Shown piece after piece: positions 1-64,000 of a stretch of 64,000 nt of DNA. The notes beneath the pieces were generated by a model that saw only the letters and a program-made list of their open reading frames with translations, was not told the origin of the DNA and did not search any database. This DNA comes from Pseudidiomarina sediminum DSM 21906 (lineage in GTDB: Bacteria; Pseudomonadota; Gammaproteobacteria; Enterobacterales; Alteromonadaceae). The translations under genes were made by a program, and so were the position numbers. Position 1 is the stretch's first letter. Each line of letters starts with the position of its first letter. The stretch spans positions 297,107 to 361,106 of the forward strand of contig NZ_AUHL01000006.1 of NCBI RefSeq assembly GCF_000423165.1. Direction: 5' to 3'.

Positions 1-1221
1 CTCGACAAGGTGATGGTTGAGATGCAGGCGTCGGCCAAACAACTTGCTGTTGCCGTATTTGATATCGACAGCTTCAAAGAAATCAATGAGACCGCAGGCC
101 ATGAAGTCGGTGATCGGATTTTGTGCGAAGTGGCACAACGGCTCCAGGATCATGCTCCCGCGGGAAGTTTTGTCGCGCGCATCGGCGGTGATGAGTTTGC
201 CGTGTTATGCGAGCATGGCGAAGCCATTCAGCAGCGCGCAACGCAGTACCTTGCTGCCTTGAGTCAGCCGCTAAGTGTTGGGCAAGCGGAGTTTCGGATT
301 AATTTACGTGCGGGGTTATCATTGATGACCCCAAATAGTTCGCGTAGTGAAGCGTTATGGCGGCAAGCTGATTTAGCCCTGCATGAAGCCAAAGCGCGCC
401 AACAGCAACTGGTGATCTATCAGCAAGCGATGTCAGAGCGTTTTAACCGTCGGTTTGAGTTAACCAAGCGCTTGCAAGAGGCCTTGTTAAACGAACGTTT
501 GCACCTGTATTTTCAGCCTCAATTTGCAGTGAGCGGAGCGTTCACTGGCACCGAAGTGCTCGCGCGTTGGAACGATGCGCATTTTGGCGATGTCTCGCCT
601 GCAGAGTTCATTCCCTTAGCCGAAGAGCGCGGGCTGATTTGTCAAATTACAGAGACCATTTTCACTCAGTTGTTGGCGACCATGCAAGTTTGGCAACGCC
701 AAGGTCTCCTCGGACAGCAGACGTATGCGGTGAATATTTCGATACGCGATCTTGAGCGTCCAGATTTCGCTCAGCAGTTGGTCGAAAAAATTCAGACGGC
801 GGGGTTTACCCCCACCCAGTTTGAGTTAGAGATCACTGAAACGGCGTTGATGAAAGACCCGCAGCACGCCTTTGTCACCTTGCGTGAGCTGCAGGAGTGC
901 GGTTTTACCATTGCTATTGATGATTTTGGTATTGGGCATTCGTCGTTAAGCTATATCAAGCAAATGCACGCGCAACGGCTAAAAATCGATATGAGTTTTA
1001 CCCAAGAAATGCTCAGTAACCCTGCTGATTACGGCATTGTAAAAACCATTATCGCGATGGCAGATATTTTCGCCATGAAGACGCTGGCCGAAGGGGTTGA
1101 AACGGAGCAGCAAGCTGAGGAGCTTAAGCGGCTTGGTTGCGACTATGTGCAAGGCTACTTGCTGGCAAAACCTATGCCAGCAGAAGACTATCAAGCGTTT
1201 TTGCATCGTCAGCAGCGCTAG
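1..1221 (+). CDS. GGDEF-EAL cyclic-di-GMP turnover protein, 5' end cut by window
   Basis: The reading frame is open from the first base, so the N-terminus lies outside the window. The visible part begins inside a GGDEF domain (GGDEF signature intact at codons 62-66 of the visible frame) and continues into a full EAL domain. The EAL signature reads EVL near codon 185. The other EAL motifs are present: the NIS motif, [13 protein letters not shown], the LKID lysine and the terminal QGY. No RxxD inhibitory site is visible before GGDEF. The protein probably makes and/or degrades cyclic di-GMP, with phosphodiesterase activity most likely because the metal-binding residues are kept. It ends 9 bases from the convergent response-regulator gene. 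Sensory domains, if any, are out of view. Confidence 0.93.
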   Translation, partial: LDKVMVEMQASAKQLAVAVFDIDSFKEINETAGHEVGDRILCEVAQRLQDHAPAGSFVARIGGDEFAVLCEHGEAIQQRATQYLAALSQPLSVGQAEFRINLRAGLSLMTPNSSRSEALWRQADLALHEAKARQQQLVIYQQAMSERFNRRFELTKRLQEALLNERLHLYFQPQFAVSGAFTGTEVLARWNDAHFGDVSPAEFIPLAEERGLICQITETIFTQLLATMQVWQRQGLLGQQTYAVNISIRDLERPDFAQQLVEKIQTAGFTPTQFELEITETALMKDPQHAFVTLRELQECGFTIAIDDFGIGHSSLSYIKQMHAQRLKIDMSFTQEMLSNPADYGIVKTIIAMADIFAMKTLAEGVETEQQAEELKRLGCDYVQGYLLAKPMPAEDYQAFLHRQQR

Positions 1222-1230
1222 CTGCTATTG

Positions 1231-1920
1231 TCACTGGCGCTCGATGAGCAAATACCCTTTACCGCGATAGGTCACGATAGGGTCTGCACAAGCGTCGTTA
1301 AAGCGTAGCTTTCGCCGTAAGCGTGACATCAAAATATCTAGTGCTCGACCTTCTGAGTAGTGTTCTTTGGCATCGACCGCTCGCGCTAAGGTGGTACGGT
1401 TGACAACTTTTCCTTGATGACCAATTAAGAGCAGCAGTAAGCGGTGTTCATTGATACTCAATTCACAGCTTAACTCCCCACAGCTTAAGAGGCGATTTTC
1501 AGGGTGTAACTGATAACCAAGAAAGCCGAGCGTTGAGTGGCTCTCGTCGTTGTTCGGGGAAAGCCGCCGTAAGAGCGCCTTAATGCGCAAGACGAGCTCT
1601 TCAGGATGAATGGGTTTGCAAACATAATCGTCAGCACCACTATTGAAGCCTTCGACGCGGGCCTCCTCTGAGGTACTTGAAGAGATAAAAATCTTGCCAA
1701 AGGTATCCTGTTGGGAGCTTTGGAACAGTTCAAGACCGGATCCATCGGGTAAGCCAATATCGGTGATGATAATATCAAATTGCCGTTGGGCAAGCTGCGC
1801 CTTGGCTTCAGTCAGAGTGGTTACGGCAACGACTGCAAAGCCAGCATCTCGCAGCTGAAAGGTCAGCCCTTGAAGGAGCCAGTCATCATCTTCGACAAGT
1901 AAAAGTTGAGGATTAGCCAT
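1231..1920 (-). CDS. OmpR/PhoB-type response regulator
   Basis: A protein of about 229 aa with an N-terminal receiver domain and a C-terminal winged-helix DNA-binding domain. The receiver has the acidic pocket DDD at residues 11-13, the phospho-acceptor Asp54 in TDIGLPDG and Lys102 in CKPIHP. The start chosen is the ATG at 1920, in MANPQLLLVED. It overlaps the 3' end of the upstream kinase by 8 bases, as in translationally coupled pairs; a longer frame upstream lies inside the kinase gene. The output domain ends with RGKGYLL, typical of OmpR-family effector domains. The cognate sensor is almost certainly the hybrid kinase encoded just upstream. Target genes cannot be inferred. Confidence 0.92.
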   Translation of the reverse strand: MANPQLLLVEDDDWLLQGLTFQLRDAGFAVVAVTTLTEAKAQLAQRQFDIIITDIGLPDGSGLELFQSSQQDTFGKIFISSSTSEEARVEGFNSGADDYVCKPIHPEELVLRIKALLRRLSPNNDESHSTLGFLGYQLHPENRLLSCGELSCELSINEHRLLLLLIGHQGKVVNRTTLARAVDAKEHYSEGRALDILMSRLRRKLRFNDACADPIVTYRGKGYLLIERQ

Positions 1921-4009
1921 AGTGTTGTTCTTCTCGTTGTTGTTGTAACGCTTCAATACTATTGTCGACAAGGTCTTGCAATACGTCTATTAGCACACTT
2001 TGCGGCGCGTCGCTCTGCGATAACTGCTCGCAACAGGCAGCCAGCTTTACAAAACCAAGTGTCGCGGCTTTACTGCCAATTTTATGCAACTGCTGCTTTA
2101 ACTGCTGGGTATCATCCTGCCGTTGAAATGCGAGCAAAGCATGCAACAGACGCTCAAATTCATCGCCTAAATTGGCCATTTTATCGTTGCGCAGCTGTGC
2201 GGGTAAAAAATGCGCGATTTGCCAAAACTGTTCTGCATCAAACAGCGTTAGGCTGTTGCAATGATGCGTCAGTGCTAACGCAAGGTCTTCACGAATTAAG
2301 GGTTTGTGCAGGACTTGCACGATGCCTGCTTGCAAGGCTTCCGTTTCTATTTGCTGTGACACATTCGCGGTGACAAGAATAACAGGTGGGAGTGGGCGAT
2401 ACTCTTGTTTTAGATCAATAAAGGTGTCGATACCGTTGCCATCGGCAAGGTTAAGATCGAGGAGGACACCATCAAAATAGTGCTGGCGGAGTAACTGTTT
2501 TGCCTCGCTAAGCGATGTGACTGTCTGGCTCGAATGTCCCAACTTGCGCAGCAAACCCTGTGCAACGTGTTGGTTGATTTCAATGTCTTCAACAATCAGC
2601 AGGTGGAGTGGTTGTAAATGTTCGGCCTGCGGAATTGCTTGTGATTCGCAGGTGGCGAGTTCGAGCTCGAAGGAAAACACACTACCTTTCCCTTCAGAGC
2701 TCTGGAGCTTCAGGTTACTTCCAAGGCTTTGTAGGAACTGTTGGACCAGTGCTAACCCAAGCCCGGAACCGATTTGCGACAAACCATGCCAAGCACGGTT
2801 AAACGGAGCGAGAATAGAAACGTGTTCGTCCTCAGGAATACCAGCTCCTTGGTCGGTCACCGAGAAACGGTAATGGTTTGCAGTGGTAGGCACCACCGTA
2901 AGGTTAACCTCGCCTTGGTCGCTGTACTTAATTGCATTGCCGATCAAGTTATTAAGAACATGGCGTAAATAAGTCACATCGATCATCAGCCACTGGGGGA
3001 TGGTTTCGGCAAGGGTGACGCTTAGGCGTAAACCTTTTTTATGGGCACTATCGCGATGGTTGGCGACGAGTTCTTCAAGCCAGTCTTTAACTTGCGTGGG
3101 CTGAGGCTTGATCAGCTGTTCACCGACATGCTCCACTTCAGCTTGGCGTAATATCAGTTGGTTAATCGCAGAAAGCTCCATGCCCGCGCTGGTAATACGT
3201 TCAATGGCGGCTTGTTGGGTTTTATTTTCCAGTTGCGGAGCTAATAATTGCGCTGTACCAACAATGGCATTGAGCGGCGTTCGAAACTCATGACTTAGAA
3301 AAGCGAGTAAGTGTTTTTTGCTTTCTGCCTGTTGATTTGCGGCCTGTTGGAGCTGCTGTATCTGCAGGTAGTTACGTTCGTTACTGAGCAAGAAGAACAC
3401 CACCACCATGGCAAAGCTAATGAAGAAAGGTAGGCCGTGAATCAGCTGAACCAGAATATCGTACAGTTGATCGCCGCGCTGACTTGATTGTGCAAATAGC
3501 GCCCACAAGCGGTAGAGCATGAGCCCAATGGCGGTGCCTGCGATGACGTAATAGAGGCTCGCGGCAGCGCGATAGTGGGGCGTCCGACGCGTGACGAACA
3601 AATAGGCTAAACAGCCCAAATAGATAATGTAGTTGAGACTAAAAACGATGATACGTGCGGCGAGTGACGGCTCAACATAGGTGAAATAGAAAAATAAAAG
3701 GCTGTAGCAAATCAAGCCAACAATGACCGGAGCTCGATACAAAGGGCGCGAAAAAAATGTGAGCAAGCCGACAAGTTGTAATACCATGGCGGCGGCAAAC
3801 AGGTGGTTCGAGGTAATGACGCCGAACCATTTGGGTGCAACATAAAGCGTACTCGAGGCGATAAGCGCGATAGCGAAGCAAGCGGTACCTAATGACCAAG
3901 CGACCACTCCCGGAATGGAGCGGTTGGAGCGGTACAACAACCAGCAAAAAAACAGGCAGAGTACGCACAACACTAGCATTGTAAATGAGTCTAATAAGTA
4001 TGCGAGCAC
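1913..4009 (-). CDS. hybrid sensor histidine kinase with receiver and Hpt domains
   Basis: A 698-aa membrane kinase. Residues 1-210 are hydrophobic with about seven predicted membrane segments and no large periplasmic domain. Then come a dimerisation/phospho-acceptor domain (SHEFRTP, His240), an ATPase domain (NAIKYS near 360, GAGIP near 390, GSGLGLAL near 415), a receiver (LLIVED near 472, Asp518, Lys569) and a C-terminal Hpt domain (HKIGSKA, His642). This is a full His-Asp-His phosphorelay in one chain, ending on the adjacent OmpR-type regulator. The start is a GTG at 4009 preceded by a strong AGGAGG site seven bases away. The signal sensed is unknown. A seven-helix N-terminus suggests a membrane-associated or small-molecule cue. 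Confidence 0.93.
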   Translation of the reverse strand: MLAYLLDSFTMLVLCVLCLFFCWLLYRSNRSIPGVVAWSLGTACFAIALIASSTLYVAPKWFGVITSNHLFAAAMVLQLVGLLTFFSRPLYRAPVIVGLICYSLLFFYFTYVEPSLAARIIVFSLNYIIYLGCLAYLFVTRRTPHYRAAASLYYVIAGTAIGLMLYRLWALFAQSSQRGDQLYDILVQLIHGLPFFISFAMVVVFFLLSNERNYLQIQQLQQAANQQAESKKHLLAFLSHEFRTPLNAIVGTAQLLAPQLENKTQQAAIERITSAGMELSAINQLILRQAEVEHVGEQLIKPQPTQVKDWLEELVANHRDSAHKKGLRLSVTLAETIPQWLMIDVTYLRHVLNNLIGNAIKYSDQGEVNLTVVPTTANHYRFSVTDQGAGIPEDEHVSILAPFNRAWHGLSQIGSGLGLALVQQFLQSLGSNLKLQSSEGKGSVFSFELELATCESQAIPQAEHLQPLHLLIVEDIEINQHVAQGLLRKLGHSSQTVTSLSEAKQLLRQHYFDGVLLDLNLADGNGIDTFIDLKQEYRPLPPVILVTANVSQQIETEALQAGIVQVLHKPLIREDLALALTHHCNSLTLFDAEQFWQIAHFLPAQLRNDKMANLGDEFERLLHALLAFQRQDDTQQLKQQLHKIGSKAATLGFVKLAACCEQLSQSDAPQSVLIDVLQDLVDNSIEALQQQREEQHYG

Positions 4010-4164
4010 CCTATGGCCTCCTTGGCGTGCGTGTGCGCCACTGACGATTAGAGCAGATCAGTGATGGTTCTTTACATTGTATACTACGGTGGTAAGGCGT
4101 TGATGAAAAGAGGTTTGCCGTAGGAAAAAAGCCCTAGGCAAGTCGCAGCACTAGGAGTAAACGC

Positions 4165-4752
4165 GTGTTATTAATGATCGATAACTATGATTCCTTCACG
4201 CATAACGTGGTGCGGTACTTACGTGAAGTAGGTGCTGTGGTTGAAGTGATTCGTAATGATCAAATGAGTGTGGCGGCGATTGCTGAACTTCCATTGACCG
4301 GTATCGTTATTTCACCAGGGCCCTGTACACCTAATGAAGCCGGTATTTCGCTTGAGGTGATCCAGCATTTTGCCGGTAAACTGCCGATACTTGGAGTGTG
4401 CCTAGGGCATCAAGCGATCGGTCAGGCATTTGGTGCCAACGTGGTTGCAGCGCAACAGATAATGCATGGAAAAACTTCCCAAATCTGCCATCTCGATACG
4501 GGCTTGATGCAGGGCTTACCCAAGCAATTTCGCGTGGCGCGTTATCATTCCTTAGTGGTTGACCTAAATACTCTGCCAAAGTGTCTGGTGGTGGATGCAT
4601 GGACGGATGATGCTGCGCAAGAAATTATGGCGTTTCATCACCGTGAACTCCCCATTTGGGGCGTGCAATATCATCCTGAAGCAATTGAGACGGAATACGG
4701 CCATGCGGTATTCAAACAATTTGTTAATGCCTGTTTAGCACCGCGTTACTAA
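4165..4752 (+). CDS. pabA: aminodeoxychorismate/anthranilate synthase glutaminase subunit
   Basis: A class I glutamine amidotransferase of 195 aa that supplies ammonia to the PabB or TrpE partner. It has the oxyanion motif PGPCTP (51-56), the nucleophile Cys79 in GVCLGHQ and the His170/Glu172 pair in YHPEAIE. The start is GTG at 4165 with AGGAG seven bases upstream. It is alone with argD rather than in a trp operon, the arrangement usually annotated pabA in gammaproteobacteria. It could serve both folate and tryptophan synthesis. Sequence alone does not separate PabA from TrpG with certainty. Confidence 0.9.
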   Translation: MLLMIDNYDSFTHNVVRYLREVGAVVEVIRNDQMSVAAIAELPLTGIVISPGPCTPNEAGISLEVIQHFAGKLPILGVCLGHQAIGQAFGANVVAAQQIMHGKTSQICHLDTGLMQGLPKQFRVARYHSLVVDLNTLPKCLVVDAWTDDAAQEIMAFHHRELPIWGVQYHPEAIETEYGHAVFKQFVNACLAPRY

Positions 4753-4753
4753 C

Positions 4754-4790
4754 TATTCACTTGAATAACTCCTTTGTGCATAGTTATGCA
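4754..4790. promoter_or_regulatory. two short palindromes upstream of argD, possible ArgR operator
   Basis: TATTCA-CT-TGAATA (4754-4767) and TGCATA-GT-TATGCA (4777-4790) are each perfect two-armed palindromes between pabA and the arginine genes. The second fits the TGNAT-N4-ATNCA form of ARG boxes. The first has the half-sites in the opposite order, and the centres are 23 bases apart, so an exact ArgR array is not seen. Arginine control is an inference from pattern and position. Confidence 0.35.
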
Positions 4791-4814
4791 GCTAGTTCGC
4801 AAGCTTAGCCTAAA

Positions 4815-4837
4815 GCGCTGGAGCGCCTATTTTTTCT
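4815..4837 (+). terminator. weak possible terminator after pabA
   Basis: GCGC-TGGA-GCGC (4815-4826) forms a four-pair hairpin with a tetraloop, followed by a T-rich run starting at 4830. The stem is short, so this is only a candidate for termination between pabA and argD. Confidence 0.3.
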
Positions 4838-4915
4838 GCTCTGCGGACACGACATCGCCTTTTTTTTCTGCAATAATGACCGCCACTAAACCCATCCGTA
4901 ATTGCATCCGACTGA

Positions 4916-6139
<1,224 letters not shown>

Positions 6140-6157
6140 GACGAAACGGAGCCGTTT

Positions 6158-7174
6158 ATGCTAGTCGTACGTCCGATAACGCCGCAGGATTATGCGGCGC
6201 TTTATACTTGCGCAGTTGAGTCTGGTTACGGTTTCACCTCACTGCCGGTCGATGAAGGTCTATTGCGCCGCCGCATAGCGCGGGCGCAGGAGGCCTTTGC
6301 CCGGGAGCATGTCAGTGAACCGGGCGAAGAGGGCTACCTGTTTGTCATGGAAGATACCGCAACCGGAGAGGTTGTTGGCTGCAGTGGTATTGAAGCTGCG
6401 GTTGGGTTGACCGAAGCCTTTTATCACTACCATCTGGGTAAAGTTGTGCATCACTCAAAGAGTCTTGATGTCTACAACGCATTAGAAACCTTGACGCTCT
6501 GCAACGATTACACGGGCGTAAGTGAACTTTGCACCTTATTTTTACGCGAACCGTTTCGGGTCAACCAAAACGGCCGCGTGCTCTCACGTTTCCGCATGTT
6601 GTTTATGGCGGAATTCCGTGATCGCTTTAGCGATATTGCGATTGCGGAAATGCGTGGGGTTTCCGATGAAAACGGAGAGTCACCGTTTTGGGGCTGGCTT
6701 GAGCAACACTTTTTCACCATTGATTTTAATCAGGCTGACTACCTTACCGGTATTGGTGAAAAGAGCTTTGTCGCTGAATTAATGCCGAAATTCCCGATTT
6801 ACGTGAAAATGTTAGCTCCCGAAGCGCAAGCGGTCATTGGGAAAGTGCATAATAATACGCGGCCAGCATTGCGCATGCTCGAGAGCGAAGGCTTTCATTT
6901 CCGCGGTTATGTCGATATTTTTGATGCCGGCCCTACTGTTGAAGCTGAAGTTGCGCATATTAAGAGCGTCCGTGAGAGCCAGCGTTTACCTGTGCGGGTC
7001 GGCACGCCTTCGGAAACCGCAACAGCAGTGATTTTGTGTAATACCAAGCTAGCTGACTTTCGTGCTGGTAAAGCCGCGATTGAGGTCGGCGAAGATCATA
7101 TTGTCGTGTCGCAAGAGGTGGCGGATGCATTGCATCTGCAAGCGGACGACCAAGCTCGTTTTGTCGCGCTCTAA
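6158..7174 (+). CDS. astA: arginine N-succinyltransferase
   Basis: A 338-aa member of the AstA/AruG family, which transfers succinyl from succinyl-CoA to arginine in the first step of the AST pathway. The opening MLVVRPITPQDYAAL, the RxxxFR-type segment near residue 130 and the SEGFHFRGYVDIFDAGP stretch near 245-265 are characteristic. The length matches the family (about 340 aa). It lies 18 bases after argD/astC and 39 bases before the chosen start of astD. The three form a likely catabolic operon yielding glutamate and succinate from arginine. Confidence 0.94.
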   Translation: MLVVRPITPQDYAALYTCAVESGYGFTSLPVDEGLLRRRIARAQEAFAREHVSEPGEEGYLFVMEDTATGEVVGCSGIEAAVGLTEAFYHYHLGKVVHHSKSLDVYNALETLTLCNDYTGVSELCTLFLREPFRVNQNGRVLSRFRMLFMAEFRDRFSDIAIAEMRGVSDENGESPFWGWLEQHFFTIDFNQADYLTGIGEKSFVAELMPKFPIYVKMLAPEAQAVIGKVHNNTRPALRMLESEGFHFRGYVDIFDAGPTVEAEVAHIKSVRESQRLPVRVGTPSETATAVILCNTKLADFRAGKAAIEVGEDHIVVSQEVADALHLQADDQARFVAL

Positions 7175-8698
<1,524 letters not shown>

Positions 8699-8701
8699 TC
8701 C

Positions 8702-9118
8702 ATGGCAGCAGCAATGCAAGCGACGGTCGAGTGGCAGAACGGTTTAGTTTTTAAAGCGACCTCGGGTACTGGACACGAATTGGTGATGGACGGCAACAAA
8801 ACAGTTGCCGCTTCACCGATGGAGTTGGTGTTAGCCGCCGCCGGCGGTTGTGCTTCGGTTGATGTGGTAAGCATTTTAGAGAAAGCACGCCAACAGGTGA
8901 CCGGTTGCCGTTGTGAGGTTGCTGGTGAGCGCGCCGATGCTGTCCCTGCGGTGTTTACCAAAGTGCACTTACACTTTGTGGTGACAGGGCATGATGTTGC
9001 TGAAAAGCATGTTGAACGTGCGGTCCAGCTTTCTGCGGATAAATACTGTTCGGTTGCGAAAATGCTTGAAGCATCGGTAACCATTACCCATAGCTACAGT
9101 ATCGAGCAGGCCAACTAG
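8702..9118 (+). CDS. OsmC/YhfA-like peroxiredoxin family protein
   Basis: A 138-aa protein of the OsmC superfamily, cytosolic thiol proteins that reduce organic hydroperoxides or share their fold. The two conserved cysteines are present, in GGCASVDVV (near residue 51) and KYCSVAKM (near residue 115). It is closer to the YhfA branch than to classical OsmC, judging by the opening and by prkB nearby, as around E. coli yhfA; this is a loose resemblance. It starts 3 bases after astD and its stop abuts the rlmJ start, so it may be cotranscribed with both. The physiological substrate is unknown. Confidence 0.88.
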   Translation: MAAAMQATVEWQNGLVFKATSGTGHELVMDGNKTVAASPMELVLAAAGGCASVDVVSILEKARQQVTGCRCEVAGERADAVPAVFTKVHLHFVVTGHDVAEKHVERAVQLSADKYCSVAKMLEASVTITHSYSIEQAN

Positions 9119-9982
9119 GTGAACTACCGTCATAGTTATCATGCCGGCAACTTTGCCGATGTGTTAAAGCACGCCCTGCAATGGGTGTGCTTGTCCTATT
9201 TGCGGCAAAAAGAAAAGCCGTTTTGGTTGCTTGATACCCATGCGGGCATCGGTATGTACGACTTGCTGGGTGAGCAAGCAACAAAAACGGGCGAGTGGCA
9301 AGAAGGCATTGCCCGCATTCTAGCCGCAGAGCAGGTGCCAGCAAGTATTCAGGGCTATGTTGAGACGATACAAGCCTTGAATGATGATGCAAGCTTGCGC
9401 TGGTATCCTGGCTCGCCTTATCTGGCTGCAGCGCAGTTGCGTGCACAAGATCAGCTGGTTTTGTGCGAGCTCCACCCTGAAGACGCCCAGTCATTGCTGG
9501 AAAATGTGCAGCAGGGCTTTCCGCAGCGTGGACAAATTAAGGTCGAGACACAGCGCAACGGTTATGCAGCCTTAAAAGCGTTAACACCACCACCGATTAA
9601 ACGCGGAATGGTGCTTATTGATCCTCCGTTTGAACAACCTGATGAGTTTGCCCAGATTGTGCGCGCTTTGGCAGAAGGCACACGGCGTTGGGCGAACGGT
9701 ACTTATGTGGTGTGGTATCCGATTAAAGACCCGCTGGCGATCGGTGAGTTTCACCAGCAGGTTGCTGACTTACCTCAGGTCGATAAGGCTTTTGCGGTAG
9801 ATCTATTGGTGCGTGCACCGGTGGATGCGAAAAAGATGAATGGCTGCGGCATGCTGTTTGTGAACCCGCCGTACGGGGTACTACAGCAACTTAATCCATT
9901 ACTTGATTTCTTGTTACCCCACCTCGCCCAAGATCGTGGTGCTGAGTGGCAGGGACGTTGGCTGGTTGGTGAGCAAGCTTAA
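9119..9982 (+). CDS. rlmJ: 23S rRNA (adenine2030-N6)-methyltransferase
   Basis: A 287-aa RlmJ family enzyme (E. coli about 280 aa) that methylates A2030 of 23S rRNA using SAM. The N-terminus NYRHSYHAGNFADVLKH and the catalytic motif DPPFE (Asp168) are hallmarks. The SAM-binding segment LLDTHAGIGMYDL lies at 37-49. The start is GTG, immediately after the stop of the preceding OsmC-like gene, consistent with coupling. Its last four bases overlap the convergent prkB. Confidence 0.94.
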   Translation: MNYRHSYHAGNFADVLKHALQWVCLSYLRQKEKPFWLLDTHAGIGMYDLLGEQATKTGEWQEGIARILAAEQVPASIQGYVETIQALNDDASLRWYPGSPYLAAAQLRAQDQLVLCELHPEDAQSLLENVQQGFPQRGQIKVETQRNGYAALKALTPPPIKRGMVLIDPPFEQPDEFAQIVRALAEGTRRWANGTYVVWYPIKDPLAIGEFHQQVADLPQVDKAFAVDLLVRAPVDAKKMNGCGMLFVNPPYGVLQQLNPLLDFLLPHLAQDRGAEWQGRWLVGEQA

Positions 9983-10872
9983 CGCTTGAGCCAACCAGGC
10001 TTACCGCCGTGCTGTTTGGCAAACATCATTTCTTCAATTAGCGGCGCTAAAATCAATTCCATCGCAAACACCATCTTGCCGCCCGGAACCACTAAGGTAT
10101 TCATGCGCGACATAAATGAACCGTCGATCATTTGTAGGTAATACGGGAAGTTGACGTTGCGCATGCCGCGAAAACGAATTACCACAAAGCTCTCATCCAG
10201 TGATGGAATATCTTTAGCACTAAATGGGTTTGAGGTATCAACCGTAGGCACGCGTTGAAAGTTAATATGTGTACGAGAGAACTGCGGCACAATATGGTGA
10301 ATGTAGTCCTCCATACTGCGGACGATACTTTGTGTGACGGCTTCACGACTGTGACCACGCTCGGCGGTGTCGCGTAACAGCTTTTGAATCCATTCCAAGT
10401 TAACGATGGGCACCATACCAATAAGCAAATCGACATATTGCGAAACATCGTGCTTTTCGGTTACAACACCTCCGTGAAGCCCCTCATAAAAAAGTAAGTC
10501 AGTGGCTTCTGGAAGAGGCTCCCATGGCGTGAAGGTGCCAGGCATTTGGTGATAAGGAACGGCGTCATCAAAATTGTGTAGATAACGACGTACCTCGCCT
10601 TGGCCAGATGCACCGTATTCGCGAAACAGCGCTTCGAGGCGATCAAAAGCATTGGCCTCAGGGCCAAAGTAGCTAATGTGACGGCCTTGCTCTTGCGCTT
10701 TACGAATGGCGACGTCCATTTCTGGACGGGAGTAGCGATGGAAGCTATCGCCTTCGACACAGGCTGCAGTGATATTCTGCGACCGAAAAATATGTCGTAA
10801 GGCCTGACTAGTTGTCGTTGTTCCGGCTCCAGAAGAACCCGTTACCGCAATGATTGGATGCTTTACCGACAT
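9979..10872 (-). CDS. prkB: phosphoribulokinase-like kinase PrkB
   Basis: A 297-aa P-loop kinase of the PRK/uridine kinase fold with a Walker A motif GSSGAGTTT at 12-20. It matches the PrkB family common in non-autotrophic gammaproteobacteria, which lack RuBisCO; its real substrate is not settled. Recognisable stretches include GDSFHRYSRPEMD (41-53) and YEGLHGGVV near 130. The ATG at 10872 is used. No Calvin-cycle gene is visible nearby, so a role in carbon fixation is unlikely. Confidence 0.9.
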   Translation of the reverse strand: MSVKHPIIAVTGSSGAGTTTTSQALRHIFRSQNITAACVEGDSFHRYSRPEMDVAIRKAQEQGRHISYFGPEANAFDRLEALFREYGASGQGEVRRYLHNFDDAVPYHQMPGTFTPWEPLPEATDLLFYEGLHGGVVTEKHDVSQYVDLLIGMVPIVNLEWIQKLLRDTAERGHSREAVTQSIVRSMEDYIHHIVPQFSRTHINFQRVPTVDTSNPFSAKDIPSLDESFVVIRFRGMRNVNFPYYLQMIDGSFMSRMNTLVVPGGKMVFAMELILAPLIEEMMFAKQHGGKPGWLKR

Positions 10873-10940
10873 GCGAACTCCGTTAATAATTGAATAATTG
10901 TTATACGGGCTCGCAACCGAGTGGTCAAGTAACGCCGGTG

Positions 10941-11177
10941 TTAGTAATGGGGAGGGACTTCATCCGCTGGGTTTGTCGATGACGGGTCATCGTTGCGCTC
11001 TTGTAGCTGTTGAAAGCGCTCACCAAGCAGCTTGAGCTTATGTTCGAGCTGTTGAATTTGATGGAATTGTTGGGTCACCAATTGATTCAAGGTTTCAATG
11101 GTATCGTCTTGAAAGGCGACGCGACTTTCAAGGTCTGCAATTTGTGTGATGATTGCGTTAGTGTGCTTTTCAGCCAT
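10941..11177 (-). CDS. slyX: SlyX family coiled-coil protein
   Basis: A 78-aa protein starting MAEKHTNAIITQIADLESRVAFQ. It is predicted to be almost entirely a coiled coil, with a proline- and serine-rich tail ending PPHY, as in SlyX. The function is unknown in the family. The upstream in-frame extension to 11222 lacks family character, so the ATG at 11177 is used. It is divergent from the FKBP gene, the same slyX/fkpA pairing found in enterobacteria. Confidence 0.88.
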   Translation of the reverse strand: MAEKHTNAIITQIADLESRVAFQDDTIETLNQLVTQQFHQIQQLEHKLKLLGERFQQLQERNDDPSSTNPADEVPPHY

Positions 11178-11265
11178 AGGCAAATGCCCCACTTTATGTG
11201 TAGTATAGGAACCGCAACGCATTAGACCCTGTTAACAGCAAGAATTCAATCTTGGAGTAAAAGGA

Positions 11266-12060
11266 ATGAGTTATTTAAAGAAAACATTTGCGATCAGCAT
11301 CATTGCGCTCGCAATTTCTGGATGTACACAAGAAAAACAAGAAGCGTATCCAGTTTCTGAACAGGTGCCGACCGAAGAACAAGCAAAAATGGCTTATGCA
11401 CTGGGTGCATCTGTAGGTACGTTCGTTGGCGGCAACCTTGATGAACAAGATAAAATGGATTTCGTTCTTGATCGTCAATTGGTCATCGCTGGCTTTGTTG
11501 ATTCATTAAAAGACACTTCTAAGTTATCTGATGAAGAAACTGAAGAACTGTTGATGGCCATGCAGAAGCAGTACACCGAATTGAAAACCTCTAAGCTAGG
11601 TGCGGCGTCACAAGCTGAAGGTGATGCTTACCGTGAAGAAAATGCGGCCAAAGACGGCGTGCAAGTGACCGAGTCTGGTTTACAGTACGAAGTGCTTACC
11701 GCAGGTGAAGGTGGTGCGAAACCAACTGCCGAAGACGTGGTTGAAGTGCACTATGAAGGCACCTTGATTGACGGTTCTGTATTCGACAGCTCTGTTGAGC
11801 GTGGCAAACCAGCCGTATTCCCTCTCAACCGCGTGATCGCCGGTTGGACCGAAGGGGTTCAGTTGATGAGCGTAGGTGATAAATACCGTTTCGTTATTCC
11901 ACCTGAACTAGCTTACGGCGATCGTGAAGTGGGTAATGGCGCGATTCCACCAAAATCAACTTTGGTTTTCGAAGTTGAATTGTTGGACATCAAAGAGAAG
12001 CCAGAACAGCCTGCAGCTGATGTCGAAGTTGAAGGCGAAGGCGAAGCGAACCAAGGTTAA
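11266..12060 (+). CDS. fkpA: FKBP-type peptidyl-prolyl isomerase, predicted lipoprotein
   Basis: A 264-aa FkpA-like protein. The N-terminal signal ends in a lipobox (ISGC, Cys20), suggesting a lipid-anchored envelope protein rather than the soluble periplasmic form of E. coli. Residues about 35-125 form the dimerisation domain. The C-terminal FKBP domain (near 140-245) contains [17 protein letters not shown] and the conserved IPPELAYG. An acidic tail rich in Glu/Val follows. It catalyses proline isomerisation and chaperones envelope proteins. The RBS AAAAGGA is just upstream, and a strong terminator follows. Confidence 0.92.
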
Positions 12061-12076
12061 GGTGCGCTGCGAGAAA

Positions 12077-12109
12077 CAAAAAAAGCCGCTTGTAGAAGCG
12101 GCTTTTTTT
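12077..12109 (+). terminator. rho-independent terminator after fkpA
   Basis: AGCCGCTT (12084-12091) pairs perfectly with AAGCGGCT (12096-12103) around the loop GTAG. The left arm is preceded by an A run and the right arm followed by a T run, so it may also act for the convergent rsd gene. Confidence 0.92.
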
Positions 12110-12117
12110 ATGGGGTA

Positions 12118-12588
12118 TTAGAGTAACCGGTGCTGCTCAAGCGCGTGGAGCAGTCGATCTTCAAACTCCATCCGTAGCTCTAGCGCCTCACCAAGTGAGG
12201 AGAGCTGCTGATCGAAACCATTGAGCTCTTCACCGTCGTTCAAGTCACCGTATGCGTCGTTGAAATCGAGCGCGATCACTGTTGTGTCACTGATTAGAGG
12301 GAAGACATCTTCAGCCAACTCCTGTGTTGCTTTTGGCGCATCGGTACAGTTTGAGATGATACGGTCGTAGATCTCAAAATGACCTGCGGAAATGTAATCC
12401 ATGAGTAAGCCACAGAAATTACGAATGTCGCGCGTTGCTGGTAGTGCTTGACTGTCGCGCTCATAGGGCGGAAGTCCTGCCAATTTAAAGTAGTCGATCA
12501 GGAGACTTTGGCGTTCATGTAACCAGGTATCAATGGCGGTATGAGCTCCTCCCCATCGCTGCTTCGCTTGTTCTTGTTTCTTCAGCAT
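12118..12588 (-). CDS. rsd: sigma-70 regulator Rsd/AlgQ
   Basis: A 156-aa all-helical protein of the Rsd/AlgQ family, which binds sigma-70 and favours alternative sigma factors in stationary phase. Family stretches are visible: HTAIDTWLHERQSLLIDYFKL is split across residues 22-42, and RDIRNFCGLLMDYISAGHF follows near 60. The ATG at 12588 is chosen because a G-rich site (GGGGGG) lies just upstream; eight further residues are possible. It is divergent from nudC and hemE, the conserved gammaproteobacterial order. Confidence 0.92.
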   Translation of the reverse strand: MLKKQEQAKQRWGGAHTAIDTWLHERQSLLIDYFKLAGLPPYERDSQALPATRDIRNFCGLLMDYISAGHFEIYDRIISNCTDAPKATQELAEDVFPLISDTTVIALDFNDAYGDLNDGEELNGFDQQLSSLGEALELRMEFEDRLLHALEQHRLL

Positions 12589-12678
12589 GGTTGTCCCCCC
12601 TTGTTTGTGCATAGAGTCAATCTTCCGATGATGCTAAGCTAAGGTCAACCGTTTTTATTGCATAGTAAGTGATTCCCT

Positions 12679-13506
12679 ATGACCAAACCTTATCAACGCC
12701 CGTCTGGCGATGAGCCAGCATGGTGGTTTATTTGTTCCGCGGGTGAATTGATTCTCACCGAGCACGCCTTACCCCCACATGGTCGTAAAGATGACCTGCC
12801 GCTGCCAGATATTGATGAGTATCAAGTGGTGTGGTTAGGAGAGTTGCGCGAGCGTAGCTGCTACCTCGTCGTCGCCGATCTCAATGATGATGCGTTCGCA
12901 GCTTTGGGTGACTTCAGTTCGTTGCGTGCGCTGATTGATGCGCAAGATGATGAGCTCTTCATGATGGCAGCACGGGCGAAACAAGTAACCGAGTTTTTGA
13001 CCACCCATCGCTACTGTGGGCGCTGCGGTACGCGGATGCAAGCGGTGGATTGGGAGCTAGCGATGCAATGTCATGCCTGTCAACATCGCTGTTATCCACG
13101 TATTTCGCCGTGCATTATTGTCGCGATTCGAAAGGGAGACCAGATCTTGCTGGCGCGTGGCGAACGCCATCGTCCAGGTTTGTACTCGGTACTCGCGGGC
13201 TTTGTTGAGGCGGGTGAGAATTTGGAACAAACCGTGGCACGTGAAGTCATGGAAGAAGCTGGTATTAAAGTAAAAAACGTCCAGTACCTTTGCAGTCAGC
13301 CGTGGCCGTTTCCAAACTCATTGATGATGGGCTTCACTGCGGAATGGGCCGAAGGTGACCTACACTTTGACCCCTTTGAACTTGAAGATGGTGGTTGGTA
13401 TCGCTTTGATGCGCTGCCAGATATTCCGCAACAGGGAACAATCGCAAATAAATTGATCCATGCCGTAAAAAAGCAAATAGATCGAGAATCAGGTGCGGGA
13501 GACTGA
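12679..13506 (+). CDS. nudC: NAD(+) diphosphatase / NAD-capped RNA decapping Nudix enzyme
   Basis: A 275-aa NudC. A four-cysteine zinc ribbon (Cys113, 116, 131, 134) precedes the Nudix box (Gly174 to Ile196, with REVMEEAG). The NudC-specific motif SQPWPFPNS lies at 206-214. The enzyme hydrolyses NAD(H) to NMN(H) and AMP and removes NAD caps from RNA. All metal-binding glutamates of the Nudix box are present. The gap to hemE is about 50 bases. Confidence 0.96.
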   Translation: MTKPYQRPSGDEPAWWFICSAGELILTEHALPPHGRKDDLPLPDIDEYQVVWLGELRERSCYLVVADLNDDAFAALGDFSSLRALIDAQDDELFMMAARAKQVTEFLTTHRYCGRCGTRMQAVDWELAMQCHACQHRCYPRISPCIIVAIRKGDQILLARGERHRPGLYSVLAGFVEAGENLEQTVAREVMEEAGIKVKNVQYLCSQPWPFPNSLMMGFTAEWAEGDLHFDPFELEDGGWYRFDALPDIPQQGTIANKLIHAVKKQIDRESGAGD

Positions 13507-13557
13507 TAGAATAGCGCGCACTTATTAGCTAGCTGAATTAAGGGTAGTCGAAACACG

Positions 13558-14622
13558 ATGAGTACTTTGCAGAATGATCTCTACTTGCGCGCCTTATTGC
13601 GCGAACCGACCGAACGTACGCCGATTTGGATGATGCGCCAAGCAGGGCGTTATTTACCTGAGTACCGTGCGGTACGTCAGCAAGCCGGGGATTTCATGGC
13701 GTTGTGTAAGAACGCTGAGTTGGCCTGTGAAGTAACCTTACAGCCACTGCGCCGTTTCCCTTTAGATGCGGCAATCTTGTTTTCTGACATCTTGACCATT
13801 CCGGATGCGATGGGGTTAGGGCTTTACTTTGAAGCCGGTGAAGGTCCTAAGTTTGAACGTCCCGTGCGTGATATTAAAGCGATTGAAAAGCTTGGCGTAC
13901 CCGATCCAGAGCAAGAGCTTGGCTATGTGATGAACGCGGTTCGTACCATTCGTCATGAATTACACGGTAAAGTCCCCTTGATTGGCTTTTCGGGGAGCCC
14001 GTGGACGCTGGCGACCTATATGGTCGAAGGTGGCAGCACCAAAAACTTCAGTTTAGTGAAGAAAATGATGTTTGCTGAGCCACAAGCCATGCATTTATTG
14101 CTCGATAAACTGGCTCAGTCGGTCACCAGCTATTTGAACGCGCAGATTGCTGCGGGTGCACAGGCGGTGATGATTTTCGATACTTGGGGTGGGGTGTTGA
14201 GTCCGCGTGACTATCGCGAATTCTCGTTGCGTTATATGCAGCAAATCGTTGACGGCCTTACCCGTGAAGCGGACGGTCGCCGTGTACCGGTCACTTTGTT
14301 TACCAAAAATGGCGGTGCGTGGTTAGCTGATATGGCGGCAACAGGTGTAGATGCGCTTGGGGTTGACTGGACCACTGACCTTGCTGATGCCCGTTCGCGC
14401 GTTGAAGATAAAGTTGCGTTGCAAGGTAACATGGACCCGAGCATGTTGTATGCGTCGCCACAGCGTATTGAAGAAGAAGTCGCTACGATTCTCGCAAGCT
14501 ACGGGCATGGGCATGGCCATATCTTTAACCTTGGTCACGGCATTCATCCAGAAGTCGATCCAGAGCATGCTGGCGCCTTTATTGAGGCTGTACATAAACT
14601 AAGCCCTGCGTATCACCGTTAA
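13558..14622 (+). CDS. hemE: uroporphyrinogen decarboxylase
   Basis: A 354-aa HemE, the family's normal length, which decarboxylates uroporphyrinogen III to coproporphyrinogen III in heme synthesis. The N-terminal signature [16 protein letters not shown] (22-37), the loop with [12 protein letters not shown] near 80-91, [13 protein letters not shown] near 143 and [14 protein letters not shown] near 325 are all intact. The start ATG at 13558 follows a weak AAGGG site. It is downstream of nudC in the same direction, as in many gammaproteobacteria. Confidence 0.97.
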
Positions 14623-14642
14623 TTTGCGGTAGACCTCAAACT

Positions 14643-14670
14643 ATCGGCGGTAAGCGGTGCTGCCGCCGAT
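14643..14670. repeat. perfect 8-bp inverted repeat between hemE and the RND operon
   Basis: ATCGGCGG (14643-14650) and CCGCCGAT (14663-14670) form a GC-rich hairpin with a 12-base loop, starting 21 bases after hemE stops. There is no T run directly behind it, so it may be a weak terminator, an mRNA 3' stabiliser or an operator for the efflux genes. Confidence 0.5.
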
Positions 14671-14738
14671 GCTCATCACGTTACAATATTGCCCTATTTT
14701 TTCAAATTCCTTAACAAGGGATCTCCGAGGGGCATGTT

Positions 14739-15788
14739 GTGACCAAGCTTTTTAATCCTATTTCACTCGTCGTAGTCCTCCTCGCAGTTGCTGCGGTCTA
14801 CTTTAGTTTTCTCCATACACCAAGCGTTGAAGAACAGCGTCCGCAGCGCGCGGTCCCGGTAAAAGTGACCGAGGTTGTCAAACAACCGTTTCGCGACATT
14901 ATTGAGTCTTTAGCAACCGCCCGCGCCAACGAGTCGGTAATGATTACCGCACAAGCGCAAGATAAAGTTGTCGCGGTTCACTTTGATGACGGTGACACGG
15001 TTGCGACCGGGCAATTACTGGTCGAGCTCGATGCTCGCGAAGAGCAGGCGCGCGTCCAAGAGTTAAAGTTCCGTCTTGCCGAGGCCTCTCGCCAATATCA
15101 ACGCCTACAAGACCTACGCAAGCAAAATGCCGCATCGGCGCAACAAGTTGAAGCACAAGATGTGGTGGTGAAAGAGATTGTCGCCGCCTTAGAAGTTGCG
15201 GAAACCCAGTTGGCGCAAAAGCGAGTACTGGCACCTTTTGATGGCCGTTTAGGTATTCGTCAAGTGAGTCTTGGCTCGTTGGTGACGCCAGGACAGCAAA
15301 TCACCACTTTGGATGACATCACGCCGATCAAACTTGATTTTAATGTACCAGAATTGTTCTTTGCCAGTTTGGCCGTGGGACAAACGGTGACGGCCATCAG
15401 TGGTGCGTATCCAGAGCATGAATTCAAAGGCACCATCCGCAGTATTGATTCTCGTGTAGACCCGGTGACGCGTTCGATTCTGGTGCGCGCGGAAGTTTCC
15501 AATAGTGAAGGGTTGTTGCGTCCAGGAATGTTGCTCCGAGTGCAATTGCTCCGGAGTGTCGATACCGTGATGCAATTGCCTGAACGTGCGATTGTGCCGT
15601 TAGATAGCCGCCATTTTGTCTACGTGTTGAATGACGACAACACGGCGTCACAGCGACAGGTCTCTATTGGACGTCGTCGCCCAGGTATGGTTGAGGTTAT
15701 TGACGGCTTAGAAGTAGGCGAACGTGTGGTAACTGACGGTATTGTGCGGATGCGTGATGGCATTGCTGTGACCGTGAAGGAGGGCTAA
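14739..15788 (+). CDS. RND efflux periplasmic adaptor (membrane fusion protein)
   Basis: A 349-aa HlyD/AcrA-like adaptor linking the inner-membrane RND pump to an outer-membrane channel. One hydrophobic segment at about residues 9-27 serves as a membrane anchor. A lipoyl half-motif (VHFDDGDTVATGQLL near 85-99), a short coiled hairpin near 105-145, the second lipoyl half (LAPFDGRLGIRQVSLG near 165-180) and beta-barrel domains follow. The start is GTG at 14739 behind GAGGGG; a nearby ATG at 14734 runs into a stop. The pump gene starts 4 bases downstream. No TolC gene or regulator is adjacent. Confidence 0.93.
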   Translation: MTKLFNPISLVVVLLAVAAVYFSFLHTPSVEEQRPQRAVPVKVTEVVKQPFRDIIESLATARANESVMITAQAQDKVVAVHFDDGDTVATGQLLVELDAREEQARVQELKFRLAEASRQYQRLQDLRKQNAASAQQVEAQDVVVKEIVAALEVAETQLAQKRVLAPFDGRLGIRQVSLGSLVTPGQQITTLDDITPIKLDFNVPELFFASLAVGQTVTAISGAYPEHEFKGTIRSIDSRVDPVTRSILVRAEVSNSEGLLRPGMLLRVQLLRSVDTVMQLPERAIVPLDSRHFVYVLNDDNTASQRQVSIGRRRPGMVEVIDGLEVGERVVTDGIVRMRDGIAVTVKEG

Positions 15789-15791
15789 GTC

Positions 15792-18700
15792 ATGTTGCTC
15801 TCAGATGTCTCGGTAAAACGTCCGGTTTTTGCCACGGTTATTAATATCTTACTGATTGTTTTTGGGATTGTTTGCTTCAGCATGTTGCCGTTGCGTGAAT
15901 ACCCAGATATCGACCCACCCATTGTCTCGATCAGTACCAGCTATCCTGGCGCTTCGGCAGAAATTGTGGAAACGCAAATTACGCAAATTATCGAAGACCG
16001 TATCAGTGGTATTGAGGGCATTAAAAATATCAGCTCTAGCAGTCGCAACGGACGCTCATGGATCTCGATTGAGTTTACCCTTGATCGTGATGTTGATGCT
16101 GCTGCAAACGATGTGCGTGACCGTGTCTCACGAGTTTTGGATAACCTTCCGGAACAAGTTGATCCGCCGGAAGTGTCAAAAGCCAACTCTGATGAGTCGA
16201 CGGTGGTTTGGTACAACCTACGTAGCGAGAACTTAAACATTCTCGAGCTGACCGATTATGCCGATCGTTACATCGTCGACCGCTTGTCTGTGGTCGATGG
16301 CGTCGCACGAGTGAACCTTGGCGGCGAACGTCGTTATGCGATGCGGGTGTGGCTTGACCGTGACGCCATGGCCGCCCGTGGCATTACCGTGACCGATATC
16401 GAACAGCGCTTGCGCGCCGAAAACGTCGAGCTGCCAGCCGGTGAGGTCGAGTCGGTTGACCGTGAGTTTAGTGTGCGCGTGGCGCGCACCTATCTGACGC
16501 CGGAGCAGTTTAAGTTACTCAGTATCAGCCGTGGGGATAACGGTCAGTTGATTCGTTTAGGAGATATTGCTCGCGTCGAAATGGGCTCCGAAGACGACAA
16601 AACTGAGTTCCGCGGTAATGGTATTAACATGATTGGTATCGGCGTGATCAAGCAGTCGAAAGCCAACACCCTCGAAGTGGTGGAGAATGTTCGACGGGAA
16701 ATCGAGAACATTCAACGTACGTTGCCTGAGTCGATGTTTATTGTGCCAAGTTATGACTCGTCAATTTTCATTAAAGGTTCGATTGATGAGGTTTATAACA
16801 CCTTAATTATTGCAATGGCGTTGGTGGTCGTTGTCATTTATCTGTTCCTCGGCAACATTCGCGCAACGCTGATTCCTGCCCTGACAGTGCCGGTCGCCAT
16901 TATTGCATCTTACATCGCCCTTTTTGCCATGGGTTTCTCGGTCAACTTGCTGACCTTGTTAGCCTTGGTACTGGCGATTGGTCTGGTGGTCGATGACTCG
17001 ATTGTGGTACTGGAAAATATTTATCGCCGCGTTGAAGCTGGTGAACCGCCTTTGCTCGCTGCTTATCGTGGTGCGCGCGAGGTCGGTTTTGCGGTTGTGG
17101 CGACCACCTTAGTGCTGATTTCGGTGTTTGTGCCGTTGGCGTTTCTAGACGGCAATATTGGTCAGTTGTTTACTGAGTTTGCCTTAGCGATTGCAGCGGC
17201 AGTGCTCTGTTCAAGTTTGGCGGCGCTGACCTTATCGCCGATGCTAAGCTCGAAAATTTTACAGCGCCGTGAACGCACCAGCCGTTTTGGGATTGCCGTG
17301 GATCGTTTCTTCAACCGTGTTGAAACAGGGTATGGGCGTTGGCTCAAGCGAACGATGGCGTATCCTTGGCTGGCGGTCGTGTTGGTGGTATTGGCGGGTA
17401 CTTTGTCGTACAGCTTATTAAAGCTTGTGCCACAAGAATTTGTGCCGCCGGAAGACCGTGGCACTTTCTTTGTCATGGTACGGAGCGCCGAAGGTGCCAG
17501 TTTTGAGTCAAATGCCGCACATATGCGTGAAATTGAAGCGCTCTTGTTGCCCTACCTCGATGAAGGCAAGATTGACCGCTTATTGATTCGCTCACCGGGC
17601 TGGGGCAGTTCAGCGGGGGTTGCGATTGTCGGTGCGGTACCATTTGCCGAGCGCGATTGGAGCACCTTCACCTTAATGGATGAAGTTAGTCAAAAACTCA
17701 ACCAAGTTGCAGGTGTACGCGGCTTTGCGTTTATGCGTAGTGGTATTTCTGGGGGGAACGGCCGGCCCGTGCAATTTGTGTTGCAGGGCAATACGTATGA
17801 ACAGCTTGCCGCGTATCGCGACATCGTGATTGAAGAGGCGAGTAAGAACCCTAATTTGTTAGAGCTTGATAGCGATTTCAAAGAGACCTTGCCACAGCTG
17901 CTGATTCGTATTGATCAAACGCGTGCTGCCGACCTTGGCGTGTCGGTGGGGGACATTGGCCGTACGCTGGAAACCATGCTTGGCGAGCGGCGGGTTACCA
18001 CCTACCTCGATCGTGGTGAAGAGTACGATGTTATTTTGGAAGGTGAACGTTCGGATTATCGTGATCCCTCTGCGATTGACCAGATCTATGTGCGTTCAGA
18101 TGCGACAGGGCAACTGATTCCATTGTCGAATTTGGTAACCATTGAGGAGCGCGCGACGTCTGGCGTGTTAAACCGCTACAACCGGATGCGTAGTGTCACC
18201 ATTGAGGCGAATTTAGCGGAAGGCTACTCCCTCGGTGATGCTTTGGCGTATTTAGAAACCATTGTGCATGAGAAGCTGCCTGAAGACGTGTCGATTGATT
18301 ACAAAGGTGAGTCGCAGCTGTACCAAGAAAGTGGTAACTCAGTCATTTTTGTCTTCATTTTGGCATTACTGGTGGCGTATTTGGTGTTGGCTGCGCAGTT
18401 TGAGAGTTTTATTCATCCCTTGGTGATCATGCTAATGGTGCCGGTGGCGATTCTAGGTGCGGCAATAGGGCTCTACTTTACCGACTTAACGCTCAATATT
18501 TATAGCCAAATTGGTATCGTGATGCTGATTGGCTTGGCGGCGAAGAACGGTATTCTGATTGTGGAGTTTGCCAACCAGTTACGCGACGCCGGTTACAGCT
18601 TCGATGACGCGGTTAGTAAAGCGTCACAACAACGTTTACGCCCTATCGTGATGACGGCGTTTACTACCTTGATGAGCTCGCTGCCGTTGATTTTAGGGTC

Positions 18701-18899
18701 AGGTCCTGGTGCGGAAAGTCGGATGGTGATTGGTACGGTGATCTTCTGCGGTGTTGCACTATCGGCATTCTTAACGATGTTCGTGATCCCCGCGCTGTAT
18801 TCGGTACTGGCACGCAACACCACGTCGCCGATGGCACTCACGCATGAGCTTGATGCCTTAGCGGCACAGCATCCGACACGGCAAGAGGAACCGCATTAG
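15792..18899 (+). CDS. RND multidrug efflux permease (HAE-1 family)
   Basis: A 1035-aa inner-membrane proton-driven exporter of the AcrB/MexF type, the normal length for the family. It opens with LSDVSVKRPVFATV, has two large periplasmic loops and twelve membrane segments. The paired aspartates of the proton relay are in TM4 (GLVVDDSIVVLENI near 397-410). Conserved segments near the second half include LTLNIYSQIGIVMLIGLAAKN (split in two, near 895-915). Substrates cannot be read from sequence. The last four bases overlap the convergent phosphodiesterase gene. Confidence 0.95.
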   Translation: MLLSDVSVKRPVFATVINILLIVFGIVCFSMLPLREYPDIDPPIVSISTSYPGASAEIVETQITQIIEDRISGIEGIKNISSSSRNGRSWISIEFTLDRDVDAAANDVRDRVSRVLDNLPEQVDPPEVSKANSDESTVVWYNLRSENLNILELTDYADRYIVDRLSVVDGVARVNLGGERRYAMRVWLDRDAMAARGITVTDIEQRLRAENVELPAGEVESVDREFSVRVARTYLTPEQFKLLSISRGDNGQLIRLGDIARVEMGSEDDKTEFRGNGINMIGIGVIKQSKANTLEVVENVRREIENIQRTLPESMFIVPSYDSSIFIKGSIDEVYNTLIIAMALVVVVIYLFLGNIRATLIPALTVPVAIIASYIALFAMGFSVNLLTLLALVLAIGLVVDDSIVVLENIYRRVEAGEPPLLAAYRGAREVGFAVVATTLVLISVFVPLAFLDGNIGQLFTEFALAIAAAVLCSSLAALTLSPMLSSKILQRRERTSRFGIAVDRFFNRVETGYGRWLKRTMAYPWLAVVLVVLAGTLSYSLLKLVPQEFVPPEDRGTFFVMVRSAEGASFESNAAHMREIEALLLPYLDEGKIDRLLIRSPGWGSSAGVAIVGAVPFAERDWSTFTLMDEVSQKLNQVAGVRGFAFMRSGISGGNGRPVQFVLQGNTYEQLAAYRDIVIEEASKNPNLLELDSDFKETLPQLLIRIDQTRAADLGVSVGDIGRTLETMLGERRVTTYLDRGEEYDVILEGERSDYRDPSAIDQIYVRSDATGQLIPLSNLVTIEERATSGVLNRYNRMRSVTIEANLAEGYSLGDALAYLETIVHEKLPEDVSIDYKGESQLYQESGNSVIFVFILALLVAYLVLAAQFESFIHPLVIMLMVPVAILGAAIGLYFTDLTLNIYSQIGIVMLIGLAAKNGILIVEFANQLRDAGYSFDDAVSKASQQRLRPIVMTAFTTLMSSLPLILGSGPGAESRMVIGTVIFCGVALSAFLTMFVIPALYSVLARNTTSPMALTHELDALAAQHPTRQEEPH

Positions 18900-19624
18900 T
18901 CGATAGGATAAAGTTCTTGGGGCGCCATTGGGCGCCCTTTGAGTATATTGCGCGCAGCCGCAGGGTGATTACAAAAAATCCCATCAACTCCCATGGCATC
19001 GAGCTCAAGAATATCTTCGGGCTCATCGACGGTAAACACAAAGACCTTTAAACCACGTTGATGTGCGTCGTCGACAAAGGCTTGGGTCACAAAATCGACG
19101 TCGATATGTACTGACCATGCGTTGAGCTGGGCAGCAAAGGCTGCATAATCGAGCGGGCAAGCGGTAGTGAGTGCGCCGAGGTATTGTGCGGGATGATCGT
19201 CCTTAAGTTGCTTTAACCAGTGATGATTAAAGCTTGAGACCAGCAGTTGCTCATTGCGAAAACCATGTGCCGTGACAGCATGACGTAAATGACGTGTGAG
19301 CCCGCGCGTGATATCTGCGCCTTTGAGTTCAATATTGACCAAACAACGCCCGGCAATAAACGCTAGCGCCTCATCGAGCGTTGGTACTGGCTGCTGACCA
19401 AAGACTTTTAACTTGCGAACTTGCGCCAAAGTCAGGTCTTGTAAGCGTCCTGGATGGGCTGTTAAACGGGTAAGATAACGGTCGTGGAAGACAATCCACT
19501 CGTCTTGCAGGGGGTAAATATCAAGTTCGATGCCATCCGCGCCAGCATCGAGCGCCCGACCAAAAGCACTCAGGGTATTTTCTGGTGCTTCAAAACTGGC
19601 GCCGCGATGGGCAAGGATGAGCAT
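18896..19624 (-). CDS. ugpQ: glycerophosphodiester phosphodiesterase
   Basis: A 242-aa cytosolic GDPD of the UgpQ type that hydrolyses deacylated phospholipids to glycerol 3-phosphate and an alcohol. Catalytic and metal residues are visible: HRGA and PENT (residues 6-17), the ELDI pair near 35 and VFHDRYLTRLT near 46. There is no signal peptide. It lies 15 bases after psd on the same strand, so phospholipid synthesis and turnover genes are adjacent. The alternative name glpQ belongs to longer periplasmic forms. Confidence 0.9.
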   Translation of the reverse strand: MLILAHRGASFEAPENTLSAFGRALDAGADGIELDIYPLQDEWIVFHDRYLTRLTAHPGRLQDLTLAQVRKLKVFGQQPVPTLDEALAFIAGRCLVNIELKGADITRGLTRHLRHAVTAHGFRNEQLLVSSFNHHWLKQLKDDHPAQYLGALTTACPLDYAAFAAQLNAWSVHIDVDFVTQAFVDDAHQRGLKVFVFTVDEPEDILELDAMGVDGIFCNHPAAARNILKGRPMAPQELYPID

Positions 19625-19638
19625 GCCGTGGGCCTTAC

Positions 19639-20508
19639 TTAATCGTCGATCTCACCAAGTATTTCACCCATCCGTGTGACGCTACCTGGTTCAAGATCAT
19701 CATCAAAATCGATGGCATCTTCTGGAAAGGTCAGAACGACCGTGGAGCCGAGTTTAAAGTGGCCCATCTCTTCGCCTTTCTTCAGTTGGATCGCGTTATC
19801 ACCCGACGCTGGATAATCCCAACTATGCACATGTGCACCCGTTGGAGGCGTCACAGTGCCAGCCCAGACAGTACCGATGCTTGCGACAATAGTGGCACCG
19901 ACGAGCACCATCGCGAAGCGGCCGAACTCACCGTCGAAAATCGCGACAACGCGCTCGTTACGGGCAAAAAGGTTGGGCACATTGGCTGCCGTCAGAGGGT
20001 TCACAGAAAAGAGGTCACCAGGAACGTAAATCATCTTCCGCAAGGTGCCATCGCACGGCATATGAATGCGGTGGTAGTCTTTGGGTGCCAAGTAAATGGT
20101 GGCGAACTTACCATTCCGGAACGGGTGGGCGTCACGCGGGTCACCGCCGAGCAACTCAGTCAGGCTATAGTCGTGGCCTTTGGCTTGGAAGATACGTCCG
20201 TCATCAATGTTACCGAGCTGGCTCACCGCGCCATCAACCGGGTGTGCGAGTTGATCGTCGTCTTGCGCCAACATGGGGCGTAATCCTGGTTTTAGGTAGC
20301 GCGTGAAAAACTCATTAAAGGTTTTATAAGCTTTAGGACTTTCGTGTAGTGCTTCGCTCATATCGATTTTATAGGTGCGGATAAACCAGCGGATAAACAG
20401 CTGGGTAAACCAGCCTGCACGTGCCGCGGCAAACTTACCGACCAAACGCGATAACGCGTGTTTAGGGGTAAGGTACTGCGCCTTAATTTTTACGTCGTCC
20501 CAATTCAC
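19639..20508 (-). CDS. psd: phosphatidylserine decarboxylase proenzyme
   Basis: A 289-aa proenzyme that self-cleaves to a beta chain and a pyruvoyl alpha chain and makes phosphatidylethanolamine at the membrane. The cleavage motif LGST is present (Gly254/Ser255), as are the charge-relay segments HPVDGAVS near 90 and [11 protein letters not shown] near 145. The gene overlaps the end of rsgA by four bases, so translation is probably coupled. The order rsgA-psd, divergent from orn, is conserved across gammaproteobacteria. Confidence 0.96.
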
Positions 20509-21569
20509 TTTTTACTACCTCGTGGTATCGCTCGTGATGGCTTGTTACTTGCCATTGATTCTATGATCTTGTGGAAATTGTACAACCGAAGTGTGTGTAA
20601 ATCACCTGATTCTGCTGCGTCTTGTAGCGCGCAACCGGGGTCTTGAGGCTGATGTTTACAATCACGGAATTTACATTGGCCGAGGAACGGACGGAAATCG
20701 GTATAGCACCACGCTACTCGGCTTTCTTCCAAGTGCCATAAGGCAAACTCACGAATCCCTGGCGAGTCGATCAGGTAACCGCCCTGTGGCAACGGGTATC
20801 GGGTTGCCACCGTGGTGGTATGCTGACCCAAACCTGAATTGGTAGAAATGGCACCAACATCTGCATTAATGTTTGGCAACAGCGCATTCACTAGCGACGA
20901 TTTTCCTACGCCTGATTGTCCTACCACAATAGAGACATGATCTTGCAATAAGGTCTGAATGCTATCCAAACCACCTTGGGTGGTCGCGCTGACCATCAGT
21001 ACTTGGTAGCCGATGTCGCGATACATCGCTAGCGTGGTCGTGATGTCATGCTGGACTTCTTCAGGTTGTTCGGCAAGCAGATCGGCTTTATTTAAGACGA
21101 TAATGGGGGTAATCCCAATATCTTCACAGGCGACAATATAACGGTCAATAATTTGACTGGAAAACGCAGGTAGGACACTGGAAACTACCAAAATTTGATC
21201 GATATTGGCCGCAACGGGCTTAATACCATCGTAGTAGTCAGGGCGGCTGAGGAGTGACTGGCGCTCTTGGACCGCTTCGATGACACCTTGCTCACCTTGT
21301 TCCAGTTGGTTCACAAAACGCCGCCAGACCACATGGTCGCCGCAGACTAAACTTTCGATACTACGACGAATATGGCAGCGGAAAGGCTGATCATCTGCGC
21401 TCGCGACAATTGCGTGCTGACCAAAACGACTCACAATAACGCCGGTTTCTGCAGCGGCTAAGTTGGCATCATCAATCTCTGCGGCAATCTCGACTTGCTG
21501 CAGACGTTTTTGCTGATTAGCGCGCACGCGCCGTAGCTGGCCTTTGTTTAGTTTCCTATGTTTCCCCAC
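20505..21569 (-). CDS. rsgA: ribosome small subunit-dependent GTPase A
   Basis: A circularly permuted GTPase of about 354 aa that helps late 30S assembly. An OB fold comes first, then G4 (NKAD near 180), G1/P-loop [10 protein letters not shown] near 223, G3 (DSPG near 278) and a C-terminal zinc knuckle CKFRDCKH...C. The start chosen is GTG at 21569, with AAGGAG just before it. It gives an N-terminus aligned with the KLSKGQ-type opening of E. coli RsgA. An ATG at 21629 would add 20 residues without a binding site. Confidence 0.94.
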
Positions 21570-21692
21570 AGGGCTCCTTACTTCAATCACGCGATGGTCT
21601 CGTCTGTATTCTACAATATTCTGCGCCATGAGTTGTGTCTAAGCGTCGAATTTCGCACAATAGGTCTAAATTTCTAGGTAAAGGCAGTGAAC

Positions 21693-22244
21693 ATGAGTGC
21701 TACAGCGGACCGTTTGATTTGGATTGATCTTGAGATGACGGGCCTAGATCCCGAGCATGACGTGATTATTGAAGTGGCAACGATTATTACCGACCAACAA
21801 TTGAATGTGTTGGCCGAAGGCCCAGTGATTGCAGTACATCATAGTGACGAAGTTCTGGCGCGTATGGATGACTGGAATGTCCGCACGCACACTGGGTCAG
21901 GCTTGGTGGCGCGGGTGCAGAGCAGCAATCATGACACAGCAAGCGCTGAACAGCAGACGCTGGCCTTCTTAGCGCAATGGTGCACGCCGGGTAGCTCACC
22001 TATTTGCGGCAATAGTATCTGCCAAGATCGTCGCTTTTTGGCACGTTACATGCCTCGCTTAGAAGCGTTTTTCCATTACCGCAACCTAGATGTTTCGACG
22101 GTGAAACAACTCGCGAAGTATTGGGCGCCTGAAGTTGCTGCCGGCGTGAAAAAGCAAGGGACACATACGGCTTTGGCTGATATTCGTGAGTCGATCGATG
22201 AATTGCAGCACTATCGTGCACACTTTTTCGACATTCAATCGTGA
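21693..22244 (+). CDS. orn: oligoribonuclease
   Basis: A 183-aa DEDDh 3'-5' exoribonuclease that degrades 2-5 nt RNAs, including pGpG from cyclic di-GMP breakdown, and is usually essential. The exonuclease motifs are visible: [10 protein letters not shown] near 10, [11 protein letters not shown] near 107 and [11 protein letters not shown] near 157. The ATG at 21693 is eight bases after AAGG; the GTG two codons earlier is too close to it. Divergent from rsgA-psd. Confidence 0.96.
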
Positions 22245-22260
22245 TAACCCTAAAAATCGG

Positions 22261-22288
22261 TTGCAAAGCGCGGCGAATTCAGTAAAAT
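22261..22288 (+). promoter_or_regulatory. promoter for the tRNA-Gly genes
   Basis: TTGCAA (22261-22266) and TAAAAT (22283-22288) are separated by 16 bases and followed by a GC-rich stretch, as at stable-RNA promoters under growth-rate control. The first tRNA begins about 38 bases after the -10 box. Confidence 0.65.
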
Positions 22289-22326
22289 TCGCCTCCGTTG
22301 TCGCAAATGACAGCGCTGAAGTTGAT

Positions 22327-22402
22327 GCGGGAATAGCTCAGCTGGTAGAGCACAACCTTGCCAAGGTTGGGGTCGCGAGTTCGAATCTCGTTTCCCGCTC
22401 CA
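22327..22402 (+). tRNA. tRNA-Gly (anticodon GCC), copy 1
   Basis: The 76-base sequence folds as a cloverleaf: acceptor GCGGGAA pairs with TTCCCGC, the anticodon arm is ACCTTGCCAAGGT with GCC at positions 34-36, the T loop is GTTCGAATC, and CCA is encoded after the discriminator. It decodes GGC and GGU glycine codons. Confidence 0.98.
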
Positions 22403-22430
22403 AACTTCAACTTCGAATACCTTTCTTGAT

Positions 22431-22506
22431 GCGGGAATAGCTCAGCTGGTAGAGCACAACCTTGCCAAGGTTGGGGTCGCGAGTTCGAATCTCGTTTCCC
22501 GCTCCA
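22431..22506 (+). tRNA. tRNA-Gly (anticodon GCC), copy 2
   Basis: An exact 76-base copy of the upstream tRNA-Gly, 28 bases after it, with CCA encoded. The two are almost certainly processed from one transcript; no promoter is visible in the short spacer. Confidence 0.98.
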
Positions 22507-22511
22507 AATTT

Positions 22512-23522
22512 TTAAGCTACGGTCAGTAGCACATCCACCAAACGTTCAGTGCCATGTCGAATTGGATCGACACAAGGTAGTCCTAGACGTTGCTCGACTT
22601 CTGCACAATACGCTTGCGCTTCAGTTTCACTCACAGACGACGTATTGACCGCGACACCAATCACTTTTGCCGCAGGGTTAGTCATCCGTGCCATCTGTTC
22701 ATTGAGGGCAATGGTTTCTTCTAAGCTCGGCAATGGACGGTTATCGATAGCGCGCATACTACTGCGACCTAGCGCATGACAGACAATGAGCGCGTCGGCT
22801 TGAGCGCCGTGCAATAAGCCTAAACTGACGCCGGCAAAGGCAGGGTGATAAAGCGAGCCTTGGCCTTCGATGATGTCCCAATGCTCTGCCGTATTGGCAG
22901 GGGCCAATTGCTCGACTGCACCGGCAATAAAGTCGGCGACCACGCAGTCCACCGCAATACCTTCACCGGCAACTAAGATGCCGCTTTGCCCTGTGGCACG
23001 AAAGGTGCTTGGTACCTGTCGCTGTTGCAAGGCCCGCCAAATACTTAGCGAAGTGTACATTTTGCCAACGGAACAGTCGGTTCCAACTGTAAGTAGGCGC
23101 TTACCTTCCCGTTGATAGCCTTTGCCAGTGCGCAGGCGTCCAGATGGATGGCGAATATCGTGGAGCTGGCGGCCGAACTCGGCAGCGGTTGCAACCAATT
23201 CTGGATAGTCAGTGAGGCGGTCATGCAAACCACTAATGACATCTAAACCTGCCCGTAAGGCGTGCTGAATCATCGGTAGCCAATTTGGATCTAAGTGGCC
23301 CCCGCTGTTGGCAAAGCCAAGCACGAAACTTTTTGCACCTTGCTGAGCCGCTTCGTCAATGGACATTTCTGGGCAGCCTGTGGTGACGGTACAGCCCGGT
23401 AAACGGTATTCACCAATACATTTTTCTGGGCTCCAATCGGCAGCACTGCGTGCCATTTTGATACTCAATGGGTCCTGAGCATCGCCGATGAAAAGTAAGT
23501 AAGGGGTAGCAAGGTTTTGCAT
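22512..23522 (-). CDS. DUF1611 protein, DgcN-like
   Basis: A protein of about 336 aa of the DUF1611 family, with an N-terminal Rossmann-like part and a C-terminal P-loop NTPase part. The P-loop variant GTDCSVGKM (near 158-166) is the family signature, and IEGQGSLYHPAF lies near 228. Members called DgcN are reported to N-acetylate D-glutamate in marine bacteria; others are misnamed as EBNA-1 nuclear proteins. The usual partner enolase-superfamily racemase (DgcA) is not next to it. The neighbouring LysR gene could be its regulator. Start chosen at 23522 (MQNLATPY) from the GGAA site; 33 more bases are possible. Confidence 0.82.
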   Translation of the reverse strand: MQNLATPYLLFIGDAQDPLSIKMARSAADWSPEKCIGEYRLPGCTVTTGCPEMSIDEAAQQGAKSFVLGFANSGGHLDPNWLPMIQHALRAGLDVISGLHDRLTDYPELVATAAEFGRQLHDIRHPSGRLRTGKGYQREGKRLLTVGTDCSVGKMYTSLSIWRALQQRQVPSTFRATGQSGILVAGEGIAVDCVVADFIAGAVEQLAPANTAEHWDIIEGQGSLYHPAFAGVSLGLLHGAQADALIVCHALGRSSMRAIDNRPLPSLEETIALNEQMARMTNPAAKVIGVAVNTSSVSETEAQAYCAEVEQRLGLPCVDPIRHGTERLVDVLLTVA

Positions 23523-23610
23523 GGTTATAGGTTCCATCAAATGACGATGTCGCAAAGCTTACCGCGACCAGCGCAAATAGCTAATGAATAAGCGAGGGGA
23601 AGGTATAACC

Positions 23611-24501
23611 TTAGGTTATTAAGTCAGTCACAGCGCCACGCAAGTAAGGTAAAAAACTCTGGGTCACTTTCGCCAGAGGCTTGTCGGTTAAATGCAAGGC
23701 CCGGATCGGGCAGTGCAGCGGTGGGTCAAGATCTGCCATGGCGACTGACGCGGCCGGGTTACCTAGTGCCGAGAGCGTATCGATAACGCAGCAGCCCAGT
23801 CCGCGAGCGACTAAACGGGCGGCGATGAAGTAAGTGTCCACTTGCTGTGTACTTTGCGGTGTTAGCTGCGCTTGTTCGAGTTGCTGCCAGATCAGTTGGC
23901 CGACAGGGCCGCTGTCAAAAATATCGATCAGTGGGTGCTGAACCAGCGTATGCCAACTTAGTTGCTGGGGGCGTTGTGGAAAAGTGTCCACGGCATAGAG
24001 AGCTCGAATGGGCACATCGGCAATAGCAATGGCGGTGAGCGCTGGGTAGTGTGGCGGGGCAAAGCCGATGGCGAGGTCGGCTTTGCGCTGTTGTAGGGTC
24101 GGTAAAATTTCATCATGATGCACGGTTTGAACACGAAAGCGCACGCCCGGATGTTGACGCTGGAACGCAGCAATAGCGTCAGGCACCACATTAAAACCAA
24201 GCGCTGGGGTGATGGCCAAATCAATAGTGCCCTGAGCATCACGGCGTAAGTTTTGTGCCAAGCTTTGTACGCCTTGCAATTGGCGGTACAGCAACTCGAT
24301 TTCTGGGAATAACGTATGGGCTTCAGCGGTCGGGAGCAGCTTGCCACGTTCACGTTTGAACAAGGCAAAGCCGAGTTGCTGCTCAGCATGAGCGAGGGTT
24401 TTTGATACCGCCGGTTGGGAGATATGTAATACTTGTGCTGCTTGGGTCAAGGAGCCGGTGAGGTAAATAGCATGAAAGACTTCAATATGACGAAGACGCA
24501 T
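23611..24501 (-). CDS. LysR family transcriptional regulator
   Basis: A 296-aa LysR-type regulator: winged helix-turn-helix at 1-60 (GSLTQAAQVLHISQPAVSK), linker, then a two-lobed effector-binding domain with EGDLAIG-like RKADLAIGF near 137. It lies 89 bases upstream of the DUF1611 gene on the same strand and is divergent from the phosphopantetheinyl transferase gene. Either could be its target. Control of D-glutamate/N-acetyl amino acid use is a guess from the neighbour; control of the pigment cluster edge is also possible. Confidence 0.9.
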   Translation of the reverse strand: MRLRHIEVFHAIYLTGSLTQAAQVLHISQPAVSKTLAHAEQQLGFALFKRERGKLLPTAEAHTLFPEIELLYRQLQGVQSLAQNLRRDAQGTIDLAITPALGFNVVPDAIAAFQRQHPGVRFRVQTVHHDEILPTLQQRKADLAIGFAPPHYPALTAIAIADVPIRALYAVDTFPQRPQQLSWHTLVQHPLIDIFDSGPVGQLIWQQLEQAQLTPQSTQQVDTYFIAARLVARGLGCCVIDTLSALGNPAASVAMADLDPPLHCPIRALHLTDKPLAKVTQSFLPYLRGAVTDLIT

Positions 24502-24567
24502 GGACGTTTGGCCCTTAAACCTACAAAATGAAACAATAAGTGCATCATCCTAGCTGACGGAGAGAAA

Positions 24568-25212
24568 TTGATCTACATCGCTCATAGCTTTGCGCTGCCC
24601 TCGTTAGTGCCTGCCTTGTCGGCAGCGCTACTCCCAAGTGAGCAGCTTCAGGCCGAAAGTTATCAAAGTCCACAGCGTGCGTTACAGTATTTGGCGGGGC
24701 GCGGACTGTTACGCTGGTTGGTGTGTCAAACCCAAGCCGTTGCGGCGGAGCAGGTTGTGATCACACGGGCAGAGAATGGTGCACCGCTATTGACGATCAA
24801 AGGCGAGCCTTGGTCTTGCTCCATTAGTCACAAGTCGGGTGCAGTGATGGTGGCCTATACTCGCCGAGGAACCTTGGGCATTGATATCGAAGAAATGCGC
24901 TTACGAAAACGTCATGAAGAGCTTATCGATGCGTTTGCTGAAGGTTTTATGCGCGGTGTTTCGGTGGCTGACCGCGCGCAGTTTTATCAGCGTTGGACGC
25001 TCGCCGAAGCAGTGACTAAAGCGCGTCAAGGTAAGCTGCTGGCAACCTTACGAGAGGCGCCGGAACAGTACTTAGCGCAGGCGAGGTTTGTCGATGAGGC
25101 GCAGCATATGTTGTGTATTTATGCGGCGAAGAGCGTCGGTGACGGCCGCAGCCAGTGGTGGCAAGTGACCGTCACGGATACACAGCAGTTATTTATCAGC
25201 GAAGTGCGCTAG
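24568..25212 (+). CDS. 4'-phosphopantetheinyl transferase of the aryl polyene cluster
   Basis: A 214-aa Sfp/AcpT-type enzyme that would load the phosphopantetheine arm from CoA on the cluster's two acyl carrier proteins. Metal-binding residues are Asp106 and Glu108 in GIDIEEM, with Trp143, Glu147 and Lys151 in RWTLAEAVTKARQGK. The start is a rare TTG at 24568, set by the site ACGGAGAG; no ATG gives the family's N-terminus. It is the only plus-strand gene of the cluster, and its 3' end overlaps the convergent gene by 24 bases. Confidence 0.85.
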   Translation: MIYIAHSFALPSLVPALSAALLPSEQLQAESYQSPQRALQYLAGRGLLRWLVCQTQAVAAEQVVITRAENGAPLLTIKGEPWSCSISHKSGAVMVAYTRRGTLGIDIEEMRLRKRHEELIDAFAEGFMRGVSVADRAQFYQRWTLAEAVTKARQGKLLATLREAPEQYLAQARFVDEAQHMLCIYAAKSVGDGRSQWWQVTVTDTQQLFISEVR

Positions 25213-25626
25213 GTCAGCTTTTAACGCCGCCCCGGCAATAAAGGTGCCGGCACCGCATTGATATTCGCTGTCACTGGCAAATTCGTTGTGTTTATAGTTC
25301 GAACGGATATTCACAACCGCATCGTAGCCTTGTTTTTGGGCGGCGTCTTGCAGCACTTTCAATGCCGATAACATAACCCAGCGACAGGCTTCTTCATCGG
25401 ACTTGTTGAAGGCGTTGGTTTTACGACTGGTGGTCACTTCTTTTGAGCGCTCGACTTCCGGGTGCGACTGGCCCGCAAAGTAAATAGGGACATCGAGCAA
25501 GACACTTTTGGCATCTGCGGAGTCAAGTAATTCTTGCAGTGGCAGGGTCAGTACGTCATCGCGAGCCTGCGCCGCGCTTGCGAATAATGTCAGTGCGAGA
25601 ACTGCAACGAATGCTTTAAATTTCAT
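25189..25626 (-). CDS. aryl polyene cluster exported protein of unknown function
   Basis: A 145-aa protein with a clear signal peptide (MKFKAFVAVLALTLFASAAQA, given here as residues 1-21), so the mature form is periplasmic. The mature part has two cysteines, in EEACRWVML near 85 and SEYQCGAGTFIAGAAL near 123, which could form a disulfide. Similar small proteins at the end of aryl polyene clusters are often named excinuclease ABC subunit A, which the sequence does not support: there is no Walker motif. It starts 25 bases after the terminal ketosynthase gene and has a good RBS (AAGGAAA). The role is unknown. Confidence 0.8.
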   Translation of the reverse strand: MKFKAFVAVLALTLFASAAQARDDVLTLPLQELLDSADAKSVLLDVPIYFAGQSHPEVERSKEVTTSRKTNAFNKSDEEACRWVMLSALKVLQDAAQKQGYDAVVNIRSNYKHNEFASDSEYQCGAGTFIAGAALKADLAHFADK

Positions 25627-25650
25627 GTGTATTTCCTTATAGCTAGGGGG

Positions 25651-26880
25651 TTAGTTCCAACGTTTAAAAATAAGCGAGGTATTGATACCACCAAACGCAA
25701 AGTTATTGCTCATGATGAGATCGGTTTGTAGATGTTTTGGCGTCTCGACAATATAGTCAAGGGCACCACACTCAGGGTCGATGTCGGTTAAGTTGAGGGT
25801 CGGGGCAAACCACCCCTCGTTCATCATTTCGATACTGGCCCACGCTTCGATGGCACCACAGGCACCCAAGGTATGGCCGAGATAGCTTTTCAGGGAGCTG
25901 ATTGGCATGCGCTCTCCAAACACGCTGGCAGTGGCTTGTGATTCTGCGATATCGCCACGCTCCGTGGCAGTGCCGTGCGCATTGACATAACCAATTTGTG
26001 CTGGTTCAAGTTGCGCATCGGCGAGCGCTTGGCGAATGGCGATTTCCATTGTTGCCGCCGTCGGCTGGGTCACGTGCGCGCCATCAGTGTTAGTGCCAAA
26101 GCCGACCAACTCTGCGTAAATGGTTGCGCCACGAGCTTTCGCGTGCTCAAGCTCTTCTAAAATGAAGGTGCCGGCGCCTTCACCGATGACCAAACCATCG
26201 CGCTGGCGATCAAAAGGTCGCGGAGTTTGTTTGGGTTGGTCGTTGGTGGTGCTGGTAGCGTACAAAGTATCAAAAACCACTGCTTCAGAAGGGCATAGGG
26301 CTTCGGCACCACCGGCCACCATCAGTTGTTGTTGACCGTACTTAATCGCTTCATAGGCATAGCCGATAGCTTGTGAAGCAGAGGTGCAGGCCGAACTGGT
26401 GGTGTACATACGGCCTTTCAGACCGAAGTAAACGCCTACGTTCACCGCGGTCGTATGCGCCATACTTTTGATGTAAGTGGTGGCATTGATGCCGGTCATA
26501 TCGTGCTTGGCGAGCATGTTGCCAAACACAATCATTTCCTCAGTAGAACCTGTGGATGAACCATAGGCGACACCACACCGACCGTCGCTTAGGCGCGGGT
26601 CATCAAGTAACCCGGCATCGATGAGAGCTACCTCAGTGGCACGCGTTGCCATCATACTGACTTGGCTCATCGAGCGTACGTCTTTGCGTGAATAATGGCT
26701 AGGGCGCTTAAAGGCGGGCTGTATCGGTGCTGCTAAACGGGTGTTTAACCCAGCAAAGGCATCCCATTCCGGCATGTGGACAACGGCATTTTCACCCTTG
26801 AGCAGGCCGTCTCGAAACGTCTGCCATGTATCGCCAAGAGCTGTGATAGCGCCCATTCCTGTTACGACCACACGTTTCAT
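25651..26880 (-). CDS. apeR: beta-ketoacyl-ACP synthase (ApeR type)
   Basis: A 409-aa FabF-like ketosynthase. The active-site triad is complete: Cys165 in SSACTSAS, His302 in NAHGTATERGD and His336 in YLGHTLGACG. In aryl polyene systems ApeR is a stand-alone ketosynthase thought to start chains, while ApeO with ApeC elongates them. It is the last of the O-P-Q-R block, in the same order as in E. coli. Its start codon shares a base with the stop of the ketoreductase gene (TAATG). Confidence 0.92.
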   Translation of the reverse strand: MKRVVVTGMGAITALGDTWQTFRDGLLKGENAVVHMPEWDAFAGLNTRLAAPIQPAFKRPSHYSRKDVRSMSQVSMMATRATEVALIDAGLLDDPRLSDGRCGVAYGSSTGSTEEMIVFGNMLAKHDMTGINATTYIKSMAHTTAVNVGVYFGLKGRMYTTSSACTSASQAIGYAYEAIKYGQQQLMVAGGAEALCPSEAVVFDTLYATSTTNDQPKQTPRPFDRQRDGLVIGEGAGTFILEELEHAKARGATIYAELVGFGTNTDGAHVTQPTAATMEIAIRQALADAQLEPAQIGYVNAHGTATERGDIAESQATASVFGERMPISSLKSYLGHTLGACGAIEAWASIEMMNEGWFAPTLNLTDIDPECGALDYIVETPKHLQTDLIMSNNFAFGGINTSLIFKRWN

Positions 26881-27608
26881 TAGACCAATCCACCATTTAC
26901 CGAAAAGACTTGGCGGGTAATGTACGCCGCTGAATCTTGAAACAGATAGCCAACCAGGCCTGCGACTTCTTCAGGCTTACCTGCCCGTTGCATTGGGATC
27001 ATCGACAGAATATGGTCCTGATGCTCAAGAGCTTCAGTCATGTCCGTTTCGATTAATCCTGGTGCGACACAGTTGACCGTAATCTTGCGTTTGGCAAGCT
27101 CCAAGGCGAGTGCTTTGGTCGCGCCAATAAGCCCTGCTTTTGAGGCGCTATAGTTAACTTGACCGCGGTTGCCAGCAATGCCTGACACTGAAGCTATGGT
27201 GACAATACGGCCACCTTTGCGCAGGCGAATCATTGGCATAACCAATGGCCATAGCACATTATAAAAGCCGTCGAGGTTGGTATGAATCACAGCGTCCCAG
27301 TCACTTTCAGTCAGTGCTGGGAACGCGCCATCACGCGTAATACCGGCATTACAAACCGCTCCGTAATACGCGCCATGGGCTTCAATGTCGGCTTCAATGG
27401 CGTGTTGCGCAGCGGCCCGATCGGCGACATCAAATTGCAGTAAACTAGCCTGCTGACCCAAAGCTTCGATGCTTTGACAGACAGCTTGGGCGGCAGCTTT
27501 ATCACTACGACAATGAACGGCAATGTCGAAGCCTTGCTGGGCAAGTTGTAAGGCGATCGCTTTCCCGATGCCTTTGCCTGAGCCTGTGACGAGCACTCGT
27601 TTATTCAT
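26880..27608 (-). CDS. apeQ: 3-ketoacyl-ACP reductase (ApeQ type)
   Basis: A 242-aa short-chain dehydrogenase of the FabG type that reduces the 3-keto group on each polyene extension cycle using NADPH. The cofactor motif GSGKGIG (9-15), Asn111, the serine in ASVSG (140-142), Tyr153 and Lys157 (YSASK) form the complete catalytic set. It overlaps the upstream dehydratase gene by 8 bases. Confidence 0.93.
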   Translation of the reverse strand: MNKRVLVTGSGKGIGKAIALQLAQQGFDIAVHCRSDKAAAQAVCQSIEALGQQASLLQFDVADRAAAQHAIEADIEAHGAYYGAVCNAGITRDGAFPALTESDWDAVIHTNLDGFYNVLWPLVMPMIRLRKGGRIVTIASVSGIAGNRGQVNYSASKAGLIGATKALALELAKRKITVNCVAPGLIETDMTEALEHQDHILSMIPMQRAGKPEEVAGLVGYLFQDSAAYITRQVFSVNGGLV

Positions 27609-28053
27609 AGGTATCCTTTATAAATGCGGCCTCATCGGGCGGTTGATAAACATTCAACTTAGCTTTTGCAATCACGGTGTCGGCGTGCTGTATTTCACAT
27701 TCAAAGACGCTAAGCCCCGAGCTCTCGGCATGGATCTCATGGACGTTGATAACGTACGTTTCGCCCAGGGCGAAATGGCTGACCTGACAGCGATAATTAC
27801 GCGATCCTAGCAAAAAGCCAATCTTAATGTCTTGTCCGGCATCGCGATGCCGGTACCCTGCGGCGGCGGCGATGGTTTGCGCCATCAGCTCAATACCAAC
27901 ATGCGCAGGTAGACCCTTGAGTTCATCCCGATAGAAAAGATTGTCTTTGGTGATTGTGGCAGCGCAGGTCGCGCCTTCCTGATCACCTTTAAGAAATTGA
28001 TCAATTAAACGCATTGGCGGCTGGTGTTTTATCAGTTCAGCTAATGCTGGCAT
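27601..28053 (-). CDS. apeP: 3-hydroxyacyl-ACP dehydratase (ApeP type)
   Basis: A 150-aa hot-dog fold protein. The likely catalytic His lies in LPAHVGIELMAQTIAAAAG (near 49-67), on the central helix, a pattern typical of the ApeP/FabZ-like dehydratases of aryl polyene clusters. It would remove water from the 3-hydroxyacyl-ACP to give the conjugated double bond. The gene overlaps the preceding ketosynthase gene by 17 bases. The second dehydratase of the cluster, at 37.6 kb, is of a different subtype. Confidence 0.88.
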   Translation of the reverse strand: MPALAELIKHQPPMRLIDQFLKGDQEGATCAATITKDNLFYRDELKGLPAHVGIELMAQTIAAAAGYRHRDAGQDIKIGFLLGSRNYRCQVSHFALGETYVINVHEIHAESSGLSVFECEIQHADTVIAKAKLNVYQPPDEAAFIKDTYE

Positions 28054-29254
28054 GTGCGGTCTCCATCGCTGCGGCTAAACTAAAAATAAGCGAGACATTA
28101 TTCCCCCCAAAGGCAAAAGAGTTGCTGAGGCAGTGGCGGACAGCGACTTTGCTTGCCTTGGTTACCAGCTGCAGTTGCGGCAGCTCAGGGTCATAGACGC
28201 CGTCATAAACATGGAGCGGTAGGCGGCCGTCGTTCTGCTGCAACGCTAACCAGCACAGGGCTGCTTCGACTGCGCCTGCTGCGCCTAAGGTGTGACCGGT
28301 CAGTGCTTTGGTGGCGCTGGCCGGTGTCGTAGCAAGCCCACAGGCAGTGACTGCTTGGGCTTCCATAGCATCGTTTAATGGCGTGCCGGTGCCGTGCAAG
28401 TTCACATAGCTAATCTCGGCTGGGCTGAGCTGGGCACGGCGCAAGGCTTGCTGCATCGCATCTTGTGCACCGCGTCCTTGCGGTTCTGGTGCCGTCATAT
28501 GATAGGCATCGGAACTATGGCCAAACCCACTTAAGCTTACCTGAGGTAGTGTCGCGTCAAGCGGTTCTCGTGTGGCAATGAATAAGGCTGCAGCCTCACC
28601 TATATTGATTCCATCACGCTGTTGGCTAAAGGGGAGCGTGCGGGCTAAGGCGGTCGATTCAAGCGCATGAAAGCCGTTCAGGGTAAGCCGACATAACGAA
28701 TCAACGCCTCCGACAATCACGGCATCGACCTGTTGTGCTGCCAACAGCGCTTGGGCACTGATCAAGGCGCGCGCACTGGACGAGCAGGCGATCGAAATAC
28801 TGTAGCAAGGCCCCTGAACCCCTGTGTACTCGGCAATGAAATCGGCTGGCGCTGTCATCTCTTGCATGCTGTAGTGAAAGTTTTCGGGTAAGGCTTGCGT
28901 GGCGTCATAGTGACGGATGGCAGCTTCACCTTCACGAATTCCTGAGGTACTGGTACCAATAATGACTCCGACACGCTCCGCACCAAACTTGGCCTTGCAA
29001 CGCTCGATGCTAGGCATGAGTTGCGCCAGTGCTGCTGCTGCAAGCTGATTGTTGCGCGTCGCGTGGTGTTTGGGTAACTCTGCAAGCGCCGGTAAACAGG
29101 TATCATCGACATGACCGGCGATAAGGTTTGGGCTGTCAGCGACACTTAAATCACAGGTGTGCATACCAGGGCTTTCACCGTTGCAGGCACGTTGCCACAC
29201 CTGTTCCCCATGGTCGCCGAGTGCACACACAATACCGAGCTGATTGAGGATCAT
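28037..29254 (-). CDS. apeO: beta-ketoacyl-ACP synthase, elongating (ApeO type)
   Basis: A 405-aa ketosynthase with an intact triad: Cys157 in SIACSSSA, His287 in NLHGTGTPLND and His321 in LTGHTLGAAG. In the E. coli pathway ApeO forms a heterodimer with the chain-length factor ApeC and builds the polyene from malonyl-ACP. A GGAGCAACC site precedes the ATG. The coding end overlaps the apeP-like start. It diverges clearly from the ApeR-type paralogue in the same cluster. Confidence 0.92.
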   Translation of the reverse strand: MILNQLGIVCALGDHGEQVWQRACNGESPGMHTCDLSVADSPNLIAGHVDDTCLPALAELPKHHATRNNQLAAAALAQLMPSIERCKAKFGAERVGVIIGTSTSGIREGEAAIRHYDATQALPENFHYSMQEMTAPADFIAEYTGVQGPCYSISIACSSSARALISAQALLAAQQVDAVIVGGVDSLCRLTLNGFHALESTALARTLPFSQQRDGINIGEAAALFIATREPLDATLPQVSLSGFGHSSDAYHMTAPEPQGRGAQDAMQQALRRAQLSPAEISYVNLHGTGTPLNDAMEAQAVTACGLATTPASATKALTGHTLGAAGAVEAALCWLALQQNDGRLPLHVYDGVYDPELPQLQLVTKASKVAVRHCLSNSFAFGGNNVSLIFSLAAAMETAHASIS

Positions 29255-29847
29255 GGTTGCTCCTTAGGGTCGGTTACGGTGCTGAGCGTTTCACGAGTGA
29301 TCAGGTGCAGTTCGAGGCGATAGCCTAATGCGAGATGCTCAATTTGACTGTGTTGGCCGTCGTGGGTGAGGCGCCACAAAGGAGTGCCCTCCGCATCGAG
29401 TAGCGTACGTCCGCTTGCGGTCTCAATGAGCTTGGCATCAGCAAGCTGGGGTTGTAACGCTGCGATAGGCCACGAGGCCAGCTGTAAGTTGGCGAGCACT
29501 TGCTGCATCAAGCGGGGATCGTCAAAGGGCGGGAGACCTGAGCTTTGTAGAGCACCGTCGTGTTGTATGCGTGCTCGCCAAAGTTCTTGCCCCAGGGGGC
29601 TAAGACCGACCACGGTAATACCTTGGCGCTCGCGAAGTGACGAGACCTGCATGCTTTGACTGGGCTGTTCGGGATGAAACCAGGTTAACGCCACTAACTC
29701 TTGTTGTGGGGTGCCCTGCCAAGAGGTCAGCAATTGCAGCTTGGCTGCACCTCCCAAGGGAACGTGCAGGTGCGCAGGAGTAGCCAGCATTTGACAGCCG
29801 GATAGTGCGAGCAGGGCTAAAAAACTTAGTACGTATCGGTTTGGCAT
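29251..29847 (-). CDS. DUF3261 lipoprotein of the aryl polyene cluster (ApeN position)
   Basis: A 198-aa predicted outer-membrane lipoprotein: the signal peptide ends with the lipobox LSGC (Cys18). The remainder is soluble, beta-rich and matches DUF3261, a family found mainly in aryl polyene clusters between the exporter and the ketosynthase. It probably takes part in delivering or anchoring the polyene lipid in the outer membrane together with the LolA-like and MMPL proteins. It overlaps the FAD-enzyme gene by 22 bases and apeO by 4. Confidence 0.82.
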   Translation of the reverse strand: MPNRYVLSFLALLALSGCQMLATPAHLHVPLGGAAKLQLLTSWQGTPQQELVALTWFHPEQPSQSMQVSSLRERQGITVVGLSPLGQELWRARIQHDGALQSSGLPPFDDPRLMQQVLANLQLASWPIAALQPQLADAKLIETASGRTLLDAEGTPLWRLTHDGQHSQIEHLALGYRLELHLITRETLSTVTDPKEQP

Positions 29848-31085
29848 AATTCAGAAACGACGCGCAGTCGACGCTCACTCTCTTTTACAAACGGGTTGCT
29901 TGTGTCCCATGCGTAGCCAGCAAGAATAGAGCAAATCATCGCTTTTATTTGTTCCTGTTGCTGACGGTAAAAAATAACATCTTGAAACGTGCAATTATAC
30001 CAGCCTTTAACAAAAGTGCGGAAGGTGTCGATACCTTTTCGTAGTGGCTGACTGAACTCTGTTTCCCAGTCTACCGGTTCACCCTCTAATTCGCGCAGGA
30101 CTAGCGGCACCGCCATGACCGATGACTTAAGTGCAATAGTGACACCGGAAGAAAAGACCGGATCAAGGAACTCACCTGCGTTGCCCAACAACGCGAAGCG
30201 CTTTCCGTAGAGTTGTCGCACATTGGCGGAGTAACCGGTCAGCACCTGTTCTGGGCGAATGACGTCATAGTCGCCTAAGAGCTCAACCAAAAAAGGTTCG
30301 TCTGCGACTTTTTGCCATAACGCCTCGGCAGGTGTTTGTGCTGGGTCGAAATACTCAGTGCCGCCAACCACGCCGAAACTGGCAGTGTTGTCGGCAAATG
30401 GAATGAGCCAAAACCACAGTTCAGGCTGCTTTGGGTGAACTGTGATCAAAATCTTATTCGGGTCGAATGCAGGGTGCGCAAGCTTACTACGGACATGACA
30501 AAACGCCGCTTGGCGGACGGGGAAGTCCGACGGGTACTCAAGCTCTAGCAGGCGCGGCAACACCCGTCCAAAACCACTGCCGTCGAGCAAAAAGCGTCCA
30601 CAAATACGCAGCGTCGTTTGCTGCTCTAAGACGGTACAGCTTAAGGCGACGCCTTCCGGTGCGTCTAAATCGACCGCATCCACTTGGATGCCGTGTTTGA
30701 CCTCTGCGCCATAAGCCGCAGCTTCATTGATCAGGAGATTATCAAAATGTTCACGTTTGATTTGATAGGTCGTACCGGGCCCAGGCGATGACTTCTTTGT
30801 AAAATCAAAATGGGTTTTGTCGCCGTCGCGATAGAAGGCTGCACCGTTTTTAAACTGAAAGCTCAAGGCTTCAGCTTCGCGTTCTACAGCAGCTAGCAAG
30901 CCTGCTTCCGCCAAATAGCTCATACATTGCGGCAACAGACTTTCGCCAATAGAAAAGCGCGGAAAGTGCTGCCGTTCAAGTACCAGCACCCGTTGCCCTG
31001 CTTGCGCAAGCATGGCTGCTGCGGCGGCGCCCGATGGACCAGCGCCGATAATGATCACATCGTAAAGAGAATGGTTGAACTGCAC
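29826..31085 (-). CDS. FAD-dependent oxidoreductase with flavin halogenase signatures
   Basis: A 419-aa flavoprotein of the tryptophan/phenol halogenase superfamily. It has the FAD motif GAGPSG (14-19), the lysine at position 79 in FKNGAAF where halogenases keep their catalytic Lys, the WFWLIP form of the WxWxIP motif at 224-229, and FLDPVFSSG in the second half, as in pyrrole and phenol halogenases. It lies between the exporter and DUF3261 genes. The start is GTG, sharing a base with the exporter stop, with AAGGA eight bases before. It may halogenate the aryl head group, as in the brominated xanthomonadins, or be a hydroxylase/reductase with a conserved fold. No flavin reductase is nearby. 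Confidence 0.85.
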   Translation of the reverse strand: MQFNHSLYDVIIIGAGPSGAAAAAMLAQAGQRVLVLERQHFPRFSIGESLLPQCMSYLAEAGLLAAVEREAEALSFQFKNGAAFYRDGDKTHFDFTKKSSPGPGTTYQIKREHFDNLLINEAAAYGAEVKHGIQVDAVDLDAPEGVALSCTVLEQQTTLRICGRFLLDGSGFGRVLPRLLELEYPSDFPVRQAAFCHVRSKLAHPAFDPNKILITVHPKQPELWFWLIPFADNTASFGVVGGTEYFDPAQTPAEALWQKVADEPFLVELLGDYDVIRPEQVLTGYSANVRQLYGKRFALLGNAGEFLDPVFSSGVTIALKSSVMAVPLVLRELEGEPVDWETEFSQPLRKGIDTFRTFVKGWYNCTFQDVIFYRQQQEQIKAMICSILAGYAWDTSNPFVKESERRLRVVSELCQTDTY

Positions 31086-33358
31086 TAGGAATGTCCTTTG
31101 AAATAGGCGGTAGAGAGAACGGGTGCCAGCAAGGCAGTCACCCCAACCCCAACCAAAACAGTGGTGCCAAACGCGGCGATAGCAGGGGTGCTACTGAAGC
31201 TTAGTGCACCAAACGCGACCATGGTCGTTAGCGCGGAAATACTAATAGCTTGCAGTGCGTGTGCACGCTGAATGGGGCTAGCGCAAAACACCCCATAGTC
31301 GATCCCTAACACAACCACGAGCATGGCGCCGATAAGATGAAATAGGTTCAGCGCCTGACTGAGCAAGGCAACGCTAAAAGCACAAGCAATGGCGCTGATA
31401 ATAATGACGATGATCTGCGTACTGATCAGGGCCCGCTGCTGTAGTTTTTCGGCGGGCAGGCGCCAGGTGAGCAGTAGCCACGCTAGGGCCAATAAACCGA
31501 GTAACCAGAGTGCCAGTTGTTGACGATACAGTGCCAGCGAATCACTGGCTTGCGTGAGGGGGTTGAAAAGCTCAGCTTGAGGCCAGTGTTGTAGCGCCTG
31601 CTTTAACGCGGCGCGGTCAGTTATATCAGCGAGGCGGATGATGGCAACGGCCGCAGCGTCATTTTCCTGAGCGTTAAAAAACGCGGGGTACAGTGGATGG
31701 TGCGCAATACCGCCTGACGTTGGCGGATAGCTCGGCGCGTCAATGCCGAGCCAACTCAGATAGGCTTGCCCCTCGGGCTGTTGCCAGAGCTTTTCCAAAG
31801 CCGCTTGGGTCGTCGCGAGTTGTTGTGGAGTCGGTACATAGTCAAACCAACTTTGCCAACGCGAGAGTATCCCTTGCTGTTGCCACTGCGGCAGCAACGC
31901 ATTGATTTCGCCATATATCGGATACAGTGCAGCAATGTCTGGGCCACGCAGAAGAATCACATCGGCATCATAATAGGCGGAGGTTTGCGCGCGCACATGC
32001 TGTTCTTGTGCTAGCAAAGATGCCGGTGATGATGCCAATTGTTGCACCGCATCGTCCGTATCGTAAAGTGCAGCCAAAGTGGCAACTGGCACAAAACAGG
32101 CGATACAGAGGAGACTTAGCCGTAGGCGCGAGCTAAGGCGCTGATAGCCATTTTCCAGAGTTTGGTGGAGTGCTTGCCATTGTGGTTTCGGCGACTGTGC
32201 CAGTCCAAGTTGAGGGGTCAGTAAGACGACCAGCAGCACGACCGCTAATGCTGCTGCCATAAACACGCCGAGCTGCTGCATCAGAGGGAGTGGTAACCCG
32301 AGCAAGAGGAGAAAGCCGGCGATGGTGGTACAGGCTCCTAACAGTAGCGCTGGCACCACGTGACGCCAGCTGTGCCGACCGTGGCTGGCACCGATGCTGG
32401 CATGAAAGACGTAGTCGATACATAGCCCAATTAAGGTGGTGGCAAAGACCAGTGTTAATAGGTGCGCGTGGGGAAAGGCCCATAGTACGGCGGTGATCCC
32501 AGCCAGTGACGACAACGCGAGTGTCAGCGCAGCAAAAAATAATTGTCGAAGCGAACGAAAGACCCAAAGCAACAGCAACAACACCACGATGACGGAAAGC
32601 CCACCAAACCAAGTCATTTCCGATTTTGCTTGTGCGGCTGCGGCACTGGCATGGAAAATAAGCCCGCTGCGCGCCACCTCGACCTGTGGGAACTGTTGTT
32701 GCACCTGCGCAATGAGCTGTTCGACCTGTTGCGTCACCTGCTCGGCGGCAGTTTGACTCAGTGCATCGGCTGTGCTCGTCAGCGGCAGTAGCAGTTGGAA
32801 GACGTCACCTTGTCGACGCTGATAGAGAGGGCCTGAAGCCTGAAAGCCCGGAAATACTTCGGGTAAAGATTCGACGTAAGTTTGACCGAGCAGGAGTGGA
32901 TCTTGTTGGATATCTGCCCAGACCGGCAACGGTTGCTGTAGACGTTGCTGGGCGTTGTTAATCAACTGCTGTGGGTCGTGTTGCAGGAGCGTTAGGGCCG
33001 CTGGCGTCGCCCAGTAGCCAGCGTGCTCCGCGTAAACCTGCAAGAACTGGGCACTGCTTTGCCCACTGAGGGGGGTAATGCCTGACGCGTGTTCGGTCAG
33101 TGCTGTGAGCTGCGCGGTAAGCAACTTTTGCAGTGGCGCTTGTAGCTCTTCGGGACCACTAAACAGTAGCAAAAAGCGTTGTTCGTTCGGCTTTTGACTG
33201 GCGAGGTAACGTTTATGATAGGGATCAGCTTCTTGGGGCAACGTATCAAGTAGGCTACTTTGCCATTGCACCATTGGTACTCGCACCGCCAGCAGGCCGC
33301 TTAGCACTGCGCCAGCAACCAGCAGGAGGAACCAAGCGAACCCTCTAGTGCGTTGCAT
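31085..33358 (-). CDS. MMPL/RND-type exporter of the aryl polyene cluster (ApeM position)
   Basis: A protein of about 757 aa with an N-terminal membrane helix, a large periplasmic loop (about 50-235), a bundle of five to six helices, a second periplasmic loop (about 420-590) and a second helix bundle. This is the doubled layout of the MMPL exporters in aryl polyene clusters. It presumably moves the lipid-linked polyene across the inner membrane to the LolA-like carrier. The ATG at 33358 is preferred: a longer frame beginning with TTG at 33418 lies within the upstream gene. The gene overlaps the LolA-like gene by 14 bases. Confidence 0.88.
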   Translation of the reverse strand: MQRTRGFAWFLLLVAGAVLSGLLAVRVPMVQWQSSLLDTLPQEADPYHKRYLASQKPNEQRFLLLFSGPEELQAPLQKLLTAQLTALTEHASGITPLSGQSSAQFLQVYAEHAGYWATPAALTLLQHDPQQLINNAQQRLQQPLPVWADIQQDPLLLGQTYVESLPEVFPGFQASGPLYQRRQGDVFQLLLPLTSTADALSQTAAEQVTQQVEQLIAQVQQQFPQVEVARSGLIFHASAAAAQAKSEMTWFGGLSVIVVLLLLLWVFRSLRQLFFAALTLALSSLAGITAVLWAFPHAHLLTLVFATTLIGLCIDYVFHASIGASHGRHSWRHVVPALLLGACTTIAGFLLLLGLPLPLMQQLGVFMAAALAVVLLVVLLTPQLGLAQSPKPQWQALHQTLENGYQRLSSRLRLSLLCIACFVPVATLAALYDTDDAVQQLASSPASLLAQEQHVRAQTSAYYDADVILLRGPDIAALYPIYGEINALLPQWQQQGILSRWQSWFDYVPTPQQLATTQAALEKLWQQPEGQAYLSWLGIDAPSYPPTSGGIAHHPLYPAFFNAQENDAAAVAIIRLADITDRAALKQALQHWPQAELFNPLTQASDSLALYRQQLALWLLGLLALAWLLLTWRLPAEKLQQRALISTQIIVIIISAIACAFSVALLSQALNLFHLIGAMLVVVLGIDYGVFCASPIQRAHALQAISISALTTMVAFGALSFSSTPAIAAFGTTVLVGVGVTALLAPVLSTAYFKGHS

Positions 33359-33914
33359 CTGCTTGTGATTCACGTGGGGTGAAGGTGATGACGCTACGGT
33401 TGCCTTGGGTTTCTTCAATCGTCACTTGTTCGATGCCGGCGCTACCACAACTTGTGATCTCACGAATAAACTGTTGCAACTGCGCGGCTTTGGGTTGTAG
33501 GGCAAGGCAGTGTTCGGTCTGTTGATAGCTAAAACTTTGCGCTAAGGCTTCAGCGTCACCTTGCAAGACCGCGAGGAGCAGTTGTGCGACCACTTCGCTA
33601 CCACGCATGGTTGTGCCATCTCCACCAGCGGTGATGCCCTCAGCGCTGATGGTTAATTGTTGTTGCAAGGGTTGTTGGGTATGCCAAAGAACTTGCGTTG
33701 CAGTAATGGTCAGCTCACCTTCACTAACCAAAGGACGTGGTAAACCCTCAATGCTACGGCGTTGGACAAAATTGACATGCAACGGGAGCGGTTGCTGTTG
33801 GGCAGCGAGAAAGTTTTTGAGGGCATCGGAAGGAGCATCTTGTGCACCCACACGAGGACTCCCTAGCATGATGATTGTGCAGCTCAGTAACAACAGGTAA
33901 CGATAGAGGCTCAT
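33345..33914 (-). CDS. LolA-like outer-membrane carrier (ApeL position)
   Basis: A 189-aa protein with a signal peptide (about 1-24) and a LolA-like half-barrel: LHVNFVQRRSIEGLPRPL (46-63) corresponds to the conserved first strands of this family. Cluster-specific LolA-like carriers are thought to ferry the aryl polyene lipid through the periplasm. Two cysteines (near 135 and 155) could form a disulfide. It overlaps the thioesterase gene upstream by four bases and the exporter downstream by 14. Confidence 0.85.
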   Translation of the reverse strand: MSLYRYLLLLSCTIIMLGSPRVGAQDAPSDALKNFLAAQQQPLPLHVNFVQRRSIEGLPRPLVSEGELTITATQVLWHTQQPLQQQLTISAEGITAGGDGTTMRGSEVVAQLLLAVLQGDAEALAQSFSYQQTEHCLALQPKAAQLQQFIREITSCGSAGIEQVTIEETQGNRSVITFTPRESQADATH

Positions 33915-34324
33915 GACGGCTCCACCCCAAGACGCTCAAATAAGATTGGTGGTGACTCGAACAACATCTCTTGGGTATCGATGGCGACGGCGACTTGAAT
34001 ACTGGTTGCTTTGGTCAGCACCTGTTCGGTGTCACAGCACTGAATCACATAATCAATGCGCAAGCGATGTTCCCACTCTTTCAGCGTTGCAATGACCTCA
34101 ACATCTTGGCCATAGCGCGCCGACGCGACATACTTTAGGCGTAGGTCAACGATGGGCCAAAGGTGGCCATTCGCTTCCATCTCGGGATAATCGTAGTTAA
34201 ACAGTCGTAACAGTTCGCTGCGTGCCATTTCTAAATACTTCACATAATGCCCATGCCAGACCACATGCATGGCATCGACATCAAAAAATGGCACATTTAT
34301 CTTCAAACGCGTTTGATACATCAT
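33911..34324 (-). CDS. apeK: acyl-CoA/ACP thioesterase (ApeK type)
   Basis: A 137-aa hot-dog thioesterase of the 4-hydroxybenzoyl-CoA thioesterase type. The catalytic Asp17 is in FFDVDAMHVVWHGHYVKY (14-31). In aryl polyene pathways a thioesterase of this kind releases or proofreads chains from the ACPs. It is translationally coupled to the ammonia-lyase gene: the lyase stop lies inside its ATGATG start. The exact ACP or CoA preference is not visible. Confidence 0.86.
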   Translation of the reverse strand: MMYQTRLKINVPFFDVDAMHVVWHGHYVKYLEMARSELLRLFNYDYPEMEANGHLWPIVDLRLKYVASARYGQDVEVIATLKEWEHRLRIDYVIQCCDTEQVLTKATSIQVAVAIDTQEMLFESPPILFERLGVEPS

Positions 34325-35862
34325 TCGTCCTTATAGAGGGTCCAGCGTTGTGCTCGGACTTGCTCAAGCCAATAACGAAGCTCTGCTTCTAGAGGGCGAT
34401 CTTCTTGCACCAAGGTGAAGTCTGCGCTGATATCTGCAAGCATCGCATCAATCGCCGCGCTACACTGTGTTTGCCCAGCCTGTTGTCGGCGCAGCTGTAC
34501 CCCTTGTACGGTGGCCAATAAGGTTGCCACCATGACCTGCTCGGTCAGCTCCAGCACGCGTAAACAATCACGTGCAGCAATGGTGCCCATACTTACTTTA
34601 TCTTGGTTGTGGCACTCGGTCGAACGTGAAAAGACACTGGCTGGCATGGTTAGCTTTAAGGCTTCTGCAGTCCAAGCTGAGCAGCCAATCTGCACGGCTT
34701 TAAATCCATGGTTGATGGGCTGGCGCGCCCCCTTTGCAGCGGACAAGTTGGCAGGCAGGCCGTTGTTCATCTTCGTGTCCATTAACAAAGCCATCTGGCG
34801 ATCATGTAAGTCCGCCAAGTTAGCCACCGCTGTTTTCATGCTGTCCATAACCATGGCGATATGGCCACCGTAAAAGTGCCCTCCGTGCAGGACGTGTTCA
34901 CCTTCACCGTCAATGATTGGATTGTCATTGGCACTGTTGAGTTCATTTTCGATGGTTGTTTGGAACCATGGTAGCGCATCACGCAGCACGCCAATAACAT
35001 GTGGTGCGCAGCGAATGGAGTAGCGATCTTGCAAACGATCGGAATTACGAGGGTGCTCAAAATGATTCAGGTCGTGCTGAATCCAACTGGCAATGCGTTG
35101 CTGACCTTGGTGTGGCTTCACCGCAAAAAGCTTATCATCAAAGTGATTACTGTTGCCTTGCAGCGCAATGCTGGCAAGTGCCGTGATGCGGGCTGATAAA
35201 CGCGAGAGGTACTCGGCACGATGCCACGCCTGACAGGCTAAAGCGGTCATCACCGCAGTACCATTCATGATCGCTAAGCCTTCTTTGGGACGTAAGCTCA
35301 ATGGCGCTAAGCCAAGCTCTTCGAATACTTCAGCGCTTGCGCGCGTTTGGCCTTGGTAGCGCACCTCGCGCTCGCCGATAAGTGCACCGGCCACATAAGA
35401 TAGTGGCGTCAGATCGCCGCTGGCGCCGACGCTACCCTCTTCAGGGATCAATGGCAGAATATTGTGATTCAGCATCACCACGAGGCGCTCCATCAAGGCC
35501 CAGCTAACGCCTGAGTAGCCTTGCGCGAGTGAGCATAGGCGGGTCGCTAAGATTGCGCGCACACTGTCGTCGCTAAAATGGTTGCCTAAGCCGCAGCCGT
35601 GGAACCGCGTTAGATGAATTGGCAGTTCGTGCACGAGCTCGAGTGGAACCTTGACCGTACAGCTGTCGCCATAGCCTGTGGTGACCCCGTAAATCACCCC
35701 ATCTTCACGCAGTAGCTTATCTAAAAAAGCGGTGCCTGCATTGATCCGCTGACGAAATCCGGTGTCATCGCTCAAGCCCGCTGTGCACTGCTGTTGAGTG
35801 AGCCGAATAATGTCGTCAATGGTGATGCGTTTGCCGCCAAACGCTAGGGTTGCTACGGACAT
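34321..35862 (-). CDS. MIO-type aromatic amino acid ammonia-lyase
   Basis: A 513-aa member of the HAL/PAL/TAL family. The self-forming MIO cofactor triad is Ala147-Ser148-Gly149 within SVGASGDLTPLSY, and the catalytic Tyr58 is in YGVTTGYG. The two residues that set substrate choice align to Phe87-His88 (RFHGCG), unlike the His-Leu of a tyrosine lyase such as that of Rhodobacter, Phe-Leu of plant-type PAL or Ser-His of histidine lyases. Inside an aryl polyene cluster the likely product is 4-coumarate or cinnamate, to be activated by the adenylating ligase. A histidine role is unlikely, as no hut gene is nearby. Confidence 0.87.
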   Translation of the reverse strand: MSVATLAFGGKRITIDDIIRLTQQQCTAGLSDDTGFRQRINAGTAFLDKLLREDGVIYGVTTGYGDSCTVKVPLELVHELPIHLTRFHGCGLGNHFSDDSVRAILATRLCSLAQGYSGVSWALMERLVVMLNHNILPLIPEEGSVGASGDLTPLSYVAGALIGEREVRYQGQTRASAEVFEELGLAPLSLRPKEGLAIMNGTAVMTALACQAWHRAEYLSRLSARITALASIALQGNSNHFDDKLFAVKPHQGQQRIASWIQHDLNHFEHPRNSDRLQDRYSIRCAPHVIGVLRDALPWFQTTIENELNSANDNPIIDGEGEHVLHGGHFYGGHIAMVMDSMKTAVANLADLHDRQMALLMDTKMNNGLPANLSAAKGARQPINHGFKAVQIGCSAWTAEALKLTMPASVFSRSTECHNQDKVSMGTIAARDCLRVLELTEQVMVATLLATVQGVQLRRQQAGQTQCSAAIDAMLADISADFTLVQEDRPLEAELRYWLEQVRAQRWTLYKDE

Positions 35863-35865
35863 CGG

Positions 35866-36810
35866 TTACAGATCCTTGTCGTGTTGTTGCCAAAAAGAAT
35901 AAAAGTTGAACCATTGGTACGGGTAACGTTGACAGAGCATTTCCAGCTTCGCAACATAGCGTGAGAGTACCTCTTGAATCGCTTGCTGGCGCTCACGTCG
36001 CGGTAGTTTGAGTTGCGTTGTGAGCAAATCTAAATGTAAATCGAAGCCAGCGTCTTCAGTGCGACGCAAACAGAATAGCAAATAAACCGGGCATTCAAGC
36101 ACGCTAGCAAGTACCCATGGACCTATGGCAAAAGGTGCTGGAGCACCAAGAAAGTCGTGCTGGACACTTTGACTGGCGTCTGTCACCGAGACGCGGTCGC
36201 CAACAATCACCACAAATTCACCTTGATCCACCCGTTCACGCAAGCGAATGGCCAGCGCCATATCGATAGAGGTGACTTGAATGATATCAATGGCGACACT
36301 CGGATTGAGTTCTTGTAGCGCCCGGTTAAAGGCTTGTGCATGTTCGGTAAATACCAAGACATTCATGCGCTTGCTGTAGTTGCTACTGGCGATAGCGCGG
36401 GCGACTTCAAGGTTGCCAAGGTGGCTACCGATGAGGATGCCGCCCTCACTCCGTTGTTCAAGATCTTGAAAGAGGGTATTGCCACAGTTTTGTACATCAG
36501 TGCGTTGAATGCGACCAATCCAAGCATCGGTTTTTGCCAGCGAGGCCAGGCCAAATTGCCAAAAATGGCGCAAACTGTTCCGCCAGTTCGGAGCTCTGGC
36601 AAAGGGCGAGGCTGGCCCGGAAAACTGATGCAAGCGCTGCAAGTAGCTTAATGAAGCGCGACGCGCATCACCACCGGTCAAAAAGAAGTATAAAATGACC
36701 GGCGCGAGTACCAGTCGCATCAACCAATGACCGCCATACTTATAGGCGCGCAAGATAAAGACGATGCCCCAGTAACTACCGCGTTCTTCTTTTTTCGCCC
36801 AATGGCTCAT
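35866..36810 (-). CDS. lipid A-type acyltransferase of the aryl polyene cluster
   Basis: A 314-aa inner-membrane-associated acyltransferase of the LpxL/COG4261 superfamily with an HX4E catalytic motif in GSHLGNLE near residue 140. It probably transfers the aryl polyene acyl chain or a fatty acid onto the glycosylated lipid. The start at 36810 forms an ATGA overlap with the upstream glycosyltransferase stop and has GAGG six bases before. In E. coli ApeJ I recall glycosyltransferase and acyltransferase modules in one protein; here they are two coupled genes. Confidence 0.86.
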   Translation of the reverse strand: MSHWAKKEERGSYWGIVFILRAYKYGGHWLMRLVLAPVILYFFLTGGDARRASLSYLQRLHQFSGPASPFARAPNWRNSLRHFWQFGLASLAKTDAWIGRIQRTDVQNCGNTLFQDLEQRSEGGILIGSHLGNLEVARAIASSNYSKRMNVLVFTEHAQAFNRALQELNPSVAIDIIQVTSIDMALAIRLRERVDQGEFVVIVGDRVSVTDASQSVQHDFLGAPAPFAIGPWVLASVLECPVYLLFCLRRTEDAGFDLHLDLLTTQLKLPRRERQQAIQEVLSRYVAKLEMLCQRYPYQWFNFYSFWQQHDKDL

Positions 36811-37556
36811 GCTGTGCCTCGCCGGCACTTACGTGCCAACAGTTTCGGTAACCGCAGCAACATGCCAAAAAACAACCGTGTATGCATTTTTGATATGCGC
36901 CAGTTGTCCGCTAAGCCCTGAAAGTGAGAGCGCCCACCCTCTGGGTAAATGACCTTGGTCGGAATAAAGTACATAGCGATACCACGCCAATACATGCGCA
37001 CCATAATCTCGATATCAAAGTCCATCCGCGCGCCGGGACAATGTGCTTCAATGGTGGCTAGTGTGGCCGCAACCGGATACACCCGGAAGCCACACATAGT
37101 GTCTTTCACTTGCAGCGACAAAGTTTCAATGTGTACCCAAAAATGCGTGATTTGTCGGCCGATTTTACGTGCTGTTGGAATTGAATCGTCGTATTGCGGT
37201 GCGCCACTGATAAGGGCCTCAGGATGCTTTGCCGCGCAGTCCCAGAAACGCGGAATGTCGTTGGCATCGTGTTGGCCGTCAGCATCAATTTGCAGCGCAT
37301 GCGTTAATCCACGCTGGTGCGCTTGCCGCAATCCTTCCATCACAGCCCCACCTTTCCCCGTATTCACCGGCAAATGATGCACCGCCACCCACTGTGGGTA
37401 CTGTTGTTGCAAGGCAGCTAATGCCTCTTTCGTCGCCGCATCAGAGCCATCATCAATAATGATAATCGGAAGCTGGTAGGGCAGTAACTGCGTCACTGTC
37501 GCGGCGATAGTGTCGTGATGATTGTAAATTGGGATGACAAAGCAACGCTGCAACAT
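36807..37556 (-). CDS. family 2 glycosyltransferase of the aryl polyene cluster
   Basis: A 249-aa GT-A glycosyltransferase. It has the nucleotide-binding IIDDGSDA (near 38-45), NTGKGGAVMEGL (near 65-76) and the DXD metal site in QIDADGQHD (near 88-96), as in dolichol-phosphate-type GT2 enzymes. It may build the sugar or polyprenyl-phosphate part of the lipid that carries the polyene. The start ATG at 37556 lies two bases after the dehydratase stop; a longer frame uses a TTG in the upstream gene. Confidence 0.88.
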   Translation of the reverse strand: MLQRCFVIPIYNHHDTIAATVTQLLPYQLPIIIIDDGSDAATKEALAALQQQYPQWVAVHHLPVNTGKGGAVMEGLRQAHQRGLTHALQIDADGQHDANDIPRFWDCAAKHPEALISGAPQYDDSIPTARKIGRQITHFWVHIETLSLQVKDTMCGFRVYPVAATLATIEAHCPGARMDFDIEIMVRMYWRGIAMYFIPTKVIYPEGGRSHFQGLADNWRISKMHTRLFFGMLLRLPKLLARKCRRGTA

Positions 37557-37557
37557 A

Positions 37558-37923
37558 TTAGCTCGGCTCAGCAAAAATCAGTCGTCCAGATGACATCGCA
37601 CGCTCACCACACTGATAGCGGAAGACCACACAGTTATCACGTTTGAACTCTAGGCGCAGGGTCACGTCAGCGCGTGGCAATAGCATGTCATTGAATTTCA
37701 GTACCTCAATGGTGCTGACTGAACGCGGTGTGTGCCAATGATCTGCAGCAATTTGGGCCGCCCAATCAAGTTGCGTGACACCCGGCAGTAAAGGCGCCTC
37801 GGGAAAGTGTCCTTGGAAATACACTGAATCAGGCGCCAAAGTGAAGTCAATCTGCAGTAGCGGACGCCCTTCAGGCGTGGTGTCCTGACGCAGCTGCGTG
37901 AATTCGGGAAGCTGTGGTTTCAT
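37558..37923 (-). CDS. apeI: 3-hydroxyacyl-ACP dehydratase (ApeI type)
   Basis: A 121-aa FabZ/FabA-like hot-dog dehydratase. The catalytic His lies in YFQGHFPEAPLLPGVTQLDW (near 35-54), the standard FabZ signature with Asp replacing the usual Glu at QLDW. In E. coli, ApeI and ApeP work together as the dehydratase pair of the pathway. It overlaps the ligase gene by four bases. Confidence 0.9.
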   Translation of the reverse strand: MKPQLPEFTQLRQDTTPEGRPLLQIDFTLAPDSVYFQGHFPEAPLLPGVTQLDWAAQIAADHWHTPRSVSTIEVLKFNDMLLPRADVTLRLEFKRDNCVVFRYQCGERAMSSGRLIFAEPS

Positions 37924-39224
37924 AGTGACACATTCTCAATAAACAATTGTTGCAACGCGGCCTGAGTGATTTTCCCAGCCGCATTCAACGGGTAATGGCT
38001 AACGTAGCGATACTTGCGCGGTAACACAACTTTCTCGAAGCGGCGTTGCAAGTGTTCACGTAGGGCTTTACGCAAGGTCAATCGGCCTTCGTGTGCCAAC
38101 ATTTGTTGGCCTTGCTCGGTAAGGACGACGACTAATCCCAGAGTGCTTTTGGGTTCGCTTAAGATGCAGCAACGTGCTTGGGCAACCCACGGGTGGGTGG
38201 CGCAAAACTGTTCAAGCTCGGTCAGTGAGACGCGCTTTTCTGCGATTTTTACAATCCTATCCATCCGCCCGAGCAATTCAAAGTGATGCGCATCAAGCTG
38301 CTGCACACGATCTTCGGTGGTAAACCAGTTCGTGTCGGGCAGATGCGGTGAGCGCACGCTGAGTCGTTGCTCGGCCGACAGTGTAATATCGACACCGGGG
38401 AACAAAGTGAAAGCGGTCGCTCGGTTGTGTCGTTGCCGCCAGGCAATGCCACCGGTTTCAGTGCTGCCATATACTTCAACGGGGGCGGCCAACTGCGCCG
38501 CGACAAAACGCTCAGGCACAGCAGCAGCTAATGGACCACCGGAGGAAAAGACATAGCGTAAACTTGCGCTTGGCTCGGCAAGTGGCGCTAAGGCTTCATA
38601 GCGTTGCAAGTGCGCTGGGCTGCTGACGAAGTAGTAGCGGCGGCCATGTTGATGAAACCCATGCCATTGCTCAAGATACTGGACGGGCGGCGAGTCAAAA
38701 CGGCGATTACAACAAATCGGCCACAACACCGTGAAGAGCAGCCCATAGATATGTTGATGGGTCACACTACTGAGTACTTCTGCGTCACCAAGGTGTGCAC
38801 CGAAGGCCTGCTCTAACGTGTGCACTTCGTGCAGCAATTGTGCGATGCTTTTGTGAATCGCTTGAGGCTGGCCACTCGAACCGGAGGTGAATAAGGTAAT
38901 ACGCGTGTCTAAGCGTCCTGTCAGTGAGGCCGCAGTTAACTGTCGTGGGTCGATGTCTGGCAGCTGTGTCGGCGCGTGGGCATCGACATGATCGGCCAAA
39001 AAACTAAGCGTTTCAGGTTGTGCATTCTGTGGCATAACGGGGGTGCGATGCTCACCAAGGAGGGCAAATAACCAAACAGCAAAAGTGTAGCGGTCTTCAT
39101 TGAATAAGAGCCAGCGCTGGCTATCGCTGGTCGCGATGATGCGCCGCGCTGCGTTACAGTGGTCGATAAACTGTTGCTGAGACAGCGAAATTTGCCAATT
39201 ATTGCTGTCGCTTTTTGACCACAC
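37920..39224 (-). CDS. apeH: aryl/acyl-ACP ligase, AMP-forming (ApeH type)
   Basis: A 434-aa member of the adenylate-forming superfamily. The P-loop FTSGSSGQPQAIHK (near 111-124), VYGSTETGG near 251 and the hinge-like LLGRMDRIVKIAEKRVS (near 313-329) are present. ApeH activates the aromatic starter acid and loads it onto an acyl carrier protein. In this cluster the acid could come from the ammonia-lyase. The start is GTG at 39224 with GGAG eight bases before, and the gene overlaps the upstream membrane-protein gene by 26 bases. Confidence 0.9.
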   Translation of the reverse strand: MWSKSDSNNWQISLSQQQFIDHCNAARRIIATSDSQRWLLFNEDRYTFAVWLFALLGEHRTPVMPQNAQPETLSFLADHVDAHAPTQLPDIDPRQLTAASLTGRLDTRITLFTSGSSGQPQAIHKSIAQLLHEVHTLEQAFGAHLGDAEVLSSVTHQHIYGLLFTVLWPICCNRRFDSPPVQYLEQWHGFHQHGRRYYFVSSPAHLQRYEALAPLAEPSASLRYVFSSGGPLAAAVPERFVAAQLAAPVEVYGSTETGGIAWRQRHNRATAFTLFPGVDITLSAEQRLSVRSPHLPDTNWFTTEDRVQQLDAHHFELLGRMDRIVKIAEKRVSLTELEQFCATHPWVAQARCCILSEPKSTLGLVVVLTEQGQQMLAHEGRLTLRKALREHLQRRFEKVVLPRKYRYVSHYPLNAAGKITQAALQQLFIENVSL

Positions 39225-39750
39225 GTCGTACTCCTAATTCGATCAACATGAGTGCCCCCATGGCAATGTAGGCAATCACACCATTGTAGAGGGTCCAAAG
39301 TTTGAGATTTGCCAGCAGCGCGGTCCATAAAGCGAGCGCGCCATTGACACAAAAAAACAGGCACCACACTAGCGTGACTCGTTCGGTATAACGAATCGCC
39401 GCTGGCGTTAGTTCACCTTCCATGGCCTGTGCCAAGCGCGTGATAATGGCTGGTTTTTGTAGTAAGGAGCCGGCAAACACCAGCAAGAAACCTAAGTTCA
39501 TCCAAACGGGATAAAATAATGCCCCGGCGATGGGATCAACCCACCAAGCGCCAAGCACGACCAGCGCGACGGCGGCAACCAAAATATACGTGCGCGGTTG
39601 GCGCCAGTCGCTGACCACGAGTTGCGGTAACACCAATAAACACAAAATCCACCAGAGTTTGTCCGTGTGCCCTGCATGCACTAATCCCGCTACCCAAAGC
39701 GGGTAAGCGATCAGCGCAATGGCAATCAGGACACGGACGGGCTGCATCAT
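39199..39750 (-). CDS. polytopic membrane protein of the aryl polyene cluster (ApeG position)
   Basis: A 183-aa hydrophobic protein with about five to six predicted membrane segments and a basic C-terminus (RRVVKKRQQ). It belongs to the COG4648-type family that accompanies the acyl carrier proteins in aryl polyene clusters. No catalytic motif is visible. It could anchor the biosynthetic enzymes to the membrane or help transfer the product; this is speculation from context. Confidence 0.82.
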   Translation of the reverse strand: MMQPVRVLIAIALIAYPLWVAGLVHAGHTDKLWWILCLLVLPQLVVSDWRQPRTYILVAAVALVVLGAWWVDPIAGALFYPVWMNLGFLLVFAGSLLQKPAIITRLAQAMEGELTPAAIRYTERVTLVWCLFFCVNGALALWTALLANLKLWTLYNGVIAYIAMGALMLIELGVRRVVKKRQQ

Positions 39751-39756
39751 GGTCGC

Positions 39757-40014
39757 TTAACTTTGCATGAGCGCATAAACTTCGTTGACAACATCTTCGA
39801 CGGTGCGCACCGCTTTAAATGCGTCTGGACTGATCTTTTTACCCGTGATTTCACGTAGTTTTACCACTAAATCTACCGCATCAATGCTATCAAGATCTAA
39901 ATCTTGGTAGAGGTTCGCGTCAGGGCGAATGGCATCACTTTCCAGCTCAAAGTCTTCAACTAGGATCTGTTGCAACTGCTGGTAGACATCTTCTTTCGTT
40001 TGCATGGTACTCAT
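39757..40014 (-). CDS. apeF: acyl carrier protein (ApeF type)
   Basis: An 85-aa acyl carrier protein. The phosphopantetheine-accepting serine is Ser43 in DLDLDSIDAVDL, followed by an acidic helix. The start at 40014 (MSTMQTK) shares a base with the stop of the other carrier; MQTK at 40005 is the alternative. It probably carries the elongating polyene; which carrier serves starter loading cannot be told from sequence. Confidence 0.93.
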   Translation of the reverse strand: MSTMQTKEDVYQQLQQILVEDFELESDAIRPDANLYQDLDLDSIDAVDLVVKLREITGKKISPDAFKAVRTVEDVVNEVYALMQS

Positions 40015-40280
40015 TATCCTTTCTGGCTGGTGATGAAGTCAGCCAGAGTATTTACACTGTAGAAATGTTGCTTGGTGTCTGTTGCATTCGCATCAAGCTT
40101 TACATCGAAAGCTTTTTTGATCGCTAGGCCCAACTCAAGCGCGTCAATTGAATCAAGATCAAGGCCATCGTTCTCGTCGCTAAAGAGCGGAGCATCATCG
40201 CGAATGTCAGCAACGCCGACATCTTCGAGATCCAAGGCTTCAATGATCAGCGTTTTCAGTTCTTGTTTTAAAGTTTCCAT
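40014..40280 (-). CDS. apeE: acyl carrier protein (ApeE type)
   Basis: An 88-aa acyl carrier protein, with the attachment site Ser44 in GLDLDSIDALEL. The start ATG at 40280 is fixed by GGAA five bases upstream and by family length. A longer open frame to 40439 overlaps the acyltransferase gene and lacks carrier character. The gene start overlaps the end of the upstream acyltransferase gene by 41 bases. The two carriers differ in their helix 2-3 region, suggesting different partners. Confidence 0.93.
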   Translation of the reverse strand: METLKQELKTLIIEALDLEDVGVADIRDDAPLFSDENDGLDLDSIDALELGLAIKKAFDVKLDANATDTKQHFYSVNTLADFITSQKG

Positions 40281-41058
40281 TACTTTCCAATACCTTGTTG
40301 TAATAGCTTTCAAGATCGCGCGTGAGCTTGCGGGCTGCGATACTTGCTGTGTCGTCTTGGTAAGGGGCAATTTCAACCAAACGCAAATAGCCAATGGTAA
40401 GGGTTGGCTTTTGTTTGGGAGCACAATACCAAGGCTCATTTTTTATTAGCGTAACAGGGTCACACGCAACCCGTAGCGCAACTAAATCACTGTTTGTTCG
40501 CAGGGCCAGATTGGCAGGCCCGCGCTGGAACTTAAAAGCATGCCCAGGCTCAGTACGGGTACCTTCAGGAAAAATAATGAGATTATTTCCTTGCGCTAGT
40601 GAGCGCTGACAATCAGTGATGAGTCCGTCGGGGTCGCCGTTGCTAATGTAACCGGACGATTTTATCACACCTCGCATGAAAGGGTTATGCCACAAGTGTG
40701 CCTTGACGACGCAGTCAGCGTTGGGCACAAAAGAAATAAGGGCAACGATATCAATCAAACTCGGGTGGTTGGCGATGATGACCTGACCACGACAGTTTTG
40801 CAGCTGTTGGCGAGCTGGAAAATCAAAGTTAAACACGCCAGTAGCGCGCATTAAGCCAATGAAAAAGCGAAAGGTCTTTTGTACCATTTGCTTTGCCATT
40901 TGTTGCTGGCGTGCAGGATCACCGTAGGCACGTAACTTGAGCAGGGGTAATGCCGTCAGCGACATGACGAGACCACCGAGGCCAAACACAACGAAGCAAA
41001 GCCCCGTCGCAAAACGCCGCCAAGTTTGGTTCAACCAACGCCAACTAGCCCCCAACAT
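40240..41058 (-). CDS. 1-acylglycerol-3-phosphate-type acyltransferase (ApeD position)
   Basis: A 272-aa PlsC-like acyltransferase with an N-terminal membrane helix, the HX4D motif in ANHPSLIDIV (near 88-97) and FPEGTRTEPG (near 159-168). It probably acylates the lipid part of the aryl polyene glycolipid. The start ATG at 41058 overlaps the chain-length factor end by 14 bases; a GTG 24 bases upstream is an alternative. Confidence 0.88.
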   Translation of the reverse strand: MLGASWRWLNQTWRRFATGLCFVVFGLGGLVMSLTALPLLKLRAYGDPARQQQMAKQMVQKTFRFFIGLMRATGVFNFDFPARQQLQNCRGQVIIANHPSLIDIVALISFVPNADCVVKAHLWHNPFMRGVIKSSGYISNGDPDGLITDCQRSLAQGNNLIIFPEGTRTEPGHAFKFQRGPANLALRTNSDLVALRVACDPVTLIKNEPWYCAPKQKPTLTIGYLRLVEIAPYQDDTASIAARKLTRDLESYYNKVLESNGNFKTRTENADH

Positions 41059-41719
41059 GCCACTGCCAACGTTGGTTATCACGGCAAAGCTCGACCTGGG
41101 TCGCTTGCAGTTGGGTGATGCTGCGTTGTAAGTGCTCGGCAGCGCTGATCAGTGAAGTATTTGCAGTTGCTGCTTGATGCGTTTCAAAGCGCACTGGACA
41201 GCCTTCTTCACGACTTAACAGGGTGACAAAGGTAAAGCTGCGCTCAGGTAAAGCTGCGTGTTCAAGATAGGGCTCAGGTGGCGGCTCATCAGTATAAATG
41301 AAGAGGACTTCAGGCGCCTGCTGTAATTGTAAGCTCGCCTCTAGCCACCCCATCGCAAACGTACGTTCACCGGCAGCTATGGTGGTCATGGCTGCCGTAT
41401 TCCCGAGTAAAATGCTGAGTTGCCCGAGCACCGCATTATTCACCGACAAACTAAATTGGGTGGGGGACAAAGGCTGGTCCGCTGCAAGTTCATGCAATAG
41501 CTTAATAGTGCGGTGCAAATCGCCATGTTGAGAGGCTAAGACCACCGGGATCTTTGCCGCCTGCGGGTGGTGTTCAAGCAACTGCAAAACGCCCCGCATG
41601 AGCAGTTTGGCGTACGGGCTTAAGCGCCGCCGTGTCGATGCGGGGATCGATTGCAGCGGGTCTTGCGCGTAGGCATCGTCATTTTGGGCCATAACGGCGG
41701 CTTTGCTGAACATCAACAT
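41045..41719 (-). CDS. apeC: ketosynthase-like chain-length factor (ApeC type)
   Basis: A half-size ketosynthase homologue of about 224 aa. It lacks the active-site cysteine and ends after the region equivalent to the N-terminal half. Segments such as VVLASQHGDL, LSVNNAVLG and ERTFAMGWLEA (near 60-130) mirror the family called beta-ketoacyl synthase-like in aryl polyene clusters. In E. coli ApeC is the chain-length partner of ApeO. It is the first gene behind the strong promoter at 41.77 kb. The start is uncertain: ATG at 41719 fits the promoter best but has a poor RBS. Confidence 0.82.
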   Translation of the reverse strand: MLMFSKAAVMAQNDDAYAQDPLQSIPASTRRRLSPYAKLLMRGVLQLLEHHPQAAKIPVVLASQHGDLHRTIKLLHELAADQPLSPTQFSLSVNNAVLGQLSILLGNTAAMTTIAAGERTFAMGWLEASLQLQQAPEVLFIYTDEPPPEPYLEHAALPERSFTFVTLLSREEGCPVRFETHQAATANTSLISAAEHLQRSITQLQATQVELCRDNQRWQWHVGG

Positions 41720-41757
41720 GGGCAATGTCTTGTGTGAACGAGCTTCAAAAGAAGCGG

Positions 41758-41786
41758 ATAATACACAAATCAGTAGTTGTTTTCAA
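41758..41786 (-). promoter_or_regulatory. promoter of the aryl polyene operon
   Basis: On the minus strand, TTGAAA (41786-41781) and TATTAT (41763-41758) are spaced by exactly 17 bases, a near-consensus sigma-70 promoter. The transcript would start near 41751 and lead into the ApeC-type gene. Near the predicted start a GCTTC-TTTT-GAAGC hairpin could shape the 5' leader. Confidence 0.6.
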
Positions 41787-41803
41787 AAAACCAACAATTC
41801 GGT

Positions 41804-42439
41804 TTAAGGCTCAACAATACCTGTGTACGCACGGGGATAATTTTCCAACGCCTGCGGAAGCTGAGCAAGTGTTTTTTTCATCGCGCGTAAGGCTGCTTTG
41901 CGGGCAATAAAGTCAGGTAAACGTCCCGCTGGATCTGCATAACCTTGATAGGTGATGCGAATGCGTTTGTCGTTGAGTGGTGTAATCGTCCAACGAAATG
42001 CGACTGCCGTCATCAGCACGCCTTGTGTGGCAACGTTGTACTCATCACTAGCGTCGCTGACATCGATAGTTACCGTTAAGCTTTCGCGATCTTGTTGCCA
42101 TTGGCTTCGGGTGACCATTTCGCGCGGCGCGATCAGGAACATGCCTTCAAACTGGGTATGGACAATATGCACGTTCGTTTGTGGCTGCGCAATCAGGGTT
42201 GCCTTTTCGGCATGCGGCACCCAATCGCTGATAGACGCAGTGTTTTCAAGTAGGTGCAAAAAACTACCAAGACGAGCCGTCGTGGTGAGTTCGGCTTTCA
42301 GTTCTGTGACGCCGCTGGGCAAACTGCGATAGGCAATATAGCTATGCTCAGTCGTGGCGTACTCTTGCCACTCTTGTGGTGTCGCGCTTACCTGCACGGG
42401 CAGTAGTAAGGTTAGCGCGAGCATCGCCAGCCACCTCAT
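41804..42439 (-). CDS. START domain protein, exported
   Basis: A 211-aa protein with a signal peptide (about 1-19, ending VQVSA) and a START-like lipid-binding domain: WQEYATTEHSYIAYRSLPSG is split across residues 23-42, and ITYQGYADPAGRLPDFI lies near 165-181. Bacterial START proteins bind hydrophobic ligands. It follows the DUF423 gene at 4 bases and lies just before the aryl polyene promoter, so it may belong with that cluster or be a separate envelope gene. The start at 42439 is set by the signal sequence; a longer frame overlaps the upstream gene. Confidence 0.85.
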   Translation of the reverse strand: MRWLAMLALTLLLPVQVSATPQEWQEYATTEHSYIAYRSLPSGVTELKAELTTTARLGSFLHLLENTASISDWVPHAEKATLIAQPQTNVHIVHTQFEGMFLIAPREMVTRSQWQQDRESLTVTIDVSDASDEYNVATQGVLMTAVAFRWTITPLNDKRIRITYQGYADPAGRLPDFIARKAALRAMKKTLAQLPQALENYPRAYTGIVEP

Positions 42440-42443
42440 CGGC

Positions 42444-42815
42444 TTACCACTCACGTAACATGGCCCAGAAAATCCACAGCCAACCAATGATAAAGCAGGC
42501 GCCGCCGACGGGGGTGATTGGACCAAACCATGTGATACCGGTTAATGCCATTAAATAGAGGCTCCCCGAAAATAGAATAATCCCTGCCAACAACAACCAA
42601 CCACCGGTTCGCACCCCTCCAGAGTTTGGATAGGGAATTTGCAATAAGGCGACGAGGATCAATCCTAGGGCATGATAGATATGGTATTGTACGCCGGTTT
42701 GAAAAATCGCCAATGCCTCTGGAGTAAGCACTGACTTGAGTCCGTGAGCTGCGAAAGCGCCAAGGATGATACCAAGCATCATGTTAATGGCACCAAGCAT
42801 TGCGAAACGTTTCAT
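42444..42815 (-). CDS. DUF423 membrane protein (YgdD-like)
   Basis: A 123-aa inner-membrane protein with four predicted helices. It has the family opening AMLGAINMMLGIILGAFAAHGLK (split: residues 5-27) and YHIYHALGLI near 44. The function of DUF423 is unknown. It is divergent from the CoA-transferase gene and lies four bases before the START-domain gene, so those two are probably cotranscribed. Confidence 0.88.
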   Translation of the reverse strand: MKRFAMLGAINMMLGIILGAFAAHGLKSVLTPEALAIFQTGVQYHIYHALGLILVALLQIPYPNSGGVRTGGWLLLAGIILFSGSLYLMALTGITWFGPITPVGGACFIIGWLWIFWAMLREW

Positions 42816-42885
42816 AGATGAACCTACTAAACTGAACGAAGTGGCTAGGTTTGCGAGAGACTACTGTACCCTAAAAGGAGCGAAA

Positions 42886-44169
42886 ATGCGTGTCGCGAAT
42901 GCAGTAAAAGCATTGGAAATTCTCAGTGATAATGACGTTATTTGGTGTCAGTCAATGGCTGCCACACCCTATAAGCTGCTGCATGGACTTGCCGAAGTTG
43001 CTTTGCAGCGAAACAACATGACCTTGCTACAATTACACACTGAGCATAGCGAGGTGCTGGCGGACCCTGCGTTGCAAGGGCATTTGCGTCAACGCGCTTT
43101 TTTTGTGGGCAAGTCAACGCGGCCAGCGGTACAGCAGGGCTTGGCTGACTATGTGCCTATTTTCTTATCAGAAATTCCGAAGCTGTTTCGCTCAGGCGAA
43201 CAGCCTGTTGATGTGGCACTTATTCAGGTGTCACCTCCCGATGCGCACGGCAACTGCAGTTTAGGCATTTCCGTGGAAGCGACTCGGGCAGCGTTGCAAG
43301 TCGCTAAGAAAGTCATTGCATGGGTGAACCCTAAGATGCCGCGTACTCACGGCGATTCTTTTATTCATGTCAGCCGCATTGATCGTTACTTTGAAGAAGC
43401 AGCGGCACTTCCATTGCACCGGCAACCGCAACAAGATGACGTTACGCGCCGTATCGGTGAGCGTGTCGCCGAGCTGATTGACGACGGTGATTGCTTACAA
43501 ATGGGGATAGGCGCGATTCCTGATGCGACCCTCGCGTGTTTAGGCAATCATCGTGATTTAGGCATTCATACCGAAATGTTTTCCGATGGGGTGTTGCCGC
43601 TGGTCGAAAGCGGCGTCATTAACAACGCCCGTAAACATAAGCACCGAGGGCGTATCGTCACAACCTTCGCCATGGGTAGTCAAAAGCTTTACGACTTTGT
43701 TGATGATAATCCGCAAGTGGCATTCCTCGACGTTGAGTACACCAACGACACCGCGGTCATTCGGCAAAATAAGCAAGTGATGGCGATTAATAGTGCCTTA
43801 CAAGTGGATCTGTCTGGGCAAGTCTGCGCCGACTCTATCGGGACCCAAGTTTACTCCGGGGTCGGTGGGCAGATGGACTTTGTCCGTGGTGCGAGTCTCT
43901 CCGAAGGCGGTCGCTCAGTGATCGCCTTACCTGCAACCGCGCGTGGCGGCAGTGTGTCGCGAATTAGCTCATTGCTAGCACCTGGCGCTGGGGTGGTTAC
44001 CACCCGGGCGCATGTGCACTACATCGTCACCGAGTATGGCGTTGCGAATCTGCGTGCCAGAAGCCTTACCGAACGTGCCGAAGCTTTAATTCAAGTAGCT
44101 GCACCGCAGTTTCGAGAAGCGCTCGCACGCGCCGCACGCGACGATTGGGGACTCGCGGTAAAGGTTTAA
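42886..44169 (+). CDS. acetyl-CoA hydrolase/transferase family protein
   Basis: A 427-aa class I CoA-transferase of the Cat1/4-hydroxybutyrate CoA-transferase group. The catalytic glutamate, which forms the glutamyl-CoA intermediate, is Glu230 in IHTEMFSDG. Glycine-rich GIGAIPDA (208-215) and YSGVGGQMDFVRGA (near 325) are conserved. The ATG at 42886 follows a strong AAGGAG five bases upstream. It exchanges CoA between small carboxylic acids, with acetate among the likely partners. A link to the neighbouring pigment genes is not evident. Confidence 0.9.
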   Translation: MRVANAVKALEILSDNDVIWCQSMAATPYKLLHGLAEVALQRNNMTLLQLHTEHSEVLADPALQGHLRQRAFFVGKSTRPAVQQGLADYVPIFLSEIPKLFRSGEQPVDVALIQVSPPDAHGNCSLGISVEATRAALQVAKKVIAWVNPKMPRTHGDSFIHVSRIDRYFEEAAALPLHRQPQQDDVTRRIGERVAELIDDGDCLQMGIGAIPDATLACLGNHRDLGIHTEMFSDGVLPLVESGVINNARKHKHRGRIVTTFAMGSQKLYDFVDDNPQVAFLDVEYTNDTAVIRQNKQVMAINSALQVDLSGQVCADSIGTQVYSGVGGQMDFVRGASLSEGGRSVIALPATARGGSVSRISSLLAPGAGVVTTRAHVHYIVTEYGVANLRARSLTERAEALIQVAAPQFREALARAARDDWGLAVKV

Positions 44170-44193
44170 TTTTAGAAAAGTTCAAAATAGTTA

Positions 44194-44222
44194 TTGACAA
44201 CGGTTGTGTTCGCCTCTATATC
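44194..44222 (+). promoter_or_regulatory. sigma-70 promoter of the maoP-like gene
   Basis: TTGACA (44194-44199) and TATATC (44217-44222) are separated by 17 bases. The -10 box begins at the end of the left arm of a perfect inverted repeat, so a repressor or other binding protein could block it. Confidence 0.75.
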
Positions 44223-44244
44223 GTCAGTGTCGAAAGAGGCGAAC
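44208..44244. repeat. perfect 10-bp inverted repeat upstream of maoP, candidate binding site
   Basis: GTTCGCCTCT (44208-44217) and AGAGGCGAAC (44235-44244) are exact reverse complements with a 17-base gap. The pair straddles the -10 box and start region of the downstream gene, 40 bases before its start codon. In E. coli MaoP acts on a 17-bp site, maoS, close to its own gene; this repeat is a candidate equivalent, or an operator or leader hairpin. Confidence 0.8.
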
Positions 44245-44283
44245 ATTATTCCCTGTAGTTGTTGGTCTGGAGGAAGACTTGCG

Positions 44284-44649
44284 ATGACATCAAACAACCG
44301 TGAACTCATTACCAAGAAGGCGTTTAACGACTTCAAAAATTACCCTTATGGTTTTGCTCGCTCAGGTGACTTTTCCATTCGTGAAAGTGACCTGTTAAGC
44401 AAACATGGAAGCTTGGTTGCCGCGTTGGTGAACGGCGAGTTAGAACCTATGTCTGCCGAAGAGCAGTCACTGGTCGCTGTGGCGCGTGGTGAGAAAGCGG
44501 CGGAAACGCCATTAGAGAAAGCTTGGTCGAAATATCAAAGCCGTATTAATCGTCCGAAAGTGGGGAGTATGTACGGTCGCAGTCGCTACACTGATGAAGC
44601 GTTTGAAGTGTCAGGTAGTGATGACGATGATATCGTTGTCGAAGACTGA
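44284..44649 (+). CDS. maoP: DUF413 protein, MaoP-like macrodomain organiser
   Basis: A 121-aa protein of the DUF413/YifE family (E. coli MaoP about 112 aa). The core TKKAFNDFKNYPYGFARSGDFSIRE (split, residues 11-35) and the conserved EQSLVAVARGE near 60 identify it. In E. coli MaoP organises the Ori macrodomain with the site maoS. The start is the ATG at 44284 with GGAGGAAG seven bases before it; the longer frame to 44194 lies over the promoter. The acidic tail ends DDDDIVVED. It has its own promoter and terminator, so it is a single-gene unit. Confidence 0.87.
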   Translation: MTSNNRELITKKAFNDFKNYPYGFARSGDFSIRESDLLSKHGSLVAALVNGELEPMSAEEQSLVAVARGEKAAETPLEKAWSKYQSRINRPKVGSMYGRSRYTDEAFEVSGSDDDDIVVED

Positions 44650-44659
44650 GAGATAGTTG

Positions 44660-44688
44660 TTGCGTCCTCGCAGCAGGCGAGGACGCAA
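44660..44688. terminator. hairpin between the convergent maoP and purD genes
   Basis: TTGCGTCCTCGC (44660-44671) pairs perfectly with GCGAGGACGCAA (44677-44688) around the loop AGCAG: a 12-bp GC-rich stem 11 bases after maoP. The T run is short on either side, but position and stability suggest a bidirectional terminator. Confidence 0.8.
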
Positions 44689-44695
44689 CCTTTCG

Positions 44696-45985
44696 CTAGG
44701 CCTGTTCGCGAGCGATCGCGCGGTGCGCAATATCGGTGCGATAGTAGGCATCTTGCCAATTGATTTTATTCACGCCAGCGTAAGCCTTCTGCTGCGCTTG
44801 ACCGACAGTGTCAGCAATTGCGGTAACACACAACACACGCCCACCAGATGTAACAATATCGCCATTGTCTAAGCGTTGCGTACCCGCGTGGAACACTTTG
44901 GTGTCGCTAGTATCCGCATCAGCTAAGCCATGGATCACTTCACCTTTAGCGTAACTGTCAGGGTAACCGCCGGCTGCCATCACCACACCAACGGTCGCGC
45001 GTGGATCAAAATCGATGCTGGTGTCTGCTAATTCACCCTTACATGCAGCAAGGCATAAGCTGACGAGATCGGACTGTAAGCGCATCATAATCGGTTGCGT
45101 TTCAGGGTCACCGAACCGGCAGTTGTATTCCAATACTTTGGCAGTACCGTCAGGCGCAATCATCAAACCCGCGTACAAGAAACCGGTATACGGATGACCT
45201 TCCGCAGCCATCCCTGCAACCGTAGGTGCGATTACTTGATCCATCACCCATTGGTGCACAGCCGGGGTAACCACTGGCGCTGGAGAATAGGCTCCCATAC
45301 CACCGGTGTTCGGGCCTTTGTCGCCATTGTCACGGGCTTTGTGATCTTGGCTGCTGGCAAAAGGCAGTGCCGTTTTACCATCGACCATAACGATGAAGCT
45401 AGCTTCTTCGCCAACCAAAAACTCTTCAATGACAACACGGCTACCGGCGTCACCGAAACGATTGCCAGCCAACATATCGTCAATGGCAGCATCGGCTTGC
45501 GCCTCATTTTCAGCGATGATGACACCTTTACCTGCGGCTAGACCGTCGGCTTTGATAACGATAGGCGTGCCTTGCTCGCGAACATAGGCTTTCGCACTTG
45601 CCACGTCAGTGAAGGTGCCGTAAGCCGCTGTCGGGATCTGGTGACGGGCGAGGAAGTCTTTACTAAAAGCTTTTGAGCCTTCGAGCTGCGCAGCACCTTG
45701 GGTTGGACCGAAGATGTTGAGGCCTGCAGCATTAAACGTATCCACTACGCCAGCAACCAAAGGTGCTTCAGGACCAACGATGGTTAATTCAACGCTGTTT
45801 TGCTGCGCGAAGGCTAGCAAGCCGTTGATATCGTCGGCTGCAATAGCGACGTTTTCCAATTTAAGCTCTGTCGCTGTACCCGCGTTTCCAGGTGCAACAA
45901 AAACGGTTTCAACCAACGGCGACTGTGCCGCTTTCCATGCTAGCGCATGCTCACGGCCACCGCCGCCAATCACAAGTACGTTCAT
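44696..45985 (-). CDS. purD: phosphoribosylamine-glycine ligase
   Basis: A 429-aa ATP-grasp enzyme, the family's normal length, that makes glycinamide ribonucleotide in purine synthesis. It opens MNVLVIGGGGREHALAWK (1-18), has the ATP-binding VIKADGLAAGKGV near 142-154 and the metal-binding LEYNCRFGDPETQ near 284-296. It is transcribed with the methyltransferase gene upstream and purH further upstream on the same strand. In enterobacteria purH and purD are adjacent; here one gene separates them. Confidence 0.97.
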   Translation of the reverse strand: MNVLVIGGGGREHALAWKAAQSPLVETVFVAPGNAGTATELKLENVAIAADDINGLLAFAQQNSVELTIVGPEAPLVAGVVDTFNAAGLNIFGPTQGAAQLEGSKAFSKDFLARHQIPTAAYGTFTDVASAKAYVREQGTPIVIKADGLAAGKGVIIAENEAQADAAIDDMLAGNRFGDAGSRVVIEEFLVGEEASFIVMVDGKTALPFASSQDHKARDNGDKGPNTGGMGAYSPAPVVTPAVHQWVMDQVIAPTVAGMAAEGHPYTGFLYAGLMIAPDGTAKVLEYNCRFGDPETQPIMMRLQSDLVSLCLAACKGELADTSIDFDPRATVGVVMAAGGYPDSYAKGEVIHGLADADTSDTKVFHAGTQRLDNGDIVTSGGRVLCVTAIADTVGQAQQKAYAGVNKINWQDAYYRTDIAHRAIAREQA

Positions 45986-46009
45986 GTCGTGTCGACTCTC
46001 TTGTTTCGC

Positions 46010-46858
46010 TTATGAAGAAGTTTCAGGTTTTTTAAATTTCAGGGTAAAACGGTCACTCTCACCAATAGCTTGGTAACGTGCACGATCTTGTTCGCCAAGA
46101 CTGAGTGTTGGTGGCAGACTCCAAACGCCACGCGGGTGAGCCGCGGTATCTTCTGGATTGGCGTTAATGTCACTTTCCGCAACCAGAACAAAGCCCGCAG
46201 CTTGTGCCGCAGCAATTGCGATACTCGCTTTCATATAGCCAGAGCTATCTTGTTCGGTAACCGGGCGTTGTTCGGGCAAGCGGTGATCGACCACACCAAG
46301 AATGCCACCAGGTTTTAAGGCGGTGTAAAAGGTCGCGAAGGCGCCTTCGAGTGCTTGGTTACCACCCCCCATATACCAGTTGTGCAAGTTGCGGAAGGTC
46401 AAAATACGGTCGACACTCCCTGCAGGAGCTATCGCACTGTTTTCCGACGGCGCAAATTCAGTCACTTGAATGGCGCCAAATGCCTCATCAGAGGCGACGC
46501 GCTCGACAAATTTTTTGCGCGAATTGACATAAAAGTCACGCGTTTCTGATTGTGGAAAGTGCGCGGCATAAAGCTGCCCTTGCTCTTTCAAGTAGGGCGC
46601 TAAGATCTCCGTATACCAACCGCCACCTGGCCAAATCTCGACCACCGTCATATCCGGTTGCACATCGAAAAAGGTTAAGGTTTCAATTGGGTTGCGGTAG
46701 ACATCGCGTTTGAGGTTTTCTGGATCACGTGCTGGGTTTTCATTGACCGCCTGAGTCAGGGTCATACCACTGACTTCGCTGGTGCTGTCGTTATTGCCAC
46801 AGGCCATCAGTAGCAGCGTGGCCGCTGCTACTGTCATCATTTGCGTCATTGCTTTCAT
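46010..46858 (-). CDS. class I methyltransferase-fold protein with lipoprotein signal
   Basis: A 282-aa protein of the COG4798-type predicted methyltransferase family. The N-terminus is a signal peptide with a lipobox (LMAC, Cys20), so export is predicted. The mature domain has the SAM-binding VVEIWPGGGWYTEIL (72-86) and LKPGGILGVVDHR near 180-192. An exported SAM-dependent enzyme would lack SAM outside the cytosol. The fold may be used for something else, or the protein acts before export. It lies between purH and purD on the same strand, 66 bases after purH. Confidence 0.85.
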   Translation of the reverse strand: MKAMTQMMTVAAATLLLMACGNNDSTSEVSGMTLTQAVNENPARDPENLKRDVYRNPIETLTFFDVQPDMTVVEIWPGGGWYTEILAPYLKEQGQLYAAHFPQSETRDFYVNSRKKFVERVASDEAFGAIQVTEFAPSENSAIAPAGSVDRILTFRNLHNWYMGGGNQALEGAFATFYTALKPGGILGVVDHRLPEQRPVTEQDSSGYMKASIAIAAAQAAGFVLVAESDINANPEDTAAHPRGVWSLPPTLSLGEQDRARYQAIGESDRFTLKFKKPETSS

Positions 46859-46924
46859 GTTGGCTCCTTACGTTGTCTCTGATGTGTCCTATCCTAGACC
46901 GCGAAAGGCGTCTCGGCAACGTCA

Positions 46925-48496
46925 TTAATGACGGAAGTGACGCATCCCAGTAAATACCATCGCAATACCGTGTTCATCGGCGGCTTGAATGATTTCTTCA
47001 TCACGGATTGAGCCACCCGGTTGGATAATCGCTTTGATACCCGCTGCAGCTGCAGCGTCAATGCCGTCGCGGAATGGGAAGAAAGCATCGGATGCCATCA
47101 CACTGCCGGCAACTTCAAGGTTCTCATCGGCAGCTTTAATGCCTGCGATCTTGGCACTGTAAACGCGGCTCATTTGTCCAGCGCCCACACCAATGGTCAT
47201 GCCGTCTTTGGCATAGACGATAGCGTTTGATTTAACAAACTTGGCCACTTTCCAGCAGAACAATAAGTCTTCCAACTGCGCTGCCGTCGGTTGTACTTTG
47301 CTCACGACTTTGAGGTCTGCTGCAGTCACTTCGCCACGGTCGCTGTCTTGTACCAACAAACCGCCACTTACACGTTTGTAATCCAGTGTTGCTGGGCGCT
47401 CTGTCGACCATTCGCCGCAGGCAAGCAAACGCACATTGGCTTTGGTTGCGACGATCTGTTGTGCTTCGGCGCTGACGCTTGGTGCGATAATCACTTCTAC
47501 GAATTGACGGTCAATGATGGCTTTCGCAGTTGCTTCGTCAAGCTCGCGGTTGAACGCGATAATGCCACCAAAGGCTGAAGTTGGGTCTGTGGTAAAGGCG
47601 CGGTTATAGGCGTCAAGACAGTTGTCACCCACAGCAACACCACATGGATTGGCGTGTTTTACGATAACGCAGGCTGGCTGCTGGAATGATTTAACACACT
47701 CAAGCGCCGCGTCGGTATCAGCAATGTTATTGAAAGACAGTTCTTTACCTTGCAACTGCATCGCCGTGGCAACAGAAGCTTCGCTCGGTTGCGCTTCAAC
47801 GTAAAAGGCCGCGTTCTGGTGGCTATTTTCACCGTAACGCAAGTCTTGTTTCTTCGCGAATTGGCTGTTGAACGTACGCGGGAATTGGCTTTCTTGCTGT
47901 GGCAAGCGGGCGCCAAAGTAGTTGGCGATCATGCCGTCGTACTGTGCCGTGTGCTCAAACGCGCGAATGGCAAGATCAAAGCGGGTGTCGAAGGTCAGGC
48001 TGTTTTGGTTCGCGTCCATTTCTTCAAGTACACGCGCATAGTCGTGTGCATTTACGATAATGGTTACGTCTTGGTGATTTTTGGCCGCCGCACGCACCAT
48101 GGTTGGGCCACCAATATCAATGTTTTCAACCGCATCTTCGTGTGAGCAGTTCGGATCTGCAACTGTATTCGCAAACGGGTACAGGTTCACCACGACCATG
48201 TCTATAGGCGCGATGGCTTGTTCTTGCATCAGAGCGTCATCGGTACCACGACGTCCTAAAATACCACCGTGGATTTTCGGGTGGAGCGTTTTCACTCGAC
48301 CATCCATGATCTCCGCTTGTCCGGTGTGTTCAGAAACATCGGTTACGGCAATGTTATTGTCACGCAATAAACGTGCGGTGCCACCTGTCGAAAGGAGCTG
48401 TACGCCACGCTGTTGAAGTGCCTGGGCAAACTCAACAATACCTGTTTTATCAGAAACACTAAGAAGCGCGCGTTGAATTGGTCGAATAGCCATCAT
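46925..48496 (-). CDS. purH: bifunctional AICAR transformylase/IMP cyclohydrolase
   Basis: A 523-aa enzyme for the last two steps of IMP synthesis. The N-terminal cyclohydrolase (MGS) domain opens with [16 protein letters not shown] (near 8-23). The C-terminal transformylase domain has [12 protein letters not shown] near 270 and ends with [13 protein letters not shown] and [11 protein letters not shown]. Start ATG at 48496 or 48493; the frame extends to 48505. It starts about 45 bases after the fis terminator hairpin, so its promoter must be in or near that spacer. Confidence 0.96.
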
Positions 48497-48532
48497 AATC
48501 ACCATTGAAAATCATTAAGTCATTGTTCTTAA

Positions 48533-48563
48533 AATAAAAAAGAGCGCACGGGCGCTCTTTTTC
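48533..48563 (-). terminator. rho-independent terminator after fis
   Basis: AGAGCGC (48541-48547) pairs with GCGCTCT (48552-48558) around ACGG, flanked by an A run on the left and a T run on the right. It is 15 bases after the fis stop on the minus strand and could work in both directions. Confidence 0.88.
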
Positions 48564-48572
48564 AGGGGGCAC

Positions 48573-48866
48573 TTAGTTCATGCCGTATTTTTTCAATTTT
48601 TTGCGCAACGTACCGCGGTTAATGCCTAACATGGTCGCTGCACGCGTTTGATTACCGCGCGTGTAGGTCATGACCTCGGCCAATAATGGGGCTTCTACTT
48701 CGGCCAAGACTAACTCGTACAACTCTTCTGGATCTTGTCCGTCGAGCTGCTTCAAAAACGAGTTCAATGCTTGCTTAACCGAATCGCGCAGCGGTTTTGG
48801 CTGGGCGTTATTTCCCATTGTAGTGAATGGCGAAACTTGGTCACGATTTGCGTTTTGATCAAACAT
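48573..48866 (-). CDS. fis: nucleoid-associated protein Fis
   Basis: A 97-aa Fis (98 aa in E. coli). The variable N-terminal arm is followed by the highly conserved dimer core ([17 protein letters not shown], residues 25-41) and a C-terminal helix-turn-helix ([19 protein letters not shown], 76-95) nearly identical to the E. coli form. It bends DNA and activates rRNA and tRNA promoters in fast growth. It follows dusB by 19 bases on the same strand, the conserved dusB-fis operon. Confidence 0.97.
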
Positions 48867-48885
48867 AGGTGCGCTCTATCTCTTC

Positions 48886-49851
48886 TTAGTTTACTGGGTT
48901 AAAAAACGTCGCCAGCGCATCGAGCTGCTGTTCAGCAGACTCAAGCGTAACAAAGTGCCGGCGAAATTCTGTTGCAGGCTGCTGCTCTTGTAAGTACCAG
49001 CCTACGTGTTTGCGGGCAATCCGAACGCCGGTGACTTCGCCGTAGTGCTCATGCAACTGTTGGACATGTTGCAGCACCACTTGACGGACTTCATCGGTAC
49101 TCGGTTTTGCCAACTGCTCGCCGGTTGCCAAATAATGGGCAATTTCACGAAACAGCCATGGATTACCTTGCGCGCCTCGACCGATCATCACGGCGTCGGC
49201 AGCGGTGTAATCAAGAACTTCTCGGGCTTTCTCCGGAGAACGGATATCGCCGTTGGCTACCACGGGAATCGACACGGCCTGTTTAATGGCACGAATCGTT
49301 TCATACTCCGCTTCACCTTTGTACATACAAGCACGAGTACGACCATGGACAGCGAGCGATTGAATACCAGCTTGTTCAGCAAGTCGCGCAATAGCTACAC
49401 CGTTACGATGGTCAGGGTCCCAGCCCGTACGGATTTTTAAAGTAACGGGAACCTCGACTGCAGCAACCACGGCGGTGACAATCGCCTCCACCAAGTCCGG
49501 ATGTTGCAAGAGCGCTGAGCCCGCCATCTTTTTATTTACCTTTTTCGCTGGGCAACCCATATTGATGTCAATGATTTGCGCACCATTGGCAACATTATGT
49601 TGCGCGGCAGCCGCCATTAACTCGGGTTCGCAGCCAGCGATTTGAACAGCTTTGATACCGGGCTCATCCGCATGCCCCATGCGCTTTTGTGACTTTTCTG
49701 TTTGCCACACGCGCGGGTTGCTCGACAACATCTCCGAGACAGTTAAGCCTGCCCCTAAGGCGCTGCAAAGCTGCCGGAAGGGGAGATCTGTTACGCCTGC
49801 CATGGGCGCAAGAATCACTGGATTATCGAGCTGATAGGGTCCGATCCGCAT
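48886..49851 (-). CDS. dusB: tRNA-dihydrouridine synthase B
   Basis: A 321-aa FMN enzyme that reduces U17 in tRNA. The family opening ([17 protein letters not shown], 3-19) and the catalytic Cys in [20 protein letters not shown] (split, near 94-113) are intact. It is the promoter-proximal gene of the dusB-fis operon. The upstream gene prmA is separated by 124 bases including a hairpin terminator, so dusB-fis probably has its own promoter there. Confidence 0.96.
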
Positions 49852-49908
49852 CGGTTAAAAACTGTTCAACTTAAGGGTCGAAAATTTTAGGGAATTTAGC
49901 GCAGAAAG

Positions 49909-49943
49909 AAAAGGCTGTAATTTGTACAAAAGCAGCCTTTTTT
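49909..49943 (-). terminator. hairpin terminator between prmA and dusB
   Basis: AAAAGGCTG (49909-49917) pairs with CAGCCTTTT (49933-49941); both flanks carry A or T runs, so termination is possible on both strands. The 15-base loop itself contains the palindrome TTTGTACAAA (49921-49930). On the minus strand it would end the aroQ-accBC-prmA transcript. Confidence 0.72.
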
Positions 49944-49975
49944 GCACTTTTTACACTTGACAATTGTGTGACAAT

Positions 49976-50857
49976 CTACTGTTTACGTGTTGCGTGGAGC
50001 ATCACCCACTCATCATGCAGTTTTGCTGGTGAAAACGAGAAGTGTTCACAATACGCACTTTCCACGGCATCAATTTGACGCTCGAGGATACCAGACATGA
50101 CCAGTTCACCTTTAGACCCAACGTAACCCTGAATAACATCAGCAAGTTCTTGGAGGGGGCCTGCAAGGACGTTGGCAAGCACGAGGTCGGCAGCGAGGGT
50201 GGGTTGTTGGCTTGGTAAATACACCTCCAACTTATCCGCAACACCGTTTCGTTCAGCGTTCTCACGACTGGCGAGCAAGGCTTGTTGATCGATATCAATA
50301 CCGATGGCACGCTCAGCGCCGAGAAGAAGTGCTGCAATTGCCAGAATGCCTGAGCCACAGCCGAAGTCGACCACAGTTTTACCGGTTAAGTCTTGACCAT
50401 CGAGCCATTGTAAGCACAGCGCGGTGGTTGGGTGAGTGCCGGTACCAAACGCCATCCCCGGATCAAGCAAGATGTTCACCGCATCGGGATCTGGAATGTC
50501 ACGCCATGTGGGGCACACCCACAAGCGTTCACCGAAACGAATGGGATGAAAGTTATCCATCCATTCACGTTCCCAATCTTTGTCTTCAAGCTGATCGGTT
50601 TTGTACTGGAAGTCGTGCTCAAAGTAGCGAGACTTACGAATGTTCGTCAGCACACGCTGCATGTCCGTTTCAGCAGGGAAGAGGCCAGTGACGAGCGATT
50701 CTTTCCAGTACAAGACTTCACCTAAAGGTGGTTCAAAAATCGGATTGTCGTGGGCATCACGGTAGGTGACGGCCATGGCACCATTACCCATCAGCATGTC
50801 CCCAACTAAGGGGGCATGCTGCTCAGGTGCGGAAACGGTAAGTTGAATCCAAGGCAT
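49976..50857 (-). CDS. prmA: ribosomal protein L11 methyltransferase
   Basis: A 293-aa SAM-dependent enzyme that trimethylates ribosomal protein L11. The N-terminal substrate-recognition part opens MPWIQLTVSAPEQHA (1-15). The SAM motif VVDFGCGSGILAIAALLLG (split near 161-179) and NVLAGPL near 229 are typical. It begins 5 bases after accC stops, so it is cotranscribed with the acetyl-CoA carboxylase genes; the order accB-accC-prmA is conserved. Confidence 0.96.
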   Translation of the reverse strand: MPWIQLTVSAPEQHAPLVGDMLMGNGAMAVTYRDAHDNPIFEPPLGEVLYWKESLVTGLFPAETDMQRVLTNIRKSRYFEHDFQYKTDQLEDKDWEREWMDNFHPIRFGERLWVCPTWRDIPDPDAVNILLDPGMAFGTGTHPTTALCLQWLDGQDLTGKTVVDFGCGSGILAIAALLLGAERAIGIDIDQQALLASRENAERNGVADKLEVYLPSQQPTLAADLVLANVLAGPLQELADVIQGYVGSKGELVMSGILERQIDAVESAYCEHFSFSPAKLHDEWVMLHATRKQ

Positions 50858-50862
50858 AGGCG

Positions 50863-52212
50863 TTAGTGACCGCCCATACCAAGTTTCTTCTCCAGATAGT
50901 GGATGTTGGTACCACCGTGCTGGAAGTTTTCGTCCGCCATAATGTCTTTTTGTAGCGGTACGTTGGTTTTAATCCCTTCGATGATAAGCTCGCTAAGGGC
51001 ATTACGCATGCGCGCAATGGCGACATCGCGGTTTTCACCATAGGTAATCAACTTACCGATCATTGAGTCATAGTTTGGTGGAACTTTGTAATCCGCATAA
51101 ACATGCGAGTCCCAACGCACGCCAAGACCACCTGGTGGATGGAAGCGTGAGATCAAACCTGGCGAAGGTACGAAGGTGTTCGGATCTTCAGCGTTAATAC
51201 GGCACTCAATGGCATGACCACGAATCACCACGTCTTCTTGTGAGAACGATAACGGACGACCCGCAGCAATACGCAATTGCTCTTTGATCAAATCGATACC
51301 AGTAACCATTTCTGTGACCGGGTGCTCAACCTGAATCCGAGTATTCATTTCGATGAAGTAGAACTCACCGTTCTCATATAAGAACTCGAAGGTACCTGCG
51401 CCACGATAATTAATTTCTAAACAGGCTTTGGCACAACGCTCACCGATGTATTTACGCATTTCTGCGGTAATACCAGGCGCTGGCGCTTCTTCCACAACTT
51501 TTTGGTGGCGACGTTGCATCGAGCAGTCACGCTCACCAAGGTAAACGGCGTTACCTTGACCGTCGGCCAATACTTGGATTTCGATGTGGCGTGGGTTTTC
51601 AAGGAATTTTTCCATGTAAACCATTGAGTTACCGAACGCTGCACCGGCTTCGGCTTTGGTTGTGCTGATGGCGCTGACCAACTCGCTCTCGCTACGGACC
51701 ACGCGCATACCGCGACCACCACCGCCGCCAGCGGCTTTAACGATGACCGGGTAACCGATACGCTTAGCGATTTTCTTGTTCTTTTCTTCGTCGTCGTCTA
51801 ACGGGCCACCTGAGCCTGGTACACAAGGTACGCCGGCTTTTTTCATGGCTTCGATGGCAGATACTTTGTCGCCCATCAAGCGAATGACGTCAGCAGTAGG
51901 ACCAACGAAAATAAAACCTGAATTCTCCACTTGGTCGGCAAAGTCAGCGTTTTCCGCTAAGAAGCCGTAGCCCGGGTGAATTGCCGCAGCGTCAGTGATT
52001 TCAGCAGCACTGATAATGCGAGGAATATTTAAGTAGCTCTCTGTTGCTGGAGCATTACCGATACAAATCGATTCATCCGCCAACAACACGTGTTTTAAAT
52101 TACGGTCGACTGTGGAGTGCACCGCCACCGTTTTGATACCGAGTTCTTTACATGCACGCAATACGCGCAATGCAATTTCGCCTCGGTTCGCAATGACAAC
52201 CTTATCTAACAT
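50863..52212 (-). CDS. accC: acetyl-CoA carboxylase, biotin carboxylase subunit
   Basis: A 449-aa ATP-grasp enzyme that carboxylates the biotin on AccB in the first step of fatty acid synthesis. The N-terminus [20 protein letters not shown] (1-20), the glycine-rich [11 protein letters not shown] near 162-172 and the [12 protein letters not shown] segment near 231-242 are intact. It is 26 bases downstream of accB. Malonyl-CoA from this complex would also supply the aryl polyene extender units. Confidence 0.98.
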
Positions 52213-52238
52213 GATGATGTCCTGTGGTTATAGCGGTT

Positions 52239-52694
52239 TTACTCGATAACGAAGAGTGGTTGATCAAATTCAACAGGTTCGCCATTTTCAACCAAAATTT
52301 GTTTCACCACGCCGCCTTTGTCAGCTTCGATTTGGTTCATCATTTTCATTGCTTCAACGATACATAAGGTTTCGCCAGCTTTCACTTGTTGGCCAACGCT
52401 GACGAAGTCGCTTGCGCCAGGTGCTGGTGCTGCGTAGAAGGTACCGACCATTGGTGAACGAACAATGTGGCCACTCAATTCTGGCTCAGCTGCTTCCGCT
52501 GGAGCTGCAGCGGCAGGAGCTGGTGCAGGTGCGGCAGGCGCATGCATCGGTGCTGCTTGGTAGTGCATAGGTGCTGCAACTTGGCTGCCACCACGGTGGA
52601 TGCGTACCGACTCTTCACCTTCCGTGATTTCAAGCTCAGCGATGCCTGACTCTTCAACTAACTCGATGAGTTTTTTAATTTTACGAATATCCAT
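52239..52694 (-). CDS. accB: biotin carboxyl carrier protein of acetyl-CoA carboxylase
   Basis: A 151-aa carrier: an N-terminal domain ([17 protein letters not shown]), an Ala/Pro-rich flexible linker (about 40-70), and the biotinyl domain with the modified Lys117 in EAMKMMN. It is followed by accC and preceded by aroQ on the same strand, the usual gammaproteobacterial order aroQ-accB-accC. Confidence 0.98.
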
Positions 52695-52721
52695 GATCTA
52701 GTATGACCCCATAAAAAAGTG

Positions 52722-53195
52722 TTAGGTGTTGGCGCGTTGCTGTAATTGTGCGACCGCGGCTTGCAGGGCAAGTTCATACCCTTGCGCACCAAGACCACAA
52801 ATGACCCCAACGGCTAATTCGGCTAAGTACGAATGGCGACGAAAAGATTCGCGCGTATGAATATTGGACAAGTGGACTTCAATAAAAGGTAACTTGGTGC
52901 CCGCCAATGCATCGCGCAGTGCAATGCTGGTGTGGGTGTAGGCTGCAGGGTTGATCAAAATGAAGTCGACGTTGCTGGTCGCAGCTTCGTGAATCCAGTT
53001 GATGAGCTCATGCTCAGCATTGGATTGACGACAATCAAGGGTAACGCCAAGCGCTTCCGCTTTATGACGTAGCTCGCTTTCGATGTGAGCGAGCGTTGCT
53101 GAACCGTAGACGTCCGGCTCCCGCTGCCCCAATAAATTGAGGTTAGGGCCGTTCAGCAATAGGAATCTGTAGTTTTGCTGGTTATTTTCGGTCAT
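52722..53195 (-). CDS. aroQ: type II 3-dehydroquinate dehydratase
   Basis: A 157-aa flavodoxin-like enzyme that converts 3-dehydroquinate to 3-dehydroshikimate in the shikimate pathway. Conserved are [20 protein letters not shown] (split, near 13-32), the HxE pair in [11 protein letters not shown] near 55 and [17 protein letters not shown] near 80-96. The ATG at 53195 is chosen on family length (about 150 aa); 66 upstream bases are also open. It heads the aroQ-accB-accC-prmA group. Confidence 0.96.
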
Positions 53196-53269
53196 TGTGC
53201 TGCGATCTGTTGCGAATTTGAGTTTATAGTGCAATTTCGGTGCTGACCCTGTCAAGAACACCCAAAAAT

Positions 53270-53315
53270 ATGCTGCGATTAAGCATTATAGTTAAAAATG
53301 CTCGAAACGCAGCAT
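53270..53315 (-). repeat. nested inverted repeats between dsbD and aroQ
   Basis: ATGCTGCG (53270-53277) pairs with CGCAGCAT (53308-53315); inside, AGCATT (53282-53287) pairs with AATGCT (53297-53302). On the minus strand the stem is followed by ATTTTT, so it may end the cutA-dsbD transcript. A TATAAT box lies in the same segment on the minus strand, so it may also be part of the aroQ promoter. Confidence 0.6.
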
Positions 53316-53347
53316 AATACTGGTCTTATCACCGAAGTTCACCGCAA

Positions 53348-55120
53348 TTATTGATTCGCTGCAAGCTCTTCGAGGTGTTGCGTGAAGGCTTCCGCGTTCA
53401 TAAATCCTGACACCCGGGCAGCGCGGATCTCTTGTCCGTCGCGGAAAAACAGTATGGTTGGTAAGCCCAACACATCATGTTGTTGCAAGATAGCATTGTT
53501 GACGGCGTTGGCGTCGGTCACGTCAGCCTGCAAGACCAGAGTATCTGCCAAGGCGGCTTGCACCTGTGCGTTGGCAAAGGTGTAACGCTCAAACTCTTTA
53601 CAAGCGACGCACCAATCGGCGTAAAGATCGAGCATGACCAGTTGTCCTGGTGCGGCCTGTTCTAATTGCGTCGTGATTGCTTCTGCGCTGTCGACCTGGG
53701 TAAAGTCGAGCGCATGGTGCTGGCTCTGCGGCCACCACGCATAAAGGAGGCTACCTGCTAACGTCAGCCATAGCGCACTGATGAGCATCGCGCGTTTACC
53801 TTGAATATCACGCAGCGTGGCGTTAATGAGGTACAACGCGGCCAGCACGATAAAGCCAACCCACAGCCAATCAGCGATGTGTAGTGGTAACAGACGCTCG
53901 ACGAAAATCAATGCAACAGCGAATAAGATCACGCCAAACACACGTTTGACGACATTCATCCAGCTTCCGGCTTTTGGCAACAGCTTGCCGCCGGTGGTAC
54001 CGAACACAATTAACGGTACGCCCATACCAAGGCTCAGCGCATAGAGCACACCAGCACCAACCGCGACATCACCGGACTGGGCAATGAACAAGAGCGCGCC
54101 CGATAGCGGTGCTGTGGTGCAAGGAGAGGCAATAAGTCCTGAGAGTACGCCAATAATAAAGACACTGCGATGCGCACCGCCGCGCTGACGTTGGCTCATT
54201 TCGTTGAGGCGGTTTTGCCATTTCACCGGCAGCTGTAGGTTATAGACACCCAGCATACTTAAGCCGAGGAAGACAAACAGCAGGGCTAATACAATAAGTA
54301 CTGCTGGGTGTTGCAGCATGGCTTGGTATTGCATCCCGGCTAAGGCGACGACAATGCCTAATAACGAATAGGTGATCGCCATGCCTTGTACATAGGCAAA
54401 GGACAATGTGAACGCGCGCAGGGTCGAGAGGCGTTGCTGCGAGCCCATGATCACCGTGGATAAAATGGGGTACATGGGCAACACGCACGGGGTGAAAGCC
54501 AAACCAATCCCGGCGACAAAGAAAATGCCCAAGACCCATAGCAAAGGTTCATCGGCCAATTCACTGAAGAAATTGGTGGCACTGTATTGCTGGCTGTTCT
54601 CTGCCACGCTAGCGACATCAATGGCGGGGGTAGGCGTTGTCGCTGTGGTTGCTGGCCCGGCATCGGTAACAGCAGCAAGAGGAACGTCAATGGTCGAGGG
54701 TGGGTAGCATAACCCGGCATCGGCACAGCCTTGGTAGTGCAGCGTGAACGTTGTCGCGGCAGTATCAGCCAGTTGCAGTTTCAGCGTTACGTTATCGCGA
54801 TACACTACCGATTCGCCAAAAAACTCATCATAGTGTGCTTCACCGGCTGGTAATTCAGGCGTTACGGCGAGGGGAACTTCAGCATCAAACTGAAAGCGGT
54901 GTTGGTAAAGATAGTAGCCATCGGCAATAGTAAAGCTCAGCTGTAATTGGTCGTTTTGCTGGCGGAAGTCGAATCGAAAGGCTTCTTCTACCGGTAAAAA
55001 CTGTTGCTGTGCAAATGGGTCATCGTTGTTCAAATCAAAGCTTTGCGCGTGACTTGCGGTACTGATAACACTACTAAGACATAACACCAAAGCAATACAC
55101 AAACGCTGACCGATAGACAT
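53348..55120 (-). CDS. dsbD: thiol:disulfide interchange protein DsbD
   Basis: A 590-aa inner-membrane protein carrying electrons from cytosolic thioredoxin to periplasmic DsbC/G and CcmG. A signal peptide (about 1-26) precedes the periplasmic alpha domain with the cysteine pair in CADAGLCYPP (near 130). Eight membrane segments follow, with a Cys in FTPCVLPMYP and SPCTTAP, and then a thioredoxin-like gamma domain with WCVACK near 505. The start at 55120 shares a base with the cutA stop. The order cutA-dsbD next to groSL is common in gammaproteobacteria. Confidence 0.96.
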   Translation of the reverse strand: MSIGQRLCIALVLCLSSVISTASHAQSFDLNNDDPFAQQQFLPVEEAFRFDFRQQNDQLQLSFTIADGYYLYQHRFQFDAEVPLAVTPELPAGEAHYDEFFGESVVYRDNVTLKLQLADTAATTFTLHYQGCADAGLCYPPSTIDVPLAAVTDAGPATTATTPTPAIDVASVAENSQQYSATNFFSELADEPLLWVLGIFFVAGIGLAFTPCVLPMYPILSTVIMGSQQRLSTLRAFTLSFAYVQGMAITYSLLGIVVALAGMQYQAMLQHPAVLIVLALLFVFLGLSMLGVYNLQLPVKWQNRLNEMSQRQRGGAHRSVFIIGVLSGLIASPCTTAPLSGALLFIAQSGDVAVGAGVLYALSLGMGVPLIVFGTTGGKLLPKAGSWMNVVKRVFGVILFAVALIFVERLLPLHIADWLWVGFIVLAALYLINATLRDIQGKRAMLISALWLTLAGSLLYAWWPQSQHHALDFTQVDSAEAITTQLEQAAPGQLVMLDLYADWCVACKEFERYTFANAQVQAALADTLVLQADVTDANAVNNAILQQHDVLGLPTILFFRDGQEIRAARVSGFMNAEAFTQHLEELAANQ

Positions 55121-55440
55121 TAGGTAGTTACCTCTTTTAACCAATTTAAGTAGGCATCGCTGCCTTTGGTGATGGGGCTGGCGATGAGCTCGGCTACTTC
55201 ATACGGGTGTGCGCTCTGAACGGATTCAAATAACGCATCTAGGTGTGCCGTTTGAGTCTTAATGGTCAACATCACTTCTTCGTCACTATGAATGTGATCG
55301 TCCCACCAATACAGCGACGTTGACGGCGCGCTTATGTTAACACAGGCGGCAAGGCGCGCACGTAATACCTTTTCAGCAATTGCTTTGGCGGTGTTTTTAT
55401 CGGGACAGCTGCAAAATACGAGGGAATAGTCTGTAGCCAT
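55120..55440 (-). CDS. cutA: divalent cation tolerance protein CutA
   Basis: A 106-aa trimeric CutA1 family protein. CSCPDKNTAKAIAEKVLRARLAACVN (split, 10-35), the YWWDD segment near 44 and HPYEVAELIASPI near 82-94 are the family's conserved parts. It is linked to copper tolerance in E. coli although its exact role is debated. It is coupled to dsbD by a TAATG overlap and is divergent from groS. Confidence 0.95.
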   Translation of the reverse strand: MATDYSLVFCSCPDKNTAKAIAEKVLRARLAACVNISAPSTSLYWWDDHIHSDEEVMLTIKTQTAHLDALFESVQSAHPYEVAELIASPITKGSDAYLNWLKEVTT

Positions 55441-55491
55441 AATGCTGCTCTTGGTTGGTGAAACACGAGATAAAATTTTTTAGGGGCAAGC

Positions 55492-55519
55492 CTTGAGATT
55501 AAAAAAATGCCCCCCATTA
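55492..55519 (+). promoter_or_regulatory. sigma-32 heat-shock promoter of groSL
   Basis: CTTGAGA (55492-55498) and CCCCATTA (55512-55519) are separated by 13 bases, matching the CTTGAAA-N11-16-CCCCATNT consensus of RpoH promoters with very few mismatches. It lies 88 bases before groS. This points to heat-shock sigma factor control rather than a CIRCE/HrcA operator, which was not seen. Confidence 0.88.
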
Positions 55520-55606
55520 AAAGAGACACAAACTTTTTAACAGTCCTTGTCATCAAGCACAAGGGCAAGTTATCAACCCACAACTCAGGTGTAGGAGTTA
55601 TCAAAG

Positions 55607-55900
55607 ATGAAACTTCGTCCTTTACATGATCGTGTGATCATCAAGCGTTCTGAAGCAGAAACTAAATCTGCTGGCGGTATTGTATTAACTGGCTCTGCAG
55701 CGGAGAAATCAACCCGCGGTGAAGTCGTTGCTGTCGGTAACGGCCGTATCTTAGAAAACGGTGACGTAAAAGCACTGGATGTCAAAGTTGGCGACAAAGT
55801 GTTGTTCAGCGAAGGCTACGGTGTGAAAACCGAGAAAATCGACGGTGAAGAATACCTCATCATGAGCGAGTCAGACATTCTGGCGATCGTTGAAGGCTAA
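55607..55900 (+). CDS. groS: co-chaperonin GroES
   Basis: A 97-aa GroES, the lid of the GroEL chamber. It has the typical opening [14 protein letters not shown] and the mobile loop near 17-33 ([15 protein letters not shown]), ending with [17 protein letters not shown]. An RBS (AGGAG) lies just upstream. It is followed by groL at a spacing of 37 bases, under the sigma-32-like promoter. Confidence 0.98.
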
Positions 55901-55910
55901 GCTTACCTAG

Positions 55911-57575
<1,665 letters not shown>

Positions 57576-57604
57576 TTCGCCCAGTCAATTAGTGATGTTT
57601 TAAA

Positions 57605-57636
57605 AAGGGATGTAGCGAGAGCTACATCCCTTTTTT
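57605..57636 (+). terminator. rho-independent terminator after groL
   Basis: AAGGGATGTAGC (57605-57616) pairs perfectly with GCTACATCCCTT (57621-57632) around GAGA and is followed by six Ts. It sits 29 bases after groL. Confidence 0.95.
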
Positions 57637-57865
57637 AGTTCTATGAATGAATTTTGGGACAGGGGCGAGCTTGATTCTTGAGCACACTTAGTACCACTAA
57701 TTGGTTTGTAGCGGCAGACTAAACCCGAACACCATTTTAGGTGGTAGTATTATCCCTAACGGAGAGAGGGGCAGTGGTCAAAAAAACAACGTGGAACGTT
57801 TAGCACTGAGTTTAAACATGATCCCGCGAACTTGAGATACTGCACATAAAGAGGTTTCAGTTAAG
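57637..57865. other. intergenic region without a recognised gene
   Basis: These 229 bases between the groL terminator and the next gene look less compact than the rest of the window. No open frame with family character, tRNA or clear hairpin is seen. A promoter for the downstream lipoprotein gene is expected here, but no convincing -35/-10 pair was identified. GAGG at 57851-57854 may be its RBS, though its spacing of about 11 bases is long. Confidence 0.5.
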
Positions 57866-58324
57866 ATGAAAAAAGTCTTTTACACACTTTGTTTCGCTAC
57901 GCTTGTTACAGGCTGTGCCGAGCCTGATACTAAGAGAGATTTTAACGCGACGGTTACGTTTCCAGTGAATAATCAGTGTCATGAGTACGTTACTCAACTG
58001 CCGGTAACAGTAGGTCAATACGAGGTGTCCTACAAACCCTTTACTGTAAAACTCGATGCGTTCCCTCAAATAACTGGCTTCATGGAGCTGCGCAGCAACA
58101 ATATGATGAATGTGGAATTGCAAAATGAAGCCATAAAGATGATGGACAATTGTTTTGCAAGAGCAAAAACCGCTATAGACGTAACAACTCCTGATGGGTG
58201 GCTTAATGCTGGCAAGGCTATTCAGGCTAACTTGGTTAATGACGTTCCAGTCCATTCATTAGTGCTTAACGGAAGTGTGTTGGAGATTTATTACAATTGG
58301 GATGATAAGGAATCCTCTCGCTAG
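57866..58324 (+). CDS. small predicted lipoprotein of unknown function
   Basis: A 152-aa protein that I do not recognise. The N-terminal signal MKKVFYTLCFATLVTGC has a lipobox (VTGC, Cys17), so a lipid-anchored envelope location is predicted. The mature part has two more cysteines (near 38 and 96), which could form a disulfide, and is otherwise soluble. By eye its codons are more AT-rich than its neighbours (AAT, AAA, TTG, ATA frequent), which may indicate recent acquisition. It is flanked by its own terminator and a non-compact upstream region. Confidence 0.75.
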   Translation: MKKVFYTLCFATLVTGCAEPDTKRDFNATVTFPVNNQCHEYVTQLPVTVGQYEVSYKPFTVKLDAFPQITGFMELRSNNMMNVELQNEAIKMMDNCFARAKTAIDVTTPDGWLNAGKAIQANLVNDVPVHSLVLNGSVLEIYYNWDDKESSR

Positions 58325-58341
58325 CGGTACCGCTTTTTTTG
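58323..58341 (+). terminator. probable terminator after the small lipoprotein gene
   Basis: AGCGGTACCGCT (58323-58334) is a perfect palindrome forming a short GC-rich hairpin, followed by a run of Ts to 58340. It overlaps the end of the stop codon of the preceding gene. Confidence 0.65.
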
Positions 58342-58397
58342 TCACACAATTGCGCGTATTCTCGTCTTAGGAACAGCAATTAACGAAGGAGGTTGCT

Positions 58398-58910
58398 ATG
58401 CTCACAATGAAATCTATCAGCGGCATTTTACTTGTTGGTCTGTTATCAGCAAATGCTCACGCGGCTGACGTGAGTGTAGAGTGGAAAGATATCGAGAGCT
58501 ATCGTGATATCGAAGCTGTTAACGGTGTTCAGGAGCGTTTCGAGCAGCGCGTCATGCAAGAGCTGACCGAACATTGGCAGACGTTAGGCGCACAACTACC
58601 TGAGCAACACAAGCTCAGTATTGTGATGACTGACTTGGATTTAACTGGTCGGGTGGAGCCAACCTTTGGCGTCGGTGGTAGCAGTTATATGCGCATCGTT
58701 GATGGTGCGAGTTATCCGGCAATGCGCTTCTCGTTTAGCTACACCGATGCTGAGGGTAAAGAGCTCAGCAGTGCGGACGATGTGCGCCTGCGTGATCTAG
58801 GTCAAGGGTCTAGCAGTAAGCGTAGCATCATGGGCAGTAGCCGTGATGGTCTGTACTTCGAGAAGCAGCTCATGGATGACTGGTTCGAGAAAACCTTTAA
58901 ACGCGACTAA
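58398..58910 (+). CDS. DUF3016 periplasmic protein
   Basis: A 170-aa protein with a signal peptide (about 1-22, ending AHA) and a mature domain matching DUF3016: VSVEWKDIESYRDIEAVN near 25-42, and LSIVMTDLDLTGRVEP near 73-88 are characteristic. DUF3016 is common in Alteromonadales and has no known function. The RBS AAGGAGG is strong. Its 3' end overlaps the convergent epmB by 14 bases. Confidence 0.85.
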   Translation: MLTMKSISGILLVGLLSANAHAADVSVEWKDIESYRDIEAVNGVQERFEQRVMQELTEHWQTLGAQLPEQHKLSIVMTDLDLTGRVEPTFGVGGSSYMRIVDGASYPAMRFSFSYTDAEGKELSSADDVRLRDLGQGSSSKRSIMGSSRDGLYFEKQLMDDWFEKTFKRD

Positions 58911-59910
58911 GCTCAAGCGGCGTTTTACTTGGCTCACCAGCAATCTCACGCACTAAGCGTGGTACTAAAAAGCCTGGAAGTAGCGCACGTAGTTGCTCGG
59001 CAATAGTAAGTGCATCGGCGTCAGTCACGGCAAAGTGGCTGGCGCCTTTTACTTTATCCAGCTGGTGCAGGTAGTAAGGTAAAACTCGAGCCTCAAAGAG
59101 ACGCTCACTCAGTGCAGCTAAGGTTGCTGCGTGATCGTTCACACCTTTAAGTAACACACTCTGATTCAGTAAGGTAATTCCTAAGTTGGCCCACGTGTGG
59201 CATGCGTCATGGAGTTCTGGGGCGATCTCATGCGGGTGGTTGGCGTGCATGACCAAGATGGCTTGCAGACGACTCTTAGCCAGGCGTTGTCCGAGCGTGG
59301 CTGTAAGGCGTTGTGGTAACACTATCGGTAAACGCGAGTGAATGCGTATGCGCTTTAACTGCGGTACTTGTTCTAGGTCGGTGAGTAGGCGATCCAACTG
59401 AGCGTCGGTGGCCAGCAGTGGGTCACCACCACTGAGAATCACCTCATTAATACTAGGATCGTTTTCGACATAGTGAAGCAGTTGCGCTCGCTCGTTACGA
59501 CCGAAGTGGTGCGCATCGTATGGAAAGTGGCGGCGAAAACAGTAACGGCAATTAATGGCACAGCCACCGCGCAAGATCACTAACACCCGCGACTGATATT
59601 TGTGCAAAATGCCAGGGTTCTGGTTACCTTGCTCAGCGAGAGGATCCGCAACGAAGCCTTCACGTTCAATGAACTCATCGGCATGTGGTGCCACTTGTTT
59701 TAACAGAGGATCATTAAGATCGCCTTGCTGCATGAGGTTTACAAAGTGGCGGGTAACCATGACTGGGAATAACTGCCGTGCATCGCCATGTGCTTGGAGC
59801 CAGGCGTCAGGCAAGTTCAAGTGCGCGGCGAGTTCGGCTGGATCACGAATGGCTTGGGCCAGGGCTTGTTGCCAGTCAGGGCGCACGGAAATAGCTACAG
59901 CTTCAGTCAC
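58897..59910 (-). CDS. epmB: EF-P lysine 2,3-aminomutase (EpmB)
   Basis: A 337-aa radical SAM enzyme that turns L-lysine into (R)-beta-lysine for the modification of EF-P. The [4Fe-4S] cluster cysteines are Cys117, Cys121 and Cys124 in CAINCRYC, and SGGDPLLA near 170 follows. The length is typical of EpmB, shorter than clostridial aminomutases. It is divergent from efp-epmA, placing donor synthesis, ligation and target together. Confidence 0.95.
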   Translation of the reverse strand: MTEAVAISVRPDWQQALAQAIRDPAELAAHLNLPDAWLQAHGDARQLFPVMVTRHFVNLMQQGDLNDPLLKQVAPHADEFIEREGFVADPLAEQGNQNPGILHKYQSRVLVILRGGCAINCRYCFRRHFPYDAHHFGRNERAQLLHYVENDPSINEVILSGGDPLLATDAQLDRLLTDLEQVPQLKRIRIHSRLPIVLPQRLTATLGQRLAKSRLQAILVMHANHPHEIAPELHDACHTWANLGITLLNQSVLLKGVNDHAATLAALSERLFEARVLPYYLHQLDKVKGASHFAVTDADALTIAEQLRALLPGFLVPRLVREIAGEPSKTPLELSRV

Positions 59911-60037
59911 AGCATCATTACCTTTGTCGAGATGATGGGGCTAGTTTACCTGAAAACTATTTTTACCTGAAAAGTTTGCGCTTATAGTTTATTATTGCGC
60001 CGGAAATCGCTAATTCTGTTTGATTAATGAGGAAACC

Positions 60038-60607
60038 ATGGCGAACTACAGTACGAACGAATTCAAGGCTGGTTTAAAAATTATGCAAGATGGCGAGCCT
60101 TGCGCCATTGTTGAAAACGAAATGGTTAAGCCGGGTAAAGGCCAGGCGTTTAACCGTGTCAAAATCCGTAAGCTCATCAGTGGTAAAGTGGTCGAGAAAA
60201 CCTTTAAATCTGGCGATAGCGTTGAAGGCGCTGATGTCATCGATTTGGACTTGGCGTACTTGTACAACGACGGTGAGTTCTGGCACTTCATGAACAATGA
60301 CACTTTTGAGCAACTTGCGGCAGACGAGAAAGCTGTTGGCGACGCGACCAAGTGGTTGGTTGAGCAAGATGTGTGCACCTTAACACTTTGGAACGGTAAT
60401 CCAATTGCGGTCACCCCACCAAACTTTGTTGAGTTGGAAATCACTGAAACTGACCCAGGTCTAAAAGGTGATACGGCGGGTACCGGCGGTAAGCCTGCAA
60501 CTTTATCTACAGGCGCTGTGGTACGTGTACCTTTATTCGTACAAATCGGTGAAGTGATCAAGGTAGATACCCGTTCGGGTGAGTACGTTTCTCGCGTACA
60601 GAAGTAA
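60038..60607 (+). CDS. efp: translation elongation factor P
   Basis: A 189-aa EF-P that relieves ribosome stalling at polyproline stretches. The modified residue is Lys34, in VKPGKGQAF. The start is the ATG at 60038 ([10 protein letters not shown]) with TGAGGAAA upstream; the frame extends to 60020. Presence of epmA and epmB beside it indicates beta-lysylation at Lys34. Stop is followed after 9 bases by epmA. Confidence 0.98.
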
Positions 60608-60616
60608 CGTACGACG

Positions 60617-61591
60617 ATGATGCAGCGCAGTTCTGAGTGGCAGCCTTCGGCAACGCTAGATGTCTTAACAGCACGCGCTGCATTATTTGCAAGTATTCGC
60701 AGTTTTTTTGCCGACCGCAAGGTACTTGAGGTCGACACCCCACTGCTGGGACACTTCGGTGTCACCGACCCTCACTTAAGTAATCTTCGTACCCATTTGC
60801 AGGGGCAATCGCAATCTTTGGCGTTACAGACCTCACCAGAATACGCCATGAAGCGTTTGCTTGCGGCAGGCAGTGGTTGTATTTATCAGCTTGGCAAAGT
60901 GTTTCGCAATGACGAGCTAAGCCGCCGCCACAATCCTGAATTCACCATGCTTGAGTGGTACCGCGTTGGCTTTACTGCTGAGCAACTGATTGATGAAGTT
61001 GACGCCTTATTGCAAGCTACCGTTCAGGCGCCGCCACTCCAACAGATCACCTATCAGCAATTGTTCATCGATGTGCTCAATGTTGATCCGCTTGCGGAGA
61101 ATGCCATTTGCGCATTGCAGCAAGCGCTAGGGGATTCTCCTGAGTTAGCCGATTGGGCACGGCAAGAAGATGACTTAGACACTTTGTTGGACGGTGCTAT
61201 GGCCTTGGTTATCGAGCCGCAACTTGAGCGCAGTGTGCCAATTGCAGTGACACATTACCCGGCCAGTCAAGCTGCTCTAGCACAGCTGTGCCCGGCAGAT
61301 TCACGTGTCGCACTGCGCTTTGAAGTGTTTTATCAAGGCATGGAGTTAGCGAATGGCTATCAAGAACTCACCGATGCCAGCGAACAAGCCTTGCGCTTTA
61401 ACCAAGATAACCAACGTCGCCAACAGCTTGGTAAACCAGAGCAACAAGGCGATCCGCGTTTGCTCGCGGCATTGCAACACGGGCTGCCCGATTGCGCTGG
61501 CGTTGCGCTAGGTGTCGACCGTTTACTAATGGTGCATCTTAAGCGTGAACAGATTGCTGAGGTATTGCCGTTCGCAATTGATCGCGCCTAG
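60617..61591 (+). CDS. epmA: EF-P--(R)-beta-lysine ligase (EpmA)
   Basis: A 324-aa class II lysyl-tRNA synthetase paralogue without the anticodon-binding domain (GenX/PoxA). The motif 2 region FRNDELSRRHNPEFTMLEWY (split, near 97-116) and GVALGVDRLLMVHL near 295-308 are typical. It joins (R)-beta-lysine to Lys34 of EF-P. The start may be either of two ATGs (60617 or 60620). It follows efp directly. Confidence 0.95.
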   Translation: MMQRSSEWQPSATLDVLTARAALFASIRSFFADRKVLEVDTPLLGHFGVTDPHLSNLRTHLQGQSQSLALQTSPEYAMKRLLAAGSGCIYQLGKVFRNDELSRRHNPEFTMLEWYRVGFTAEQLIDEVDALLQATVQAPPLQQITYQQLFIDVLNVDPLAENAICALQQALGDSPELADWARQEDDLDTLLDGAMALVIEPQLERSVPIAVTHYPASQAALAQLCPADSRVALRFEVFYQGMELANGYQELTDASEQALRFNQDNQRRQQLGKPEQQGDPRLLAALQHGLPDCAGVALGVDRLLMVHLKREQIAEVLPFAIDRA

Positions 61592-61594
61592 AAC

Positions 61595-61628
61595 TTGCCG
61601 CGACATTTCGTGATGTTATAATGTAACA
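61595..61628 (+). promoter_or_regulatory. promoter of the merC-like gene with overlapping Zur box
   Basis: TTGCCG (61595-61600) and a perfect TATAAT (61617-61622) are spaced by 16 bases. Over the -10 lies TGTTATAATGTAACA (61614-61628), which differs at one position from the TGTTATANTATAACA core of gammaproteobacterial Zur sites. Binding there would block RNA polymerase, so zinc-dependent repression is predicted. Confidence 0.72.
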
Positions 61629-61655
61629 CGAATTGCAGCTCGACTAGGACGCGTA

Positions 61656-62042
61656 ATGACGCAACGATCACTTGATAAAACTGGCATCTGGGTAACGACT
61701 CTGTGTGCGCTTCACTGCTTATTATTGCCAGTGATCTTGCCAATGTTGTCGCTGATTGGATTGTCGTTTATTGGCGAAGAGCTGTTAGAACGTGTCATTT
61801 TAAGCGTGAGCATTTTGGTCGGCTTTGTCGCCCTTATAATGGGCATGCGTAAGCACTTCCGTTTTTATCCTTTCTTAATGTTGTTCGCCGGTGGAGTGAT
61901 CTACTGGCATAAAGACAGTCTTGGTGAAATTGGCGAACCTATCATCATTTTGCTTGGCGCGAGCCTTATTGTTGCCGCGCACTGGGTGAACCTTAAGCTC
62001 ACCCGCGCCGCAAGCGTGCTGCAACCTAACGTCGCTCAATAA
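61656..62042 (+). CDS. MerC domain membrane protein
   Basis: A 128-aa protein with four predicted membrane helices and a Cys-Ala-Leu-His-Cys motif (near 18-22) in the first one, the metal-binding pair of the MerC family. MerC proteins of mercury operons import Hg(II), but there is no other mer gene here. With a predicted Zur box over its promoter, a role in zinc or related metal handling is more likely. The 3' end overlaps the convergent trmA by 17 bases. Confidence 0.87.
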   Translation: MTQRSLDKTGIWVTTLCALHCLLLPVILPMLSLIGLSFIGEELLERVILSVSILVGFVALIMGMRKHFRFYPFLMLFAGGVIYWHKDSLGEIGEPIIILLGASLIVAAHWVNLKLTRAASVLQPNVAQ

Positions 62043-63123
62043 TGACACCTGCTTCCATGTGATGGGTGTAGGGGAATTGGTCGAACAGCGCACACTTGGT
62101 TACTTTATGCGTGTTGTTTAGGCTGGCTAAGTTTTCCACCAAGGTTTCTGGGTTACAGGAAATATAGATAATCCGCGCATACTGGCGCACTAGTTCAACC
62201 GTCGCATCGTCTAGCCCTGCCCGTGGTGGGTCCACCAATACCGTCTGACAATTAAAGCTATCAAGTTCCGCTTCTTCGGCACGACGTGACGTTTTCTCTC
62301 CTGCCATTACTGCGCTGAAGTCTTCTGCTGACATGCGTAGCAAGGTGACATTGTGAATATCATTCAACTCACAGTTATAACGCGCAGAAGCAACAGAGGT
62401 TTTACTAATCTCAGTCGCTAACACGCGCTCAAAATTTTGTGCCAAAGGCAGGCTAAAGTTGCCGTTACCACAATACAGCTCGAGTAAATCGTGATTGGTT
62501 GCGGTAGTGGCCTCCAGTGCCCAACTGACCATATGCTGATTCACATACGCATTGGGTTGGGTGAAACTATTCTCGATTTGCTGGAACAGGTAGTCACGGC
62601 CAGCGATGGTCAGGCGCTCGACCACCCAATCTTGCGACAAGCACATTTTCTGTTTGCGGGCGCGGCCAATCAGATGAATCTCACCATAGTTTTGTAAGGC
62701 TTCACGCATTGCTTCGGCTTCCAGCTGCCAAGCGTCGTCCAGTTGACGATGGTAGAGCAAGCTAATGAGCGCTTGCCCGCTGGTGGTGGTTAAGAACTCT
62801 ACTTGAAACAACTTTTGTCGTAGTGTTGGGCGCTCGCGAACATAGTCAATGACTGCTGGCATCAGGGTATTAATCAGCTGACTACCGGCTGGAAACTGAT
62901 CCGTGCGAATTTTTTCACGTGTATCAGGATCAAACATAATGTAGTACAAGTCGTCACCTTCATGCCAAACGCGAAATTCGGCACGCATCCGATAATGTTC
63001 CCGCGGGGACTCGAACACTGCTAAAGGTTGGTCAGTATACGGTGCGAGCATGTCGCTTAAACGGCTTACCTTTTCGGCCAGCTGTTCTGCATAAGATTCT
63101 GGTTGTACTGCTAAATGTGTCAT
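62026..63123 (-). CDS. trmA: tRNA (uracil-5-)-methyltransferase
   Basis: A 365-aa enzyme that methylates U54 in the T loop of tRNAs (E. coli TrmA 366 aa). The SAM region LLELYCGNGNFSLPLAQNF (split, near 210-228), DPPRAGLDD near 296 and the catalytic Cys in YISCNPETL near 321-329 are intact. The ATG at 63123 with CGGAG six bases upstream fits family length. The frame stays open for another 73 codons upstream without family similarity, so that extension is not used. Confidence 0.96.
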   Translation of the reverse strand: MTHLAVQPESYAEQLAEKVSRLSDMLAPYTDQPLAVFESPREHYRMRAEFRVWHEGDDLYYIMFDPDTREKIRTDQFPAGSQLINTLMPAVIDYVRERPTLRQKLFQVEFLTTTSGQALISLLYHRQLDDAWQLEAEAMREALQNYGEIHLIGRARKQKMCLSQDWVVERLTIAGRDYLFQQIENSFTQPNAYVNQHMVSWALEATTATNHDLLELYCGNGNFSLPLAQNFERVLATEISKTSVASARYNCELNDIHNVTLLRMSAEDFSAVMAGEKTSRRAEEAELDSFNCQTVLVDPPRAGLDDATVELVRQYARIIYISCNPETLVENLASLNNTHKVTKCALFDQFPYTHHMEAGVIIERR

Positions 63124-63361
63124 GCCGACTCCGTGTACTGATCGTGCTGGATGAACTGTAGTGCATAAAGTGAGGGCGAATTGTAATCTTTGAGCTTGAA
63201 ATGTCCACCTTAATAGGGGGACGTAACCTTTACAAAATAGCCTGCTCGGGAAATTGCCAAATCTATAAATTTGAACCATTCTTGAGGAGTCGTCACGTTC
63301 AACCGCATTATTGTGTCGACGGGTAACAACAAGATTTAACAATAATTATAAGGTGATATCC

Positions 63362-64000
63362 ATGTCCAAGCATTTTATTAAGCAGGGGTGTTTTACTGTT
63401 GCCGCTCTTGCTCTCGCAGTTTCAAGTTCACTCGCTCAGGCACAGAGTGAAAAAGCTCGTGTCATTATTCAGTTTAAACCGGGTAGCCAAGCGCAAGTTG
63501 AACAGTTGGTCCAACGCGCCGGCGGACGTAAACACGTCGATCTTGCGCGCTTTGAAGCGCTGGCTGTTGAAGTACCGGAAGCGGCGTTGCAAGGGCTACG
63601 CCGTAACCCGAATATTGTGCTGGTGGAAGAAGATGCGCCACGACAATTGTTGAGTAGCCAATATGAGCCGGGAACACCTTATGGCATTACCCAAGTACAA
63701 GCCGACTTAGTCAGTGATGCAGCCGCGGGTTCGCGTAAAGTATGTATTATTGATTCGGGCTACGATTTAGGGCACCCCGACTTGCCGACATCGAATGTGA
63801 ACGGTCAGTACGATAGTGGTACCGGCAATTGGTCAACGGATGAAAATGGACATGGAACTCACGTTGCCGGCACCATCGCTGCTCTGGCAAATAACGACGG
63901 TGTCGTTGGGGTTCTACCGAACGGCCAAGTAAACCTTCATATTGTTAAAGTATTTACAGCTTCTGGCTGGGGCTATTCTTCTTCTTTAATAGCGGCCGCT
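63362..64000 (+). CDS. secreted S8 family serine peptidase, 3' end cut by window
   Basis: The frame from the ATG at 63362 (RBS AAGGTG six bases before) runs open to the last base, giving 213 residues. A signal peptide (about 1-27, ending AQA) is followed by an I9-type inhibitor propeptide (ARVIIQFKPGSQAQVEQLV at about 32-50, through about residue 95) and the start of the subtilisin domain. The catalytic Asp is in CIIDSGYDLGHPD near 128-140, and the catalytic His in NGHGTHVAG near 162-170. The serine and any C-terminal secretion or adhesion domains are beyond the window. It is probably an extracellular protease for nutrient uptake in a marine heterotroph. Confidence 0.93.
   Translation, partial: MSKHFIKQGCFTVAALALAVSSSLAQAQSEKARVIIQFKPGSQAQVEQLVQRAGGRKHVDLARFEALAVEVPEAALQGLRRNPNIVLVEEDAPRQLLSSQYEPGTPYGITQVQADLVSDAAAGSRKVCIIDSGYDLGHPDLPTSNVNGQYDSGTGNWSTDENGHGTHVAGTIAALANNDGVVGVLPNGQVNLHIVKVFTASGWGYSSSLIAAA

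What the first reader, a model, noticed from the sequence alone, without database searches (positions are those of the whole stretch)
24568..41786. Near-complete aryl polyene operon in E. coli-like order, with two additions
Seen: some 19 genes on the minus strand, nearly all overlapping or abutting, covering CLF, two ACPs, ligase, two dehydratases, KR, two KSs, thioesterase, acyl/glycosyltransferases, LolA-like, MMPL and DUF3261. Their order matches apeC to apeR. Known: such clusters make outer-membrane pigments that protect against oxidants. The ammonia-lyase and the FAD enzyme are additions relative to the E. coli core. Inference: the product is an aryl polyene lipid with its own starter supply and a modified head group. 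No methyltransferase gene is seen in the cluster.
Basis: partly seen in the sequence, partly recalled or inferred. Interest (0 to 1): 0.7.

Follow-up and report, generated by a model that had tools for sequence, protein, structure and literature searches.

The report
Ordinary marine aryl polyene pigment operon
This is a near-complete set of genes for a yellow membrane pigment lipid (an aryl polyene) in a marine bacterium, and its two "extra" genes, which probably supply the starter from tyrosine and put a halogen on the ring, are common in related bacteria rather than unusual.

Summary
Confirmed. Nineteen closely packed minus-strand genes (25651-41725) form an aryl polyene (APE) cluster. E. 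coli apeC-apeR all have counterparts here in the same order, apeJ being split in two. apeA has no counterpart, and no relative of the methyltransferase ApeB was found in the genome. The host looks like Pseudidiomarina.

The two "additions" are not peculiar. Of 28 other family genomes with a close FAD-enzyme match, 24 were opened and 20 show the window's layout; so do 57 of 80 named loci. In the order sample, 92 of 133 ApeP-bearing genomes carry the lyase and 67 of 133 the FAD enzyme.

The lyase resembles AltA and the FAD enzyme AltN of alterochromide-type clusters; a review says AltA makes coumarate from tyrosine and altN is needed for bromination. Halogenase motifs are intact in 81 of 81 sequences.

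Best reading: a coumaroyl-started aryl polyene lipid, its phenol ring probably halogenated. No chemistry was tested. A new member of a known kind; the open point is whether this widespread enzyme halogenates aryl polyene lipids.

The parts
24568..25212 (+). 4'-phosphopantetheinyl transferase, counterpart of E. coli acpT (31% identity over 148 aa) but on the opposite strand
   Evidence: Pfam; AcpT follows apeR in E. coli; blastp
25189..25626 (-). small secreted-looking protein, family unnamed; follows apeR in many relatives
   Evidence: no Pfam/NCBIfam; same place in many relatives; signal-peptide-like N-terminus judged by eye
25651..26880 (-). ApeR-type ketosynthase, 62% to E. coli ApeR
26880..27608 (-). 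ApeQ ketoreductase (FabG2), 62%
27601..28053 (-). ApeP dehydratase
   Evidence: PF22817 over cut-off
28037..29254 (-). ApeO ketosynthase, 43%
29251..29847 (-). ApeN, DUF3261 lipoprotein-like
29826..31085 (-). FAD-dependent halogenase-family enzyme (AltN / 3nix relative)
31085..33418 (-). ApeM, MMPL/RND exporter
33345..33914 (-). ApeL, LolA-like carrier
33911..34324 (-). ApeK thioesterase, 46%
34321..35862 (-). aromatic amino acid lyase, AltA-like, most likely tyrosine ammonia-lyase
   Evidence: PF00221; scores and motifs vs AltA-like proteins and own HutH
35866..36828 (-). acyltransferase half of ApeJ (38% to E. coli ApeJ 244-550)
36807..37574 (-). GT2 half of ApeJ (56% to E. coli ApeJ 8-245)
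37558..37923 (-). ApeI dehydratase
   Evidence: PF22818 over cut-off
37920..39224 (-). ApeH acyl/aryl ligase
39199..39750 (-). ApeG membrane protein
   Evidence: 50% over 106 aa to E. coli ApeG; no Pfam
39757..40014 (-). ApeF acyl carrier protein, DSI phosphopantetheine site
40014..40280 (-). ApeE acyl carrier protein (internal ATG taken as start), DSI site
   Evidence: PP-binding match below cut-off; 52% to E. coli ApeE
40240..41082 (-). ApeD lysophospholipid-type acyltransferase
41045..41725 (-). ApeC chain length factor-like protein
   Evidence: PF13723
41758..41786 (-). possible operon promoter (TTGAAA-17-TATTAT); consensus match only, and the region has fewer matches than its shuffles

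Best explanation
An aryl polyene lipid operon. The ammonia-lyase deaminates tyrosine to 4-coumarate (inferred). ApeH loads it on an ACP; ApeR and ApeO-ApeC extend it with malonyl units; ApeQ, ApeI and ApeP make the conjugated double bonds (known for this enzyme set in Xenorhabdus and E. coli, inferred here). The FAD enzyme, with reduced flavin, oxygen and a halide, puts halogen (bromine or chlorine) on the phenol ring, perhaps while the chain is on an ACP (inferred). ApeK, ApeD and the two ApeJ halves attach the acyl chain to a lipid or sugar anchor, and ApeG/L/M/N move it to the outer membrane (proposed for E. coli); related pigments protect against oxidants (known for relatives).
For: Collinear match with E. 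coli apeC-R. Lyase: PF00221, distinct from the genome's own HutH, which exceeds the hutH cut-off (664 vs 539 bits) while the cluster lyase does not (407); shares (F/Y)HGCG and NQD with AltA-like proteins, not HutH's SHAAG and NQED. FAD enzyme: best sequence and fold match 3nix, then halogenases such as ChlB4, PltA, RadH, Mpy16, FasV, Bmp2; Lys79, WxWxIP and FxxPxxSxG in 81 of 81; 41% identical to an AltN-like protein at the end of an alterochromide-type cluster, which groups among the 41 rows of this family, apart from other halogenases, at 99/98 support. Review: altA knockout restored by coumarate; altN deletion abolishes only the brominated forms (PMC5577590, passages). The FAD gene lies beside the ring methylase ApeB, same strand, in 16 of the 34 APE genomes having both plus the lyase.
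Against: No product, expression or activity data. The genome has a UbiC-family gene, so 4-hydroxybenzoate is probably available as starter. The closest solved relative of the FAD enzyme is only labelled flavoprotein/dehydrogenase, and the fold is shared with non-halogenating monooxygenases such as kynurenine 3-monooxygenase. Family members occur away from APE genes: in 5 of 80 named loci that have full flanks, and in the order sample far from ApeP (6), on another contig (4) or without ApeP (1) out of 68. It is absent at the cut-off used from 66 of 133 ApeP genomes and from 3 of 5 genomes sampled in the genus as a close match. Two of five alterochromide-type clusters examined showed no such gene in the fetched stretches. 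Many hosts are not marine genera (names, ecology recalled), so the halide is unclear. The AltA/AltN identities here rest on gene order, not on the published sequences.
Confidence: 0.68

Rival explanations
1. Same cluster and coumarate starter, but the FAD enzyme does not halogenate: it hydroxylates or oxidises the ring or chain (for example to a catechol head group) or has lost halide chemistry.
For: Best PDB relative 3nix is named flavoprotein/dehydrogenase only; of 74 NCBIfam matches the 25 shown include reductases and monooxygenases and none reaches its cut-off, though the best is the halogenase CmlS; many hosts are soil or freshwater genera (names, ecology recalled).
Against: The halogenase motifs and the lysine are invariant in 81 of 81, and AltN-like proteins fall in the same family.
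Confidence: 0.22
2. The starter is 4-hydroxybenzoate from UbiC, as proposed for E. coli, and the lyase serves something else.
For: UbiC-family gene present; E. coli APE is predicted to start from 4-HBA (PMC8253772, passages).
Against: The lyase gene overlaps apeK and lies near ApeP on the same strand in 90 of 92 order genomes that have it, the other two having them on different contigs; AltA-like motifs.
Confidence: 0.12
3. The product is a flexirubin-like ester with a dialkylresorcinol.
For: Flexirubin synthesis also begins with a tyrosine ammonia-lyase (PMC3992019, passages); the FAD enzyme is close to a Cytophaga protein; resorcinol-APE hybrids are predicted in some Pseudoalteromonas (PMC9966250, passages).
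Against: No resorcinol-type genes among the 30 proteins scanned in and around the cluster; the lyase scores 350 against the 700-bit FlxA cut-off; the attachment and export genes match those of E. coli APE. A second KAS III elsewhere in the genome was not identified.
Confidence: 0.04
4. The cluster is intact but silent or not visibly pigmenting in this strain (not exclusive of the others).
For: A Pseudidiomarina with a predicted arylpolyene cluster was described as grey-white (PMC12893665, passages).
Against: Nineteen open frames, with the ACP serines and KS cysteines in place, shared with many relatives.
Confidence: 0.12

Closest known systems
E. coli/Xenorhabdus aryl polyene cluster (apeA-R)
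   Same: Counterparts of all of apeC-R in the same order; AcpT counterpart nearby
   Different: No counterpart of apeA or apeB in the cluster, apeJ split, lyase inserted between J and K, FAD enzyme between M and N, PPTase inverted
APE clusters of Idiomarina, Pseudoalteromonas, Shewanella, Colwellia, Acinetobacter, Pseudomonas, Duganella
   Same: Lyase and FAD enzyme at the same two places in 57 of 80 named loci (the 80 are the best of more than 590 candidates)
   Different: Mainly sequence divergence; some have the gene of 25189-25626, some do not
Alterochromide cluster (altA-altN), Pseudoalteromonas
   Same: Coumarate starter from tyrosine, aryl polyene chain, AltN-like FAD halogenase (PMC5577590 and PMC7333567, passages)
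   Different: Product is a lipopeptide from NRPSs; lyase about 43% and FAD enzyme about 41% identical
Xanthomonadin-type clusters (Xanthomonas, Azoarcus arcuflavin)
   Same: Brominated aryl polyene in Xanthomonas; halogenase gene in the cluster (PMC3691225 and PMC3949708, passages)
   Different: Starter from the XanB2-type chorismate enzyme rather than a lyase; no such gene among the 30 proteins. Their halogenase sequences were not compared
Flexirubin cluster (flx), Bacteroidota
   Same: Tyrosine ammonia-lyase start (PMC3992019, passages); FAD enzyme 40% to Cytophaga 3nix
   Different: Resorcinol ester; FlxA model not met. That 3nix lies in a flexirubin cluster is a guess from memory, not tested

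Membership tests
Aryl polyene (APE) cluster | ApeO-ApeC KS/CLF pair plus ApeR KS | tested here: met
Aryl polyene (APE) cluster | ApeI and ApeP dehydratases, ApeQ KR, two ACPs, ApeH ligase | tested here: met
   PF22817 and PF22818 over cut-off; all match E. coli counterparts
Aryl polyene (APE) cluster | Attachment and export genes D, G, J, K, L, M, N | tested here: met
   (weakest: N, E 8e-8; L, E 1e-9)
Aryl polyene (APE) cluster | Makes a yellow polyene | not testable with these tools
   needs culture
Tyrosine ammonia-lyase | ASG (MIO) motif and TAL/PAL-type Gln rather than HAL-type Glu | tested here: met
   motif rule from PMC3992019 (passages), where motif 1 misled for FlxA
Tyrosine ammonia-lyase | Activity on tyrosine | not testable with these tools
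   needs enzyme assay
Flavin-dependent halogenase | GxGxxG, catalytic Lys, WxWxIP, FxxPxxSxG (motifs recalled, not from a call) | tested here: met
   81 of 81 for Lys79, WxWxIP, FxxPxxSxG and the three glycines; 32 of 32 for Lys, WxWxIP and FxxPxxSxG
Flavin-dependent halogenase | Halide-dependent halogenation | not testable with these tools
   needs enzyme assay
Flexirubin cluster | FlxA-type lyase above the curated cut-off | tested here: not met
   350 bits vs 700
Flexirubin cluster | Dialkylresorcinol genes | tested here: inconclusive
   none among the 30 proteins; elsewhere only KAS III was scanned, two found, one not identified
Xanthomonadin cluster | XanB2-type chorismate enzyme in the cluster | tested here: not met
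   none among the 30 proteins; rest of genome not searched for it

The most novel reading that the evidence does not exclude
Halogenated aryl polyene lipids are common and mostly unrecognised: the AltN-type enzyme found in about half of the APE-bearing genomes of this order, and in APE clusters of Acinetobacter, Pseudomonas and several Burkholderiales, halogenates the phenol ring of the pigment, so that one of the most widespread pigment families of Gram-negative bacteria has a large halogenated branch beyond xanthomonadins.
Probability: 0.45. Interest if true: 0.5.

Novelty: new member of a known kind. Interest (0 to 1): 0.22.

Why it matters
As a cluster it is ordinary. It matters a little because it points to a simple, testable split in a very common pigment family: coumarate-started and probably halogenated aryl polyenes versus the 4-hydroxybenzoate-started, methylated E. 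coli type. Many clusters have both tailoring genes (34 of 133 genomes), so a small-genome bacterium with the FAD enzyme and no ApeB found would be a clean place to test what the FAD enzyme does.

Tried and rejected
Considered and rejected: flexirubin membership (FlxA model not met, no resorcinol-type genes in or around the cluster); xanthomonadin membership (no XanB2-type gene in or around the cluster); the lyase being the genome's HutH (a separate HutH exists); the additions being unique to this genome; FAD enzyme and methylase as alternatives (34 of 133 ApeP genomes have both).

Led nowhere: promoter and terminator scans, fewer sites than shuffles. Literature: searches were seen as listings only, and for some only the top part (25 of 183, 30 of 287, 25 of 568, 15 of 23, 15 of 168, 12 of 66). 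None of the listed papers ties this FAD enzyme to APE lipids by name, but papers opened at passages do report halogenase genes in xanthomonadin-type clusters, and one legend shows them beside the KS-CLF pair in several genomes (PMC3691225; PMC3949708). The library holds open-licence papers only.

Rows dropped or thin: one search took the 20 best of the 28 other family genomes with a close FAD match; 4 more were opened (one with the lyase but the FAD gene directly behind apeK, L053; three without the lyase, L069-L071); 4 were not opened. One search kept the best 80 of 593 confirmed candidates. The tree used 44 chosen rows, three with very long branches flagged by the program, and a midpoint root. 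Positions for searches were copied by hand. ApeE was scored with a start nine bases inside the likely ATG and a forced M.
Full report
What is there. The window lies in a 2.62 Mb genome. The best named relatives of its FAD enzyme are Pseudidiomarina homiensis and Pseudidiomarina sp. CB1 (71-72%), then Idiomarina (65-68%), so the host is most likely a Pseudidiomarina. On the minus strand from 41725 down to 25651 run 19 genes; 16 of 18 junctions overlap and the others are 3 and 6 bases apart. Pfam matches 18 of them (ApeE below its cut-off) and leaves the membrane protein unnamed, which is ApeG by comparison with E. coli. A 145-aa gene without a family (25189-25626) follows, and a plus-strand phosphopantetheinyl transferase (24568-25212) flanks it.

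Comparison with E. coli. A distant search located the ape cluster in 809 of 5,426 E. coli genomes, and its annotation was read in one strain: lipoprotein, methyltransferase, then C to R, acpT. All 16 genes C-R are matched in order by window genes; the 558-aa E. coli ApeJ corresponds to two adjacent window genes; the transferase matches AcpT; the lyase, the FAD enzyme and the 145-aa protein match nothing. ApeB was not found in the window's genome, while the same query found it in 81 of 295 genomes of the order.

How unusual are the additions? In the family, 29 of 147 genomes including the own one have a close FAD match (E 1.5e-125 or better); within the genus 2 of 5. Of the other 28, 24 were opened. 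The 20 best all carry lyase, thioesterase, exporter, FAD enzyme and synthase genes in the window's order, with small genes such as L or N, and in one locus the KR, not always detected. One has the lyase but the FAD gene directly behind apeK (L053), and three have the FAD enzyme without the lyase (L069, L070, L071). In an even sample of the order, 133 of 295 genomes have ApeP; of these 92 have the lyase and 67 the FAD enzyme: 64 both, 28 lyase only, 3 FAD only, 38 neither (cut-offs 1e-130, 1e-70 and 1e-6). The lyase is near ApeP, same strand, in 90 of 92. The FAD gene is within 20 kb of ApeP in 57 of 68, farther in 6, on another contig in 4, and without ApeP in 1. In 16 genomes it sits next to ApeB on the same strand. 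Of the 80 named loci kept from the FAD alignment search, 73 show at least four of eight APE genes, 61 the lyase and 57 the exact order; 5 with full flanks show at most one APE-like gene; hosts include Pseudoalteromonas, Shewanella, Colwellia, Acinetobacter, Pseudomonas and Duganella.

The lyase. It belongs to PF00221 but is not the genome's HutH, which scores 664 bits against the hutH cut-off of 539, while the cluster lyase scores 407. In Pseudoalteromonas, 60 of 108 genomes have 62 lyase places at E <= 1e-85, and 20 of these are a 42-45% form. Five of the 20 were opened. Their order, lyase, ACP, ligase, KS, DH, KR, then large proteins, fits the published alt order as far as the fetched stretches show (G467's lyase lies outside them; no DH hit in G454); in one genome a 2,619-aa protein was checked and is an NRPS, with a thioesterase before the large genes. 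In three of five an AltN-like 412-aa FAD protein follows the last large gene; in the other two none was seen in about 40 kb. The cluster lyase and the AltA-like proteins share (F/Y)HGCG and NQD, where HutH has SHAAG and NQED. A review states that altA deletion is restored by coumarate and altN deletion removes only the brominated forms (PMC5577590, passages); a second paper lists altN as a flavin-dependent halogenase next to the NRPS genes (PMC7333567, passages).

The FAD enzyme. Sequence search: 3nix (322 bits), then ChlB4, 8zop (FasV), PltA and others. A model (pLDDT 91.6) matches 3nix at TM about 0.90 and ChlB4, PltA, RadH, Mpy16, FasV and Bmp2 at 0.79-0.86 for their best chains; the fold is widespread (1,376 matches at E <= 0.001, kynurenine 3-monooxygenase among the weaker ones). 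The lysine of FQFKNGA, WxWxIP and FxxPxxSxG are intact in 81 of 81 sequences, including those outside APE loci; that these motifs mark halogenases is recalled. In a tree of 44 rows, three AltN-like proteins and 3nix group together (100/100) inside a 41-row set (99/98) made of APE-cluster enzymes and a few copies away from APE genes; ChlB4, 8zop and one distant relative lie outside, with long branches and a midpoint root.

Reading. Known elsewhere: the KS/CLF, KR, DH and ACP set makes aryl polyenes, and D, J, K with G, L, M, N are proposed to attach and export them (PMC8253772, passages; PMC8358021, passages). Shown here: the gene set, its order and its relatives. Inferred: tyrosine to coumarate; ring halogenation; lipid attachment. 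Xanthomonadins are brominated aryl polyenes with a halogenase gene in the cluster, and halogenase genes lie near the conserved KS-CLF pair in several other genomes (PMC3691225, passages); Azoarcus has one too (PMC3949708, passages); flexirubin starts from coumarate made by a tyrosine ammonia-lyase (PMC3992019, passages). So each step has a precedent, and the lyase is the commoner state in this order's sample (92 of 133), the FAD enzyme about half (67 of 133).

Against. Nothing was measured. A UbiC-family gene is present. A Pseudidiomarina with a predicted arylpolyene cluster was reported grey-white (PMC12893665, passages). The FAD family also occurs outside APE loci. A paper on Pseudoalteromonas APE clusters does not use the words halogenase or ammonia (PMC9966250, term search and passages).

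Verdict. A true and ordinary aryl polyene cluster; new member of a known kind. The one point worth a bench test is whether the FAD enzyme halogenates the head group.

Noticed in passing
L047 8076-9281, L048 8197-9411, L049 8425-9639: FAD enzyme with all halogenase motifs lying far from the APE cluster of the same genome, with no other window-gene match in 17 kb.
   Followed up: partly
L052 7344-8558 and 15 similar genomes: FAD gene directly beside the ring methylase apeB on the same strand; in L052 both are divergent from the APE operon: looks like a separate head-group tailoring operon.
   Followed up: partly
L137, L138, L140, L142, L150: Paraburkholderia, Cupriavidus and Neisseria loci with the FAD enzyme but at most one APE-like gene within about 10 kb on either side.
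   Followed up: no
L080: Colwellia maritima locus with two hits each for the lyase, thioesterase and exporter, either a duplication or frame breaks.
   Followed up: no
window 25189-25626: 145-aa protein with no Pfam or NCBIfam match, near the apeR end of the cluster in many relatives; no sequence match to E. coli ApeA.
   Followed up: partly
window 41804-42526: START-domain protein gene just upstream of the operon on the same strand; a START relative lies near the apeR end of the cluster in L029-L031.
   Followed up: no
L167-L170 (G483, G454): Alterochromide-type clusters in which no FAD halogenase was seen in the fetched 40 kb; their products may be unbrominated.
   Followed up: no
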